Shown here: positions 1 to 64,000 of the stretch, in pieces
Position numbering within the stretch: position 1 is the stretch's first letter
Layout: each line of letters begins with the position of its first letter
Assembly (NCBI GenBank): GCA_948144175.1
Contig: CANXME010002133.1
Location: 136,501-200,500, forward strand
DNA length: 64,000 nucleotides
Reading direction: 5' to 3'
DNA from: Closterium sp. NIES-65
Lineage: Eukaryota > Streptophyta > Zygnematophyceae > Desmidiales > Closteriaceae
Program-made: the position numbers and the translations under genes
Notes under the pieces: generated by a model
Databases searched by the model: none
What the model saw: only the letters and a program-made list of their open reading frames with translations
Told to the model about the DNA's origin: nothing

Positions 1-3000
1 ACCACTCCCTACACCAATCACCAGCTGCCAGCTGGCAGTGTGCTCCACAGATGGCCGGCTGAGAGTGTTCAGAGCGCCCGTGCAGGAGGCAGGCTCCAAG
101 TGGATCCAGGTGAGTCTCCAGGTGACCTTTCAGGTCAATTTCCAGGTGACCTTTCAGGTGACCTTTCAGGTGAGTTTCCAGGTGAGCTTTCAGGTGAATT
201 TTCAGGTGAGTGAAACGTTGGAGTCGCCTGCGTTTTGAAACAGGCCAGCTTTTTAGGTGCCTCATAGGTGACCTGACCTGGATGTCTTACGTGATTGAAG
301 TCATTGGCCTTTCCCCCCTCACTGTCTGCCGGTTTGAGACATCTCAGATTCTTCTTAAAAGACATTTTCCTTGCTTGGGCCTATGAGCGGAGTGCATAGG
401 TGACATATGTCAAAGCCTTTCCTCCCTCGCTGTCTGCCCTTTTCACTCACTCCCATTCGCCGGCCCTTGTGCGCACAGGTGGCGGATCTCTCTGTGACCC
501 TTACTGCTCATTTGAGAGACACGTGGCAGAGCCAGACACGTGGCAACAATGAGAAGGTGACACGTGGCAGTGATGAGAAGGTGACATGTGGCAGCGATGG
601 GAGACTGCCACGTAGCAGGGATGACAAGGAGACACGTGGAGCACAGGTGGACAAGAGCAATGGGAGGGACGGCAGCATTGCAGGCGGAACAGGTGGTAAA
701 AGGACACGTGGCAGCAATCAGAGCGAGCAGAGAAGTTTAGGTGAGGAGGAGGCGGTGGGGAGAACAGGGAGGAAGAGGAGAAGGGCGGAGAGGTATGGGG
801 AGTGTGCGGAGGGGGGAGACAAAGGGGGGGGAGAAGAGGGAGGGGGGAAAGAGAGTGAAAGCAGTGAGGAGGAGGATGCTGAGGAGGGGGAAGAGTGGGA
901 GGGCGATGCAGAGGGGGAGGAGGAGGAGGAAGTGGAAGATTGTGATGAGGAGGAAGGTTGGGAAGAGGAGGAAGATGAGAGGGAGGCGGGTAAGAACGCT
1001 GGGAAAGTCGCAGCAGGAGTAGCAGCAGCAACAGCAGGAGCAGGAGTGGCAGCAAAGAGGACAAAATCTGCCGGACGGGTTGATCTTAGTCCAGAGGAAC
1101 CCGGCGAGTCGCATTGCATCACGCCGACCCAGTTTGCCACCCGGCACAAGCGGCTGTTCGCCACGTGTGCAGCGTGGTCCCCACTGGTGACGCTGACGTG
1201 GCAGGTGAACCAACAACGCACCAATCAGGAGGAGGGAGAGAAAGAGGCGGGAAAGCAAGGGGAGGCAAAGCAGGCGGGGGGGAGACAAGGAGATGGGAAA
1301 GAGGGGCATGGGATCGCTGTCACCTTCTCATGCCTGGCGTCTGGGTCCCAGTCAGGCCACATCTCCCTCTGGCTCCTCCCGTCAGTCTGGGAGGGCCACT
1401 CTCCTCATTCCCTCCCTCCCACGCTCCCTCTTCCTCCACCTCCGTCTGCTTCCCATCTCAACGGTTCCTGGGCTCTCCTGCGGTCGCTGCGGGCGCATCC
1501 TGGCCGTTGGATCACCGCGCTGACGTGGCTGGATGACGGGGCTTGTGGGTGTGATGACGTGGCACGCGAGAAGATGGAGAGGGGAAGCAAGGGACGAAAT
1601 AGCTGCAGCAGCAGCAGCAGCAGCAACAGCAGCAGTGGGAGCAGTGGCAGTAGTGTGAGGCTGCTTCTTGTCTCTGGCGCTTCGGATGGGAGGTAAGTGT
1701 GTGAAGTGAACTATGGTGTTTTTTCTCTGTACACTTTGGCTCTGAACTCTTCACAGCCACATTCACATTCACTACATTCTCTTCTGTAGGCGTTCCCTCC
1801 CCACTCCCCTCTGTTACCCCAAGAGAGTCATTGCCTAACTTCCTTCCCTCCAGTGTGACTGTATGGCAGGTGACCTTCTCTCTCACCTCGCTACTGTCAC
1901 AACCAACACCAACAGCAGCAAAAGCCGATCTCCATCCCTCACATGGTCCTCCTGCCCACATGTCTGCAGCGCTGCGCACCAAGATAACACCTCTCTCCAA
2001 GGCACGTGAACCTTAATAACAAAATGTCTTGGTACTGTTTCCAAGAAATTGTATCCTCGTTACTGCATCACGTGCCTGACTTCCTTATCATGACGTTTTC
2101 TATCAGAGTGTTGTTCCTGTTTCTGTACACAGGAAGCGTGTGCACCTTCTCTTCTCATCTGATTACCTTCACTGCTTCTTCTTTCTCTTCGACATTCCTC
2201 CCCTCCTCCCACAATACCGCCTCACTACTCCTGTCAGCAAACTTCCCCTTCCGCCCCGCCCCTCCCTCACTTGGCCTTGTCTTTCCGTTTCCCATGTCGC
2301 CCTCCCATTTTTGTAATTCTGTGTTTCGTCACCTCCTTCCCTCTCCTCTTGATCAGATCGCCACTCCTAACGGCTCACCAGTAACTACCCTGTCCGCAGC
2401 TCTTCCCCCCCGTTCCATCCGACTGAAAGTCACCTCTTTTCCCGTGTCTCTTCTGCTCCCATCCCGCCCCGCTCCCCTCCCTCGCAGCTCGCCACTCCTA
2501 ACGGCTCACCAATAACCACCCTGTCTGCAGCTCTTCCCCCCCATTCCAACCCAACTGGAGGCTTACTCACAACTCCGCTTCATGCTGCTCCGAATTATGA
2601 ACATGCTGCTGCTGCTGCAAGGGGAGAACCACCACCACCAGCACCAGTCACAGCAACACCAGCAACAGAAGCAACACCAGCAGCAGCTGTGGTGGTAGTG
2701 GGGGCAGGGTGTGCGTCAGGGCAAGTAGTGGCGTGGTGGGTGCAGTGGGGGGACGGGTGGGGACGAGTGGGACAGAGGGATGGAAGCGGGGGGCAGAGCA
2801 GGGGGGAAGGGGGACAGATGGGGAGCGGAGCTGGGGCAGCGGAAACAAATAGGGAGAGTGCGGAAGTGGTTGGTGAAGTGGGGGAGAGGGGAAAGAGGAA
2901 GGAGACTGGAGGAATGGGTGGGTGTGTGACGGTGGGAGGATGGGCAGATGCACATGCAGCAGCAGTGACAGGGGTGGTGGTGGTACTGCGAGGCATGGGG

Positions 3001-6000
3001 CTAGCAGCGCTCTACTCCTGCTCCCAGGTGAGCTTGTAGGTGGGGGGAGGCGGGTTGTGCGTGTGTGTGGGGTTTGTTGTACTGTCTTGAACTCACAGAA
3101 GTACTGAAGTGGATGAAAGTCGAGTCTAAGATCGCATGCAGCATGGTGGTGCTGGTGGTGCTGGTGGTGGTGCGATGCGATGCATGGGGCTAGCAGCGCT
3201 CTACTCCTGCTCCCAGGTAAGTGCTTCTGTGTGTGCGGGGGGAAAAGATCTCCCATGTGATCACCCAGGTGTTATCCCAGGTACGCTTTCGTTCACCTGT
3301 GCCGTTCATTGATGAAGGTGTACGCTGATTCTACGCACTCTCCCATTCCTGTTTCCCTCCACTTCCCTCAGGTCGATTCAATCAAGTGCTGGTCCGTCAA
3401 CCCTCCACCAACCTTCTACACCTCCCTCTGCTCCGCCTTCTCCTCCTCCCTCTCCTCCGCCCTTCCCTCCTCTCCTCCCTCCTCTCCCCCCTCGGACTTC
3501 CTTCCCCTGCGGCCGCTTCCCCTTCCCCGCCTCTCCTCAGCGCTCCCTCTCACCCTGTCAGAGGGATCCGATGATCCCACCACACAGGTGAGACGTGTAG
3601 CAGGCTGCTGTGCCTTGCTTCATTGCTTGGAGGAGCGCTCTACAGCCATTGCTTGCCATAGCCACCACCGCCATGCCTCTCTCTCATCCCGTGCCCCCTC
3701 CCGGTCGCACCAAGCCCACTCAGTGCACCGCCTTCCCTCGGCCGTGCATGCTCTCACACCATGCCATGCCCTCTCCAAGTCCCCCCTCATCCCGTCCCTC
3801 CCAATCCTTCCACACTCCCACCAACCCTTCCTCCCAAGCCTCGTGCGCTGAACCCTAGGCTGCCCTGCCACGGCCTTGCCTGCTCTCACACCATCCCATT
3901 GTGCCTTGGTAACGAGGTGACTTTTGAGTCGACTCAAAAGTCACCTCCTCCCAAGCCTCGCGCGCTGAACCCTAGACTGCCACGGCCTTGCCTGCTCTCG
4001 CACCACACCATCCCATCATGCCTTGACATGCTATCGTCATGCCCTCCCCCCATCCTCTCCCTTCCATCCCAGGCCTCGCGCACTGACCCCTCTGACTTTG
4101 TCTGCTGCCACGGCCTTGCCTGCTCTCACGCCATGCCGTGACGTCGTTGTGCCATGCCATCGTGCCCCAGCCCACCACCTCCTCCCATCTCATCTCTCGC
4201 GCACACCACCCCCTCCCTTTCATCTCCTCCCAGGCCTCGCGCACTGACCCCTCTGACTTTGTTGGCTGCCACGGCCTTGCCTGCTCGCCCAATCGCCTCG
4301 TCATTGCAACGGTCAGTCCCCCTCACCAGTCAGTCACCTCAACCTCACGGGTGCAGAGACGGCTTTTGAGGCACCTCAAAAGTCAGTCCCCCCCACCAGA
4401 CGACTAACTCAACCTCGTTTTGCGTCTCAGATACTCTCAGCACCCCTCTTAACCCCCTTCACCTTGTTCTGCACGTTTCTCGGTTTCCCGGCATCCCGGT
4501 ATCCCGGTTTCAAGGCTTCCCAATTTCCCAGTTTCCCAGTTTCCCTGTATCCCGGTTTCGGTTTCCCCGTTTGGCTGTTTCCCAGCATCCCGATTTCCCG
4601 GTTTTCCGGTTTCCACGGATCCCAATATCCCGGTTTCCCAGTATCCCCGTATCCCGGTTTCCCGATTTCCCGGTTTCACGGTTTCCCGGTTTCCCGGTAT
4701 CCCGGTATCCCGGTATCCCGGTATCCCGGTATCCCGGTATCCCGGTCTCCCGGTCTCCCGGTCTCCCGGTCTCCCGGTCTCCCGGTCTCCCGGTCTCCCG
4801 GTCTCCCGGTCTCCCGGTTTCCCGGTTTCCCGGTTTCCCGGTTTCCCGGTATCCCGGTTTCCCCGCATCCCGGTATCCCGGTATCCCGGTTTCCCGGTTT
4901 CCCGGCTTCACGGTTTCCCGAATTCCCGGCATTCCGGCATCCCGGTTTTATCCCGGTTTCCCGGAATCCCGGTTTCCCGGTGTCCCGGTTTCCCGGTGTC
5001 CCGGTTTCCCGGTTTCCCGGTTTCCCGGTATCCCGGTATCCCGGTTTCCTGGTTTCCCGGTTTCCCATTTCCCGGTTTCCCGGTTTCCCGGTTTCCCGGT
5101 ATCCCGGTGTTATCCCGGTTTCCCGGTTTCCCGGTTTCCTGGTATCCCGGTATCCCGGTATCCCGGTATCCCGGTATCCCGGTATCCCGGTTTCCCGGTT
5201 TCCCGCTTTCCCGCTTTCCCGGTATCCGGTATCCCGGTATCCCGGTTTCCCAGTTTCCTGGTATCCCGGTATCCCGGTCTCCCGGTCTCCCGGTCTCCCG
5301 GTCTCCCGGTTTCCCGGTTTCCCGGTTTCCTGGTTTCCCGGTATCCCGGTATCCCGGTATCCCGGTATCCCGGTATCCCGGTATCCAGGTTTCCCGGTTT
5401 CCCGGTATCCCGGTATCCCGGTATCCCGGTATCCCGGTATCCCGGTTTCCCGGTATCCCGGTATCCCGATATCCCGGTATCCCGGTATCCCGGTATCCCG
5501 GTTTCCCGGTGTCCGGGTTTCCCGGTTTCCCTATTTCCCGGTTTCCCGGTATCCCCGTTTCCTGGTATCCCGGTATCCTGGTATCCCAGTATCCCGGTAT
5601 CCCGGTTTCCCGGTTTCCCGGTTTCCCGGTATCCCGGTATCCCGGTTTCCCGGTTTCCCGGTTTCCCATTTCCCGGTTTCCCGGTTTCCCGGTTTCCCGG
5701 TTTCCCGGTATCCCGGTATCCCGGTTTCCCGGTTCCCGGTATCCCGGTATCCCGGTATCCCGGTTTCCCGGTATCCCGGTTTCCCGGTTTCCCGGTTTCC
5801 CGGTTTCCCGTTTTCCCGGTATCCCGGTCTCCCGGTCTCCCGGTCTCCCGGTTTCTCAGTTTCCCGGTTTCCCGGTTTCCCGGTATCCCGGTTTCCCCGC
5901 ATCCCGGTTTCCCGGTTTCCCGGTTTACCGGTATCCCGGTTTCCCGGCATTCCCGGTTTCCCGGTCTCCCGGTCTCCCGGTTTCCCAGTTTCCCGGTTTC

Positions 6001-9000
6001 CCGGTTTCCTGGTATCCCGGTTTCCCCGCATCCCGGTTTCCCGGTTTACCGGTATCCCGGTTTCCCGGCATTCCCGGTTTCCCGGTTTCACGGTTTCCCG
6101 GTTTCCTGGTATCCCGGTTTCCCGGCATCCCGGCATCCTGGTTTTATCCCGGATTCCCGGTATCCCGGTTTCCCGGTGTCCCAGTTTCCCGGTTTCCCGG
6201 TATCCCGGTATCCCGGTTTCCCGCTTTCCCGATTTCCCGGTATCCCGGTATCCCGGTATCCCGGTATCCCGGTTTCCCGGTTTCTCGGTTTCCCGCATTC
6301 CCGGTATCCAGTATCCCGGTATCCCGGTTTCCCGGTTTCCTGGTATCCCGGTATCCCGGTCTCCCGGTCTCCCGGTCTCCCGGTTTCCCGGTTTCCCGGT
6401 TTCCCGGTTTCCCGGTATCCCGGTATCCCGGTTTCCCGGTTTCCCGGTTTCACGGTTTCCCGGTTTCCTGGTTTCCCGGAGTCCCGGTTTCCCGGCATTC
6501 CGGCATCCCGGTTTTATCCCGGTTTCCCGGTATCCCGGTTTCCCGGTGTCTCGGTGTCCCGGTTTCCCGGTTTCCTAGTTTTCCGGTTTCTTGGTATCCC
6601 GGTATCCCGGTTTCCCGGTTTCCCAATTTCCCGGTTTCCCGGTTTCTCGGTTTCCCGGTTTCCCGGTATCCCGGTATCCCGGTATCCCGGTTTCCCGGTT
6701 TCCCGGTTTCCCGGTTTCCCGGTATCCCGGTATCGGGGTATCCCGGTTTCCCGGTTTCCCGGTATCCCGGTATCCCCGTATCCCGGTTTCCCGGTTTCCC
6801 GGTATCCCAGTTTCCAGGTTTCCCGGTTTCCCTATTTCCTGGTTTCCCGGTTTCCCGGTATCCTGGTATCCCGGTATCCCGGTATCCCCGTATCCCGGTT
6901 TCCCGGTTTCCCGGTATCCCAGTTTCCAGGTTTCCCGGTTTCCCTATTTCCCGGTTTCCCGGTATCCCGGTTTCCCGGTATCCCGGTATCCCGGTATCCC
7001 GGTATCCCGGTTTCCTTGTTTCCTGGTTTCCCAGTATCCCCGTTTCCCGGTATCCCGGTATCCCGGTATCCCCGTATCCCGGTATCCCGGTATCCCCGTA
7101 TCCCGGTATCCCGGTATCCTGGTTTCCCGGTTTCCCGGTTTCCCGGTATCCCGGTATCCCGGTCTCCTGGTCTCCCGGTCTCCCGGTCTCCCGGTTTCCC
7201 GGTTTCCCGGTTTCCCGGTTTCCCGGTTTCCCGGTATCCCGGTTTCCCCGCATCCCGGTTTCCCAGTTTCCCGGTTTCCCGGTATCCCGGTATCCCGGTT
7301 TCCCGGTTTCCCGGTTTCCCGGTATCATGGTATCCCGGTTTCCCGGCATTCCGGTATCCCGGTTTCCGGGTTTCCCGGTTTCCCGGTATCGCGGTATCCC
7401 GGTTTCCCGGTATCCCGGTACCCCGGTATCCCGGTATCCCGGTTTCCCGGTTTCCTGGTATCCTGGTCTCCCGGTTTCCCGGTATCCCGGTTTCCCGGTA
7501 TCCCGGTTTCCCGGTTTCCCGGTTTCCTGGTATCCGGGTTTCACGGTTTCCCGGTTTCCCGGTATCCCGGTATCCCAGTATCCCGTTTTCCCGGTATCCC
7601 GGTTTCCCGGGCCTCCTGGTTTCCCGGTTTCCCGGTTTCCCGGTTTCCCGGTATCCCGGTATCCCAGTATCCCGTTTTCCCGGTATCCCGGTATCCCGGT
7701 ATCCCGGTATCCCGATATCCCGGTATCCCGGTATCCCGGTATCCCGGTTTCCCGGTGTCCGGGTCTCCCGGTTTCCCTATTTCCCGGTTTCCCGGTATCC
7801 CCGTTTCCCGGTATCCCGGTATCCTGGTATCCCAGTATCCCGGTATCCCGGTTTCCCGGTTTCCCGGTTTCCCGGTATCCCGGTATCCCGGTTTCCTGGT
7901 TTCCCGGTTTCCCATTTCCCGGTTTCCCGGTTTCCCGGTTTCCTGGTTTCCCGGTATCCCGGTATCCCGGTTTCCCGGTTCCCGGTCTCCCGGTATCCCG
8001 GTATCCCGGTATCCCGGTTTCCCGGTATCCCGGTTTCCCGGTTTCCCGGTTTCCCGGTATCCCGGTATCCCGGTTTCCCGGTTTCCCGGTTTCCCGGTAT
8101 CCCGGTATCCCGGTTTCCTGGTTTCCCGGTTTCCCATTTCCCGGTTTCCCGGTTTCCCGGTTTCCTGGTTTCCCGGTATCCCGGTATCCCGGTTTCCCGG
8201 TTCCCGGTATCCCGGTATCCCGGTATCCCGGTATCCCGGTTTCCCGGTATCCCGGTTTCCCGGTTTCCCGGTTTCCCGGTATCCCGGTATCCCGGTTTCC
8301 CGGTTTCCCGGTATCCCGGTATCCCTGTATCCCGGTATCCCTGTATCCCGGTATCCCGGTTTCACGGTTTCCCGGTTTCCCGGTATCCCGGTATCCCAGT
8401 ATCCCAGTATCCCGGTTTCCCGGTTTCCCGGTTTCCCGGTATCCCGGTATCCCGGTTTCCCGGTTTCCTGGTATCCCGGTATCCTTGTATCCCGGTATCC
8501 CGCTTTCCCGGTTTCCCGGTTTCCCGGTATCCCGGTATCGGGGTATCCCGGTTTCCCGGTATCCCGGTATCCCGGTAGTATCCCGGTATCCCGGTTTCCC
8601 GGTTTCCCGGTATCCCGGTATCCCGGTTTCCCGGTTTCACGGTTTCCCGGTTTCCTGGTTTCCCGGTATCCCGGTTTCCCGGCATTCCGGCATCCCGGTG
8701 TTATCCCGGTTTCCCGATATCCCGGTGTCCCGGTGTCCTGGTATAAAAAGCGCTAGAATGCTTCTCGTAGTAGTTTGCTTCGCTCTCACTGTAGCTCGCT
8801 GCAGCAAGTATAAAAAGCGCTAGAACGCTTCTCGTAGTAGTTTGCTTCGCTCTCACTCGAGCTCGCTGCAGTAAGTATAAAAAGCGCTAGAACGCTTCTC
8901 GTAGTAGTTCGCTAAGCTGCTCGCTCAAGTAAAGCTGCTAAGCTCACTACTCTACGCTAACGGTGCGGAAACAGCAGCCTTGCACCTTCTTCTATACTCC

Positions 9001-12000
9001 TATCTCGAGCCGCGACCTGCTAGCAATCCGCGACACCCTTGACACGACAAGCTGTTAGAATCTAGAATCGAGGATCTACCGTGACGGTCCTGACGCACGT
9101 TGTTACGAAGCCCCTGCTTATCCGGCAGACTATTAGCGCGCGGTGCGGTGTGAAGTCTTCCTTTGCAACGGCGTGGTTTGAGCTCTGCATTGAGCAGCTC
9201 AGGACAGCACGGCCTTACATCAGTTTCTACCTTCCGCTGCACGAACATCAGATTTGCACCGCCCTTCCCTCAAACTGCTTTTTCGCCACCCCACAAACTC
9301 AACTTCCCGCCACTTCGCTAAGCCCACATTCGCGCGTGCGACAGCTACTCCCAAGCCAATTTACGTGCCCTTCCTCGCTACACCAACTTTTTACCTGAAC
9401 CAAAGACTACACTTTTCACCACCTTTCATATGCCTCCTTTACATCCAAAATCATTCCGCATGCCACCAGCCCATTTCCTTACAAAATGACAGGCTGCAAA
9501 AGGGGTCGTGGTGCCCAAGACTCTGAACCCACTTCTCCTCGCCCGCCTGCCCGTTCGCGCCAAACTCCAGCCTTTGCGACCCTTTCAGCAGCCTTATCGA
9601 TCCCCGCACCACCCTCTACCTCTCAGCCTCGCCCTACTTCTGCTCCTTCCCAGCAACCTCAGCCAACGTCAACGCCTAAATTTGTCTCAAAAAAACAGAA
9701 AGACGTCCTTCAGCAGGTCCTTAAGGAAACTCTTCCTACGCCATCGTCTTCATCACGACCACAAACCTTTCATCCTCCGCCCTCTACTTCTCGAGACCAA
9801 CCTTCTCCTGCGTCAAACCCTCCAGGTGCCACAGCAGTTGTTCCTGATCCCACGGTCGATACTGACGACGCGCACCCACTATCTCACTATGAAACAGATG
9901 CCCCGCCTCCCCAGCAACATCCTCCTCCACCCCCCCACGACCCTCACTCTACGCAACCAGACCCTCTTCGTCCTCTGCCCTCGCCAACCCCCAACAACTC
10001 ACCACCCCCTTCTGTTCCACCTCCACCGTCTCCGCAGCCAGCACCAAACCCCCCGGCACCCACTTCACACCCTCCTCCTGTTCCTTCTCCACCTCCTCCT
10101 GCAGGCCCTTCTCCCGCCGCCCCTTCTTTCAACTGTCCCTTTTGCAACCGCCCGTGCGCCAACGCTGGCACCCTTTCGCGCCATGTATCTGCGTGTTCGC
10201 GTCACTCCAGTGCTCGCCAGCAGGCTGCTCGCCCTCCACCACCCCGCCCCCCACCCTCTGCACCTCCAGCATTGTCCCCACCCGCCATCCCGGAGCAGAC
10301 TTGGGAGGTGGTTCTCACCTGGGATTGGTCAGGTTTCTTCAGCCCCACTGTCTTGCCGGGGCCTTTGATTCGACGCATTCCTTCTCGCATCCGCCTCCTC
10401 ATGCTCAACGCCCTCCTCATTCCTCTCCACCGCCTCGCCGCTTGCCCGGGTGACACAGCTGCCCACCTCATCATCCTTGCCTTTCCTCGCCTAGTACTTC
10501 GTTCTCCGCCTTCTTCTTCCGCCGTGTCAACTACATCCGCTTGCGTTGCGCTCCTTCGTCGCTTCCTCCAAGGCGATTGGCTCTCCCTCTTCCAAGAGGC
10601 ATTCGCTGCAGCTGTCCCAGCCACCCGCCCTTCCACTCTCACCTCAGCACGGTCCACAGCCTCGCAGGCGCGGATTAATCGGGCCAAACGTTTCGCTCGG
10701 TGTGGCGACTTCTCACGATCCCTTGCAGCACTAGAAGCAGGCGAGCTGGCACCACCATCTTCAGACACGGTCACTGCGCTTCATGCAAAGCACCCTCCAG
10801 CTGCTGCCGAGATCCCTGACTGGGTGGCCTCTTTCACTGCTACAGAGCTACCTCAGCTTACAGTCCCCTTACTGCACCAGGCCCTTCGTTCTGCCCCACG
10901 CGGCACAGCTGCTGGCCCCTCAGGGTGGCTCATCGAGCATCTGCGAGACACGTTCCTCTCTTCGCAGAACCACCTCCCATATCTCCTCCGCCTCTTCCAG
11001 TCCTGGTTACAGGGAGACCTCCCCCCGGCCGTTCGGTCTTACTACGCAGCTTCTAATCTCGTCGCCCTATGTAAGCCCCAAGGCGGGGTCCGGCCAATTG
11101 CCATTGGAGAAGTTCTCCCTCGCTTGCTGTCCCGCTGCGTTACTCTCATTTACAAACAACAAATCCGAGAATTCTTCCTTCCCTCCCTTCAATTCGGCGT
11201 CGCTGTTCCTGCGGGTATCGAGGCCATGGCACATGCGGTCCAGGCCGCCTTATCCCTTCACCCGGATTGGGTGGTTCTTGAGCTCGATGTCGCAAATGCC
11301 TTCAACTCCTTTAACCGCAACTTCATGTTCGACGCCCTCCGCCAGTCCCCCTTCTCCTCCCTTATCCCCTTCTTCCGCCTCTTCTACGCTGCTCCCTCTC
11401 CTCTCCACTACCGCAACGGCCCCATCCTTGAGACCCTCCAATCAGCTTCCGGTGTGCGGCAGGGGGACCCTTGTGGACCTTTCCTCTATGCCCTTACCCA
11501 GCAGCTCGCCATCCACCCTACACAGCAACTCCACCCCTCGACTTTTATCACTTCATATGCCGACGACACCTACATAGTTGGCCCAGCCCCGGACGTTTTT
11601 GCCGCTTACAATACCCTCACTTCCCGCCTGCAGCCTCTTGGCCTCACCGTCCAGCCTTCCAAGTGCTCGCTTTATGGCCCTTCTGACATTCCTCCAGACG
11701 CTATGCCTCCACCAAACCTTGGCATCGCTCCTAATGGCCTCACTGTGGCCGGAGTACCTATTGGATCTGACTCATACATCATCTCCTCAGTCGGCCACAA
11801 ACTCCGCTCTTTTGCTACGTCTCTTTCTCTTCTCCACGACCTGCACGACCCTCAGATAGCATCTCGCCTTCTAACCCTCTGTGTCTCAGCACGCCCCTCC
11901 TTCCTCCTCCGCACGGTCCCTCCTTTCCCTGAAATTACAGAGTTGTACACCGACTGGGATAACGACTTACTCAACCACTTCACCCGCCTCGTTGGCTCTG

Positions 12001-15000
12001 AATTTTGGCCACCTGACTTTGACCATCTTCCTACCGCACACCACCAGCCATTCCTTCCCATCCGCATAGGTGGCTTTGGCCTCCGCTCTTCCGCTGGGTT
12101 TGCTGATCTCGGTTTCCTCTACAGCTGGGCCCAATCTGTCCCTCTCCTGTCCTCCCACTTCTTCGTCGGCGGTGCTCCCATCTTTCGCCCCTTCATTTCC
12201 AGTGACACCATTGACCGTCTCGACCCTTGCATTGTTTCAGCCATGTCACGCCTTCCCCCAGACATTCTTCACCTTTTCCCCTCCTGGCCTGCCCTCATTT
12301 CGGGATATCCCCACAAACTTTACTCCTACCTTTCCCAACTCAAGGAAGCTGCCATGCTCGAACGGGTGCGCTCCACAGTGACTTCTCCCCTTCATCTGGC
12401 CCGTATAACCTCCTTGCAAGGGCCCCATGCAGGGGATTGGCTTTCTGTGGCCCCATCCTCTCAGCATCTCCAGCTTTCCCCGACAGAATGGAAAATTGCA
12501 GCTGCAATCCGCCTCGGCCTTCCCATCCCACACCTCACCACCTCCCGTGCTTGCGTATGCGGTTTCTCTTACACAGACCCATCCATTGTCTCCCACGTCC
12601 TTCGCTGCCCTACCGGAAACGAGCCCACCAGGGTCCATGACGCCGTCAAACATGAGGTTCACCGGATTGTCAAGGAGCTGTGTCTTCCTTCCCAGCTAGA
12701 GGACAATCACCTCCTTCCTGGTCGCCGTCCCGACATCAGCTGCAGAGACACGAGTTCAGGAGCTGACTTGGGCCTTGGATGTCACAGTGGCAGATCCACA
12801 GCACGGTTTCCCTCACTCCAACGCCGCTACTGTCATTGGTTCTGCTGCTGCTGCTCGTGAGGCGGAGAAACGCTCTCTCTATGCTACATCACTTCGCGAT
12901 CTCCCCCACGTCATATTCTTTCCTCTTGCAATTGAAACATTCGGCTGCTTCGGCAAGTCATTCCTGCACTTTCTCCAAGATTGCAGCCGTCGTGGTGCAG
13001 CCCGCATTCGTGACTACAGTGGCACGACGGACCTGGTGCCTCACCTCCTAGAAACCAACTACTTCAAGCGCCTTTCCTTCGTCCTTCAGCGTGAGCAGGC
13101 TCGGTCCGTGTGCCGTCGTTCCCAGATACGCCTCTCGGTCACCTCGGATCAGTTGGCTTCCGAGACAACTTTGCCCTCGGTTGCAGACTTTGCCCACCTT
13201 GGTCCGGACGGTTGAAAACCTTAGGCCTTTCCAATAGGTAGGTGTTTGCTTAGTTGAATACATTACATGATCCATGTACTGCTTGTACATATACTATACT
13301 GTAAATAAAGTGGTTTCCCGGTTTCCTAGTTTTCCGGTTTCCCGGTATCCCGGTATCCCGGTTTCCCGGTTTCCCAATTTCCCGGTTTCCCGGTTTCTCG
13401 GTTTCCCGGTTTCCCGGTATCCCGGTATTCCGGTATCCCGGTTTCCCGCTTTCCCGGTTTCCCGGTTTCCCGGTATCCCAGTATCGGGGTATCCCGGTTT
13501 CCCGGTTTCCCGGTATCCCGGTATCCCCGTATCCCGGTTTCCCGGTTTCCCGGTATCCCAGTTTCCGGGTTTCCCGGTTTCCCTATTTCCTGGTTTCCCG
13601 GTTTCCCGGTATCCTGGTATCCCGGTATCCCGGTATCCCGGTTTCCTTATTTCCTGGTTTCCCGGTATCCCGGTATCCCGGTATCCCGGTTTCCCGGTAT
13701 CCCGGTATCCTGGTATCCCGGTATCCCGGTATCCCGGTTTCCTTATTTCCTGGTTTCCCGGTATCCCGGTATCCCGGTATCCCGGTATCCCCGTATCCCG
13801 GTATCCCGGTATCCCGGTATCCCAGTATCCCGGTATCCTGGTTTCCCGGTTTCCCGGTTTCCCGGTATCCCGGTATCCCGGTTTCCCGGTTTCCCGGTTT
13901 CCCGGTTTCCCGGTTTCCCGGTATCCCAGTATCCCGGTTTCCCGGTTTCCCGGTATCCCGGTATCCCTGTATCCCGGTATCCCGGTTTCCCGGTTTCCCG
14001 GTTTCCCGGTATCCCTGTATCCCTGTATCCCGGTATCCCGGTTCCCCGGTTTCCCGGTTTCCCGGTATCCCGGTATCCCGGTTTCCCGGTTTCCCGGTAT
14101 CTCTGTTCACCCTTCACTCCCCTATCACCCCGAACCCTTGAAGCGTTTCCCTGTGTCCTTAAAGGTGATCTCCTTTCCTCCTTTCTGCCTGCCCTGCTGC
14201 CTCCCCTTCTGTCTGCTGTGCTGCCTCCCCTTGCTGCCTCCTTGCTGTCTACTGTGTTTCCCTGCTGCCTGCCCTGCTGCCCCCCTTTTCTTACTGTTGC
14301 CCTGCTGTGCCTTCCCTTCTGCCAAATCCCCGCTAATTCAGGTTCGGGACATGGCTCAGCATTTGAAGAATGACATGTACACCAAGTGAGTACCTCTGGT
14401 TGCTCTAAGTGCTTTCCAACCTTAAGATTTTCTGCTCTTCCGCTATTAGTGAGGACCCTCAGCATCTGAAGAATGACATGTAACACCAGGTGGTTGCCTC
14501 TTTGCTCTTGCCATAACGTCCCTTGTTCCATCCGAACTTCTTGGTCTTACCATCCGAACTGCTGGACTTACCCTCTTGTTCTGCCTCTTCCTCTTGTCCC
14601 TTTTTCTCTGCAGGTCGTTCAGGGCAGCAGTGCAGCTATTCTGGATAGCAGCAGCAATCCCACTGGCGCCTAATAAAAATGGCCAACAGGAGAGTCTTTT
14701 CTTCCTGACCCGCACTTCTTTCTGCTCTCTCCTTCTGCTCCCTTTTTCTCTGCAGGTCGTTCAGGGCAGCAGTGCAGCTATTCTGGATAGCAGGGCAACG
14801 ACTCAACCCCTCTTCCACCCCTCTTCCTCCTCCTCTTCCTCCTGCTGCTGCTGCTGCTACTGCCGCCTCTGCTGCTACCCCTTCCCCGATTCCCACCATC
14901 ATCCCTCCCAACCCTCCATCCGACCCCCTCGTCTCCCACCTGTTGCACTGCTGGGCCGTGCCGAGGAGGGGCAAGGGGGCGACAGCAAGGAGAGCGCGGG

Positions 15001-17316
15001 AGATGGTGGCATGGGAGCAGGCAGTCAGGTCGTCCCTTCGCCGCCTGCTGCTGCTGAACCATGGCTGCTGCACCGCCCGCTACTGCTCCCTCCCTAGCTG
15101 CTGCTCCTGCTCGTCCTGCTCCGCTCTTCCCTCTCCCGTTGCCGCCTCTCAACCATCTTCCACCGGTGTTTCTCACACCTCACACCTTCTGCACACCCCT
15201 CAAGCCTCACACCATCACTTACACTCAACCCCCTTTGTCCCATGGGACCTCCTCGCCTCTCTGCTCAACCTCGCCAAGCAAGCTGCCTCTCTTCCCTCCA
15301 CTGCCGCTCCTTCTGCCAGCACCGCTGCTGCTACCACTGCAGCAGCAATTTTTGAGTCGACTCAAAAATCGACTCACTACACTCCTTCTGCCAGCACCGC
15401 TGCCGCTCCTTCTGCCAGCACCGCTGCTGCTCCTTCTGCCAGCACCGCTGCTGCTACCACTGCAGCAGCAAACGCCCCCACTATTACTTCTTCCCCCAAG
15501 CCATCTGCCAGCCTGTCCGCCTCGCTCCACTCGCCCCTCGCCCTCCTCGTCTCTCTCCTGCTCTCAGAGCTCGTACCTTGCCGCTTCTCCCGCTCGGCTC
15601 TCTCCCTCTTGCTCCTCGAAGACTCACCTCTTCCCTCGTCTGCTGCAGCTGCCAAAAGCTCTGGCCAGCAGGAGCAGCAGCAGAATCGTGAGCAGCAGCA
15701 GCAGCAGGAGCAAGAAGGGCAATCGAGTGAAGAGGGTTCTATACGAAGCCTTTCAACCCAGCAGTTGCAAATCCTCTCCACCTGCCTCCGCCACATGCTC
15801 ACTTCCTCACTCCCTACCAACCAGCAGCAGCAACTCAATCTCACCCCCCGGCGCACCACACTTCCCTCCCCCTCCTCCTCTCCTTCCTTCCTCCTCTCCC
15901 CTCTCCTCCCTCCCCCTGTCTTGTCCAAGCAACAAGGGTCAGAGTTGCAGGTTTGGCAGCAGGGCAAGCGGGAGCAACTAGGGACTGGACATCTGCAGCA
16001 GGGAGGGGAGGAGGGAGAGGAAGAGAGAGCAGAGGAGCAGATAAGAGGTGGTGGGAGGCGGTGGAGTCAGGTGCAGCGGGTGCAAGAGGGGTTGAGAAGG
16101 ATGCAGCAGGAGTTGCAGCAGCGGCTGGCATTGTCTGCTATGGTCACTGCGGCCTTGTGTCACGGCGAGGGAAGAGGGAATGAGGCGGAAGGGGCAGGGA
16201 GGATCCACGCAGCAGGTGGGGGGTTGACTTTTGAGTCGACTCACAAGTCAACTCACGGCGAGGGAAGAGGGAATGAGACGGAAAGGGCAGGGAGGATCCA
16301 CGCAGCAGAGGGGGGGTTGACTTTTGAGTCGACTCAAAAGTCAACTCACGGCGAGGGAAGAGGGAATGAGACGGAAAGGGCAGGGAGGAGCCACGCAGCA
16401 GAGGGGGGGGAGGCAGCAGGGAGGGGGGCAGCAACGGCACCCTCAACCACGGAGGCAGGGAGGAACAAAGCAGCAGAGGGGGAGGCAGCAGGGAGGGAGG
16501 CAGCCGGGGGAGAAGCAGCAGCAGGGGCTAACGAAGCAGTAAGGGGGTGCATGGAGCGGGCAGCAGGCAACTGGTGCCAGTGGGTGCTCTCTCAGACCAC
16601 ACACACTGCAACCACTGCTGCTGCTGCTGCTGCCGGGGGTGGTGATGCCAGTAGTGTAGGTTTGAAAACGGGCACACAGGCGCAGGCAAGAGCGACGGGA
16701 GCAACTGTCCTAGTGCATCCCCTTCTCACGACCTGCGCGCTTACATTTGCACATCGGTAAGAAGCCCTTCTCTTTGATTGTATTATCAGAGAGCCCCATT
16801 GTATTATCTGATTCAAAAGATGACTGCTTTTACAAGCTTTCTGCTTCACCGGATCCCTCGCTCCCCCTCACCTCACACCTCGCTTTTCCTCTTCCCCTTC
16901 TTCCCATCTCCTCCCCATTCCCTCACTCCAGGTCAGGACTTGCAACCCCAGCCACGATTCCCTCCCTTCCCCATGCCTCCCTCTGTCCCATCATGCTAAA
17001 GCCAATCAATGCCACCCAGCCAGCTTGGCATTGTTTGTCCTGTAGCCGCCGGATCTCCCCCGAAGGCATGCTCTGCCTGGACGCTTGCCGCCCGTTCTTC
17101 CTGCCCCCGGGCAGGCAAAACTTCTGGGTCCGGGCAGAGGCATGGGCGGAACGTTTAAAAGAAGCCTCTGGAATATCAGCTGAAGCAGCAGCTGAACCTG
17201 AAGCGGAGGTAACAGCAGCAGCAACAGCAACCACCACCATGCCTGTTTGCCCGTACTGTGCGGTGCAGACTGTTGCCCCCACCCCGCCTACCCTGCTGTC
17301 TCCCTCGCTTGTATAG
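1..17316 (+). CDS. TFIIIC subunit GTF3C4-like WD40 protein, 5' partial, multi-exon
   Basis: Likely the WD40 and zinc-finger subunit of Pol III factor TFIIIC, acting in the nucleus. Exons I could phase: 1-109, 479-1692, 1854-(3' end unresolved; a donor at 1870 would give 16 nt), 2488-3027, 3372-3587, 4234-4311, 14342-14385, 14756-16756, 16932-17316. Joined peptides match the plant family in order: CSTDGRLRVFRAP; VSGASDG joined to SVTVWQ; SPITTLSAALP; LYSCSQ joined to VDSIKCWSV; GCHGLACSPNRLVIAT; then MAQHLKNDMYTK joined to SFRAAVQLFWIAG; ending in a Cys-rich finger. Junction phases agree (0/0, 2/1, 0/0, 2/1, 2/1), which supports the model. It is interrupted by a 10-kb satellite-filled intron. 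Acidic and low-complexity inserts enlarge it beyond the usual family length. The family call rests on remembered plant homologues and is the uncertain part; the exon structure is better supported. Confidence 0.68.
479..1692 (+). CDS. TFIIIC-like gene, exon 2 (acidic insert and WD repeats)
   Basis: Opens after the acceptor gcgcacag with VADLSVTLTAHL, continuing exon 1 in phase 0, and closes at ag|gtaagt with SGASDG, whose split serine codon is completed at 1854. Between them are a repetitive stretch built on the tandem unit ACACGTGGCAG (about residues 15-80) and a run rich in Glu, Asp and Gly (positions 730-1000). WD-like cores follow (AAWSPLVTLTWQ; FSCLASGSQSGHISLWLL; SLRAHPGRWITALTW), then a Ser run from CAG/AGC repeats (1600-1660). 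The acidic insert is unusual for the family. Confidence 0.65.
2488..3027 (+). CDS. TFIIIC-like gene, exon 4, with duplicated edges
   Basis: Reads LATPNGSPITTLSAALPPH, then a Pro/Ala/Thr linker, then VVVVGAGCASGQVVAWW, a Gly/Glu-rich insert, and DAHAAAVTG...LYSCSQ at the donor. Both edges are echoed in the adjacent introns. The first 60 or so bases, with an AG acceptor, recur at 2357-2420 in another frame. The last 40, with a GT donor, recur at 3179-3217. Frame and phase support the 2488-3027 choice; the echoes could act as alternative splice sites. Confidence 0.6.
3914..3947. repeat. Perfect 34-bp palindrome, TCGA core
   Basis: Centre TTTTGAGTCGACTCAAAA, extended on both sides by GAGGTGAC/GTCACCTC. 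It lies between two copies (3829 and 3943) of a decayed TFIIIC exon. Confidence 0.95.
4234..4311 (+). CDS. TFIIIC-like gene, exon 6 (78 nt), last and best of four tandem copies
   Basis: Encodes 26 residues including DPSDFVGCHGLACSPNRL, between acceptor catctcctcccag and donor g|gtcagt, phase 0 at both ends. Three decayed copies of the same exon with its acceptor lie just upstream (about 3829, 3945 and 4070). Only this copy keeps the NRLVIAT end and a donor. The spliced protein continues with VRDMAQHL from 14342. Confidence 0.6.
4363..4382. repeat. Near-palindrome, GCAC core
   Basis: CTTTTGAGGCACCTCAAAAG. The TCAGTCCCCC...CAACCTC segment at 4313 recurs immediately after it at 4383. Confidence 0.85.
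4480..8740. repeat. 9-bp minisatellite CCCGGTWTC, left block
   Basis: Hundreds of units of CCCGGTATC or CCCGGTTTC with variants (CTC, GTC, CAT). Because 9 is a multiple of 3, stop-free frames arise on both strands: PVSRFPG-type repeats on plus, ETGKPGYRD-type on minus. I treat these as non-coding. ATC and TTC units occur in runs and higher-order blocks (for example near 5640-5760 and 7850-8000), implying segmental copying. Confidence 0.95.
8741..8940 (+). promoter_or_regulatory. Tandem promoter-like repeats at the LINE 5' end
   Basis: GTATAAAAAGCGCTAGAA begins three repeats at 8741, 8808 and 8875 (67-bp spacing; the third is partial), each followed by GCTTCTCGTAGTAGTT. Each unit has a TATA-like TATAAAAAG. 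Tandem 5' promoter monomers are known in some LINEs; promoter function here is inferred. Confidence 0.6.
9486..12860 (+). CDS. LINE ORF: zinc finger and reverse transcriptase
   Basis: 1,124 codons from ATG 9486. Residues 1-210 are Pro/Ser-rich. A C2H2 finger (CPFCNRPC...HVSACSRH) lies near residues 218-240. RT motifs run from about 500 to 720: GGVRPIAIGEVLPRL, LELDVANAFNSFNR, SGVRQGDPCGPFLYAL, and catalytic FITSYADDTYI near 690. A C-terminal Cys/His motif (CVCGFSYTDPSIVSHVLRC) precedes GRRPDI, the start of the endonuclease. The frame is then lost at about 12735, so the last 40 or so residues are out of register and the ORF is broken. Confidence 0.88.
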   Translation: MTGCKRGRGAQDSEPTSPRPPARSRQTPAFATLSAALSIPAPPSTSQPRPTSAPSQQPQPTSTPKFVSKKQKDVLQQVLKETLPTPSSSSRPQTFHPPPSTSRDQPSPASNPPGATAVVPDPTVDTDDAHPLSHYETDAPPPQQHPPPPPHDPHSTQPDPLRPLPSPTPNNSPPPSVPPPPSPQPAPNPPAPTSHPPPVPSPPPPAGPSPAAPSFNCPFCNRPCANAGTLSRHVSACSRHSSARQQAARPPPPRPPPSAPPALSPPAIPEQTWEVVLTWDWSGFFSPTVLPGPLIRRIPSRIRLLMLNALLIPLHRLAACPGDTAAHLIILAFPRLVLRSPPSSSAVSTTSACVALLRRFLQGDWLSLFQEAFAAAVPATRPSTLTSARSTASQARINRAKRFARCGDFSRSLAALEAGELAPPSSDTVTALHAKHPPAAAEIPDWVASFTATELPQLTVPLLHQALRSAPRGTAAGPSGWLIEHLRDTFLSSQNHLPYLLRLFQSWLQGDLPPAVRSYYAASNLVALCKPQGGVRPIAIGEVLPRLLSRCVTLIYKQQIREFFLPSLQFGVAVPAGIEAMAHAVQAALSLHPDWVVLELDVANAFNSFNRNFMFDALRQSPFSSLIPFFRLFYAAPSPLHYRNGPILETLQSASGVRQGDPCGPFLYALTQQLAIHPTQQLHPSTFITSYADDTYIVGPAPDVFAAYNTLTSRLQPLGLTVQPSKCSLYGPSDIPPDAMPPPNLGIAPNGLTVAGVPIGSDSYIISSVGHKLRSFATSLSLLHDLHDPQIASRLLTLCVSARPSFLLRTVPPFPEITELYTDWDNDLLNHFTRLVGSEFWPPDFDHLPTAHHQPFLPIRIGGFGLRSSAGFADLGFLYSWAQSVPLLSSHFFVGGAPIFRPFISSDTIDRLDPCIVSAMSRLPPDILHLFPSWPALISGYPHKLYSYLSQLKEAAMLERVRSTVTSPLHLARITSLQGPHAGDWLSVAPSSQHLQLSPTEWKIAAAIRLGLPIPHLTTSRACVCGFSYTDPSIVSHVLRCPTGNEPTRVHDAVKHEVHRIVKELCLPSQLEDNHLLPGRRPDISCRDTSSGADLGLGCHSGRSTARFPSLQRRYCHWFCCCCS
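12775..13215 (+). pseudogene. Frameshifted C-terminal endonuclease part of the LINE ORF
   Basis: The +1 frame carries ELTWALDVTVADP, HVIFFPLAIETFGCFG and further conserved residues up to a TGA at 13213. PD (in GRRPDI upstream) followed by LDVTV is the spacing of the restriction-like endonuclease catalytic core in R2-type elements (family knowledge). The frame continues back past 12740, so a single-base indel near 12735 separates it from the main ORF. Confidence 0.7.
13311..14100. repeat. 9-bp minisatellite CCCGGTWTC, right block
   Basis: The same satellite resumes directly at the 3' end of the LINE and decays near 14100. Interruption of one array by the LINE is the simplest reading. Confidence 0.93.
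14756..16756 (+). CDS. TFIIIC-like gene, long exon 8 (2,001 nt)
   Basis: The first base completes the lysine codon left by exon 7 (aa|g), giving YTK-SFRAAVQLFWIAG, a conserved block of the family. After that comes low-complexity sequence: Ser/Pro/Ala runs, PSASTAAA repeats, Gln runs and a Gln/Glu/Arg-rich probable coiled coil near 16000-16130. It holds three palindromes in frame (15348, 16223, 16316), each translated as FEST(Q/H)KST, and three 93-bp repeat units (from 16161). The exon start is duplicated at 14614-14655. It ends at cg|gtaag. The open frame over 2 kb despite repeats argues that it is coding. Confidence 0.62.
15348..15369. repeat. Perfect 22-bp palindrome in an exon, TCGA core
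   Basis: ATTTTTGAGTC with its complement, in frame as [28 protein letters not shown] recurs on both sides (15307 and 15382). Confidence 0.92.
16223..16345. repeat. Two 30-bp palindromes at the junctions of 93-bp repeats, in an exon
   Basis: 16223-16252 (one mismatch) and 16316-16345 (perfect), both GTTGACTTTTGAGTC plus complement. They separate three copies of the GGCGAGGGAAGAGGGAATGA unit starting 16161. 93 bp keeps the reading frame. Confidence 0.95.
16932..17316 (+). CDS. TFIIIC-like gene, last exon with zinc finger
   Basis: The acceptor ccctcactccag opens in the phase left by exon 8. It encodes WHCLSCSRRISPEGMLC, CRPFFLPPGRQNFW and, near the end, MPVCPYCAV before a TAG at 17314. The paired CxxC/CxxC spacing matches the zf-TFIIIC finger at the C terminus of GTF3C4-type subunits (family knowledge). 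The final segment coding for TTTMPVCPYC is repeated twice more downstream, so the stop used here is the first of three. Confidence 0.62.
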
Positions 17317-18451
17317 CATGAAAACGTCCCGCTGCTTGTGCACGAGCAGGGAAGCTGATGGTACCGTAATAGCTCAGGAAGTCACAGCTGCAACGGCAGC
17401 AGCAACCACCACCATGCCTGTTTGCCCGTACTGTGTGGTGCAAGCTGTTGCTCCCACCCCACATACCCTGCTGTCTCCCTCGCTACTGTGACATAAAAAC
17501 ATGTTTGTGCATGAGAGGGGAAGCTGATGGTAACAGAGAGGAAGTAACAGCAGCAGCAACAGTAACCACCACCATGCCTGTTTGCCCATACTGTGCGGTG
17601 CAAGCTTTGCTCCCACCCAGCCTACCCTGCTGTCTCCCTTGCTTGTGTAGTATGAAGACATTCCGCTGCTTGTGCTTGAGTGGGAAAGTTGATGTTAACA
17701 GATTATGGTAGGTAGGCTAGGCACACCTGCATTAGCAGTTTCCATACATGCATGTATGGCTGTGCCATGCGCTGCACTGCCCACCCCACATGCGGTACCC
17801 TGCTGTGTCCCTTGGTTGTTTGACATGAAATGAAAGCAGTCCCCTCCCCTGCTTGTATGAAGGAGAGGGCAAGTCCCCCAACTGTCGTTGACTCGTTAGC
17901 ACAGTTCACTCCATGATGATCAATCAATTGGATAACCGTAATGAAGTACAGTACTATCTACCCACCAGGCTACAACAATATGGTAGTTACCGCTTTTAGA
18001 GGATACGGTACGAGGCAAAATGTACATCCAGGCTGTTCATTCAGTAGTGAATCAGCCTAACAGACGCTAAGCTCTCAACCTAAGCAGATTCCACATGATC
18101 TACAAGACGCAAACGTCACCCCAGCATTGCATGCTTGATGAGGAGAGCTTGCAACATGCCTTACACCTGCCTCTCTTCCCCCTCCATTCTTTCCTTCGCT
18201 GCAAGGGCAGGCAGTCACACAGAGAGCAACTGAGGAGTCAGGTGTAAGCATGCAACCACAAGGAGAGTGCCAGGAGGAGACCAGAAATATATTCACTGAC
18301 TGGACTGACATGCACGAGCAGCAACTGTGCAAGCACATGCAACCACGTGGCAGATCAGGCAGCTGGGGAAGCAAACGGTATGGTGTGAATGCAGTGTGCT
18401 GAAGAGAGACCATGAACTCACAAGGAGAGTGCCAGGAGACTGTGGAGCCGT
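17317..18451. other. 3' flank of the TFIIIC-like gene
   Basis: Apart from the exon echoes up to about 17870, I see no supported gene. The short frames at 18075-18478 show no recognisable motif. A sparse segment resembling the neighbouring 26-bp array begins at 18440. Confidence 0.6.
17366..17870 (+). repeat. Tandem echoes of the TFIIIC zinc-finger exon end
   Basis: Units of about 165 bp repeat the sequence coding for EVTAA...TTTMPVCPYC(A/V)VQ plus 3' flank. Copy 2 runs about 17366-17530 and ends in its own TGA. Copy 3, about 17531-17700, has a one-base frame change after CAVQA. A decayed fourth copy lies near 17755-17870. No splice path into them is obvious. Confidence 0.7.
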
Positions 18452-19001
18452 GAGCAGCTCACTGATGCATGCCGCCATGGCAGCTCACTGATGCATGCCG
18501 CCATGGCAGCTCACTGATGCATGCCGCCATGGCAGCTCACTGATGCATGCCGCCAAGGCAGCTCACTGATGCATGCCGCCAAGGCAGCTCACTGATGCAT
18601 GCCGCCATGGCAGCTCACTGATGCATGCCGCCAAGGCAGCTCACTGATGCATGCCGCCATGGCAGCTCACTGATGCATGCCGCCATGGCAGCTCACTGAT
18701 GCATGCCGCCATGGCAGCTCACTGATGCATGCCGCCATGGCAGCTCACTGATGCATGCCGCCAAGGCAGCTCACTGATGCATGCCGCCAAGGCAGCTCAC
18801 TGATGCATGCCGCCATGGCAGCTCACTGATGCATGCCGCCATGGCAGCTCACTGATGCATGCCGCCATGGCAGCTCACTGATGCATGCCGCCATGGCAGC
18901 TCACTGATGCATGCCGCCATGGCAGCTCACTGATGCATGCCGCCATGGCAGCTCACTGATGCATGCCGCCATGGCAGCTCACTGATGCATACCGCCATGG
19001 C
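18452..19001. repeat. 26-bp tandem array (about 21 copies)
   Basis: The unit begins GGCAGCTCACTGATGCATGC and ends CGCCAT or CGCCAA. Copies are nearly identical; the T/A change in the last base alternates irregularly. The array ends about 100 bp outside the left inverted repeat. Confidence 0.95.
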
Positions 19002-19099
19002 AAGTATAGCAGAAAAGGGAGAGACAGAGAAATCACTTCAGAGAAGAACCCAAACGGAAGCAGCAAACCGAAGGAGGTGAGGCAAGGCGCAGAGGCAAG

Positions 19100-20890
19100 A
19101 GGACAAGCAAAAGGTGCGGGGAAGGGGAGATGAGGGGGTGAGCGGGAGAGGGATTTGAGGAGAGCTTTGAGATGAGGGGTAGGGGCAGGGGGAATGAGGG
19201 ATGGTTGGGCGGGGCAGGAGAGAGGGGAGAGAGGGGGGGGGGGTGGGGGAGGAGGGTGGGGGAGGATCTGGAGAGAGGTGGATGGGAATGAGGAGATGAA
19301 GCGTGAGCGGAGGGGGAATGTGGGTTGGTTGGGGGGAAGGGACTGGAGAGTGGTGATGGATGGGAAAAGGTAATGAGGAGTGTATGGGTGGGGTTGATGA
19401 GGGGTGAGCGGGGGAAAGGTGAGGAGAGGGCGGGGGGGATGAGGGATGGTCAGGACGTGGGAATAGGGGGAAGATGACGGGTGAGTGGGGGTACAGTGGG
19501 AGGGGAGGGAGAGGGGGGGAGTGGGGGATGGGGAAAGCCGGGGAGATGAGGAACGAGCACAGAAATTGAGGGGAGAGCGCTGAAGATGGGGGAAGAGCGG
19601 GGAAGATGAGGGGAGAGCGGGGAAGATGAGGGGAGAGCGGGGAAGATGAGGGGAGAGCGGGGAAGATGAGGGGAGAGCGGGGAAGATGAGGGGAGAGCGG
19701 GGATTTGAGGGGAGAGAGGGGATGCGGCGAAAATGAGGGGAGAGTGGGGGAGAGAGGGGGGCGCGGGGATTTGAGTGGGGGGTGCGGGATGCGTGACGTT
19801 TCTAAGCAAAGTCGGTGGAACAAGGGGAAGGGGTGGGGAGGAGGACGAAAGCGTGGGAAGGGAAATGGGGAGAAATCAGGGGGAGGACACTCCGCTTCTA
19901 CCTCTCGCCAGTCCTTTCCCCTTCCGCTCCCTTACTCCTCCCCCACTCCCTTATATAATCACCAGTTCATTCTCCCTCCCTGCGCTCCCTTACCCCTCCC
20001 CTTCCCACCCAGGATCCCTCTTTCCACTGTTACGCGCAACTGTCAGGCTAATGCGCCTTAGATCGTGTCATGTGTTCGCATGCGCCATATATCGGGTCAA
20101 GGAAGCGTTACGAATGTGCCCGCGAATCGACGATAATGTTCCAAACGCAGATAAATACAGGAGTTCAAAATTCGTCAGATCTTAGCAGTACAGGCAAACG
20201 ACAAACACGTATACTGTTGCAGATCTGGAGAGAGAGGCTAACAGTACCTTCGACGCTAGCAGCACCGCACTAAATGTGTGAAGCGGCGAACGCTGAAGTA
20301 GGACTGAAGCGCGATCGAGACTAGCCACGGTACTGAGATATAACTAGTTAGGGTAAGAATATTAAAAACTCCATGTGAAAAATAAATACCGCTTTTGCCT
20401 CCAGAAATCAGTAAGCGAGGGTAGCGAGATGTACGTGATGGGTCGCTGCTTTGATCTAACAGAACGGAGCTACCTAGTAGAACAAAATGCTTTGGTGGTT
20501 GAGCCAGGGTGACGGAAACTTTCTGTCCGTGCTGCCGTGGAAACACCCTTCACATCTATTGGTTCGCGAGAATTCCTTCAACATCAATTTGTATTTTCAG
20601 CTGCCCATTTGAGGTTCGGAGAGCCAAAACAGTTGCGATTTTTTCGCGCCACGCAGGAATTTGCTAACTATCCATCCGCCGTCCCGCACCTTAAGCCAAA
20701 ATCACGCAAGGACTCTAATTATTTAGAAAAGCGCCACGTCCAGCACCTACTAGAAAGTTCAAGCCTGCCCTAGCCCATACTTCTCCAATATCCACAATGG
20801 TCTCAACATCTCCCACACAGGTACGCGCCCTCAGCAGACTCGTTTGCAGAAAGAGCAACACAAACCAGAAATTCAAAATCAGCCAATAGT
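19100..20890 (+). repeat. Left arm of a large inverted repeat (about 1.8 kb)
   Basis: The reverse complement of this arm aligns collinearly with 42705-44525. Examples: CTACTTCAGCGTTCGCCGCT at 43390, CAGCTGCCC with GTATTTTC at 20600, TTGCAGAAAGA at the inner edge, CGCATTAGCCTG near 20050, and the purine-rich outer 750 bp matching the pyrimidine-rich right end. I estimate 75-80% identity in the better parts. Outer edges are approximate (19,100 and 44,525). No transposase was seen. Confidence 0.8.
19585..19710. repeat. 20-bp purine-rich tandem repeat
   Basis: About six units of GGGGAAGATGAGGGGAGAGC inside the purine-rich left arm of the inverted repeat. Confidence 0.85.
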
Positions 20891-21690
20891 GTATCGCCAG
20901 GCCGTTCCACTTCTACAGTTTAAAACCCGAGTCCCAAATTGCGGACCGCGTGGGTCAAGTTTTTAAAACTTGACGAAGTTGAGTGTCCAAGCTTTTGAAA
21001 GTCACGCACCTGCAATTTGGGACTTACGAAGACAGATTCACTCACCAGGGGGAAAACCGAGGGTTGGTTGGGTCTCGCGAAATAAATGAGCCTAGACGAA
21101 ATTGCGAACTCTCGCCAAAGCCTACAACAGAAAAACTCCCTCTAGTCAACTTGTAAAAAGCATGAACAATTTGGGCCGCCGGTTTTAAGATGTCGTGTTC
21201 TTCAGTTCAGGTTCAGGGCTCCTCCGACCTAGGTGCCAGGCACGTATTCATCCGAAAGTTTTCACATTTCAAGGCGTTGAAAAGCCTAAGGAAATTTCAT
21301 TCAATTAAAGGTTACAAGTCAGAACTGCTAGCTTTCTAAGCTCCCTAAGCCAAGTGTAAACAGATCCTCTTGCGGCTCCACAGCAGCGCCTCCATAGCAG
21401 CTTGAAAGTCTTCTTGACCCCTCTTGGCCGTCAGAGGCAAATGCCCCTGACGTTCACCCACGCACCACGATGAGGTGGAGGTCATTCGCGTGGGGCCTGC
21501 TTGGGAGGGAGTGGGGGGGGGCGGGAAAGTGCTTGGGAGGGGGGGGAAACGGTCAAAATTAGTGACGGGCAGATGAAAATAAACACATAGAATCTGACAA
21601 TAGGTTCCCCGTTGTCAGAATGTTCAGAATGACGGCCAGCTGTCAAGAGGACGACCAGCCGTCAAGAGGCATACCTGAACGCACCTGGTT
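20891..21690. other. Unassigned DNA inside the inverted-repeat unit, with a foldback
   Basis: No coding evidence. GAGTCCCAAATTGCGG near 20930 is the inverse of GCAATTTGGGACTT near 21012, enclosing TCAAGTTTTTAAAACTTGA, itself nearly palindromic. A hairpin of about 100 bp is therefore possible. Confidence 0.5.
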
Positions 21691-21948
21691 ACCACCCATA
21701 CCATCACCCATGTTAGTGCCTAATCGAGTCTATACCACCCATACCATCGCCCATGTTAGTGCCTAATCGAGTCTATACCACCCATACCATCGCCCATGTT
21801 AGTGCCTAATCGAGTCTATACCACCCATACCATCGCCCATGTTAGTGCCTAATCGAGTCTATACCACCCATACTATCGCCCATGTTAGTGCCTAATCGAG
21901 TCTATACCACCCATACCATCGCCCATGTTAGTGCCTAATCGAGTCTAT
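21691..21948. repeat. 43-bp tandem array, six copies
   Basis: The unit starts ACCACCCATACCATCGCCCA and contains CCTAATCGAGTCTAT. The six units span 258 bp exactly, with single-base variants in copies 1 and 5. Confidence 0.95.
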
Positions 21949-22860
21949 CTAACGCGCTCCTAATCGTCCTGTACCCATCACCACCCCTCTTACAAGGCCT
22001 GGTGCTTGCGCTGGTTGCTCCCGCTCTCGCCAAATCTGACAGAAAGGGCGGGATGGGAGGGGGAGGTCAAATTCCATCCTCGCTCCTTGCTCCTTGCTCC
22101 TTGCTCCCGCTCCTCCGCGCTCCACGCCCGATACGCGATGCCACCCTCCAGAGAGAAGCGCCGCCAAGCGCCGTGCGCCCGTGACCGCGCCTTCGCCAGT
22201 GGGACACGTCGTGCGCCGCATGCGTCCGCATCGTCGCCGCGCGTCTCCGTTCATCGCCGCGAGTCCCCGTTCGTCGCCGCGCGTCGCCATTCGTCGCCGC
22301 GTTTCCCTTGCGTCCCCATTCGTCGCCGCTTGTCTCTGTTCGTCGCCTCGCGTCCCCCGTTCGTCGCCATTGTCGCCGAGTATCGTGCGCGTCAGCCTCT
22401 GCAAGAAGAAAGCAAAGCAGCATTAGAACGTAGAAAACTCAAATTAAATATATGCAGCCAAGACGCGTTGAACCTAGATCGCTAAAACTGATGAACGGAC
22501 ACACTTTACCTTTGCCGGAGCGAGGCGTTGCTGGTAGCGTCCCCTTGTGACGTCCCCTTGCGACGTGAGACACGCGCCATTCGTCGCCATGAAGCTTCGC
22601 CATGCTTCGCCGCGAAGCGTCCCCACCCCAAGCGTCCCGTGCGCCGGCGCACGGTCAGGCTCTGCAGGAGTAACAAAATCAAATCACAATAAGTTAGATT
22701 CCTTGGAAACGTAAAGAGCAGAATCGACAAAAGCAGACTGAGTTGAATCCCACGGGACTTACCTGCACACCACGATAGACTCTGAAGTCCGAGAGAAGCG
22801 CCTCGCCAGTGGGACACGCCGTGCGTCCCATTCGTCGCCGCGAGTCGCCGCGCGCCGGCG

Positions 22861-22988
22861 TGTGAAACAAGTAAACAGGAATGGAATGACGAAGGAAAGA
22901 TTGGGTACAAATACAACCCTAGAAACCCTATACCCCATATGTGCTACCCCACTATAGCCTACAGCAAATATGTCATATAAATCTGACA
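22861..22988 (-). repeat. 3' LTR of copia 1 (128 bp)
   Basis: Begins TGTGAAACAAG and ends AAATCTGACA on plus. Just inside on the minus strand is a purine-rich TATGGGGGTG, a plausible polypurine tract. Confidence 0.92.
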
Positions 22989-23199
22989 CACCCCCATAGG
23001 CAAAGTGGGGGAGAGCAAGGGGTCACAAGACCAGTCAAGTAAAGCAAAGCAGAGCAAGCTCAGGGTGGATCACAACGTCACCACACAGTCCGAGCACAAG
23101 AGCACGGCCAGAGGCCAGTTCACATGCAGGAGTACAGACATATATATATAAAACTAGACAAGCAAGAGCAGGTATATATATGTCACAGTACAAGTAAAG

Positions 23200-26100
23200 T
23201 CAAGAGGAGAGCAAGTGAGGCAAGACAGGCACAAGACCCAGCTGAGTGCAGAGGCGCTGATGGTCACAAGGCGCGAGTGCCTTGGTGAACACATCAGCAG
23301 TGTTGGCCTCAGAGGCCACGTACGCAAGCCGCCACTGTCCGCGCTGCTGCAGCTCACGAGCAAGGAAGTAGCGAAGAGCAATGTGCTTCGTTCTGTGCTC
23401 CAGACGCTGCTCTCGACACAAGGCCAGCATGGCCTTGTTGTCTACGTACAGCACTGGAGGAGAACGAGGCGGCTCTCCAAGGTCCGTCAGCAGGTAGGTG
23501 AGCCAGCGAAGCTCCTGTGCAGCCATGGCCCCAGCGTAGATCTCAGCCTCACAACTGGAGCTGAGAACCGAAGACGAGCGAGTAGCCCGCCAAGAGACAG
23601 AGCCGGAACCAAGACTGAAGGTGTAACCCTGTGACGACCGCTGCGTAGCCTGGTCGTCAGCCCAAGAAGCGTCCGCGTGCCCTGTAAGGACCACTGGACT
23701 GCGCCCTCCAAGCACTAGCCCCATGCCCGACGTACTGCACAGGTAGCGCAACACCCTCTTCGCTGCGACCATGTGCTCTGGTCTGTGTCTCCCAGGAGCA
23801 ACATAGCGTGCAAGAATGCTCAGAGGGTATGCAAGGTCAGGTCGTGTGCAGGTCATCAGGTACATGAGGCAGCCAACAAGCTCTGGGTACGGGCCACTCG
23901 ACTCTACGGACTCATCCGAAGGCAGAGCTGAGAGCGAGTGGCGAGTAGACAGAGGAGTGGCCTGAGGCGAGGAGTACGTGAAGCCGAAGCGCTGAAGGAC
24001 CTGCTGCACCATGTGTGACTGAGTCAAGGTAATGGTGCGGCGTGCTCTGTCCCGAGTGATCTGCAAGCCAAGGTAGCTGCGCAGTTCACCCAGGTCAGTG
24101 CACGTGTGTCTCTTCAGCAGCTCGGACTTCACGTAGGCGAGTCCAGCAGTGTCCGCTGTGGCAAAGACCAAGTCGTCGACGTACACGAGGATGTAGAACG
24201 GCGGCAGAGAAGTGTCGGTGCGCAGAAACAGCGACGGGTCAGCAGTAGAAGGAGCAAACCCAAGAGCCGCAAGCGTAGTCCTCAGTGTGTCGTGCCACTC
24301 ACGCGGTGCCTGGCGGAGACCGTAGACTGGCCGTCGGAGGCTCCACTGGGTGCCAGGAGGGAAAGTCCCAGTGAAGCCAGGTGGACGGCGCAGCCAGATC
24401 TCCTCGTGCAGGCTACCCTGTAGGAACGCAGTGCTGAAGTCGAGAGAGTGAAGCTCGTAGTCGCGCTGAGCGGCTATGTGCAGCAGCACCCGAAGAGTGG
24501 TCATCTTCGGGGTGGGAGAGAAGGTCTGAAAGTAGTCAACTCCCTGCCGCTGACTGAAGCCACGAGCAACGTACCGCGCCTTGAAGACAGGTGGAGAGCC
24601 CGGCGGCCGCTTCACCCTGAAGATCCACATGCCACTGACGATGTTGGCCCCAGGAGGGGGAACCGCGTCAACGTAGGTGACTGTGGACTTCCAGGAAGCC
24701 ATCTCTGCATCCATAGCTGCCTGCCACTGAGACGAATAGGGACCCTCTACGGCCTCCGCGTAAGAGCGCGGAGTCGGGATGTCTAGTGCATCCGGGTCTC
24801 CCTCAGGAGCAAGCAGTACAGACGCAAGATGAGGTGAAGCAGCAGCCAGACACTGTAACTCCTCCTGCGTGTCCTCTAGGACGTCCGTGCCAAGAGCACA
24901 CTCACCCCCGACGGACGGAGGACAGACAGACGCAGACTCAGCAACAAGACTAGCAGCGTAGTCTAGACGACAGCGAGCAGCAAAGTCGACGAGCTCAGTG
25001 ACAAGAGCAGACGCAGCAGTGGACACAAACGAGGGGTCAATGACGACAGTAGCAAGCAGACGCGTGACAGTAGGACTGGCAGCACAAAGAGAGTCCGACT
25101 CCGGGTCGGCAAGGGCAGGAAGAGAGGACTCAGGAGGAGAAGGCAAAGGGGCACGCAGAGGAGCAGTGGACGGACGCAGAGACATCCGTTGCGTGCCAGG
25201 GACAGAAGGAGGACGCTGATGCGAACCGCGACCACTAGTGCGAGCAGCACGAACAGGCGACACAGGACGAGACGCAGGCTCACGACGCTCAGCAAGACCT
25301 CCAGTAGGACCAGTGTAAGGAGAGGGAGCAGGCAGTGGAGAGGAAGGCTCTAACAGTGACTGTGACTGGACAGGCTGTGAACACTCTACCGGAGGAGAAA
25401 GACCAAGAACCTGCTGCAAGAGCGGAACGAAGTACGGTCGAGGCCGCGTGGCAGCTCCAGACTCAGCAGGGACAGCACCAGCACCCTCAGCGACAGCACC
25501 AGCGCCACCAACAACTCCAGCGGCAGGACCTCCAGCAGTACCAGTAGCAGAACCACCGCCGGGACAGACAGCAGGAGTCTCAGCACCAACACCCTCAGGA
25601 GCTCCTGCTCCAGGAGTACCCGCAGACCCAGCAGCTCCGGGACGGGCAGCACCAGCACCCTCGACGGTCGAAGAAGCTCCAGCTCCAGCAGCACGCCTCC
25701 AGCGGCGAGCAAACCACTCGCGCAGCTCCTGTGGAGAGAGGGGCTCCCGGCGAGACACAGCAGCAGGAGAAACCCCAGGCTCAACAGCTCCAGACGTAGC
25801 ACCCCCAGGCTCAGCAGCTCCAGACTCAGCACCCCCAGGCTCAGCAGCTCCCGACCCAGCACCCCCAGACCCAGCACCCCCTAGCTCAGCAGCTCCAGGC
25901 ACCGTACCCCCCGGCTCAGCACCCCCAGGCTCCGTACCCTCCGCAGTAGCACTCCCAGGCCCAGCAACCCCCGTAGCAGCACCTCCAGGCGCGGCACCCC
26001 CGCGCACAGCACCCCCAGAGTCAGCACCCCCAGGCTCAGCACCCGCAGCAGCACCAGAGTCACCAGTAACCTCGACCGGGTCAACTGCGTCTATCTGGGA

Positions 26101-29100
26101 CACACCTGAGGGGGCAGGAACCTGAGGGGGGAGGGGGTCTACCGGGGGGGGAACTGGCACAAGGAAGTCCGGCGGAAGGGGGAGGGAAGGAGTGCGGTAG
26201 GGGAAGAGGCGGTAGAAGGGGACTGACTCGTCGAACGTGACGTCGTGGGAGGACAGAACACGACGAGAGGAGGGGTGGTAAAACTGCCACCCGGGAGCGT
26301 CTGTGGGGAAGCCAAGGAAGACACAGGGAGCAGCACGAGGGGACAGCTTGTCCGCAGACAAGTCGCGGACAAACGCCCGAGATCCCCAGACACGGAACGC
26401 CGACGCATCGCCAACCTTCCCCGTCCACAGCAAAGCTGGGGAGGTCTCCGGTCGGGAGACTCTGGGCTGAAGGTTGAGCTGATGCGCGGCGTACCGAACC
26501 GCAAACGGCCACAGAAAATGGGGGGCAGCCGCATGCACCATGGACGTACGGGCGACGTCCATGACAATGCCGATGCGGCGCTCAGCAATCCCATTCTGCT
26601 GTGGAGAGTCCGGAAGCGTGAAGGTCTGGCGGATGCCTCGTGCCCGACAGTAGGCTCGCAGAAGGCCGGAGGAGAACTCTCCGCCTCTGTCCGAATGCAG
26701 ACGCAGAACAGGAAAGTCCGAGCCGAAGCTCCGCCTGAGCTGGAGACGAGCTGCGCGGATCCAGTCGATCAACACCTCAGTGACCTCACCCTTGCTGCGC
26801 AAGGGAAAGACTGTGGTGTAACGCGAGTAGTCGTCAACCACCAGCAGGAAGTAGCGCTCGTGACCCTGTCCACGGACGCGGGCTGGGCCCCACACGTCCA
26901 TGTGAAGCGTCTGCATCGGGGCCTCCGTCGGAGGGAACGGGGAGGAGTGAGGGGTAGCCCGCAGGCGACCCTCTACACAGGGGACACAGGGAGGGCCAGG
27001 CCCCGGAGGAAGGGGAGGGAGGGACCGGGGAAGGCCAGAGACAAGAAGGCGAGAGGCCATGCCCCGGAGACGAGGCAGGGAGGGGTGACCCATCCTGTGG
27101 TGCCACAGGAGGGTCTCGTGGGACAGGAGGCGACACGAGCAGGGGGCAGACTCAGGACCAGACCTGGACGCTGCAGCAAACACCTGACCCGACGCAGCTA
27201 CCTGACCAGACGCAGGAGAAGGAGACGGAACAGTGAGTGTGTACAGGCTCGACCCTGGACCACGTGTGAATGTGGTCAGGTGTCGACCCGTGTCCGCGTC
27301 CGTGCAGTGGGTGACTCGTCGGCGCGCAGGGGTGAACTGGTCAACCCCTGCATCCTGTAGGTCAGCACCCGCCACCAAGTTCGTCGAGAACGAGGGGAGG
27401 TAGAGACCGGACAGGGCTCCAGACGGGACCGCAGGGCACGGCAGGACAGTGGAGTAGCGAGCCAGAATAGGACCCCCAGAGGGGTCTGCCAAGGAGACCG
27501 CCACTAGCCGACTAAGCGGCGTGAGTGTGGTGCGGTCTCGAAAGAAGGAGCGAGACGCCCCGGAGTCAAGAGTGAAAGTGAGAGAGGGTGAAGTCGACAC
27601 AGTACCTGAGAGAGCAGACTCACCAGCACCTGAGAACTCAGACTCACTGGCACCTAGAGCAACAGCCTCACCAGCACCTGGAGCAGCAGCCTCAACAGCA
27701 CCTAGAGCCGCAGTACCAATGCCCGGGTCGGGCGGGAAACACCGGTAACAGTCACCCTCCTCACTAATAGTCACAGCATACATAGCAGCAAGAATAGCAT
27801 CAAAGTCAAGATCAAAGATAGCTTCTCCAGCCCTAGACAGCTGGTCCCAGCGAGGGATCTCAGAGGCGTCAGGAAACTGGCGGCGCCAAGCGTCAGTCAG
27901 GCGGCCGAAGCAACGCTGGGCGGAGTGTGGACCACCACACTGCTCACCCGCACGGTCGCCAGTGCGCAGGACGTAAGTGCACGGACCAGTACCCCCACCC
28001 CGCTGACGCGCAGAGTACCACTCACGGAGTTGCTGCGGGGAGAGGGTCTCCTGACCACGCTGCTGCTGCTGGCGCTGACCACCACCGGAGCCACTCCTCC
28101 TCGGCGCGCCACGACCTCCGCCGCCTCCTCCGCCGCCGCCGCCACCACCTCCACCGCCACCGCCACTCCCACCGTCGCCGCCGCCACCGCCGCCTCCGCC
28201 TCCACCCCCACTACCACCGCCGCTGCCGCCCCCGCCTCCACTGCCTCCGCCGACACCTCCACTCCCGCCACTACTCCCGCTACCACCCTCACCTCCGCCG
28301 CTGCCTCTACCTCCGCCTCCACCGCCCCCGCCGCCTCCACCACCGCCCCTGCCCCCCTTGCTCTTGCCAGAGCGACGTCTCCCGCTGGGGGCAGACGCCG
28401 CTCCGACCGACTCAAAACCAACAAGGTCGGCCGTAGCAGCAGAGGCGACAGAGGGCAGGAGGGGGGAGGGGGAACACCCCTCAAAGATGGGGGTGCGCGG
28501 GTCACCACGAGAGGCCCCTACAGCGAGAATGCCCTTCTCGGCTGCTAGGAGGGACTTCTCGAGGATCTCGACAGTGAGAGTGGTGGGGCAGACTGCGAGT
28601 AGGTCGTCCCTGACTCCGCGAAGGGAGTCAGGAAGGCGGGTGACAATGTAGTAGAGAGTGAAGTACTGGGGGGGGGGGTTCTTGGCGCAGAACTCAGCAG
28701 GAAGTGCAGCGCGGAAGCGAGCGTCACTAGTGCGCAGGTGGGTAATGAGGTCGGCTACTGTGGCAAAAGCAGCAAGGTCGGGAAAGAGGTACGGTAGCAT
28801 GAGGCGGCTCAGTGCAGCAGTGGCAGGGGTGGAGTAGCGTGCGATAACGGCGTCGTACAAGGTCTTAGCACTCTTGTACGACCCAAAGTGCGCACGCTCA
28901 GCGGGAGGGAGGTGGCGACGCACAGCAAGACGTGCAGCAGCATCGCGTGTGGCCCACTGTGAGCGAACAGTGGCATCCTCAGTAGCAGTAGGGGCGGGAG
29001 AGGCACCAGAAGTGAGATCAAAGAGAGAGAGTCCGTCAGCTCTGTCGCACTGTAGGAAAAGCAGTAGGTCGTCTACCCACACGTCAAAGTCAATGGCTCT

Positions 29101-29187
29101 GCCCTCAGCGTCAAAGGCGAGGACACTGGGGGTAGCCATGACAGCAGTAGAGAGAGGGTAGTGCGCAGAGTAAGGCTCAGTGCTCAC
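23200..29187 (-). CDS. Copia 1 gag-pol polyprotein (1,995 codons, intact)
   Basis: A likely start is Met17 (29139, MATPSVLAFDAEGRA) because the same start exists in copia 2. Order: gag with a Gly-rich linker (about 280-370), CTYVLRTGDRAGEQCGG segment, protease DSGAS near 540, GAG-pre/integrase with LLWHHRMGHPS, catalytic D in HMDVWGP (~764), D in LHSDRGGEF (~832) and E in NGIAERR (~866). An Ala/Gly/Pro-rich linker follows, then RT with VYVDDLVF (~1668), and RNase H with ADASWAD, SCEAEIYAG, YVDNKAM and TKHI near the end. All key residues are present and the frame is uninterrupted. Confidence 0.95.
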   Translation of the reverse strand: MSTEPYSAHYPLSTAVMATPSVLAFDAEGRAIDFDVWVDDLLLFLQCDRADGLSLFDLTSGASPAPTATEDATVRSQWATRDAAARLAVRRHLPPAERAHFGSYKSAKTLYDAVIARYSTPATAALSRLMLPYLFPDLAAFATVADLITHLRTSDARFRAALPAEFCAKNPPPQYFTLYYIVTRLPDSLRGVRDDLLAVCPTTLTVEILEKSLLAAEKGILAVGASRGDPRTPIFEGCSPSPLLPSVASAATADLVGFESVGAASAPSGRRRSGKSKGGRGGGGGGGGGGGGGRGSGGGEGGSGSSGGSGGVGGGSGGGGGSGGGSGGGGGGGGGGGDGGSGGGGGGGGGGGGGGGGGRGAPRRSGSGGGQRQQQQRGQETLSPQQLREWYSARQRGGGTGPCTYVLRTGDRAGEQCGGPHSAQRCFGRLTDAWRRQFPDASEIPRWDQLSRAGEAIFDLDFDAILAAMYAVTISEEGDCYRCFPPDPGIGTAALGAVEAAAPGAGEAVALGASESEFSGAGESALSGTVSTSPSLTFTLDSGASRSFFRDRTTLTPLSRLVAVSLADPSGGPILARYSTVLPCPAVPSGALSGLYLPSFSTNLVAGADLQDAGVDQFTPARRRVTHCTDADTGRHLTTFTRGPGSSLYTLTVPSPSPASGQVAASGQVFAAASRSGPESAPCSCRLLSHETLLWHHRMGHPSLPRLRGMASRLLVSGLPRSLPPLPPGPGPPCVPCVEGRLRATPHSSPFPPTEAPMQTLHMDVWGPARVRGQGHERYFLLVVDDYSRYTTVFPLRSKGEVTEVLIDWIRAARLQLRRSFGSDFPVLRLHSDRGGEFSSGLLRAYCRARGIRQTFTLPDSPQQNGIAERRIGIVMDVARTSMVHAAAPHFLWPFAVRYAAHQLNLQPRVSRPETSPALLWTGKVGDASAFRVWGSRAFVRDLSADKLSPRAAPCVFLGFPTDAPGWQFYHPSSRRVLSSHDVTFDESVPFYRLFPYRTPSLPLPPDFLVPVPPPVDPLPPQVPAPSGVSQIDAVDPVEVTGDSGAAAGAEPGGADSGGAVRGGAAPGGAATGVAGPGSATAEGTEPGGAEPGGTVPGAAELGGAGSGGAGSGAAEPGGAESGAAEPGGATSGAVEPGVSPAAVSRREPLSPQELREWFARRWRRAAGAGASSTVEGAGAARPGAAGSAGTPGAGAPEGVGAETPAVCPGGGSATGTAGGPAAGVVGGAGAVAEGAGAVPAESGAATRPRPYFVPLLQQVLGLSPPVECSQPVQSQSLLEPSSPLPAPSPYTGPTGGLAERREPASRPVSPVRAARTSGRGSHQRPPSVPGTQRMSLRPSTAPLRAPLPSPPESSLPALADPESDSLCAASPTVTRLLATVVIDPSFVSTAASALVTELVDFAARCRLDYAASLVAESASVCPPSVGGECALGTDVLEDTQEELQCLAAASPHLASVLLAPEGDPDALDIPTPRSYAEAVEGPYSSQWQAAMDAEMASWKSTVTYVDAVPPPGANIVSGMWIFRVKRPPGSPPVFKARYVARGFSQRQGVDYFQTFSPTPKMTTLRVLLHIAAQRDYELHSLDFSTAFLQGSLHEEIWLRRPPGFTGTFPPGTQWSLRRPVYGLRQAPREWHDTLRTTLAALGFAPSTADPSLFLRTDTSLPPFYILVYVDDLVFATADTAGLAYVKSELLKRHTCTDLGELRSYLGLQITRDRARRTITLTQSHMVQQVLQRFGFTYSSPQATPLSTRHSLSALPSDESVESSGPYPELVGCLMYLMTCTRPDLAYPLSILARYVAPGRHRPEHMVAAKRVLRYLCSTSGMGLVLGGRSPVVLTGHADASWADDQATQRSSQGYTFSLGSGSVSWRATRSSSVLSSSCEAEIYAGAMAAQELRWLTYLLTDLGEPPRSPPVLYVDNKAMLALCREQRLEHRTKHIALRYFLARELQQRGQWRLAYVASEANTADVFTKALAPCDHQRLCTQLGLVPVLPHLLSS

Positions 29188-29209
29188 CAGACAGGGCAGT
29201 GCAGGGAGG

Positions 29210-30120
29210 GCTCGGGCGGCTCGGGCGGCTCGACTGCTGGGCGGCTCGGGCGACTCGGCGGCTCGGGCGGCTCTGGCGGCACTGCAGCTGGGGCGGCTCG
29301 GCTGCTGGGGCGGCTCGGCTGTTGGGGCGGCTCGGCGGCTGGGGCGGCTCGGCTGCTGGGGCGGCTCTGCTGCTGGGGCGGCTCGGCCGGGAGATGCAGG
29401 GGCGGGGCCGTCAGGTGCAGCGGCGGGCCGGCAGGTGCAGCGGCGGGTCGACCGGTGCAGCGGCGGGCCGGCAGGTGCAGCGGCGGGGCCGTAGGGTGCA
29501 GCGGCGGGCCGGCAGGTGCAGCGGCGGGGCCGTCAGGTGAGGCGGCGGGCCGTAGGGTGCAGCGGCGGGCCGTAGGGTGCAGTGGCGGGCCGGCAGGTGC
29601 AGCGGCGGGGCCGTCAGGTGAAGCGGCGGGGCCGTAGGGTGCAGCGGCGGGCCGGCAGGTGCAGCGGCTGGGCCGTCAGGTGAAGCGGCGGGCCGCTGGG
29701 TGCAGCGGCGGGCCGTAGGGTGCAGCGGTGGGCCGGCAGGTGTAGCGGCGGGGCCGTCAGGTGAGGCGGCGGGCCGTAGGGTGCAGCGGCGGGCCGTAGG
29801 GTGTAGTGGCGGGCCGGCAGGTGCAGCGGCGGGGCCGTCAGGTGCAGCGGCGGGCCGGCAGGGCCGCGTCAGAGCCGGCGGCGGGGCCGCGTCAGTGGAG
29901 GCGGCGGGGCCGCGTCAAGCAGGCGGCGGGGCCGCGACGTAGCGGGCGGCAGGGCCGCGTCAGAGCCGGCGGCGGGGTCGCGTCAGTGGAGGCGGCGGGG
30001 CCGCGTCAAGCAGGCGGCGGGGCCGCGATCAGGAGGGGTGACGGGGCCGCGATCAGGAGGGGTGACGGGGCCGCGTCTGAGGGACAGCGGGGCCGCGAGG
30101 GAAATGGCGACCCGAGGGGT
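29210..30120 (-). repeat. GC-rich repetitive leader of copia 1
   Basis: Lies between gag and the 5' LTR. GGGGCGGCTCGGCTGCT-type 18-bp units (29220-29395) are followed by irregular units of GCAGCGGCGGGCCG with GTAGGGT or GCAGGT (to 29870), then longer GGGGCCGCGTCA units. Confidence 0.85.
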
Positions 30121-30202
30121 CGCTAAAAAAATGCGCGCCTCGGGGCGCGCTTCGGTGGGCCCTAAAAAAAAACGGTCCTTAGGAAGGACCCGCTCTATAC
30201 CA

Positions 30203-30255
30203 TGTGAAACAAGTAAACAGGAATGGAATGACTAAGGAAAGATTGGGTACAAATA
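30203..30255 (-). repeat. Inner part of the split 5' LTR of copia 1
   Basis: Matches the first 53 bases of 22861-22988 with one change, then stops at AAATA where copia 2 begins. Adjacent inward minus sequence TGGTATAGAGCGGG resembles an initiator-Met tRNA primer site with one base missing. Confidence 0.92.
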
Positions 30256-30387
30256 TGAGAAAGTGTGAACGAGAAATGGATGACTATGAAGTGAAGTGAA
30301 TACAAATAGGAAACCCTAATTGTGTTGTACCCCCTATGGGATACCCCACTATAGCCTACAGAAACAAGTAAGCTATATGTTCTGACA
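30256..30387 (-). repeat. 3' LTR of copia 2 (132 bp)
   Basis: Begins TGAGAAAGTGTG and ends ATGTTCTGACA on plus; same sequence as 37676-37807 by eye. Confidence 0.95.
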
Positions 30388-30599
30388 CACCCCCATAGGC
30401 AAAGTGGGGGAGAACAAGGGGTCACAAGACCAGTCAAGCAAAGCAAAGCAAAGCTCAGGGTGGATCACAAAGTCACCACGCATTCCGAGCACAAGTTCAA
30501 AGGCCAGAAGGCCAGTTCACATGCAAGATCATATATAGAGATATACAAGAGTCAAGCAAGCAAGAGCAAGAGTATATATAGGCGAAGGTACAAGCAAGG

Positions 30600-33500
30600 T
30601 CAAGAGGAGAGCAAGTGAGGCAAGACAGGCACAAGACCCAACTGCGTGCAACAACGCTGATGATCACAAGGCGCAAGTGCCTTGGTGAAGACATCAGCAG
30701 TGTTGGCCTCAGAGGCCACGTACGCAAGTCGCAACTGTCCATGCTGCTGTAGCTCACGAGCAAGAAAGTAGCGGAGAGCAATGTGCTTCGTTCTGTGCTC
30801 CAGTCGCTGCTCTCGACACAAGGCCAGCATGGCCTTGTTGTCTACGTACAGGACTGGAGGAGAACGAGGCTGCTCTCCAAGGTCGGTCAGCAGGTAGGTG
30901 AGCCAGCGTAACTCCTGTGCAGCCATAGCCCCAGCGTAGATCTCAGCCTCACAACTGGAGCCGAGAACAGAAGACGAGCGGGTAGCCCGCCACGAGACAG
31001 AGCCGGAACCAAGACTGAAGGTGTAACCCTGTGACGACCGCTGCGTAGCCTGGTCGTCAGCCCAAGAAGCGTCTGCGTGCCCAGTGAGGACCACTGGACT
31101 GCGCCCTCCAAGCACTAGCCCCATGCCCGACGTACTGCACAAGTAGCGCAACACCCTCTTCGCTGCAGCCATGTGCTCTGGTCGGTGTCTCCCAGGAGCA
31201 ACAAAGCGTGCGAGAATGCTAAGAGGGTATGCGAGGTCAGGTCGTGTGCAGGTCATCAGGTACATGAGGCAGCCAACAAGCTCTGCAAACGGGCCACTCG
31301 ACTCTACGGACTCATCCGAAGGCAGAGCTGAGAGCGAGTGGCGAGTAGGCAGAGGAGTGGCCTGAGGCGAGGAGTACGTGAAGCCGAAGCGCTGAAGGAC
31401 CTGCTGCACCATGTGTGACTGAGTCAGGGTAATGGTCCGGCGTGCTCTGTCCCGGGTGATCTGCAAGCCAAGGTAGCTGCGCAGTTCACCCAGGTCAGTG
31501 CACGTGTGTCTCTTCTGCAGCTCGGACTTCACGTAGGCGAGTCCAGCAGTGTCAGCTGTGGCAAAGACCAAGTCGTCGACGTACACGAGGATGTAGAACG
31601 GCGGCAGAGAGGTGTCGGTGCGCAGAAACAGCGACGGGTCGGCAGTAGAAGGAGCAAACCCAAGTGCCGCGAGCGTAGTCCTCAGTGTGTCGTGCCACTC
31701 ACGTGGCGCCTGGCGGAGACCGTAGACTGGACGCCGGAGACTCCACTGGGTACCAGGAGGGAAAGACCCAGTGAAGCCAGGTGGGCGACGCAGCCAGATC
31801 TCCTCGTGCAGGCTGCCCTGCAAGAAAGCTGTGCTGAAGTCGAGAGAGTGCAGCTCGTAGTCACGGTGAGCAGCAACGTGCAGCAGAACCCGAAGAGTGG
31901 TCATATTCGGGGTGGGGGAGAAGGTCTGAAAGTAGTCAACCCCCTGCCGCTGACTGAAGCCACGAGCCACGTAACGCGCCTTGAAGACAGGCGGAGAACC
32001 CGGCGGCCGCTTCACCCTGAAAATCCACATGCCACTGACGATGTTCGCCCCAGGAGGGGGAACAGCGTCAACGTAGGTGCCTGTGGACTTCCAGGAAGCC
32101 ATCTCTGCATCCATAGCTGCCTGCCACTGAGAGGAGTAGGGACCCTCTATCGCCTCCGCGTAAGAGCGCGGAGTCGGGATGTCTGGTGCATCCGGGTCTC
32201 CCTCAGGGGCTAGCAGTACAGACGCGAGACGAGGTGAAGCGGCGGCCAGACACTGGAACTCCTCCTGCCTGTCCTCAAGGACGTCCGTGCCAAGGGCACA
32301 CTCACCCCCGACGGACGGAGGACAGGCGGACTCAGACTCAGTGACAAGACGAGCAGCGTAGTCTAGACGACAGCGCGCAGCGAAGTCGACAAGCTCAGTG
32401 ACAAGGGCAGACGCAGCAGACGACTCGAAGGAAGGGTCAGTGACAGCAGTAGCAAGGAGACGCGTGACAGTAGGACTGGCAGCACGAAGAGAGTCCGACT
32501 CCGGGTCGGCAAGAGCAGGAAGAGAGGAAGCAGGAGGAGAAGGCAAAGGGGCACGCAGAGGAGCAGTGGACGGACGCAGTGACATCCGGTGCGTGCCAGG
32601 GACAGGAGGAGGACGCTGACGCGACCCGCGACCACTAGCGCGCTCAGTACGAACAGGCGACACAGGACGAGACGCAGGCTCACGACGCTCAGTGAGACCT
32701 CCAGTCGGACCAGCGTAGGGAGAAGGAGCAGGCAAAGGGGAGGCAGGCTGTAGCTGTGGCTGTGACCGGACAGGCTGCGGACCCTCTAAGGGAGGAGGAG
32801 GAGGTGTAAGACCAAGAACCTGCTGCAGGAGCGGAACGAAGTACGGTCGGGGCCGCGCGGCGACGCTAGAAACAGCAGGAACAGCACCAGCAGCCCCGGC
32901 AGGAGCACCCACTCCAGCAGTACCTCCAGCAGCACCACCAGAAGCTCCAGAACCTCCAGCAGCAGCACCAGGAGCACTGTCAGTCGGACCGCCAGCGGCA
33001 GGCTCAGCGCCAACACCCTCAGCAGTACCAGCTCCAGGAGAACTCTCAGACCCAGCAGCTCCAGCACCCACAGTACGAGCACCGGCGGGACGCGCGGCAG
33101 CAGTACCCTCTGCAGTCGAAGAACCACCAGCACCAGCAGCACGCCTCCAGCGCCTGGCAAACCACTCACGCAGCTCCTGTGGGGAGAGTGGCTCCCGGCG
33201 AGACGAAGTACCCCCAGGCACAGCACCCCCAAGCTCAGCACCCCCAGGCTCAGCACCCCTAGGCACAGCACCCCCAGGCACAGCACCCCCAGGCTCGGCA
33301 CCTCCAGGCTCAGCACCCCCAGGCACAGCACCCCCAGACACAGCACCCCCAGGCTCGGCACCTCCAGGCTCAGCACCCCCAGGCACAGCACCCCCAGGCT
33401 CAGCACCCCCAGGCTCAGCACCCCCAGACTCCGCACCCCCAGGCTCAGCTCCCGCAGCAGCACCAGAGTCACCAGTGACCTCGACAGGCTCGACCGCGTC

Positions 33501-36500
33501 TACCTGGGACACACCTGAAGGGGCAGGACCCTGAGGGGGGAGGGGGACTACCGGGGGGGGACCTGGTACCAAGAAGAGCGGGGGTGGGGGGAGGGACGGA
33601 GTGCGGTAGGGGAAGAGGCGGTAGTAGGGTACCGACTGAACACGTCGAGAGGTGGGGTGGTAAAACTGCCACCCAGGGGCGTCGGGGGGGAACCCCAGGA
33701 AGACGCAGGGAGAAGCACGAGGGGACAGCTTGTCCGCAGACAGGTCGCGAACAAACGCCCGAGATCCCCAGACCCGGAACGCCAACGCATCGCCAACCTT
33801 CCCCGTCCACAGCAGGGCTGGGGAGGTCTCCGGTCGAGAGACCCTGGGGTGGAGGTTGATCTGGTGCGCAGCGTACCTGACCGCAAACGGCCACAGAAAA
33901 TGGGGAGCAGCCGCATGCATCATGGACGTACGAGCGACGTCCATGACCATGCCAATGCGGCGCTCAGCAATCCCATTCTGCTGTTGTGAGTCCGGAAGCG
34001 TGAAGGTCTGACGGATGCCTCGCGCACGATAGTAGGCACTCAGGAGGCCAGAGGAGAACTCTCCGCCTCTGTCCGAGTGCAGACGCAAAACAGGGAAGTC
34101 AGAGCCAAAGCTCCTCCGAAGCTGGAGACGAGCTGCGCGGATCCAGTCGATCAACACCTCAGTGACCTCACCCTTGCTGCGCAAGGGGAAGACTGTGGTG
34201 TAACGCGAGTAGTCGTCAACCACCAGCAGGAAGTAGCGCTCCTGACCCTGTCCACGGACGCGGGCTGGGCCCCACACGTCCATGTGAAGCGTCTGCAACG
34301 GGGCCTCTGTCGGAGGAAACTGGGAGGAGTGAGGGGCAGCACGCTGGCGCCCCTCGACACAGGGGACACAGGTAGGGCCAGGGCCCGGAGGAAGGGGAGG
34401 GAGAGACCGGGGAAGACCAGACACAAGGACTCGCGAGGCCATGCCTCTGAGCCGAAGCAGAGAGGGGTGGCCAAGGCGGTGGTGCCAGAGGAGGGTCTCG
34501 TGAGAAAGACGACGACAGGAGCAGGGGGCAGACTCAAGACCAGACCTGGACGCTGCAGCAAACACCTGACCAGACGAAGGGACCCTACCAGACGTAGCAC
34601 CTGGAGGAGAAGCAGTGGTCAGTGTGTACAGGCTCGACCCTGGTCGACGTGTAAACGTAGCCAGGTGGCGACCTGTATCCGCCTCCGTGCAGTGGGTCAC
34701 CCGCTGACGAGCAGGGGTGAACTGGTGGACACCCGCATCCTGGAGGTCAGCACCACTCACCAAGTTCGTCAAGAACGAGGGGAGGTAGAGACCAGTCAGG
34801 GTGCCAGAGGGGGCCGCCGGACACGGGAGGACAGTGGAGAAGCGAGACAGGACAGGCCCCCCAGAGGGGTCAGCCAGGGACACCGCAACCGGCCGACTCA
34901 GCGGCGTGAGAGTGGTGCGGTCCCTAAAGAAGGAGCGAGACGCTCCAGAGTCAAGGGTGAAGGTGTGAGAGGCCGAAGCCGACACAGTACCTGAGAGGGC
35001 AGACTCACCAGCACCTGAGAGCACAGACGCACTGGCACCTAGAGCAGCAGCCTCACTAGTACCTGACGCGGCAGTACCAATGCCCGGGTCGGGCGGGAAA
35101 CACCGGTAACAGTCATCCTCATCACTACCAGTCACAGCATACATAGCAGAGAGAATAGCATCAAAATCAAGATCATAAATAGCTACACCAGCCCTAGACA
35201 GCTCTCCCCAGCGGGGGATCTCAGCGGCCTCCGGAAACTGCTGACGCCAGGCGTCGGTCAGGCGGCCAAAGCAGCGGCGGGCTGTGTGGGCGCCTCCACA
35301 CCTCTCCCCTGCACGGTCACCGGTGCGAAGAACGTAGGGGCAGGGACCAAGCGCACCACCACGCTGACGCTGCAAGTACCACTCACGGAGCTGCTGAGGG
35401 GCGGGGACGGTGCGAGAGCGCTGCTGCTGCTGTGGCTGCTGCTGCGGCTGCTGATGCTGCTGCTGCTGGCGCTGACCACCCCCAGAGCTGCTCCGCTGGG
35501 ACGAGCCACTCCGACCCCCGCCTCCGCCGCCACCCCCGCCTCCACCGCCACCCCCGTCCCCACCGCCACCTCCCCCACCAGGACCGTCGCTCCCACCGCT
35601 CCCACCGCCTCCTCCGCTACCACCTCCGCCGCCACCTCCGCCTCCACCGCCGCCACCAGTACCTCCACTCCCGCCACCACCCCCACCGCCACCCCCACTC
35701 CCCCCGCCACCCCCACCGCCTCCTCCACCGCCCCCTCTAGCTCCACCCGCTCCCTTGCCCCCCTTGCCCTTGCCAGAGCGGCGTCTGCCGCTGGGGGCAG
35801 ACGCCGCGCCGACCGACTCAAAACCAGCGAGGTCGGCCGCAGCGGCAGAGGCGACAGAGGGCAGCAGGGGGGACGGACCACACCCCTCAAAGATGGGGGT
35901 GCGAGGGTCACCCCGAGAGGCCCCTACAGCGACAATACTCTTCTCAGCCGCTAGCAGGGACTCCTCAAGGAGGTCGACAGTGAGAGTGGTGGGACAGACA
36001 GAGAGAAACTGGTCCCTAACGACACGAAGGGACTCAGGGAGACGGGTGACGAGAAAGTAGAGAGTGATGTACATGGGAGGAGGGTTCGCAGCGCGGAACT
36101 CAGCAAGAAGGGCAGCGCGGTAGCGGGTGTCACTAGCACGGAGGTGGGTAACGAGGTCAGCGACAGTGGGAAAGGAAGCGAGGTCAGGGAAGAGAAACGG
36201 TAGCATGAGGCGGCTAAGGGTAGCGGAGGAAGGGGAGGAGTAGCGTGCAACTACAGCGTCGTACAAGGCCTGAGCGGTCTTGCACTGACTAAAGTGGGCA
36301 CGCTCAGAGGAAGGGAGGTGGCGACGCACAGTAAGACGTGCAGCAGCATCGCGGGTCGCCCACTTGGAGCGAACGGCAGAGTCAGCATCAGCAGGTGGGG
36401 CAGGGACAGCGCCAGAGACAAAGTCAAAGAGAGAGACCTCATCTATCGCATCACACAGTAAGTACAGCTGCAGGTCTTCAATCCAGACGTCAAAGTCAAT

Positions 36501-37031
36501 GGCCCTCCCCTCAGCGTCAAAAGTAAGAACAGTGGGGGTGGCCATGGCAGCAGCTGAAAGTCTCACCGGGCTGGGAGAGTCGGGTAGGTCAGCAGCAGAG
36601 GAACACAGCTCAGGAACAGCAGCACGGCTCCTCAGCACAACAGCAGCAGGCGGCCGCCCAGCACAACAGCAGCAGGCGGCTCGGGCGGCTCGGGCGGCTC
36701 GGGCGGCTCGGGCGGCTCGCGCGGCTCGGGTGGCGTAGGGGCTCACGTGCAGCACGGCGGGCTGCAGCAGGGGCCGCGGGGAGGGCTGTAGCGGGGCCGA
36801 CGGCGGGCCGACGGCGGGCTGTAGCGGGGCCGGGGCGGGCTGTAGCTGGGCCGGCGGCGGGCTGTAGCAGGGGCCGGTGGCGGGCTGTAGCGGGGCCGGC
36901 GGCGGGCTGTAGCTGGGCCGGCGGTGGGCTGTAGCTGGGCCGGCGGCGGGCTGTAGCTGGGCCGGCGGCGGGCTGTAGCTGGGCCGGCGGCGGGCTGTAG
37001 CAGGGGCCGGTGCGAGTTGTAGCGGGGCCAA
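30600..37031 (-). CDS. Copia 2 gag-pol polyprotein (start probably at 36544)
   Basis: The open frame has 2,143 codons, but the first 162 lie in the repetitive leader. MATPTVLTFDAEGRA at 36544 is the likely start. It has the same domain order as copia 1: Gly-rich gag linker, DSGAS protease, integrase with HMDVWGP, LHSDRGGEF and NGIAERR, a PGGAEPGGA-repeat linker, YVDD reverse transcriptase and RNase H with TKHI. Relative to copia 1 it lacks about nine residues after FYHP(T/S)SRRV (segment with LSSHDVTFDE) at the integrase end, in frame. The catalytic residues remain. Confidence 0.95.
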   Translation of the reverse strand: MAPLQLAPAPATARRRPSYSPPPAQLQPAAGPATAHRRPSYSPPPAPLQPATGPCYSPPPAQLQPAPAPLQPAVGPPSAPLQPSPRPLLQPAVLHVSPYATRAARAARAARAARAARAACCCCAGRPPAAVVLRSRAAVPELCSSAADLPDSPSPVRLSAAAMATPTVLTFDAEGRAIDFDVWIEDLQLYLLCDAIDEVSLFDFVSGAVPAPPADADSAVRSKWATRDAAARLTVRRHLPSSERAHFSQCKTAQALYDAVVARYSSPSSATLSRLMLPFLFPDLASFPTVADLVTHLRASDTRYRAALLAEFRAANPPPMYITLYFLVTRLPESLRVVRDQFLSVCPTTLTVDLLEESLLAAEKSIVAVGASRGDPRTPIFEGCGPSPLLPSVASAAAADLAGFESVGAASAPSGRRRSGKGKGGKGAGGARGGGGGGGGGGGGSGGGGGGGGGSGGTGGGGGGGGGGGGGSGGGGGSGGSDGPGGGGGGGDGGGGGGGGGGGGGGRSGSSQRSSSGGGQRQQQQHQQPQQQPQQQQRSRTVPAPQQLREWYLQRQRGGALGPCPYVLRTGDRAGERCGGAHTARRCFGRLTDAWRQQFPEAAEIPRWGELSRAGVAIYDLDFDAILSAMYAVTGSDEDDCYRCFPPDPGIGTAASGTSEAAALGASASVLSGAGESALSGTVSASASHTFTLDSGASRSFFRDRTTLTPLSRPVAVSLADPSGGPVLSRFSTVLPCPAAPSGTLTGLYLPSFLTNLVSGADLQDAGVHQFTPARQRVTHCTEADTGRHLATFTRRPGSSLYTLTTASPPGATSGRVPSSGQVFAAASRSGLESAPCSCRRLSHETLLWHHRLGHPSLLRLRGMASRVLVSGLPRSLPPLPPGPGPTCVPCVEGRQRAAPHSSQFPPTEAPLQTLHMDVWGPARVRGQGQERYFLLVVDDYSRYTTVFPLRSKGEVTEVLIDWIRAARLQLRRSFGSDFPVLRLHSDRGGEFSSGLLSAYYRARGIRQTFTLPDSQQQNGIAERRIGMVMDVARTSMMHAAAPHFLWPFAVRYAAHQINLHPRVSRPETSPALLWTGKVGDALAFRVWGSRAFVRDLSADKLSPRASPCVFLGFPPDAPGWQFYHPTSRRVQSVPYYRLFPYRTPSLPPPPLFLVPGPPPVVPLPPQGPAPSGVSQVDAVEPVEVTGDSGAAAGAEPGGAESGGAEPGGAEPGGAVPGGAEPGGAEPGGAVSGGAVPGGAEPGGAEPGGAVPGGAVPRGAEPGGAELGGAVPGGTSSRREPLSPQELREWFARRWRRAAGAGGSSTAEGTAAARPAGARTVGAGAAGSESSPGAGTAEGVGAEPAAGGPTDSAPGAAAGGSGASGGAAGGTAGVGAPAGAAGAVPAVSSVAARPRPYFVPLLQQVLGLTPPPPPLEGPQPVRSQPQLQPASPLPAPSPYAGPTGGLTERREPASRPVSPVRTERASGRGSRQRPPPVPGTHRMSLRPSTAPLRAPLPSPPASSLPALADPESDSLRAASPTVTRLLATAVTDPSFESSAASALVTELVDFAARCRLDYAARLVTESESACPPSVGGECALGTDVLEDRQEEFQCLAAASPRLASVLLAPEGDPDAPDIPTPRSYAEAIEGPYSSQWQAAMDAEMASWKSTGTYVDAVPPPGANIVSGMWIFRVKRPPGSPPVFKARYVARGFSQRQGVDYFQTFSPTPNMTTLRVLLHVAAHRDYELHSLDFSTAFLQGSLHEEIWLRRPPGFTGSFPPGTQWSLRRPVYGLRQAPREWHDTLRTTLAALGFAPSTADPSLFLRTDTSLPPFYILVYVDDLVFATADTAGLAYVKSELQKRHTCTDLGELRSYLGLQITRDRARRTITLTQSHMVQQVLQRFGFTYSSPQATPLPTRHSLSALPSDESVESSGPFAELVGCLMYLMTCTRPDLAYPLSILARFVAPGRHRPEHMAAAKRVLRYLCSTSGMGLVLGGRSPVVLTGHADASWADDQATQRSSQGYTFSLGSGSVSWRATRSSSVLGSSCEAEIYAGAMAAQELRWLTYLLTDLGEQPRSPPVLYVDNKAMLALCREQRLEHRTKHIALRYFLARELQQHGQLRLAYVASEANTADVFTKALAPCDHQRCCTQLGLVPVLPHLLSS

Positions 37032-37600
37032 TGGCGGGCCGTAGTGGGGCCGGTGGCAGGCTGTAGCGGGGCCAGTGGCGGGGTGTAGCGAGGCCAGTGG
37101 CGGGCTGTAGCGGGGCCGACAGCAGCTGAAGCGGGGCCGGCGTAGGGCCGTGGCGGGGCCGACGAGGTCTGGGCGGGGCCGACGAGGGGCCGAAGTGGGG
37201 CCTAGGCGGGCCGGCGGGGCCTAAGCGGGGCCAACGCGGGGCCGACGGGGCCTAAGCAGGGCCAACGCGGGGCCGACGGGGTCTAGGCGGGGCCGACGCG
37301 GGGCCAAAGCGGGGCCTAAGCGGGGCCGACGGGCCTAAGCGGGGCTACGCGGGGCCGACGTGGGGCCTAAGCGGGGCCGACGTGGGGTTACGCGGGGCCG
37401 ACGTGGGGCCTAGGCGGGGCCGACGAGGAGCCGACGGGGTCTAGGTGGGGCCGACGCGGGGCCTAAGTGGGGCCGACGGGGGCTACGCGGGGCCGACGAG
37501 GGGCCTAGGCGGGGCCGACGAGGGGCCTAAGGGGGGGGGGGGGGCCGACGAGGGGCCTAAGCGGGAGCACGACGGGGAGGGCGACACGGAGGGTCGCTAA
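36650..37600 (-). repeat. GC-rich repetitive leader of copia 2
   Basis: GGCTGTAGCTGGGCCGGCGG-type units of about 24 bp (36780-37140), then units on GGGGCCGACGNGGGGCCTAA (37190-37570). A GGCGGCTCG 9-bp run is at 36676-36735. Confidence 0.85.
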
Positions 37601-37675
37601 AAAAAATGCGCGCCTCGGGGCGCGCTTCGGTGGGCCCTAGGAACAGGCCCTAAGAAGGGACCTGCTCTGATTCCA

Positions 37676-37807
37676 TGAGAAAGTGTGAACGAGAAATGGA
37701 TGACTATGAAGTGAAGTGAATACAAATAGGAAACCCTAATTGTGTTGTACCCCCTATGGGATACCCCACTATAGCCTACAGAAACAAGTAAGCTATATGT
37801 TCTGACA
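37676..37807 (-). repeat. 5' LTR of copia 2 (132 bp)
   Basis: Identical to the 3' LTR as far as I can see. TG...CA ends, then the AAATA duplication. Confidence 0.95.
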
Positions 37808-37887
37808 AAATACAACCCTAGAAACCCTGTACCCCATATGTGCTACCCCACTATAGCCTACAGCAAATATGTCATATAAATCTGACA
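37808..37887 (-). repeat. Outer part of the split 5' LTR of copia 1
   Basis: Starts with the duplicated AAATA (37808-37812) and continues with the last 75 bases of the copia 1 LTR, ending TCTGACA before the CGGCG duplication. One substitution is visible relative to the 3' LTR. Confidence 0.92.
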
Positions 37888-39098
37888 CGGCGGACGGTCA
37901 GGCTCTGCAGGAGTATCAAAATCAAATTAACAAAAAGTTAGATTCTTTGAAAAGGGTAAGAGCAGACTCGACGAAAGCAGACTGAGTTGAATCCTACGGG
38001 ACCTACGCGTCTCCGTTAGTCGCCGCGCGTCCCCCGTTCGTCGCCATTCGTCCATGTGTCGCCGCGCCCCCGTGCGCCGGCGTACGGTCAGGCTCTGCAG
38101 GAAGGAAAGCAACAGAATAAGATTAAACGGCCAAAAAAATAAGTTGATATTTTTGAGACGCGAGCTTTAACGGACTTACCCTTGCTCCCGTTGCTGCTCC
38201 CTCGCTCCCGTTGTCGCTCCCTCGCTGCCGTTGTTGCCGCAAGGTCCTGCACTGAAGACAAATCACACGAAATCAACCGTTAGTCATGTTTAACGAAGAA
38301 TTAAACTTGGCTGAAGTTGACGCTACTTACCAGAGAAAGAAGAGGAAGAGCTCTCTCTCCCGTAGTCGCTCCTCCTCCTGCCGTTGTTCCCGCAAGCTCC
38401 TGCACTGAAGACATAGAACACGAAATCAAACGTTAGTATTCATGTTTAACGAAGAATTAAACTTGGCTGAAGTTGAAGCTACTTACCAAAGAAAGACGAG
38501 GAAGAGCTCTTTCTCCCGCCGTCGCTCCTCCTCTGCCGTTGCTGCCTCCTCCGAAGTCCTCCTGCACTAAGAGAACACGAGCACGAAAAATGCATTAAGT
38601 AGACGGAAAAGGAAGCAGCGAAACGAAAGCAGACGGTTCTTACCGTGAAAGCCTCCTTTGTTTGTCGCAGCCCCCGCGAGCTCCCCTCCGCCACTTCCGC
38701 TGCGCTAAGAGAAAGGAACACACAGAAAGAAGTTAGTTTCATGAACGAAGAAAAAGCTTAACGAAATTCGGCGAAACTTACCGAGGATGTGAGACCGCCT
38801 CCCCGCGTTACCTCCCTTGATCGTCGCTGACCCCGCCGCGAGCTCCCATTCCCGCGGCTTCCGTTGTTCCCGCACGCTCCTCCTGCAACAAACACTAAAG
38901 CAAACATTAGATTTCGAAAAGGAATCAACGTAACTGAATTTGACCGTACTTACCAGAGAAGAGAAGAGCTAGCTCTCCTTTACCTCCCTTTACTCGCTGT
39001 AGTTGCTGCTCCTCCTGCTGCACTGCACAGAGGAACACGACAAAGGCGTTAGATATCCCGGAAGAGGAAGCAGCAAAACGAAATTAGACGGTTCTTAC

Positions 39099-39973
39099 CG
39101 TGAAAGCCGCTCGGGCTTTTACCGTGGTCGACGTTGACGTTGACGTCGACGTTGACGGTAGTCTTGGTCGTCTTGGTCGTCTTGGTCGTCTTGGACGGAT
39201 TGGTCGTCTTGGTCGTCTTGGTCGTCTTGGACGGCTTGGACGGCTTGGACGGCTTGGTCGTCTTGGTCGTCTTGGTCGTCTTGGACGGCTTGGACGGCTT
39301 GGTCGTCTTGGTCGTCTTGGTCGTCTTGGACGGCTTGGACGGCTTGGACGGCTTGGTCGTCTTGGTCGTCTTGGACGGCTTGGACGGCTTGGTCGTCTTG
39401 GTCGTCTTGGTCGTCTTGGACGGCTTGGACGGCTTGGACGGCTTGGTCGTCTTGGTCGTCTTGGACGGCTTGGACGGCTTGGTCGTCTTGGTCGTCTTGG
39501 ACTGCTTGGTCGTCTTGGCCGTCTTGGTTGTTGATGTTGACGTTGACGTCTTGGTTGTTGACGTTGACGTCTTGGTTGTTGACGTTGACGTCTTGGTTGT
39601 TGACGTTGACGTCTTGGTTGTTGACGTTGACGTCTTGGTTGTTGACGTTGACGTCTTGGTTGTTGACGTTGACGTTGACGTCTTGGTTGTTGACGTTGAC
39701 GTCTTAGACTTTCTCATTCCTGGCTGCGCATCGACCACGTCATGCCACGAGTGAGAAAGGCCGAAGAAAGATAATAAAACGGAAGATGACGAAACGAAAA
39801 ACGACGACGAATCTGAGAGGCGTCGCCGGCCCGGTGCGAAGCGCCGCGCGACGGGTGAAGAGTCACCATGCTCCCGCCGAAGCGACGCCGTGCGACGGGA
39901 TACTCGTCGCCATGCCCCGGACGAAGCAACGCCGCGCGACGGGAGAAGCGCCATCGACGGGTCTCCTCACCAT
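39099..39973 (-). CDS. Possible Lys/Ser/Thr-repeat coding exon
   Basis: One open minus-strand frame covers the whole candidate exon between acceptor CCTTGCAG and donor GTAAGAACC. It encodes a basic Ser/Arg-rich start, then KTSTSTT and KPSKTTKTT repeats, ending NVDVNVNVDHGKSPSG. The DNA is a 9-bp minisatellite (CTTGGTCGT, CTTGGACGG on plus), so openness is partly a result of the repeat. A second acceptor at 39723 would shorten it to 625 nt. Confidence 0.3.
39160..39715. repeat. 9-bp and 15-bp minisatellite in an exon
   Basis: Units CTTGGTCGT and CTTGGACGG in higher-order blocks to 39530. Then units built on CTTGGTTGTTGACGTTGACG follow to 39710. Confidence 0.9.
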
Positions 39974-40613
39974 CTGCAAGGAACAAGGAAAACCGTCAGG
40001 TGAAGCGTTGAAGAAAGGACGAATAATCGTTGAAAAATCATCGAAACTGCTGGTGGTGATATCGCGTTCTTACCATCCGGCAATCAAAGCGCCACTAGCG
40101 ACGGAAGAACCGTCATCAGCCGCATTCGCCGCCATCCGCCGTGCAAAGAGCCGCGCGAAAGGAAAAACGCGTCGCCAAGCGCCAACTAAGGGTCTCCTCA
40201 CCATCTGCAGGAAGAAAGAAGAAGCGTTAGCTGAACTGTTGAAACAAGGACGAATAAGGTAGCATGATTATAAAAAATACTATTGCGTTCTTACCATCCG
40301 ACAAACAAAGCGGTACTAGCGCCGGAAGAACCGTCATCAGGGGCACGCGCCGTCGCCTAACGCCACACGACGATAGAAGCGCCACTCGCGACGATGGGAA
40401 TATCACGATGCCGTGAAGCGGCAGGACCCTGAATCTGCATGAAATAACGAATACGTTAGTGCAGATATGTAAAAAAATGAATTGTAGTTGAAGATCTCTG
40501 AACGGAACCGCACTTACGTTCATTGTGATGAGGCTTGAAAAAGAACTTCATCGTAAAGACTTGAGTGAAGCGTCGCCAAACGGAAAGTGAAGTTCCGCGC
40601 GACGGGAGAGTCA

Positions 40614-40769
40614 CCATGCACAATGCCGCTGAAGCCGCAGCGTCCGCCTTGCTTTGACCCGAGTCAGCGACGTTGCGGAGCTGGATTTCCCAGGAAATGC
40701 AGCTCCGCAACGACACTGACTCGGGACAAAGCAGGGCGGGTCTGCGACTTCAGTGGCATTATGCATGGC
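40614..40769. repeat. Long foldback with arms of about 77 bp
   Basis: Left arm 40614-40690 and right arm 40693-40769 are reverse complements with roughly ten mismatches and a 2-nt loop. The core pairs CCGAGTCAG with CTGACTCGG and TTGCGGAGCTG with CAGCTCCGCAA. It lies inside candidate exon 40518-40875. It could be a MITE, a hairpin RNA precursor or a structural element. Confidence 0.8.
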
Positions 40770-41875
40770 GGAAATCGCCGTCGTCGTCGTTGGGTGAGAG
40801 CTTGGACCGTCGTTGTTAAGAGAGAGCTTGGTCGATTGAAGGTTCCGTCGGATGGCCTCTCACGTCGTTGGTCGCCTGCAGGGTCAACGAAGAACGCGTT
40901 AGTATTGTTTCCTTCAAAAAACATTTAAAGCTTAGAAACAGAGGAAGCTAAAAAAAAGAGCGAAACGGTTATTTAAAATAGGAAGACTGCACTTACGCCA
41001 AGCGTCTTCATCTCTTCGTGAAAACGTGAAGACTTCACGCAGCGACGGTGGTAGCTCCTATCCGCGTTCGGTGGTTGTTGACGGTTCAAGTGTTAGCGTC
41101 GGCGTTGACACTTCGAGTCAAGACGGTCGCCAAGAGGTCTGCGTGGAATAAAGAAAAAGGTTAGCGCTTGAATAATGTTGAACGATTTAGAGCTTAAGAA
41201 ATTAACCGGCCGAAAACGGTTGCAAGAAGAAGTTGAAAACAAGTTGCACTTACCCCCACTCGACTGTCTTCATGAGACAGGGCCACCGATGGGGAAGGCC
41301 ACTTGAAGCACTTGGAGCCGTGAAGATGTCGCCTTGGACGAGCTTGACTGGAAGATCTTGGCTTGAAGATCTTGCGCGTGAAGATCTTGGCTTCAATGTC
41401 AGCGCTTCGAGTCTCGCCAAGACGGCCAAGAGGTCTGCGGGAAGAAGGCAACAGGTTAGAATCTGTCGAGCGATTTATGACAGGAAGAAGACGAAATAGT
41501 CGCCGCTTACCTTCACTCGACAGTCTTCGTGTTGGCGCGGAGCCGCGAAGATGTCGGCGTGGAAGTTCTTGGCGTAAGAATCTTGTCGCCGTGCGGATCT
41601 CGCTGCGCAATCTTGATTTTGCCGCAAAAACCCCGTGTTGAGGGGGCTCAAGTGTTAGTGTCGGCGCTTCATGTCTCGCCAAGACGGTCGCCGAGAGGTC
41701 TGCGGAAGGCAAAAAATTATAGATTAGCACTTGAACTATGCTGAACCAATCGGAGCTTAACTTGCCAAAAAACGGTTGCAGCAATAAGTTTAAACAAAAT
41801 GGACTTACCGTCTCGTGAGACTTGTCTTGGCGGCAGCGAGGAGGGAGGCCGCGCCAGCAGGGGAGGCGCCATGCG

Positions 41876-41985
41876 CACCTTAAGCTCTTGAAGCTCTTGA
41901 AGCTCTTGCAGCTCTTGCAGCTCTTGAAGCACTTGAAGTTCCTGAAGCCCTTGAAGCTCTTGAAGCTCTTGCAGCAGCGATCTTG
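41876..41985. repeat. 9-bp minisatellite GAAGCTCTT in the first exon
   Basis: About a dozen units of GAAGCTCTT with variants (GCAGCTCTT, GAAGTTCCT). On minus they read KSFKSF or similar Lys/Ser/Phe repeats. Confidence 0.85.
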
Positions 41986-42704
41986 AAGCGGATGCTTCGT
42001 CATTAAGATCTCGCCGCGAAGATATCGCCGTGGAAGTTCTAGGCATGAAGATCTCGCCGTGCAGATCTTGCGGTGATATCTTGAATTCGTCGCGGTGAAA
42101 AAATCTTGCCGCGAAAAATCCGGTTTTGTGAAAGGTTCAGCCTTAGGCACTTGGCAGCTCGCTCAGACTCTAATCTACCCAACCCATCCCAACCACGCTA
42201 ATCTACACGAGATTCTCTACGCGACCTAACGCTGCCGCATGCCTAAGCTTTCCCCATTCACTAGCCGGGTGGCTTCGGATTTCTTTGGATTGCTCCGAGG
42301 AGCGAGTAGCCAAAAGTCCAAAAGGAGCTCATTGAGTTAGGAGCTTTACTGGAAATCGAACATTGAATTCGTGAAGAACTGAAATGAACGCCACGGAAGG
42401 GACTTTAGATGAACAGAAGTGAGTCGAGAGAGTGAGGAGGATGAGGCAACTGAACGAGAATGAGAGTTTGTTGGTTAGCAGCACCACAGCGCGAAACAGC
42501 GCGGCTCCAACCCAAATGTGATGGGTCAATGCCGTAAAGCGGCTGAAAGTATTCCCTGTCAGAATGGGTCAACCCTACAGTGGCGAATTCCAAAATCCCC
42601 CGCCTACGAAGTGGCATGGACGGTATAATCGAGCCGCATGGTCTGGCAAATGGCGGCCCAAAATTCTGAGCCGAACCCCCGAACGAACCACGCTGTACAT
42701 CTCT

Positions 42705-44525
42705 TTCACAAACTCGTTGATTTTGTAATTCTGGTTGTGTTGTTCTTTCTGCAAACGAAGCTGCTGACGGCGCGTATCGTTTGGGAGAGGTTGGTTGAGG
42801 ACCGTGGGTTTCGAAGCAGTACAGTTTGGGCCAGGGCAGGCTTAGAACTTTCTAGGAGGTGGTAGACGTGGCGCTTCTCTAAATATGAAGTTACGAGTTT
42901 TTGCGTGAGTTCTGCGTAAGGTGCGGGATGGCGGAGGGATAGTTCGGAAAATCCTGCGTGGCGCGGAAATTTTAGCTTTTCTCCGCATTCCATTTTGCTG
43001 CTCCGAACCTGACTTGGGCAGCTGAAAATACGAAGGTGATCTTGAAGGTATTTAGCTAGCCAATAGGAATGAAGGGTGTTTCCACGGCAGCACCGAATGT
43101 TTCTGTCACCCTCACGCAAGCACCAAGGGGTTGAATCCCCGACCTCATAATTTCTCACCTGCCATTCCTAATTCCTCTCTTTCAGCATTATGCAGTTCTA
43201 ATACAGTAGTTACTCTCCCCTTGGATCGAGTCAGCGAGGATTAGTTCTCCTGTCACCGTTCATCTCGCTACCGTCGCTTACTGATCTTTGGAGGCAAAAG
43301 CGGTAGTTCGTTTTTCCATGGAGTCCCTGATCTTGTTTCCGTAACTAGTTGGATCTCAGTACCTTTAAGTCTTAATCGCGCTTCGGTCCTACTTCAGCGT
43401 TCGCCGCTTCACACATCTAGTGCGGTTACTATAGCTAACTCTTTGAAACTAGTTGCTCTCCCTCCAGATTCGCGCCATTAGCGGTAGTTGTGTACTGGTA
43501 AAATCTGCGGGTAATGAGACGACTTTTGAGGCGCCTCAAAAGCCATTAGCGGCAGTTGGTGTACTGGTAAGATCTGACGTTTTTTTAGCTCGAGTATCTC
43601 AACGTTCATTTGCGTTGCGAATTTTAGCGCCGATTTGCGGACACATTCGTGACGATTATTTTATTGAGACTTTTTTTGGGTCGAAAAACAAAACTGCTGA
43701 CAAATTCGCTACTTTTATCATTGGGGACTTATCCTGCAAACGCATGATACAAACGCAAGCCACATTAGCCTGGCGGATGCGCAAGAAAGTGGGAAAGGGG
43801 AGGTCGGCAGGGAAAAGAGGGGTAAGGGAGCGAATGGGAAAGGAGTGGATCAGTGAAAGTCGTTATTTGAAGCGCGTTAAGGGACGCCACAAGGGAGAGT
43901 CCTCTTTCTCATTTTTTAACCTATTTCCCTCCCCTCTCTTCCCCTGGTCTTGCCTAGTAACGTCATGCATCTCTCATCCCCCACGCTCTCTTCATCTCCC
44001 CCGCTCTCCCCCACGCCTCCCCGCTTTCCCCTCAGTAGCCTGCGTGCGCCGCTTATCCCCCCGTGCTCCTTCTCTTCTCCCCTCCCTCTGCACCCACTTC
44101 TCATCTTCGCTCTGCTCACCCCTCGTTCCCCTTCCTCTCCCCTTTCCCCCCTATTCCGCTCCCCTTCCACCGCCCCCTCATCATCCCCCATTTCCCTCAC
44201 CTCCTTTGCCCCTTCATGTCCGTCCTAACCATCCCCCATCCCCCCTCCCTCCCCTCCGCCTTCCCCCATTCACCCCTCATCTGCCCCCACCCATTCACTC
44301 CTCGTGCACATCCCCCATCCATCCCTCTTACCAGGCAACCAAACCCCCCCTTTCCACCCCGCTCCCCCCTCCCCTCACTCCACGCTCTCCTATTCCCCCC
44401 TCCCCTCTCCCCCCCCCATCTCTCATTCCACCTCCACTCGCCCCTCATTTCCTTGCAGCTTCCCTTCAATTCCCTCCACGCCCCTCTCCCGCTCAATCCC
44501 CCATCTTCCCCTCTGCCCGCCCCTA
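42705..44525 (-). repeat. Right arm of the large inverted repeat
   Basis: Counterpart of 19100-20890 in opposite orientation. It carries one extra 67-bp duplication with palindrome (43474-43610) that the left arm lacks. The outer part (44000-44520) is a pyrimidine-rich tract on the plus strand. Long open frames there (Pro/Ser-rich) reflect composition, not coding. Confidence 0.8.
43523..43542. repeat. Perfect 20-bp palindrome in the right inverted-repeat arm, GCGC core
   Basis: CTTTTGAGGCGCCTCAAAAG between two copies of GCCATTAGCGG...GTACTGGTAA (43474, 43542). Absent from the left arm. Confidence 0.93.
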
Positions 44526-45647
44526 GGTTCTTGCATCAGTCGTGTCATGTCAGTGAATCCCTTTGACTATGTGACTTCTTGCTTACACCTGATCTGACCT
44601 CTCAGTGGTTCTCTGTGTGACAGCTGGCCTTGTTCTCCGCATGCCATTTTACCGACTCAATTGCCTGCTTTGGCACGGGTGACTGCACGTGATGTCAGCT
44701 GTTTGTCATGCATCTGTTACCCACTCATCAGTCAGCAGAGATTCCTAATCCTTTGTGGTACTGTATGTGTGTCTGTTAGCAATTGCAGGTCCGTATGTGT
44801 GACCCATCTGCTGTTGTTGGAAACTGCTTTCTTTTCCAGCATTTAGCCTGGCAATGTAATGCTGAGTACAGAATGAGACACTGGTCCTTGGGTGTTCCCC
44901 AATTCAACACCCTGAAAACAAGCTCCCAAGAATCATTTGAGCAGAAAGTTTCTCCAATCGGCTCATAACATTGCAGGCTTACCGTATATAGATTGCAGGG
45001 ATGAATTGCATGCTTATATACATTGCAGAGATAGATTACAGGCTAATATACACTGCAGAGATGGTTCACTCCTCATCCACTTGCAGTCCCGGCTGCAATG
45101 CCACATACTCCTCTGCTTCCTGGGAGCAATGAGGGGGATGGTAGCAGTGGTGGTGGTGGTGGTGGTGGTGGTGGTGGAGTGGAGAAACAGGAGAAGCAGG
45201 GGATGAAGGTGGGGTTGCTTCAAGTGCTCCTCCTCATCCTCCTTGCTTTCACCCATCCTCCTCATCCACTTGCAATCCCGGCTGAAATGCCACAATCTCC
45301 TCTGCTTCCTGGGAGCAATGAGGGGGATGGTAGCAGTGGAGTAACATAGAGCAAGGAATGTGATGGGTTGTGATTGTGATGTCGATCTGTGAAGGGAAGA
45401 AACAGACGAGGATCATCAGAGCACAACGGGAGTCAGCTTTTGAGGCACTTGAGAAGACAAGTGGCGGGTGAATGCAGGGGTGGGGTGCATCCCAACAACT
45501 TGACTGACCTTGATACCTGAGATCCTCTAACTAAATTATAACTCGATTTAAAAAACCGGTGGTGTATCCCTGTACTTTGACATCACTAATGAGAACTCTC
45601 ATAAGCAGGGGTGTATGACATCTCAACAACCTCTACTCGTGCGGTCC
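44526..45647. other. Spacer between the inverted-repeat unit and the KXDL-like gene
   Basis: No recognised gene. A segment with acceptor-like CCACTTGCAG followed by GGAGCAATGAGGGGGATGG occurs twice (about 45085-45150 and 45270-45345) around a GGT run (45149-45177). Read as MPHTPLLPGSNEGDGSSG it forms an 83-codon frame (45098-45349) that may be an exon remnant. 45360-45640 shows nothing recognisable. Confidence 0.45.
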
Positions 45648-48017
45648 TCAAACCTCATAACCAACGAACTTGAACGCTTTATGAGTCAACTTTAAAAGAA
45701 AGTCATAACCCACCAGACTGGCCTTAAACACTTTATGAGTTGACTCAAAACGCGACTCATAACCCATCAGACTGACCTTGAACGCGTTTGGGAATGCCTT
45801 TCTCAACTTCGCCTTCATTTCCCTGCATGCACCGCACAGCAGAGCAGAGCAGAGCACAGAAAAGCACAGCACCACAGAGGGCAGCACACCACACACATAC
45901 ACTCAGGCACACATTCAGATCACACTGGTGTCGCAGGCAGTCAAATTCGAGCCCATGTCGCCAGTCAGTGTGCCATGCGCGCAGTGCAGTGATGCAGTGT
46001 GGCCACGCATAATGGGGGCCTCGGACGCAGGGCGAGTCCCGAGACGTCTCAAAAATCAGTGTAGATACGCAGCGCAAAACACGGCTCTCCCAACCCTGAC
46101 GTCTCAAGTCTGGAGTGGCGGCTTCAGACGCAGGCGCCTTACTCCAGCCCCCACCATCCCCACTTCTTTCGCTTCTTCCGTCTCTCCCAACCCTATGTTA
46201 CCAGATTCTGAGTCAGACTCAAAACACGCCTCTCCCACCCCTGATGATACCAGATTTTTTGAAACGAGCACATTCAGGGCAGCAGTGTGGGCGCGCATGG
46301 CGGGAGTTTCAGTCATCTAGCGCCTTATCCCAACTCCCACCCTCCCCTCTTGTTTCGTTTCTTCCCCACACATTCCCTCCTCCCCCTTAGATTCTCCCAC
46401 CTCTGCCCCACCTGATTTTCCTGAATGTGCGCATGAGATCTGCCTGCAGTGCATGCAACGATGCGGTGTGCGCGCACATGGCAGGGGCTTCAGACGCGAG
46501 GGCGAGAACCCCTCGTTCCTTCCAGCCCCACCACCCCCCCTACCCCCCCTTCCCCCTTCACACCTGATTATTCTGAATGAGCGCATGAGATCTGCCTGCA
46601 GTGCATGCAACGATGCGGTGTGGGCGCGCATGGCAGGGACTTCAGATGCCAGCGCCTTGAGCGAGAAGGCGTTGAAATGCGCCAGGATGGCCGCTGTATC
46701 CTTCCAGTCCAGCCCCACCATCCCCCCTTACCCCACTTCCCTCTTCACACCTGATTTTTCTGAATGAGCGCATGAGATCACTCTGTAAAGCATGTAGGGC
46801 GGCAGTGTGCGAGCGCATGGCAGGGGCTTCAGATGCCAGCGCCTTGAGCGAAAATGCGTTGAAATGCGCCAGGATGGCCGCCGTGTCCTGTAGCGCGCCC
46901 AGGCTGATACATGGGGAGGGGGGAGGTGGGAGGAGGGAGGGTAGAGAGGGGAGAACACGGAACGCAAGTTAGAGCCTTTAGTGAGAACGCATTGAGATGC
47001 GCCGATATGCCTGCCGTGTCCTGTAGTGCGCCGATATGCCTGCCGTGTCCTATAGTGCGCCGATATGCCTGCCGTGTCCTGTAGTGCGCCGATATGCCTG
47101 CCGTGTCCTGTAGTGCGCCGATATGCCTGCCGTGTCCTGTAGTGCGCCGATATGCCTGCCGTGTCCTGTAGTGCGCCGATATGCCTGCCGTGTCCTGTAG
47201 CGCGCCGATATGCCTGCCGTGTCCTGTAGTGCGCCGATATGCCTGCCGTGTCCTGTAGCGCGCCGATATGCCTGCCGTGTCCTGTAGTGCGCCGATATGC
47301 CTGCCGTGTCCTGTAGCGCGCCGATATGCCTGCCGTGTCCTGCAGTGCGCCGAGACTGATAGGCGTGGTGGGGGAGACAGAGAGGGACAAGGGAGGATTG
47401 CGGGGAATGCGCATAGCTGAGGGTAACAAGGGCGTGCGCCCTCACCTTGACCCTTGCGCCTCCCACACTGCGCCCATGTCCGCCGCATCAACCAGCGCGC
47501 GGATCCGCTCCGCCAATCCTTCCGCCAACCCTTCCCCAAATCTCTCCCCCGAACACTCCGCCACTGCGCCTCGTCCGCTAGTAGCCCCCGCTGCAGCCAC
47601 TTCCCCGTCCGCCACTCTCCGCTCTGCCCCGCTTGCGCTCTCCGCCTGTCCGCCCTCCGCCTCCCCCTCCCCCACGCACCCCTCAGCACCGCTCTCAACC
47701 GTCGTGGTATGACATTCTCGAATCGCCTGAGCTGCCGTCACGGTCGTGTCGCCACGGCTTGCACTATCCGCCGCACCTGCCGCTCTATCGTCCCCTGACG
47801 CGCCCCCGACACACCCCTCAGCACCGCTCTGAACCGCAACTTGATACTCTTGAGACATCCGGTCATGTGCTGCTGCTGTCACGGCCGCGCCGGCTGTCAT
47901 CAGCACGTCTCCAGTATGAGAGGCTTTTGTGCTATCATCCACGTCACCTCTCTCGCCCACCCGCGTGTTACTCCCCGCTCTATCGTCCGCCCCGCCTCCC
48001 ACTATATCGTCCGCCAT
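45648..48017 (-). CDS. KXDL1: KXDL-domain protein (BORC subunit-like), three exons
   Basis: Exons on minus: 47446-48017, 46751-46903, 45648-45822, totalling 900 nt (299 codons plus stop) with matching phases (2/1, 2/1). Residues 170-260 align without gaps to the KXDL domain: AERIRALVDAADMGAVWEAQ, then ALQDTAAILAHFNAFS, MRSHTAALHALQSDLMRSFR, KIR and EMKAKLRKAFPNAF. Phe-Asn, His-Thr, Asp-Leu and the FRxIR end coincide with animal and plant members. KXDL1 is a subunit of the BORC complex, which in animals positions lysosomes (family knowledge). The K of the KxDL motif is Q here. The N-terminal 165 residues are Ala/Gly/Asp-rich. The tail VSLMGYESRFESTHK is a palindrome-bearing repeat; a donor GTCAGT after NAFK could remove it. 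Confidence 0.68.
45950..46740 (-). repeat. Decayed tandem copies of KXDL exon 2
   Basis: Downstream echoes (minus order): 46721-46575 with DTAAILAHFNAFSLKAL and MRAHTASLHALQADL, lacking a clean acceptor; about 46500-46420 with MCAHTASLHALQADL and a GTGGGG donor; 46316-46250 with METPAMRAHTAALN-like reading; about 46025-45950 with APIMRGHTASLH. Decay increases with distance from the intact exon. Confidence 0.75.
46751..46903 (-). CDS. KXDL1: KXDL-like gene, exon 2 (core domain copy)
   Basis: The only complete copy of this exon: acceptor GTATCAG, donor CAG|GTGTGAAG, 153 nt. It encodes LGALQDTAAILAHFN to DLMRSFRKI. Other copies are listed separately. Confidence 0.65.
46940..47355 (-). repeat. 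KXDL exon 2 echo expanded by a 29-bp array
   Basis: After acceptor GCCTATCAG at 47356 the sequence repeats exon 2 (SLGALQDTAG). A 29-bp piece of it is then iterated 12 times (46999-47346; unit contains GATATGCCTGCCGTGTCCTG on plus), before resuming as AHLNAFSLKAL. As 29 is not a multiple of 3, all three minus frames cycle and stay open. The copy is out of frame as a whole. Confidence 0.85.
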
Positions 48018-48060
48018 GCCTCCCGCTCTATCGTCCGCAGCGCCTCCCGCTCTATGGTCC
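47985..48060. repeat. 21-bp repeats at the KXDL start codon
   Basis: Four units of GCTCTATCGTCCGC(N)CGCCTCC-type on plus. The predicted ATG (48017) lies in the second unit, so the true start could differ. Confidence 0.7.
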
Positions 48061-50187
48061 TACCTCGTATCACGTATCATCAGAAACAATTGTACAACGG
48101 CCGGAATTCAAAGCCCCGCCGGGAAAAGCGGGATGTGACTGACGACAGTGTGAGATTGTTACCCGTGTATAGAGTCGTGCTTCGGTATCATGAACACCAG
48201 CCGATTTCCTCTGTGTTGATGGATTTACAAGTTCGAGTTCTCTGAACAGAAGAAACATCACCTCAAGAATCAACCCGTGTAATGCTTAGTCTTCCGGGAG
48301 TGTATATCAGCAACAAGCAATGGCTAGGAGGCTACTGATCCAGTAACAATATTAGTATGGCCCTTGAGCATGTCAATTACTGTAACATCTCCATTCTCTA
48401 ATGCCGGCACATACTGAAGTAGATGTGGCACCTACCAGTACTCTACAATGCTATTTTACAGCGAGTTAATTACCTGCCACCACTAGTTTCCAAATCCTCA
48501 TGCCATACCTAGTAACCTGCCGATATGCCCTAATGCTGTACGATTGTGTCATCCATATGCATGTTCTTCACCTCCACACAAGTTTGCCCTGCCCACTTGC
48601 TTACAGATGCTAAGATTATAGCGAGAGCAAGGCTCAGCCAGAGCTGAATCTCACTTCTCCAAAGCTTCATTTTATAAAAGCTTCACTTAAAAAAAAAAAC
48701 CTAACACCTTGAGAGCTTCACTTCTTGAGACTTGCATACATGGCATCAATTTGCGCCTGATGGGGGGGAGAGACGGGATAAGGGAGAAGCAAGGTGGGCA
48801 GGCGAATGCACGTGTGGTATGAAATGGCAAATAAGGTGGGCGTTAATTTGTGCCCAATAACAGGCAGAAGCAAGCGGAGGGGAGAAAGAGAAAAAACAGG
48901 AAAACCGCCTGGATGCTTTTGACCACTTTTGAGGCGCCTCAAAAACCGCCTGGATGCTTTTGCTTGCAAAAGTTGAAGGCCTTAGTATTACATCAGCCGG
49001 GGGGCAAAGGCAAGGGGTTTCGGGTATCAGTGCGGTCAAATGACAAGCTCCCGGCTTGAGCCAGCCTTTTTGAAAGATAGCAGAAGCTGGGTGGTTACAA
49101 ACGAGTACACCCAACGACTTCAACCAGTGCAGGCTCCTTCGCGTGAAGTTTATTTGACTTGCAGTGCCAACTCCGCCTGTGCACATCTGTTTTTAAGGAG
49201 CTTAAAAAAAGGCAAACCAAGAGCATTGTTTGAGGCGTCTCAAACCGGCGGTCCAATATGTTCTTTTCGAGGCGACTTTGAACAAGATATTCAAAAACTT
49301 TTCTTCAGAGGCTAAAAACGTGTAGCCAAGTGTGCATCCCAACAGTGCATTATTTCCACAAAACATGGTGCAATGAGTACAAATGAATTACAAATCCACA
49401 CAAAGGGCATGATCAAACGGCATCGGAACTTGCGCACATCCTCCTAAGATGGAAAAATCAAATTGCGCATCGTTAATCATCTGTGCACAATCGCAGGCTG
49501 CTGCCAACACAAACGTGAAACCAGCAACCCAAAATTGTGCATAGTTGATGAGTGCATGCGCAATTGGAAATTCCTGTCCTAGGAGGATGTGTCCAAACCC
49601 TTATGCCATTCCGATATTCACATTTGAGAGAATTACTTACTCTTGAGGCACTTCGAACAGGGACCCAAAAACCCAATTTAGGGCGTATCTTTGGCTCGGG
49701 TCATGGCACTGTTCATCCTACTGTTTGGGTCATGCGGAAATCGCTCACGACCCAAAGTGGCCTTCTGAAGCGCGGATAAGGTGGCGTTTTGTGCTGTTTG
49801 GGTCATGCGGAAAACACGCATGACCGAAAGTGGCCTTTTGACCCAAACCAAAGATACGCCCTTACTTTACCATAAAAACATTGTGCCAAACGTGCCTCCC
49901 AACCCAAGAGAGCAAATCCTTGCTAAAAACGAGAACAGGCCTTATGATGCTATAAGGATTTTTTTGAGAAATCTAAAACAAAAACTCACAACAAGAACAG
50001 GCCTTATGATGCTATAACCAGCCTGGTGGTGATTGAGCAGTTGCAGGCGCTTCTTCTTGAACGTGGGCGCCAGCAAACTCTTCCAAGTCGAACGGCTTGA
50101 CAACACAACACACCCACCGCAACACTAAACAAGTCTGCCTGCACGTAAATACCAGAGTCTAGTCACCCACCTGAGCCCTGAACCCAC
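48061..50187. other. Intergenic region between KXDL-like and acyl-CoA synthetase genes
   Basis: No supported gene. It holds palindromes at 48927-48944 and 49228-49245, and a TTTTTAAG...CTTAAAAA foldback at 49191. A duplication of GAACAGGCCTTATGATGC (49932 and 50000) surrounds a degenerate palindrome. 50020-50110 is a decayed copy of the last mapped synthetase exon. The real 3' end of that gene probably lies here (a frame from acceptor ACGTGCAG near 50145 runs to about 50000). Confidence 0.5.
48927..48944. repeat. Perfect 18-bp palindrome, GCGC core
   Basis: TTTTGAGGCGCCTCAAAA between two copies of AAAACCGCCTGGATGCTTTT (48901, 48942). Confidence 0.93.
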
Positions 50188-53100
50188 CTGGTAGTACTTG
50201 AGCAGCTGAGGACGCTTCTTCTTGAACGTGGGCGTGAGCAGGTCCCTCTCCATGTCAAAGGGCTGTGACTCCAAATGCACCGCCTTCACCATCTCAAAGC
50301 CCTTCAGCTGGTGCACATGGGGGCATAGGACATGCCGGGAAACATGGCAGCGGTAAAGAAGGGAGGGGAGGGGGTGGTAGGGGGGAAAGTCAGCAGATCC
50401 CTCTCCATGTGGAACGGCTGTGACTCCAAATGCACCGCCTTCACCATCTCAAAGCCCATCAGGTGGAGGGGGGCACAGATCACAGGAGAACCAATATAAG
50501 CCCATCAGGTGGAGGGGGGCACAGATCACAGGAGAACCAATATAAGCCCATCAGGTGGAGGGGGGCACAGATCACAGGAGAACCAATATAAGCCCATCAG
50601 CTGCAGGGGGGCACAGATCACAGGAGAACCAATATAAGCCCATCAGCTGGAGGGGGGCACAGATCACAGGAGAACCAATATAAGCCCATCAGGTGGAGGG
50701 GGGCACAGATCACAGGAGAACCAATATAAGCCCATCAGCTGGAGGGGGGCACAGATCACAGGAGAACCAATATAAGCCCATCAGGTGGAGGGGGGCACAG
50801 ATCACAGGAGAACCAATATAAGCCCATCAGCTGGAGGGGGGCACAGATCACAGGAGAACCAATATAAGCCCATCAGCTGGAGGGGGGCACAGATCACAGG
50901 AGAACCAATATAAGCCCATCAGGTGGAGGGGGGCACAGATCACAGGAGAACCAATATAAGCCCATCAGGTGGAGGGGGGCACAGATCACAGGAGAACCAA
51001 TATAAGCCCATCAGCTGGAGGGGGGCACAGATCACAGGAGAGCCAATATAAGCCCATCAGCTGGAGGGGGGCACAGATCACAGGAGAACCAATATAAGCC
51101 CATCAGCTGGAGGGGGGCACAGATCACAGGAGAACAAAAAAAAGACAAGGGAAAAAGGGGAGGGGGGGGGAAGGCAGCTTTCCACATGGACGCTTTCAAA
51201 ATCTAAGAAAGCCTCAAACCTCTCCTCTGGCTGTACTCTCTCTGACCTCAGAAAGCCTCTAGTATAGACACGACCTCAAACCACTCCTCCCTTGTCATCC
51301 CACCCCCCTCGCTTTCAGCATCTTACCTTGCCCTTCTTGCCCGTGTCGGTCAGCTGCCCGAGAATAAATTTCTTTGCCTCCTCAGTGCCGCAGAGGGCAG
51401 CATAATCCCCCTCCATGCCCGCCCCCTTGGCCCACTCGAGCGCGAGAAGGGGAGTCACCACCTACAGGTAATATAAATGCCCGCCTCTCCTCTCCTAATA
51501 CCACAACTGCTTTCTATCTCTTTCCCCCCTTCCACCCCTCTCACCTTGCCCTTCTTTCCTGTCTCAGTCAGCTGCCCGAGAATAAATTTCTTTGCCTCCT
51601 CAGTGGCGCACAGGGCAGCATAATCCCCCTCCACACCTGCCCCCTTGGCCCACTCTAGCAGCGTCGGCTTGTTTGGTACCACCACCGCCACCAGCACTGC
51701 CTCAAAGCTGTTGCCATACACCCACACCTGGTGTGAGGGAAGGGAGGGATGGAAGAGAGAGCAGAGAGAGCAGAAGAGAGACAATGAAGGGGTGAGACAG
51801 GGCGGCAACATATTCCCCTTGCGCCAACTTGAATATATTCTTCTTCCGATCGATGATCTTCATCGACCCATCCGCCTGCCACTCGCCAATGTCTCCCGAG
51901 TGGAACCACCCCTCCGCATCCACAGCCTCCTTGGTCAAATCCTCCCTCCCTCTCCCCACCACTCACCATCACCACCACTCCCCATCACTCCCCACCACTC
52001 ACCATGTCAATAGCAGTGCAGTTGCCAAAGACGTTCTCGAGATTCTCCACAGCCACGTACTCCCCTTGAGCCAGCTTAAAAATGTTCTTTTTCCGATCGA
52101 TGATCTTCATCGACCCATCTGCCTGCCACTCGCCAATGTCGCCCGTGTGGAACCACCCCTCCGCATCCACTGCCTCTTTGGTCAGATCCTCGCGCTTGTA
52201 ATACCCCGAGAAGAGAATCGGCCCGCGAATGCACACCTCCCCCCTCGGGGGATGCACCGCCTCCCCTGATTCTCCTTCCAGTTTGGCACCAATAGCATCG
52301 TAGTTCATCTCGGGGATGGATTCGAGGCGGGTTTCGAGCGTGGGCATGGGCGGGCCAACGGTGCCGGCCTGCTCGATGCGATCCGCGTACGAGATGAAGC
52401 CACTCGTGTTGGTTTCGGTGAGACCTGTTAGGAAACGGAGGGAGGGAATTAGAGGGCATTGGATGAGATGAGAGGAGAAGGGTCTAGAGGGTGGGCATGG
52501 GCGGGCCGACCGTGCCGGTCTGCTCGATGTGATCCACGTATGAGATGAAGCCGCTCGTGTTGGTCTCGGTGAGACCTGAGGGTGTTGAGAAGGAGTGAGG
52601 ACGGGGGGTTGCTATGAGCATGTGGTTGAGGCGACCGGGCATGGGCGGGCACGAGCTTGGGCATGGGCGGGCACGAGCTTGGGCATGGGCAGGCTGATGG
52701 TGCCGGGCTGCTCAATGCGATCAGCGTACGAGATGAAGCCGCTCGTGTTGGTCTCCGTGAGACCTGGAGGATTGGCCAGGGGAAGCCGGGAAGGATTTGT
52801 GGAACGGAGAGGGAGGGGGGAGGGGGTGAGATGGAGGTTTCGAGCGTGGGCATGGGCGGCCCAGCAGTGCCGGCCTGCTCGATACAATCCACGCACAAGA
52901 TGAAGCCGCTCGTGTTGGTCTCCATGAGGCCTGGGGGAAGGGGAGGGAGGGTGTGTGGGGGAGGGGTGGGGGGAAGGAAATTGCACGTGGCAGCACATGG
53001 CAATCTTTCAAGCACACCTCCATCCATGTGAGGCGCGGGACAGACAAGGAGGAGAAGGGCAACACCAACCAGACAGTAACCGGGCAGCACCGCATCCCAC

Positions 53101-56100
53101 CACTCTAGTCACTCCATCCAACCCAAACCCCCTTTTTTTCGCATAGGATCACACTCACCATACCCCTGCACCACGGGGCAGACTCACCGCACCCCTCTCA
53201 ATCGCACTGTACCGCTCTCAAACTCACCATACCCCTGCACCACGGGGCAGCACATGGCAATCTTCAAAAACTCCTCCACGTGAGGGGCGAGAGGGGCAGC
53301 ACCGGAGCAGATAATCCGCACGTTGCCACCCAGCCGTGCCTTGATCTGTGGCAGGAGTGAGGTGGAGGAAAGACGTGGGGTGGGGGATTGAATGTGGGCA
53401 TGGTGTGTCGGATCTTCACCCCTGCTGCTCTGCTGCCAGCTGTGTGCGTTCAAGGCACCTCTAGAGACTCACACGCTCACCTCTCCTCACCCACCCACAG
53501 CCACACAAACTCACCCTGTTAAATACAAACAAGTCAAGAATGGGCCTGGCGTGTCGGATCTTCACCCCTGCCGCTGCCACCGGTGCGTGTTCATTGATCA
53601 AGGCACCTCTTCCGAACGCACACGCAGACCTCTCCTCTCGCACCCACCCACAGCCACCCACTCACCTTGCTGAAGACGAGGAAGTCAAAATGGGAGTGGC
53701 GTCTCGGATCTTCACTCCTGCTGCCACCCACCCACCCACCCACCCACAGCCACCCACTCACCTTGCTGAAGACGAGGAAGTCAAAGATTGGCGTGGCGTC
53801 TCGAATCTTCACCCCTGCCGCCAGGCGCGCTTGCTTGGTGCTGTAGGCATAGTCGAACAGCATCTTGGTGAGCCCGCCCGTGGACTCAATCTTAGATATG
53901 ACGGCTGAGATGAAGGGAAGGGAATAGAGAGGCACAGGGAATGGGGAAATGAGGTAGGTGCACAGGATCCTGCCAGGCTCCCTTGCTTCCGTGCTTGCTT
54001 GGTGCTGTAGGCATAGTCGAACAGCATCTTGGTGAGCCCGCCTGTTGATTCAATCTTAGAGATGACGGCTGGGATGAAGGGAAGGGAATAGAGAGGCACA
54101 GGGAATGGGGAAATGAGGTAGGTGCACAGGATCCTCGCTTGGTATGACTTTTGAGAATTCTCAGAAGTCATACCGAAGGTTAGTCCCTGGCTTGCTGGCT
54201 TGCTTGTGGGAAATGCGACGGCAGGGGCGTTTGCGGATAAGCACAGCACACTGAGTCAATCAGGCCCCTACCCGAGTGGATGCGGTCAAAGATGCGCGGC
54301 ACTCCGCAGAAGAAGGTGGGCTTGAGGGCCTCCAAGTCATTTGTGAGGTTCCTCACGTCCTGATGGGGTTGGAAAGAAGGGTGTAGAAGTGCAGGGGAGC
54401 GAAGGGGAAAGGACAGGGGAGGGAGCGCAGGGTGTGTGAGGAGAGTTGGGCTGAAGGGCCTGGAGGTTGGATGTGGGCAGCTTCCTTGATGGGGTGCGGG
54501 AGAAGGGGGGGGAAGGGCGGAGTTCAAGGGGCAATGGAGGGGTAGGGGAAGGAAGGGAAGGGGACGGTGTGTGAGGCGAGGTGGGCTTGAGGGCCTCCAG
54601 GTCGTCTTTGAGCCGCCTCACGTCCTGGTGGGATAAGGGGGTTGGCGGGCATACAAGGGCAGTGGAGGGGAGGAGAGAAGGGAAGCGAAAAGGAAGAGGG
54701 CGAGTGTGTGCGGCGGGGCTGGCTTGAGCGCCATGAGCTCCTCTGCCACGAATATGTGTGCCATAGACCCTACCACATCTCACCCCTCACCAAACCTCAC
54801 CACCGCGTCTCACCCCCCACCACCGCATCCCACCGCATCTCACCCCTCACCACCGCGTCGCACCCCTTGCCAGAAGCCAATGGAGCCGCTCAAGTGCGTC
54901 ATAAGCTCCTCCGCGATGCGGTAATTGATATGCGCCAGGGGCAGATAGGAGACGTGCTGTGCACATCCGCGTCCCACCTCTCAACACGGTGTCAAACCCA
55001 TCACCACCACATCTACCCCCCACCTCCGCATTCCATCCCTCACCACCGCATCCCATCCATCACGACCGCATCTCACTCACCCCTTGCCAGAAGCCAATGG
55101 AGCCCCCCACATGGGTCATAAGCTCCTCGGCCACGTGGTCAAAGATGTGTGCCAGGGGCAGGTAGGAAATGTAGATGTCCGATTCGGTGAGCTGTGAGGG
55201 TGGAGGGGTGTGGGGGATACAGAGGACATCAAAGGGAGGCATCATGAGCTGCTCTGCCACGCGGGCAAAGATATGTGCCAGGGGCAGGTAGGATATGTAG
55301 ATGTCCGCTGGGGTGAGCTGTGATGGGGGTGGGCAAGGAGGGATACACAGCGCATATCAAGGGGAGAAGCTCATCTCGTCTCCTCCGCGGTCGAATAAGT
55401 GCGGAAGAGGGAGAGAGGCGCAACAGATGTCGATGTCTGCTGGGGTGAGCTGTGAAAGGGGGAGGGAGAGAGAGTGGGGAGCGGAGCGGAGGGCAACAAC
55501 AGGAATTGGTGGTTGAAGATGCGAGCAGCTGTTGTGTTGTGGCCACAGCAGCAACAGTGCTGGTTTTTGAGAATTCTCAATAACCACTCCCTACTGCCCA
55601 CTCACCACGCAGTTGGTAACCTCGCAGAAGCACTTGGGTGCCGGCAACGGCAGTGGCTAGAGAGTCCCACCACTGACGCAGCATCCAGGCCTATGCATCC
55701 CCTTCTCTCCCCCACCCCCCTGCTTCCCCTCCACGCACCACACAGGTGTTGACCTCGCAGAAGCGCTTGGTGCCCGCAACTGTAGAGGCAGGGAGCACCC
55801 TACACTACACTGATGGGACATCCAATCCAAGCCCCTGCCTCCCCTTCTCCTCCTCTCCCACCACCCCCTCCTCGCCCCTTGCCCACTCCCACGCACCACG
55901 CAGTTGTTGACCTCGCAGAAGTGCTTGGTGCCTGCTTGCCACGGCAGTGGCGAGAGCACCCTAACCTACACTGATGGAACATCCAAGGCTCTCTCTTACT
56001 TCCACCCTCTCCTCGCACAAGCGCTTGGTGCCCGCAACAGCAGTGGCGAGAGTCCCACCACTGACGCAGCATCCAGGCCTATGCATCCCCCTCCCCCCAC

Positions 56101-58957
56101 CCCCCCTCCCACTCACCACACAGGTGTTGACCTCGCAGAAGCGCTTGGTGCCCGCAACAGCAGTGGCGAGAGCACCCTACACTACACTGATGGGACATCC
56201 AATCCAAGCCCCTGCCTCCCCTTCTCCTCCTCTTCCACCACCCCCGCCTTCCCCCTTTACTCCCACTCACCACACAGTTGTTGACCTCGCAGAAGCACCT
56301 GTTAAGGCGCCTTAAAAGCTTGCCACCCACCCAACCCCATCCCCATTCACCACACAGGTGTTGACCTTGCAGAAGCGCTTGGTGCCCGCCACGGCAGTGG
56401 CGAGACTCCCTATTCCCTAAACCTTAAACCTAAACCTCCCACCACCCCCCTTACTCCCACGCACCACGCAGTTGTTGACCTCGCAGAAGCGCTTGGTGCC
56501 CGTCCGCCACAGCAGAGGCGAGAGCACCCTACCCTAAACCTTAAAATCGAAACCCAAAACACAGCATCCAAGCCCCTGCCTCCCCTTCTCCTCTCCCACC
56601 ACCCCCGCCTTCCCCCTTTACTCCCACTCACCACACAGTTGTTAACCTCGCAGAAGCGCTTGGTGCCCGCAACAGCAGTGGCGAGAGCACCCTACACTAC
56701 ACTGATGGGACATCCAATCCAAGCCCCTGCCTCCCCTTCTCCTCCTCTTCCACCACCCCCGCCTTCCCCCTTTACTCCCACTCACCACACAGTTGTTGAC
56801 CTCGCAGAAGCACCTGTTAAGGCGCCTTAAAAGCTTGCCACCCACCCAACCCCATCCCCATTCACCACACCGGTGTTGACCTTGCAGAAGCGCTTGGTGC
56901 CCGCCACGGCAGTGGCGAGACTCCCTATTCCCTAAACCTTAAACCTAAACCTCCCACCACCCCCCTTACTCCCACGCACCACGCAGTTATTGACCTCGCA
57001 GAAGCGCTTGGTGCCCGTCCGCCACAGCAGAGGCGAGAGCACCCTACCCTAAACCTTAAAATCGAAACCCAAAACACAGCATCCAAGCCCCTGCCTCCCC
57101 TTCTCCTCTCCCACCACCCCCGCCTTCCCCCTTTACTCCCACTCACCACACAGTTGTTAACCTCGCAGAAGCGCTTGGTGCCCGCCACGGCAGTGGCGAG
57201 GGCATGATTCGTTATCATCACGCCCTTGGGCTCTCCCGTGGTGCCTGTCGGTCGGTTGAGGGGTGACAGGAAAACAGGGGGGGCGGTTAAATCGTTGTGT
57301 GCACCTGATGTGTGTGTACCTGATGGTGCACAGATTCCTCAAGTAAGACCTGTGAAACCACCTGGATTCAGCTGAGCTGCTGAGGAGTACCTGAAGAAGC
57401 ACCTGAACCCACCTGAGGAAGCACCTGAACCCACCTGAGGAAGCACCTGTCCCACCTGAGGAAACACCTGAGCCCACCTGAGGTGTACATGATGGTGCAG
57501 ATGTCCTCTGGCTTGGAGGGGCATGGCTCCACTGGCTTCGCCTCGCCCTGATGAGTGGGAAGTGGGGGGGTGGGAGAGAAGGAGAAGGGGGGACGACGGA
57601 GTGGGAATGGAGGAATGGGATGAGGGAAGGACCTAACATGGCTCAACTGGCTTTGCCTCGCCCTGGTGAGTGGGAAGTGTGGGGATGGGGTGGGAGAGAA
57701 GGAGAAGGGGGGACGGAGAGGGAAGGGAGGAATGGGACGAGGGAAGGACCTAACGTGGCTCCACTGGCTGTGCCTCGACCTGGTGAGATGGGTCGAGGAA
57801 ATGGGATGGGCAGGGGACAGGGTGGGATATGGGACGAGTGGGGATGCGTGAGTGGGGACACGTGGGACCAGAATTGACCAGCATTGACCAGCAGTAACTG
57901 GCAATAGCATTGAATCACCTTTCCCAGCATTGATCGACACTGACTCCCATCCCATGTCTGCCCGCCCATGCCTGCCTGCCAACCGCCCTTCTGATTTATC
58001 AGGCGCCTAGCTGATTCGCTGCCATTGACCAGCGTTGACCAGCGTTGACCAGCGTTGACTCACCTCTTTCAGAAAGTCGTCCCAGCTGACTCCCTTCACG
58101 CCCATGTCTGTCAGTGCCTTGGCGGACTCCGCATCCAGGTCGCCCATGCTCACCACGGCTGGTGGGGGGGAGGCGGGAAAACACCAGGAGTGGGAGGGGA
58201 AAAGAAGGGAGACGGAGTCATGAGTCCCAGTCCCAGGTGACTCCCCGAATGCCCATGTCTGTCTGCCAGTGCCTTGGCTGAATCCGCATCCAGGTCTCCC
58301 ATGCTCACCACCGCTGGTGAGGGGGGAACGGGGAAAGAGGGAACAGGGGATGGTGCGGTGCCTTAGATTCAACCCAGGGGAAGCTGGCGTGTTGAGCCAC
58401 ATGCCAGCTGGCGTGTTGAGACACATGCCAGCTGGCGTGTTGAGACACATGCCAGCTGGCGTGTTGAGACACCACCCAGCTGGCGTGTTGAGACACCACC
58501 CAGCTGACTCCTCGGATGACCATGTCTGTCAGCGCCTTGGCTGAATCCGCATCCAGGTCTCCCATGCTCACCACCGCTGGGGAGGAGAGGGGGAGGATTA
58601 TATGAATGGAGGGGGGGGAAGAAGAGAGAACCGGAGGGTGAGAGAGAAGGGAATGGGGAGACGGAGGGGAGGGAGAAGGGGAGGTGAGGGGGGAGGGAGA
58701 AAGGAGGAAACTCGGCAGGCGGGTTGACAAAAACGAATGTGGCAACATTTGAGTCGACTCAAAAGTCAACTCGGCAGGCGGGTTGACAAAAACGAATGTG
58801 GCAACATTCCCGTGGCGACATTCTCCTGGATGGAAGGTGGGATGGGAGAGAGGTTCGGAGGGAGATTATAGATGCTAGGAAAGTGCCAAGTGTGCGATAG
58901 GCGGGTGTGTGAGAAGCTGGTAGATCAGAGCTTCATCTATGAAGGATGCAATTCTCT

Positions 58958-59041
<84 letters not shown>

Positions 59042-62000
59042 GGAAAAATTCGCAAACAAAAAAATCTATGGAAGGGACTGCCCCAAGCCTCCAAGCCCAC
59101 GCCCCAGGCGACTTACTCTTGACATTCTCAGTGCAGTTGGGCAGGCTCTTGAGCAGCTGCACATGCATGAGGGGCGAGGGGAGTGCATGCGAGGGAGAGG
59201 AAAGAGAAAGGGGTGCGCAGGATGAGAACAAGGCGTGTGCAGTTAGGCAGACTCTTGAGCAGCTGAAGAGATTCGAGAACGAGGTGAGACGCGAGGGGTG
59301 ATGGGAGAGGGGCGAGGGGCGAAGGGAGTGCATGCAAGGAACCCGAAACCCTAAGGACAGAAGGGCATGTTAAAACGAGATTGTGAGGGTCAATGTGCAG
59401 GCAGCATGCTGTGAGATCCAGAAATTCAAAGCCGAAAGTCAAGGCTTTCGTGGATCCAGAAAGTCAATGACTCACAGCAGGTATCTTGGCTGCTTGCACG
59501 ACCTGGCTTTTGAGAATTCTCAAGAACCAGCCTGTGAGATCCAGAAAGTCTATGACTCACAGCAGGTATCTTGGTTGCTTGCACGACCTGGTTTTTGAGA
59601 ATTCTCAAGAACCAGCCAGTGAGATCCAGTCCAGAAAGTCAATGACTCACGGCAGGTATCTTGGCTGCTTGCACGACCTGGTTTTTTAGAATTCTCAAGA
59701 ACCAGCCTGTGAGATCCAGAAAGTCTATGACTCACAGCAGGTATCTTGGCTGGCTGCTTGCACGACCTGGTTTTTGAGAATTCTCAAGAACCAGCCTGTG
59801 AGATCCAGAAAGTCTGTGACTCACAGCAGGTATCTTGGCTGCTTGCACGACCTGGCTTTTGAGAATTCTCAAGAACCAGCCTGTGAGATCCAGAAAGTCT
59901 ATGACTCACAGCAGGTATCTTGGTTGCTTGCACGACCTGGTTTTTGAGAATTCTCAAGAACCAGCCAGTGAGATCCAGTCCAGAAAGTCAATGACTCACA
60001 GCAGGTATCTTGGCTGCTTGCACGACCTGGTTTTTTAGAATTCTCAAGAACCAGCCTGTGAGATCCAGAAATTCTATGACTCACAGCAGGTATCTGGCTG
60101 CTTGCACGACCTGGTTTTTGAGAATTCTCAAGAACCAGCCTGTGAGATCCAGAAAGTCTGTGACTCACAGCAGGTATCTTGGCTGCTTGCACGACCTGGC
60201 TTTTGAGAATTCTCAAGAACCAGCCTGTGAGATCCAGAAAGTCTATGACTCACAGCAGGTATCTTGGCTGCTTGCACGACCACGAGAGCCACTTCCGCAT
60301 GGTTGAGAATGAATGACACTGCCTCCGCACCTACATGGAGGGAAGAGAGGGGAGAGGAGAGAGGGAGAGCAGAGACAGAGAGCTGTGTGATACGCAGCAG
60401 GGGGGGGAGGAAGGAGGAGGAGGGCTGCTTTCACGACCACAAGCGAGCGCCACTTCGGCATGGTTGAGAATGAATGACTGACACTGCCTCCACGCCTGCA
60501 AAGGGGAGGGGCGGGGTGGAGGGGGGGAGTGAGGGTCTATTGGACAATGGACGCAGGTTAGAAAGAGACGGGGGCTGAGATCGTCAAACTTTGTAAGAGC
60601 TATCTGGGATTTTCACAAAGTAGAGCAAACTATAAGACATGCACGGCACAATGCATCGACGAACAATACCATGCAGCAACTTACATCGAGAATCTAAAAA
60701 ATCTAACCTCACTCTACACAGCAACTCACTCAGTAAAAACGTTACTTTTCATGCTATTTGTATGCTATCTATCGACCCCCACTCATCCAGTGCACTGTAT
60801 GCAACGTTTCACTTCACCCATACTCGCTATAGACTCACCCAGTGTATCGTACAGTGGCACACACTGCATCGACTGACAGTTGCATGCCTGGAGGAACAGA
60901 ACAGGGGGTCAGCGTGCAGAGGAAACACACGAAGGTGTTTTTAGTCAACTCAAAACAAAGAGTGGCACACACTGTATGGGCTGACAGTTGCACGCCTGGC
61001 GGAACAGATGGGAGTTAAGCGTGCATTGAAAACACAAGAAGCGTTCTTTGATGTGAGATGACTCATGATCGGCCAGCATGCTGAGAGAGTGCACTGATTG
61101 TGTGCATCGTACAGTGGCACACACTGCATGGACTGACAATTGCACGCCTGGAAGAACCAAAAGGGGTTTCAGCGTGCAGAGGAGAGGAAACACACCAAGT
61201 GATCTTTGAGTCGGTTCAGCATGGAGAGGAAACACACCAAGTGACCTTTGAGTCGGTTCAGCATGGAGAGGAAACACACTTGCGTTGCAAAGACGCGCAG
61301 AGGAAACGCAATGACGCAAAGCAAAGCAAACGCACGCAGGATAACCGAGACGCGTCACAACACTTGAGAGTGCAGCAGAGGTAAGGCACGCAGCAGTGAG
61401 TTTTGTTTCCTTGGCGTTCCTACGCATGCAGTGCGTGCATACCTAGGTGACTTTTGAGTCGACTCAAAAGTCGCCTCCTATGCATGCATACCTCTCATTG
61501 GAAAGAGCGTCCCTCCCACCAGAGTGAGCACGTACCTCCATCCATGGCCTGGCCACGAACCACTGGGGCGAGTTGATGCTGTAGATGGGACGGAGTGACA
61601 GCGAGCAGTGGGGCAGTGTGTGACATCGAGTAGAGCACACCTCCCAGAGCACACTCACTCCCCCCTCTCTCACAGTGCCCACCTTCCATAGCGCGTACGT
61701 ACCTCCATGGACCATGGCCATGAACCACTCGGGCGAGTTGATGCCGTAGAGTAGAGCGCACCTGCCAATGCGCACTCATACACCCCCCCCACCATGACAA
61801 CCTCTCATCAGAGAAAGCGTACCTCCATGGCCATGAACCACTCGGGCGAGTTGATACCGTAGATGCCCACCTTGGCGTTCTGATGAAGGGGAGATGGTGG
61901 TGAGAGGTGTTGGGAAAGGTGAGAACGGGTTGGGAGAGGTGGAAAGGAGTTGGGAGAGGTGGGAAGGCAATGGGTAACAGGAATGAACCACTCGGGCGAG

Positions 62001-64000
62001 TTGATGACGTAGATGCCCACCTTGGCGTTCTGATGCGGGGCAAGGAGTATGGTGGGATACAATTCCAGGGAGTGATGAGAGGTGCTGGGAGAGGTGCAAA
62101 TCGTTTGGGCGAGGTGGGAAGGGGTTGGGAGACATGAACCACTCGGGCGAGTTGATGCCGTAGATGCCCACCTTGGCGTTCTGATGGGAGAGAGAGGGCA
62201 GTGGGATACAGGTACGAAGGAGTTGGAAGAGTTAAAGATGGGTAAGTGGTGCCAAATAGGTGAGTTGATGCCGTAGATGCCCACCTTGGCGTTCTGATGA
62301 GGGGGGAGAGGTGTTGGGAAAGGTGTGAAGTGGTTGGGAGAGCCTGGAGAACTGGGCAGAGCGTCACCTTTGTGCGCAATCGATTAGATGCAAATGTAGC
62401 AAGATTTTCGATCTTTCCCAACTTGAACGCCCTTCTCCCCTTCCTCTCCTCACCCGTCCCGCGCCTCATCCCCCCACCAGACTCGTCTCTCTCTCCTTCC
62501 TCGTCCCCGCCTGACTTAGCATCAAGCCCCGTAGCACCATATGCTGATCTCGCTCCCTCTTCCTCTCCCCCCCCTTTTGTTTTCCTATCTGAACTCACAT
62601 CATCCAATCCCGCACCACAATACGCTGAACGCTCCCTCTTTCCCTCCGCCCCTCCCCACTTTCCCCTCCCGCTCCTCCCTCCCCTTAAAGTGCCACCCTT
62701 TCCTTTTTCCCTCCCTGGACTCACCGCTTCCAGCCCAGCAGCACGATACACTGATCCCACTCCTCCTTCCCCTCCTGGCCCCCACCATTCACTCCGGCCC
62801 TCTTGCCCCCCCTCCCTTTCCCTCCCTAGACTCACCGCTTCCAGCCCAGCAGCACGATACGCTGATCCCAGCTGCAGCACCTTGCCGTGCACCTGGGAGT
62901 ACGTGTCCCACACGAAGCGACCCCACCTCCCTTTCTCTCCCCCCACTTTCCCTCCTTCCGCTCCCTCCTTTCCTCCCCCTACTCACCGCTTCCAGCCCAG
63001 CAGCACGGTACGCTGATCCCAGATGCAACACCTTGTCGTGCACCTGGGAATAGGTGTCCCACACAAACGGGCCTGCCTGGGAGTGGGAAAGGGGGAGGAG
63101 AGATGGGGGAAAGCGTGGGGGAGTGGAGGGAAAGAAGGGAAGCAGGGTACGCTGATCCCAGCTGCAGCACCTTGGCTGCGCTTCCCCAGAAACTGGTTGT
63201 CGCCGAACATTACCATTCGTTACAAGGCAATCCGTTACAAGGTCCTGAGCTTCAAATATTACCTTGCCATCTACGATCGAGCGCTTCCCCAGAAACTGGT
63301 TGTCGCCGAAAATTACCATTCGTTACAAGGCAATCCGTTACAAGGTACTGAGCTTCGAGTAATACCTTGCCATCTACGATTGAGCGCTTCCCCAGAAACT
63401 TGTTGTCGCCGAATCTATACACAGAGGCCCTGAAAGGCAGCCACGTGGCGATAGATCATTGGATGCACGTACAGAACAGAACAGCCTCGAATTAGTCACG
63501 ATCTCGTGCAGGGTTTCGGGTTTAAGCACAATTTCAAGCCAATCAAAGACCACATGAAGAGGCGGTAAAATCCCACGCCTGGACATTTCTATACACGGTG
63601 AGGAGTGAAGCAGAAAGTGACACAGAATAGATGAACCGATAGCGATTTTAAACCTTAAGACGTCTATGATGATAAAACCATAAAACCAGCACGTGTCGAC
63701 ACAAGAGGGACGTGAGATTGCGCGACGAGGGATAAAGGAAGCGCGGATAAGCGAGCGAGCGAGTCATGCGGTAGGGAGAAGAGAAGGACGCACGTGAAGA
63801 GGCTCCACATGGTGTCGATGACTGGGGTCAGGTCGAGGTACGCAACAAGAAGGTCGAAATGCACGACGAGGGATATAAAAACGCGTGGATAAACGGGTGA
63901 TAGGGAGAAGAGAAGGACGCACGTGAAGAGGCTCCACATGGTGTCGATGACTGGGGTCAGGTCGAGGTACGCAATAAGAAGGTCGAAATGCACGACGAGG
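50188..64000 (-). CDS. LACS: Long-chain acyl-CoA synthetase (plant LACS type), partial at both ends
   Basis: Activates long-chain fatty acids to acyl-CoA with ATP, normally at membranes. Exons (minus): one ending 63794 (MWSLFT), 63366-63429, 62987-63076, 61823-61879, 60839-60887, 60254-60330, 59117-59156, 58064-58158, 57478-57547, 57147-57244, 55081-55191, 54272-54359, 53762-53904, 53228-53345, 52003-52424, 51545-51727, 50188-50307. All phases join. Motifs: [38 protein letters not shown]-binding TIMYTSG plus [51 protein letters not shown] plus [68 protein letters not shown]. Nearly the whole catalytic core is present. The N terminus is off the window; the last exon is unresolved. Introns are filled with copies of exon edges. 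Confidence 0.95.
50453..51135 (-). repeat. 46-bp array of acceptor-like units in a LACS intron (about 15 copies)
   Basis: On minus each unit contains GTGCCCCCCTCCAGCTGATG or the same with CCAC, resembling the true exon start CACCAG|CTGAAGGGCTTT. A longer echo of that exon ([14 protein letters not shown]) lies at 50396-50460. Thus a 3' splice-site-like sequence is repeated about 15 times, roughly half of the units keeping AG. Confidence 0.9.
51335..51480 (-). repeat. Echo of LACS exon 51545-51727
   Basis: Repeats LEWAKGAG(M)EGDYAALC to TGKKGK with a GTAAGATGC donor. The upstream half of the exon is missing. Confidence 0.8.
52003..52424 (-). CDS. LACS: LACS exon with adenylation core motifs (422 nt)
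   Basis: Largest exon of the gene, from acceptor CTAACAG to donor ATG|GTGAGT. It carries [61 protein letters not shown] and [20 protein letters not shown], the hinge and linker region of acyl-activating enzymes. Its 5' edge is copied three times upstream (52500-52590, 52640-52770, 52840-52930). A central piece ([19 protein letters not shown] to AQGEYVA) is copied at 51797-51945. Confidence 0.95.
54141..54174. repeat. 34-bp palindrome, AATT core, one mismatch
   Basis: GGTATGACTTTTGAGAA plus near-complement in a LACS intron, just below a copy of exon 53762-53904. No clean flanking duplication seen. Confidence 0.9.
55562..55585. repeat. 24-bp palindrome, AATT core, one mismatch
   Basis: GGTTTTTGAGAA with near-complement, between LACS exon-echo arrays. 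Confidence 0.88.
55600..57150 (-). repeat. About 12 echoes of the LACS exon end CEVNNCV plus donor
   Basis: Copies of GGCACCAAGCGCTTCTGCGA with downstream GTGAGTG donor recur at roughly 55620, 55760, 55915, 56020, 56140, 56280, 56360, 56480, 56655, 56790, 56890 and 57010, below the true exon (57147-57244). A 516-bp block (about 56120-56635) is repeated whole at 56636-57150, carrying the same palindrome TTAAGGCGCCTTAA (56302, 56818). Confidence 0.88.
57360..57477 (-). repeat. Short array of donor-like units in a LACS intron
   Basis: About five units of CCCACCTGAGGAAGCACCTG, equivalent on minus to TCAGGTGGG, the sequence at the true donor of exon 57478-57547. Confidence 0.8.
58230..58590 (-). 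repeat. Two echoes of LACS exon 58064-58158
   Basis: [22 protein letters not shown] copies at about 58505-58578 and 58255-58312. GTGTTGAG-rich short repeats (58380-58500) lie between them. Confidence 0.85.
58748..58763. repeat. Perfect 16-bp palindrome, TCGA core
   Basis: TTTGAGTCGACTCAAA separates two copies (58709, 58768) of AACTCGGCAGGCGGGTTGAC and its following 20 bases. Confidence 0.93.
58961..59041. repeat. (CA)n microsatellite
   Basis: About 40 uninterrupted CA dinucleotides in a LACS intron. Confidence 0.99.
59440..60253 (-). repeat. Array of LACS exon-end, donor and palindrome units
   Basis: About ten units of 85-91 bp. Each has GCAGCCAAGATACCTGCTGT (end of exon 60254-60330 plus GTGAGTC donor), then GGATCTCAC, then the palindrome TTGAGAATTCTCAA with CTGG...CCAG flanks. 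The palindrome sits between successive copies nine times (59503 to about 60223). Confidence 0.92.
60838..61160 (-). repeat. Copies of LACS exon 60839-60887
   Basis: The true exon and two echoes (about 60960-61000 and 61095-61155) read ACNCQ(S/P)(M/I)QCVPL. The intact YDTLG-GTGAGT end is only at 60839. A degenerate palindrome (GTTTTTAGTCAACTCAAAAC, 60938) marks the first junction. Confidence 0.85.
61445..61476. repeat. 32-bp palindrome, TCGA core, one mismatch
   Basis: AGGTGACTTTTGAGTC and near-complement. Short GCATACCT words flank it on both sides (a 10-12 bp duplication). Confidence 0.9.
61555..62300 (-). repeat. Six copies of LACS exon [11 protein letters not shown]
   Basis: Copies start near 62296, 62181, 62030 and 61879, with further partial ones near 61750 and 61580. 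Four retain TCATCAG|AACGCC acceptors. Only 61823-61879 also has MAMEG-type end and donor GTACGC, so I take it as the used exon. Confidence 0.88.
62500..63175 (-). repeat. Copies of LACS exon 62987-63076
   Basis: A nearly complete copy at 62836-62925 ([17 protein letters not shown]) and partial AYRAAGLEA copies near 62722, 62600, 62520 and 63150. Confidence 0.85.
63170..63429 (-). repeat. Three copies of LACS exon [12 protein letters not shown]
   Basis: Period about 105 bp: about 63170-63215, 63270-63330 and 63366-63429. Only the last has the upstream acceptor CTTTCAG and the ASVYR residues. Confidence 0.85.
63772..64000 (-). repeat. 129-bp duplication at the 5' part of the LACS gene (window edge)
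   Basis: Two copies encode [16 protein letters not shown] followed by AC|GTGCGT. Splicing to 63429 recreates the Thr codon. Which copy is used, and the upstream exon boundary, lie partly beyond the window. 63430-63771 holds no other supported feature. Confidence 0.7.

Follow-up and report, generated by a model that had tools for sequence, protein, structure and literature searches.

The window, a stretch of 64,000 nucleotides from the nuclear genome of the charophyte alga Closterium, contains a family of short palindromic sites. It encodes a copia polyprotein and another reverse transcriptase, which, together with a related protein on a 2.36-Mb contig, indicate the nuclear location. A scan of viral contigs found no DNA relative of the Closterium copia element.

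Composition of the palindrome family

Short palindromes with the pattern TTTTGAG-NNNN-CTCAAAA make up the family. We examined 17 loci carrying one, of which three (49962, 49228 and 46037) are weak family matches. All sites of this type listed in a preliminary description of the sequence exist. When up to three mismatches were allowed, TTTTGAGNNNNCTCAAAA matched the window 36 times, compared with 2.0 expected matches and a maximum of 6 over 100 shuffles. The TTTTGAG motif occurs 35 times on both strands; 29 of these have the partner arm, 27 of them with a core of four bases. Exact matches to GACTTTTGAG number 11, and every one lies inside a palindrome. The symmetric centre is fixed in position, and the cores among the sites include GAATTC, GGCGCC and GTCGAC. 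The GC content of the family matches is 0.24–0.53, so the family is not GC-rich.

An inverted dimer is the structure that best describes each palindrome, with one half-unit (about GNYGACTTTTGAGNN, sometimes longer, as in the longer arm form at loci 43524 and 4364) joined to itself head to head without a spacer. Because such joining makes the core self-complementary regardless of its sequence, it would explain the self-complementary cores and compensatory arm differences of the preliminary description, which are as stated there but would be a simple consequence of the dimer. Pairing was found in 80.7% of cells against 71.0% in shuffles and 33–48% when slid, and both-sided change in 10 of 17 pairs against 6.8 in shuffles, values that are partly built in, as the loci were chosen for palindrome resemblance. 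Three symmetric copies folded as single strands were very stable (−16.7, −22.0 and −23.6 kcal/mol); asymmetric inserts showed poor RNA folding (z 0.01, −1.5 and −1.95). Selection for palindrome perfection is not required, with 9/90 arm mismatches and 27/412 pooled flank substitutions over 10 loci.

Direct duplication of the flanking DNA

At 12 of the 17 loci (3922, 4364, 15350, 16322, 43524, 45733, 48927, 49962, 56300, 58747, 59508 and 60938), a direct flank duplication brackets the palindrome. The measured flank copies are 18–82 bp long and are separated by an insert of 21–38 bp. The same flank before and after the palindrome, claimed earlier with lengths of 20–115 bp, is thus confirmed at these loci with a different size range. 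Likewise, the duplications do bracket the palindromes, but their junctions need not lie exactly there, as a flank copy may end up to ~20 bases before the core.

The flank pairs range from identity to strong divergence. Identical flanks were found at locus 58747 (58709–58805; 38/38 columns, 21-bp insert with GTCGAC core), locus 49962 (49932–50017; 24/24, 38-bp insert with degenerate core) and locus 48927 (48904–48962; 18/18, 23-bp insert at 48922–48944 with GGCGCC core). Locus 49962, a weak family match (15.9 bits, E 0.14), was absent from the earlier list. Locus 43524 (43474–43576), with a GGCGCC core and a long left arm, has flanks at 43474–43507 and 43542–43576 that agree in 32/35 columns around a 34-bp insert (43508–43541). 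Similarly, locus 4364 (4312–4416) carries the long left arm CGGGTGCAGAGACGGC in a 35-bp insert (4347–4381), and its flanks (4312–4346 and 4382–4416) are identical in 30/36 columns. At locus 45733 (45703–45784), the flanks at 45703–45730 and 45757–45784 share 24/28 columns around an insert at 45731–45756; an additional weak family match lies upstream at 45671–45704. The most diverged pairs belong to locus 3922 and locus 60938. The former (3829–4025) contains a perfect 34-bp palindrome (3914–3947), with flanks at 3829–3908 and 3946–4025, an insert at 3909–3945 and identity in 71/85 columns (4 substitutions, 10 gap columns), and the latter (60853–61041) has flanks at 60853–60934 and 60961–61041 that are identical in 68/83 columns around a 26-bp decayed palindrome.

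Some loci are parts of larger repeated structures. The nine sites reported separately at 59503–60223 are present but form one array (59453–60281, including locus 59508), in which nine palindrome units with GAATTC core alternate with ~51-bp flank copies at a period of ~85–90 bp. Two TTAAGGCGCCTTAA palindromes at 56302–56315 and 56817–56830 (region 56262–56840) represent a single locus, 56300 and 56815 having been copied by a larger local duplication, and the repeats at its flanks coincide in part with a local tandem repeat.

No flank duplication was found at 4 of the 17 loci (49228, 54149, 55565 and 46037). These include a 34-bp palindrome with GAATTC core at 54141–54174, which lacks a clean duplication, a further palindrome with GAATTC core at 55557–55590, and the weakly matching GTTTGAGGCGTCTCAAAC palindrome at 49229–49244 (49228–49245). 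Locus 61452 (61418–61493; palindrome 61449–61472, insert 61445–61475, flanks 61418–61444 and 61476–61493) falls below the duplication threshold, with an 18-bp copy that is identical except for a 9-base gap.

The comparison with chance positions proposed in the preliminary description revealed a clear excess at the palindromes. Random positions, arrays excluded, showed a duplication in 155/2000 cases (binomial P 2e-10 against 12/17), and leaving out the array locus to match this exclusion gave 11/16 (P 2e-9). Omission of the three weak family matches left 11/14. Other palindromes of at least 10 bp were duplicated at 7/27 positions, three of the seven lying in one 24-bp array (Fisher P 0.004); counting this array once and dropping the array locus gave 11/16 against 5/25 (P 0.002). 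In addition, pattern matches outside Closterium were used as a control and taken to be chance occurrences. This set comprised 8 viral-contig loci, from two of three pattern scans, and 44 loci from prokaryote genomes. The viral scan was without matches to the first pattern, and one viral scan and the prokaryote scan required GTC or GAC beside one arm. Among the 51 of these 52 loci that could be scored, four of which had the same sequence, none showed a duplication.

An unbiased scan that ignored palindromes detected 50 spaced direct repeats. A hairpin score of at least 7 was reached in 13 spacers, all of which belong to the palindrome family and represent 7 independent loci. The other 37 of the 50 spacers are devoid of a strong hairpin, so a general duplication process exists in the window. 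Spaced and tandem duplications free of palindromes are common here.

Palindromes within a conserved open frame

Two of the sites lie in the same conserved open frame on the forward strand. At locus 15350 (15307–15471; palindrome 15348–15369), the flank copies are shifted by 75 bp and the right copy carries additional 24-bp repeats. At loci 16229/16322 (16160–16408; palindromes 16223–16252 and 16316–16345), three 63-bp flank copies alternate with two 30-bp palindromes in a unit of 93 bp, with flank identities of 62/63 and 59/63. Both shifts, 75 bp and 93 bp, keep the reading frame.

Three related Closterium proteins from two strains (P0001, P0002 and P0003) lack the palindrome peptide at both exon loci. 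P0001 has a clean single flank copy at each. P0002 and P0003 are gapped across the flank at locus 15350 and have a single flank copy at loci 16229/16322. The empty sites are thus seen at the protein level and in proteins from two strains. None of the three proteins contained a Pfam family above cut-off. Two palindrome-peptide patterns had no match in 123 proteins with 249,431 residues (P0001–P0003 and 120 listed copia matches of 4907), and the translated palindrome gave no match to proteins at E 10 or better among 104 candidates. A sequencing or assembly artefact is an unlikely source of the palindromes and duplications, because the copies differ and decay and the exon copies keep the frame.

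Origin of the palindromes and their flank copies

On balance, we lean towards a minute, non-autonomous mobile insertion family as the explanation of both the palindromes and the flank duplications. This reading fits best because one sequence family recurs at unrelated places, its flanks range from identical to strongly diverged, and related proteins are without the palindrome at the exon sites. Among the options of the preliminary description, it corresponds to the first, a tiny mobile palindrome that leaves long duplications of its target. Enzymes provided in trans would copy the palindrome to new places, where it would integrate at two nicks on opposite strands, 18–82 bases apart. Fill-in of the overhangs would then duplicate the nicked stretch on both sides of the palindrome. 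Later, copies would decay, and flank-palindrome units might sometimes expand to tandem arrays. To our knowledge, no known transposon makes duplications of 18–82 bp, and the staggered-nick step therefore lacks precedent at such an element size. More tentatively, the family could represent a previously undescribed class of mobile DNA in the nucleus, an inverted dimer of ~30 bp without an interior that uses widely staggered nicks, generates target duplications of 18–82 bp, enters exons with the frame intact and gives rise to tandem arrays. If the palindromes are mobile, arm mismatches should accumulate in parallel with flank divergence; the observed correlation over 10 loci was not significant (Spearman 0.29, P 0.42) and reached 0.66 (P 0.055) without locus 49962.

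The main rival is the capture of filler during break repair, which we consider rather unlikely. Here, paired nicks on opposite strands would lead to a break, fill-in of the overhangs would duplicate the surroundings, and end joining would trap an abundant short palindromic fragment that plays no part in promoting its own insertion; the earlier idea of a hairpin left by repair survives in this form. Tandem duplication via nearby opposite-strand nicks is described as an established repair outcome (PMC8355091, PMC7407515). The 37 of 50 spacers without a strong hairpin and the insert ends, which are partly variable on both sides, also agree with this explanation. However, a single sequence family recurs across the loci examined and accounts for 13 of the 13 strongly palindromic spacers of the unbiased scan, and we know of no source of abundant palindromic fragments.

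The insert ends also bear on this rival. At the four GTCGAC-type loci with clear boundaries (16322, 3922, 61452 and 45733), the inserts share an end point and the right flank copy starts with TC (TC frequency 0.068), a post hoc observation with ambiguous boundaries at loci 58747 and 15350. In GTCGAC-type copies, one end often appears fixed (GTCRNC, then target TC) and the other variable, a reading that core symmetry makes ambiguous. The common end point counts against filler capture. With regard to the favoured mobile insertion, the long and variable target duplications, with one end often fixed in GTCGAC-type copies, weakly suggest a target-primed mechanism of the reverse-transcriptase type.

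Alternatively, the palindrome could have come first, extruding as a hairpin or cruciform that stalls replication or is cut, with repair duplicating the surroundings. The association of palindromes and duplications far above chance would suit this explanation, as would the high single-strand stability of three symmetric copies and the raised rate at other palindromes (7/27 against 155/2000, albeit with three of the seven in one array). Nevertheless, duplication should then copy the palindrome too instead of leaving one between two flanks. Hairpin-driven duplication, as envisaged earlier, appears improbable because the three related proteins miss the palindrome along with the second flank copy at both exon sites, and because the same sequence recurs at unrelated places. 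Least probable, and indeed very doubtful, is an origin as the abutting terminal inverted repeats of a larger DNA transposon with lost interior: like terminal repeats, the two arms of a site tend to agree with each other and to differ from those at other sites, and a longer arm form exists at loci 43524 and 4364, but no longer element with such ends was seen in the window (11/11 exact GACTTTTGAG matches are within palindromes), and DNA transposons make short target duplications of fixed length, unlike the 18–82 bp found here. The same holds for a MITE or other element with terminal inverted repeats, whose inverted repeats the Closterium arms fit without enclosing any interior.

Relation to known short repeats

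Retroposons of the SINE and LINE type make target duplications of variable length and are usually hundreds of bases or more in size, with a promoter or tail. The Closterium family resembles them in its variable target duplications. A fixed 3' end and a variable 5' end are further retroposon traits; GTCGAC-type copies here hint at one fixed and one variable end, a hint that the symmetry of the core makes ambiguous. No small-RNA origin, as for SINEs, is indicated by Rfam, which gave no match in the window at gathering scores, or by a tRNA gene scan, which was likewise empty. A retroposon may also share its 3' end with a partner LINE; in this window, an array of GGTTTCCC repeats, rather than the palindrome of the family, follows the only reverse-transcriptase gene that is not of copia type. 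In-frame insertion into genes is known from the palindromic elements of Rickettsia.

Other short palindromes share single features with the family. The GC clusters of yeast mitochondria (GC42) are 42-nt palindromes described as behaving like mobile elements, with constrained pairing and an unproved amplification mechanism (PMC4478555). Like them, the Closterium palindrome is ultra-short and present at many sites; however, GC42 is portrayed as GC-rich, looped and mitochondrial with direct repeats of 2–3 bp (AG or ACT) at its flanks, whereas the Closterium family is nuclear, not GC-rich and without a central spacer, and its flanking duplications measure 18–82 bp. The organelles of Volvox carteri harbor selfish short palindromic repeats in both orientations, with a reverse transcriptase proposed as driver and nuclear copies described as inert transfers; the same paper cites an ultra-short invasive element of Podospora mtDNA, and its main text does not use the word duplication (PMC2670323). 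These are also short palindromes in an alga, but as described they are organellar, average 50 nt, have loops of 3–5 nt and occupy intergenic DNA and introns. Bacterial REP sequences, palindromes of 20–40 bp, are presumed to be mobilised in trans by RAYT transposases, and the main text of this account contains neither "target site" nor "duplication" (PMC3733652). They are prokaryotic and, according to this source, are marked at one end by a GTAG or CGTC tag; no such tag was seen at the ends of the Closterium inserts.

Short tandem duplications arising from nearby opposite-strand nicks have been described in work on CST and Pol alpha-primase and in rice by Vaughn and Bennetzen, the latter as reviewed also including duplications with inserted DNA (PMC8355091, PMC7407515). 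As at the Closterium loci, a stretch of DNA, there located at a break, is duplicated and an insert lies between the copies. In contrast to the rice inserts, which are reported to come from ectopic donors or from within 200 bp of the break, the filler here is not of diverse or local origin, and the sequence separating the copies repeatedly belongs to one palindrome family. Titles and abstract openings of the papers surveyed, with few subscription journals among them, describe no such element for Closterium or for nuclear DNA.

If mobility is confirmed, a palindrome of ~30 letters would be among the smallest known nuclear mobile elements and set a new lower size limit. It would join mobile palindromes with nick-derived short tandem duplications, which are normally studied separately, and its copies would form a natural, datable collection of staggered-break repairs. 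The exon loci would show the seeding of new in-frame protein repeats, and, in the algal group nearest to land plants, the family would supply both new coding repeats and local duplications. The proteins matched come from at least six Closterium strains, so that presence and absence of the palindromes could be scored between strains.

Palindrome family and flank duplications

In the whole-window listing, a single family, TTTTGAG-NNNN-CTCAAAA and its variants, accounts for the majority of exact palindromes of 14–34 bp. Allowing up to three mismatches, this pattern occurs 36 times in the window versus 2.0 times expected from shuffles, and a covariance model of 14 loci recovered the known sites plus a few weak extra ones. 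A partner arm is present for 29 of 35 TTTTGAG motifs (both strands), 27 of these at a spacing of exactly four bases, and all 11 exact GACTTTTGAG matches in the window fall within palindromes. The three main core types are GTCGAC, GGCGCC (at 56300 also AAGGCGCCTT) and GAATTC. Self-complementary cores were found in 6/7 zero-mismatch pattern matches in the window and in 3/51 chance matches in viral and prokaryote contigs. Additional weak family-like matches cluster at 45671–46232 (45671, 46029, 46198), one with a one-base central insertion. A 42-bp tandem repeat at 61181–61279 contains GTGACCTTTGAGTCGGTTCAG within its unit and is possibly a decayed palindrome with its flank.

The preliminary description held that duplications bracket these palindromes, and the comparison with control positions within the window bears this out. 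A direct repeat whose start and end both lie no more than 40 bp from the centre of the palindrome was observed at 12/17 scored family loci (three being weak matches) versus 155/2000 random positions outside arrays. The count is 11/16 without the array locus (59508) and 11/14 without the weak matches; the random rate under other settings was 76/1121 (outside large arrays) and 302/1500 (arrays included). Of the 51 chance matches from viral and prokaryote contigs that could be scored (four with one shared sequence), none showed a flank duplication. At the loci measured, flank copies span 18–82 bp and inserts, the stretches between them, 21–38 bp. Copies are identical at 58747, 48927 and 49962 and strongly diverged at 60938, 3922 and 61452.

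Several results count against a mobile element. Visible duplication is absent at 4/17 loci, and the rate is also raised at other window palindromes of at least 10 bp (7/27, one 24-bp array supplying three of the seven). The joint ageing of flanks and arms expected of such an element was not significant. Fifty spaced direct repeats were kept from a scan of the window without bias toward palindromes. Spacers with a hairpin score of at least 7 occurred in 13 of these, all of the palindrome family (seven independent loci), and 37 lacked a strong hairpin; thus, palindromes predict duplications, but duplications also arise without them.

Insert anatomy

Among 14 aligned loci, 80.7% of cells were paired versus 71.0% in shuffles and 33–48% when slid, and both-side changes occurred at 10/17 pairs versus 6.8 in shuffles, figures that are partly built in, as loci were picked for palindrome likeness and orientation was chosen by the analyst. 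In RNA folding, three symmetric copies paired over their full length except for a four-base turn; three asymmetric inserts folded poorly (z 0.01, -1.5 and -1.95), which is evidence against the common form being a stable RNA hairpin. In our interpretation, each palindrome consists of two copies of a single half-unit in head-to-head orientation, forming an inverted dimer. A junction of this kind is self-complementary for any sequence, so that the differing yet self-complementary cores noted before stand, while the compensatory change proposed with them becomes unnecessary.

Arm lengths are unequal within some sites: the left arm is longer at 43524 and 4364 (CGGGT...GAGACGRC) and ends near the T run at 15350, 45733 and 58747. 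Four GTCGAC-type loci whose boundary is clear (16322, 3922, 61452 and 45733) have inserts ending in GTCAAC, GTCACC, GTCGCC or CGCGAC, each followed by a flank copy that starts with TC, a pattern noticed post hoc (TC makes up 6.8% of dinucleotides); 58747 and 15350 were left out of this count because their boundary slides or is blurred.

Exon loci and possible mechanisms

Two insertions (15350 and 16229/16322) lie inside one conserved open frame (14709–16757), whose only relatives found are three proteins from Closterium sp. Naga37s-1 (two) and NIES-53 (one). The window protein carries the FESTQKS peptide and duplicated flanks; the peptide is absent at both places from all three relatives. These share a single flank copy (CHGEGRGNE-like) at 16229/16322. 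At 15350, one relative (P0001) has a single copy (PSASTAAATTAAA) and the others (P0002, P0003) align with a gap spanning the flank, leaving P0001 as the sole clean empty site there; the empty sites at both loci are known from protein sequences only, a point against the mobile-element reading. The same frame reads through all three exon palindromes, and the flank-copy shifts of 75 and 93 bp are both multiples of three, as at 3/9 other loci measured. Insertion with later purifying selection predicts this pattern; a less economical alternative is precise loss in other lineages through recombination between flank copies.

The unusual feature is that one small palindrome is repeatedly found between flank copies. 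With moderate confidence, we prefer that the palindrome takes part in its own insertion, in line with the mobile palindrome with long target duplications suggested earlier. The long, variable duplications suggest that two breaks on opposite strands, 18–82 bases apart, would be followed by fill-in of both overhangs, duplicating the target stretch. The peptide patterns used found no palindrome copy in 123 proteins, which counts against mobility, and no enzyme link was found in the window. Rather unlikely, though worth weighing, is that the palindrome is a recurrent filler; the family fits the filler group only in part. Spaced direct repeats with non-palindromic spacers at 37746–37781, 49721–49764 and 63772–63871 are candidates for ordinary filler-containing duplications. 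That the palindrome came first, including the hairpin-driven duplication also proposed earlier, is improbable, being in conflict with the related proteins. Solo transposon ends are very improbable, as duplication length does not fit and longer relatives are absent from the window.

Known relatives and genomic neighbourhood

Descriptions of ultra-short palindromes that are mobile come from yeast mitochondria, where the flanking repeats measure 2–3 bp (PMC4478555), from Volvox organelles (PMC2670323) and from bacteria (PMC3733652). Lobosphaera mitochondrial palindromes (PMC4524435) and Arabidopsis interrupted repeats (PMC10342631) differ in structure from the Closterium family. Its match to retroposons is only partial, and mitochondrial GC clusters, REP elements and TIR transposons each have a defining feature that it lacks. 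We filed it among ultra-short mobile palindromes as a new form; it would be categorically new if staggered-nick insertion were confirmed. A Closterium genome paper reports 47–64% repeats and widespread copy-number variation, and its main text does not contain the word palindrome (PMC10407611).

The window is taken to come from the nuclear genome of a charophyte alga; one related protein is encoded on a 2.36-Mb contig. Rfam and tRNA scans of the window were empty. Two long copia polyprotein frames (23200–29532 and 30600–37220) share one orientation and both contain glycine-rich and proline/alanine-rich repeat stretches; the Pfam scan covered the first, for which all 120 relatives listed, of 4907, come from Closterium. 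A reverse-transcriptase gene of a second type (Pfam RVT_1; 9399–12857) lies between two large GTTTCCCG arrays (4475–8742 and 13312–14101). The second begins immediately past its 3' end (aataaagt-GGTTTCCC), where a GGTTTCCC array stands and not the family palindrome. This suggests an element that carries a tail of GGTTTCCC repeats, or insertion into an array of that type. A 67-bp repeat (8741–8913) lies between this gene and the first array, in 2.6 head-to-tail copies with 95% matches. The window also holds an AMP-binding-like stretch with a Pfam score slightly below the cut-off. Recurrent local duplications with periods of 96–164 bp, mostly without palindromes, occur at 53641–57792 and 61832–62186 and seem to carry exon and intron pieces of an acyl-CoA-synthetase-like gene.
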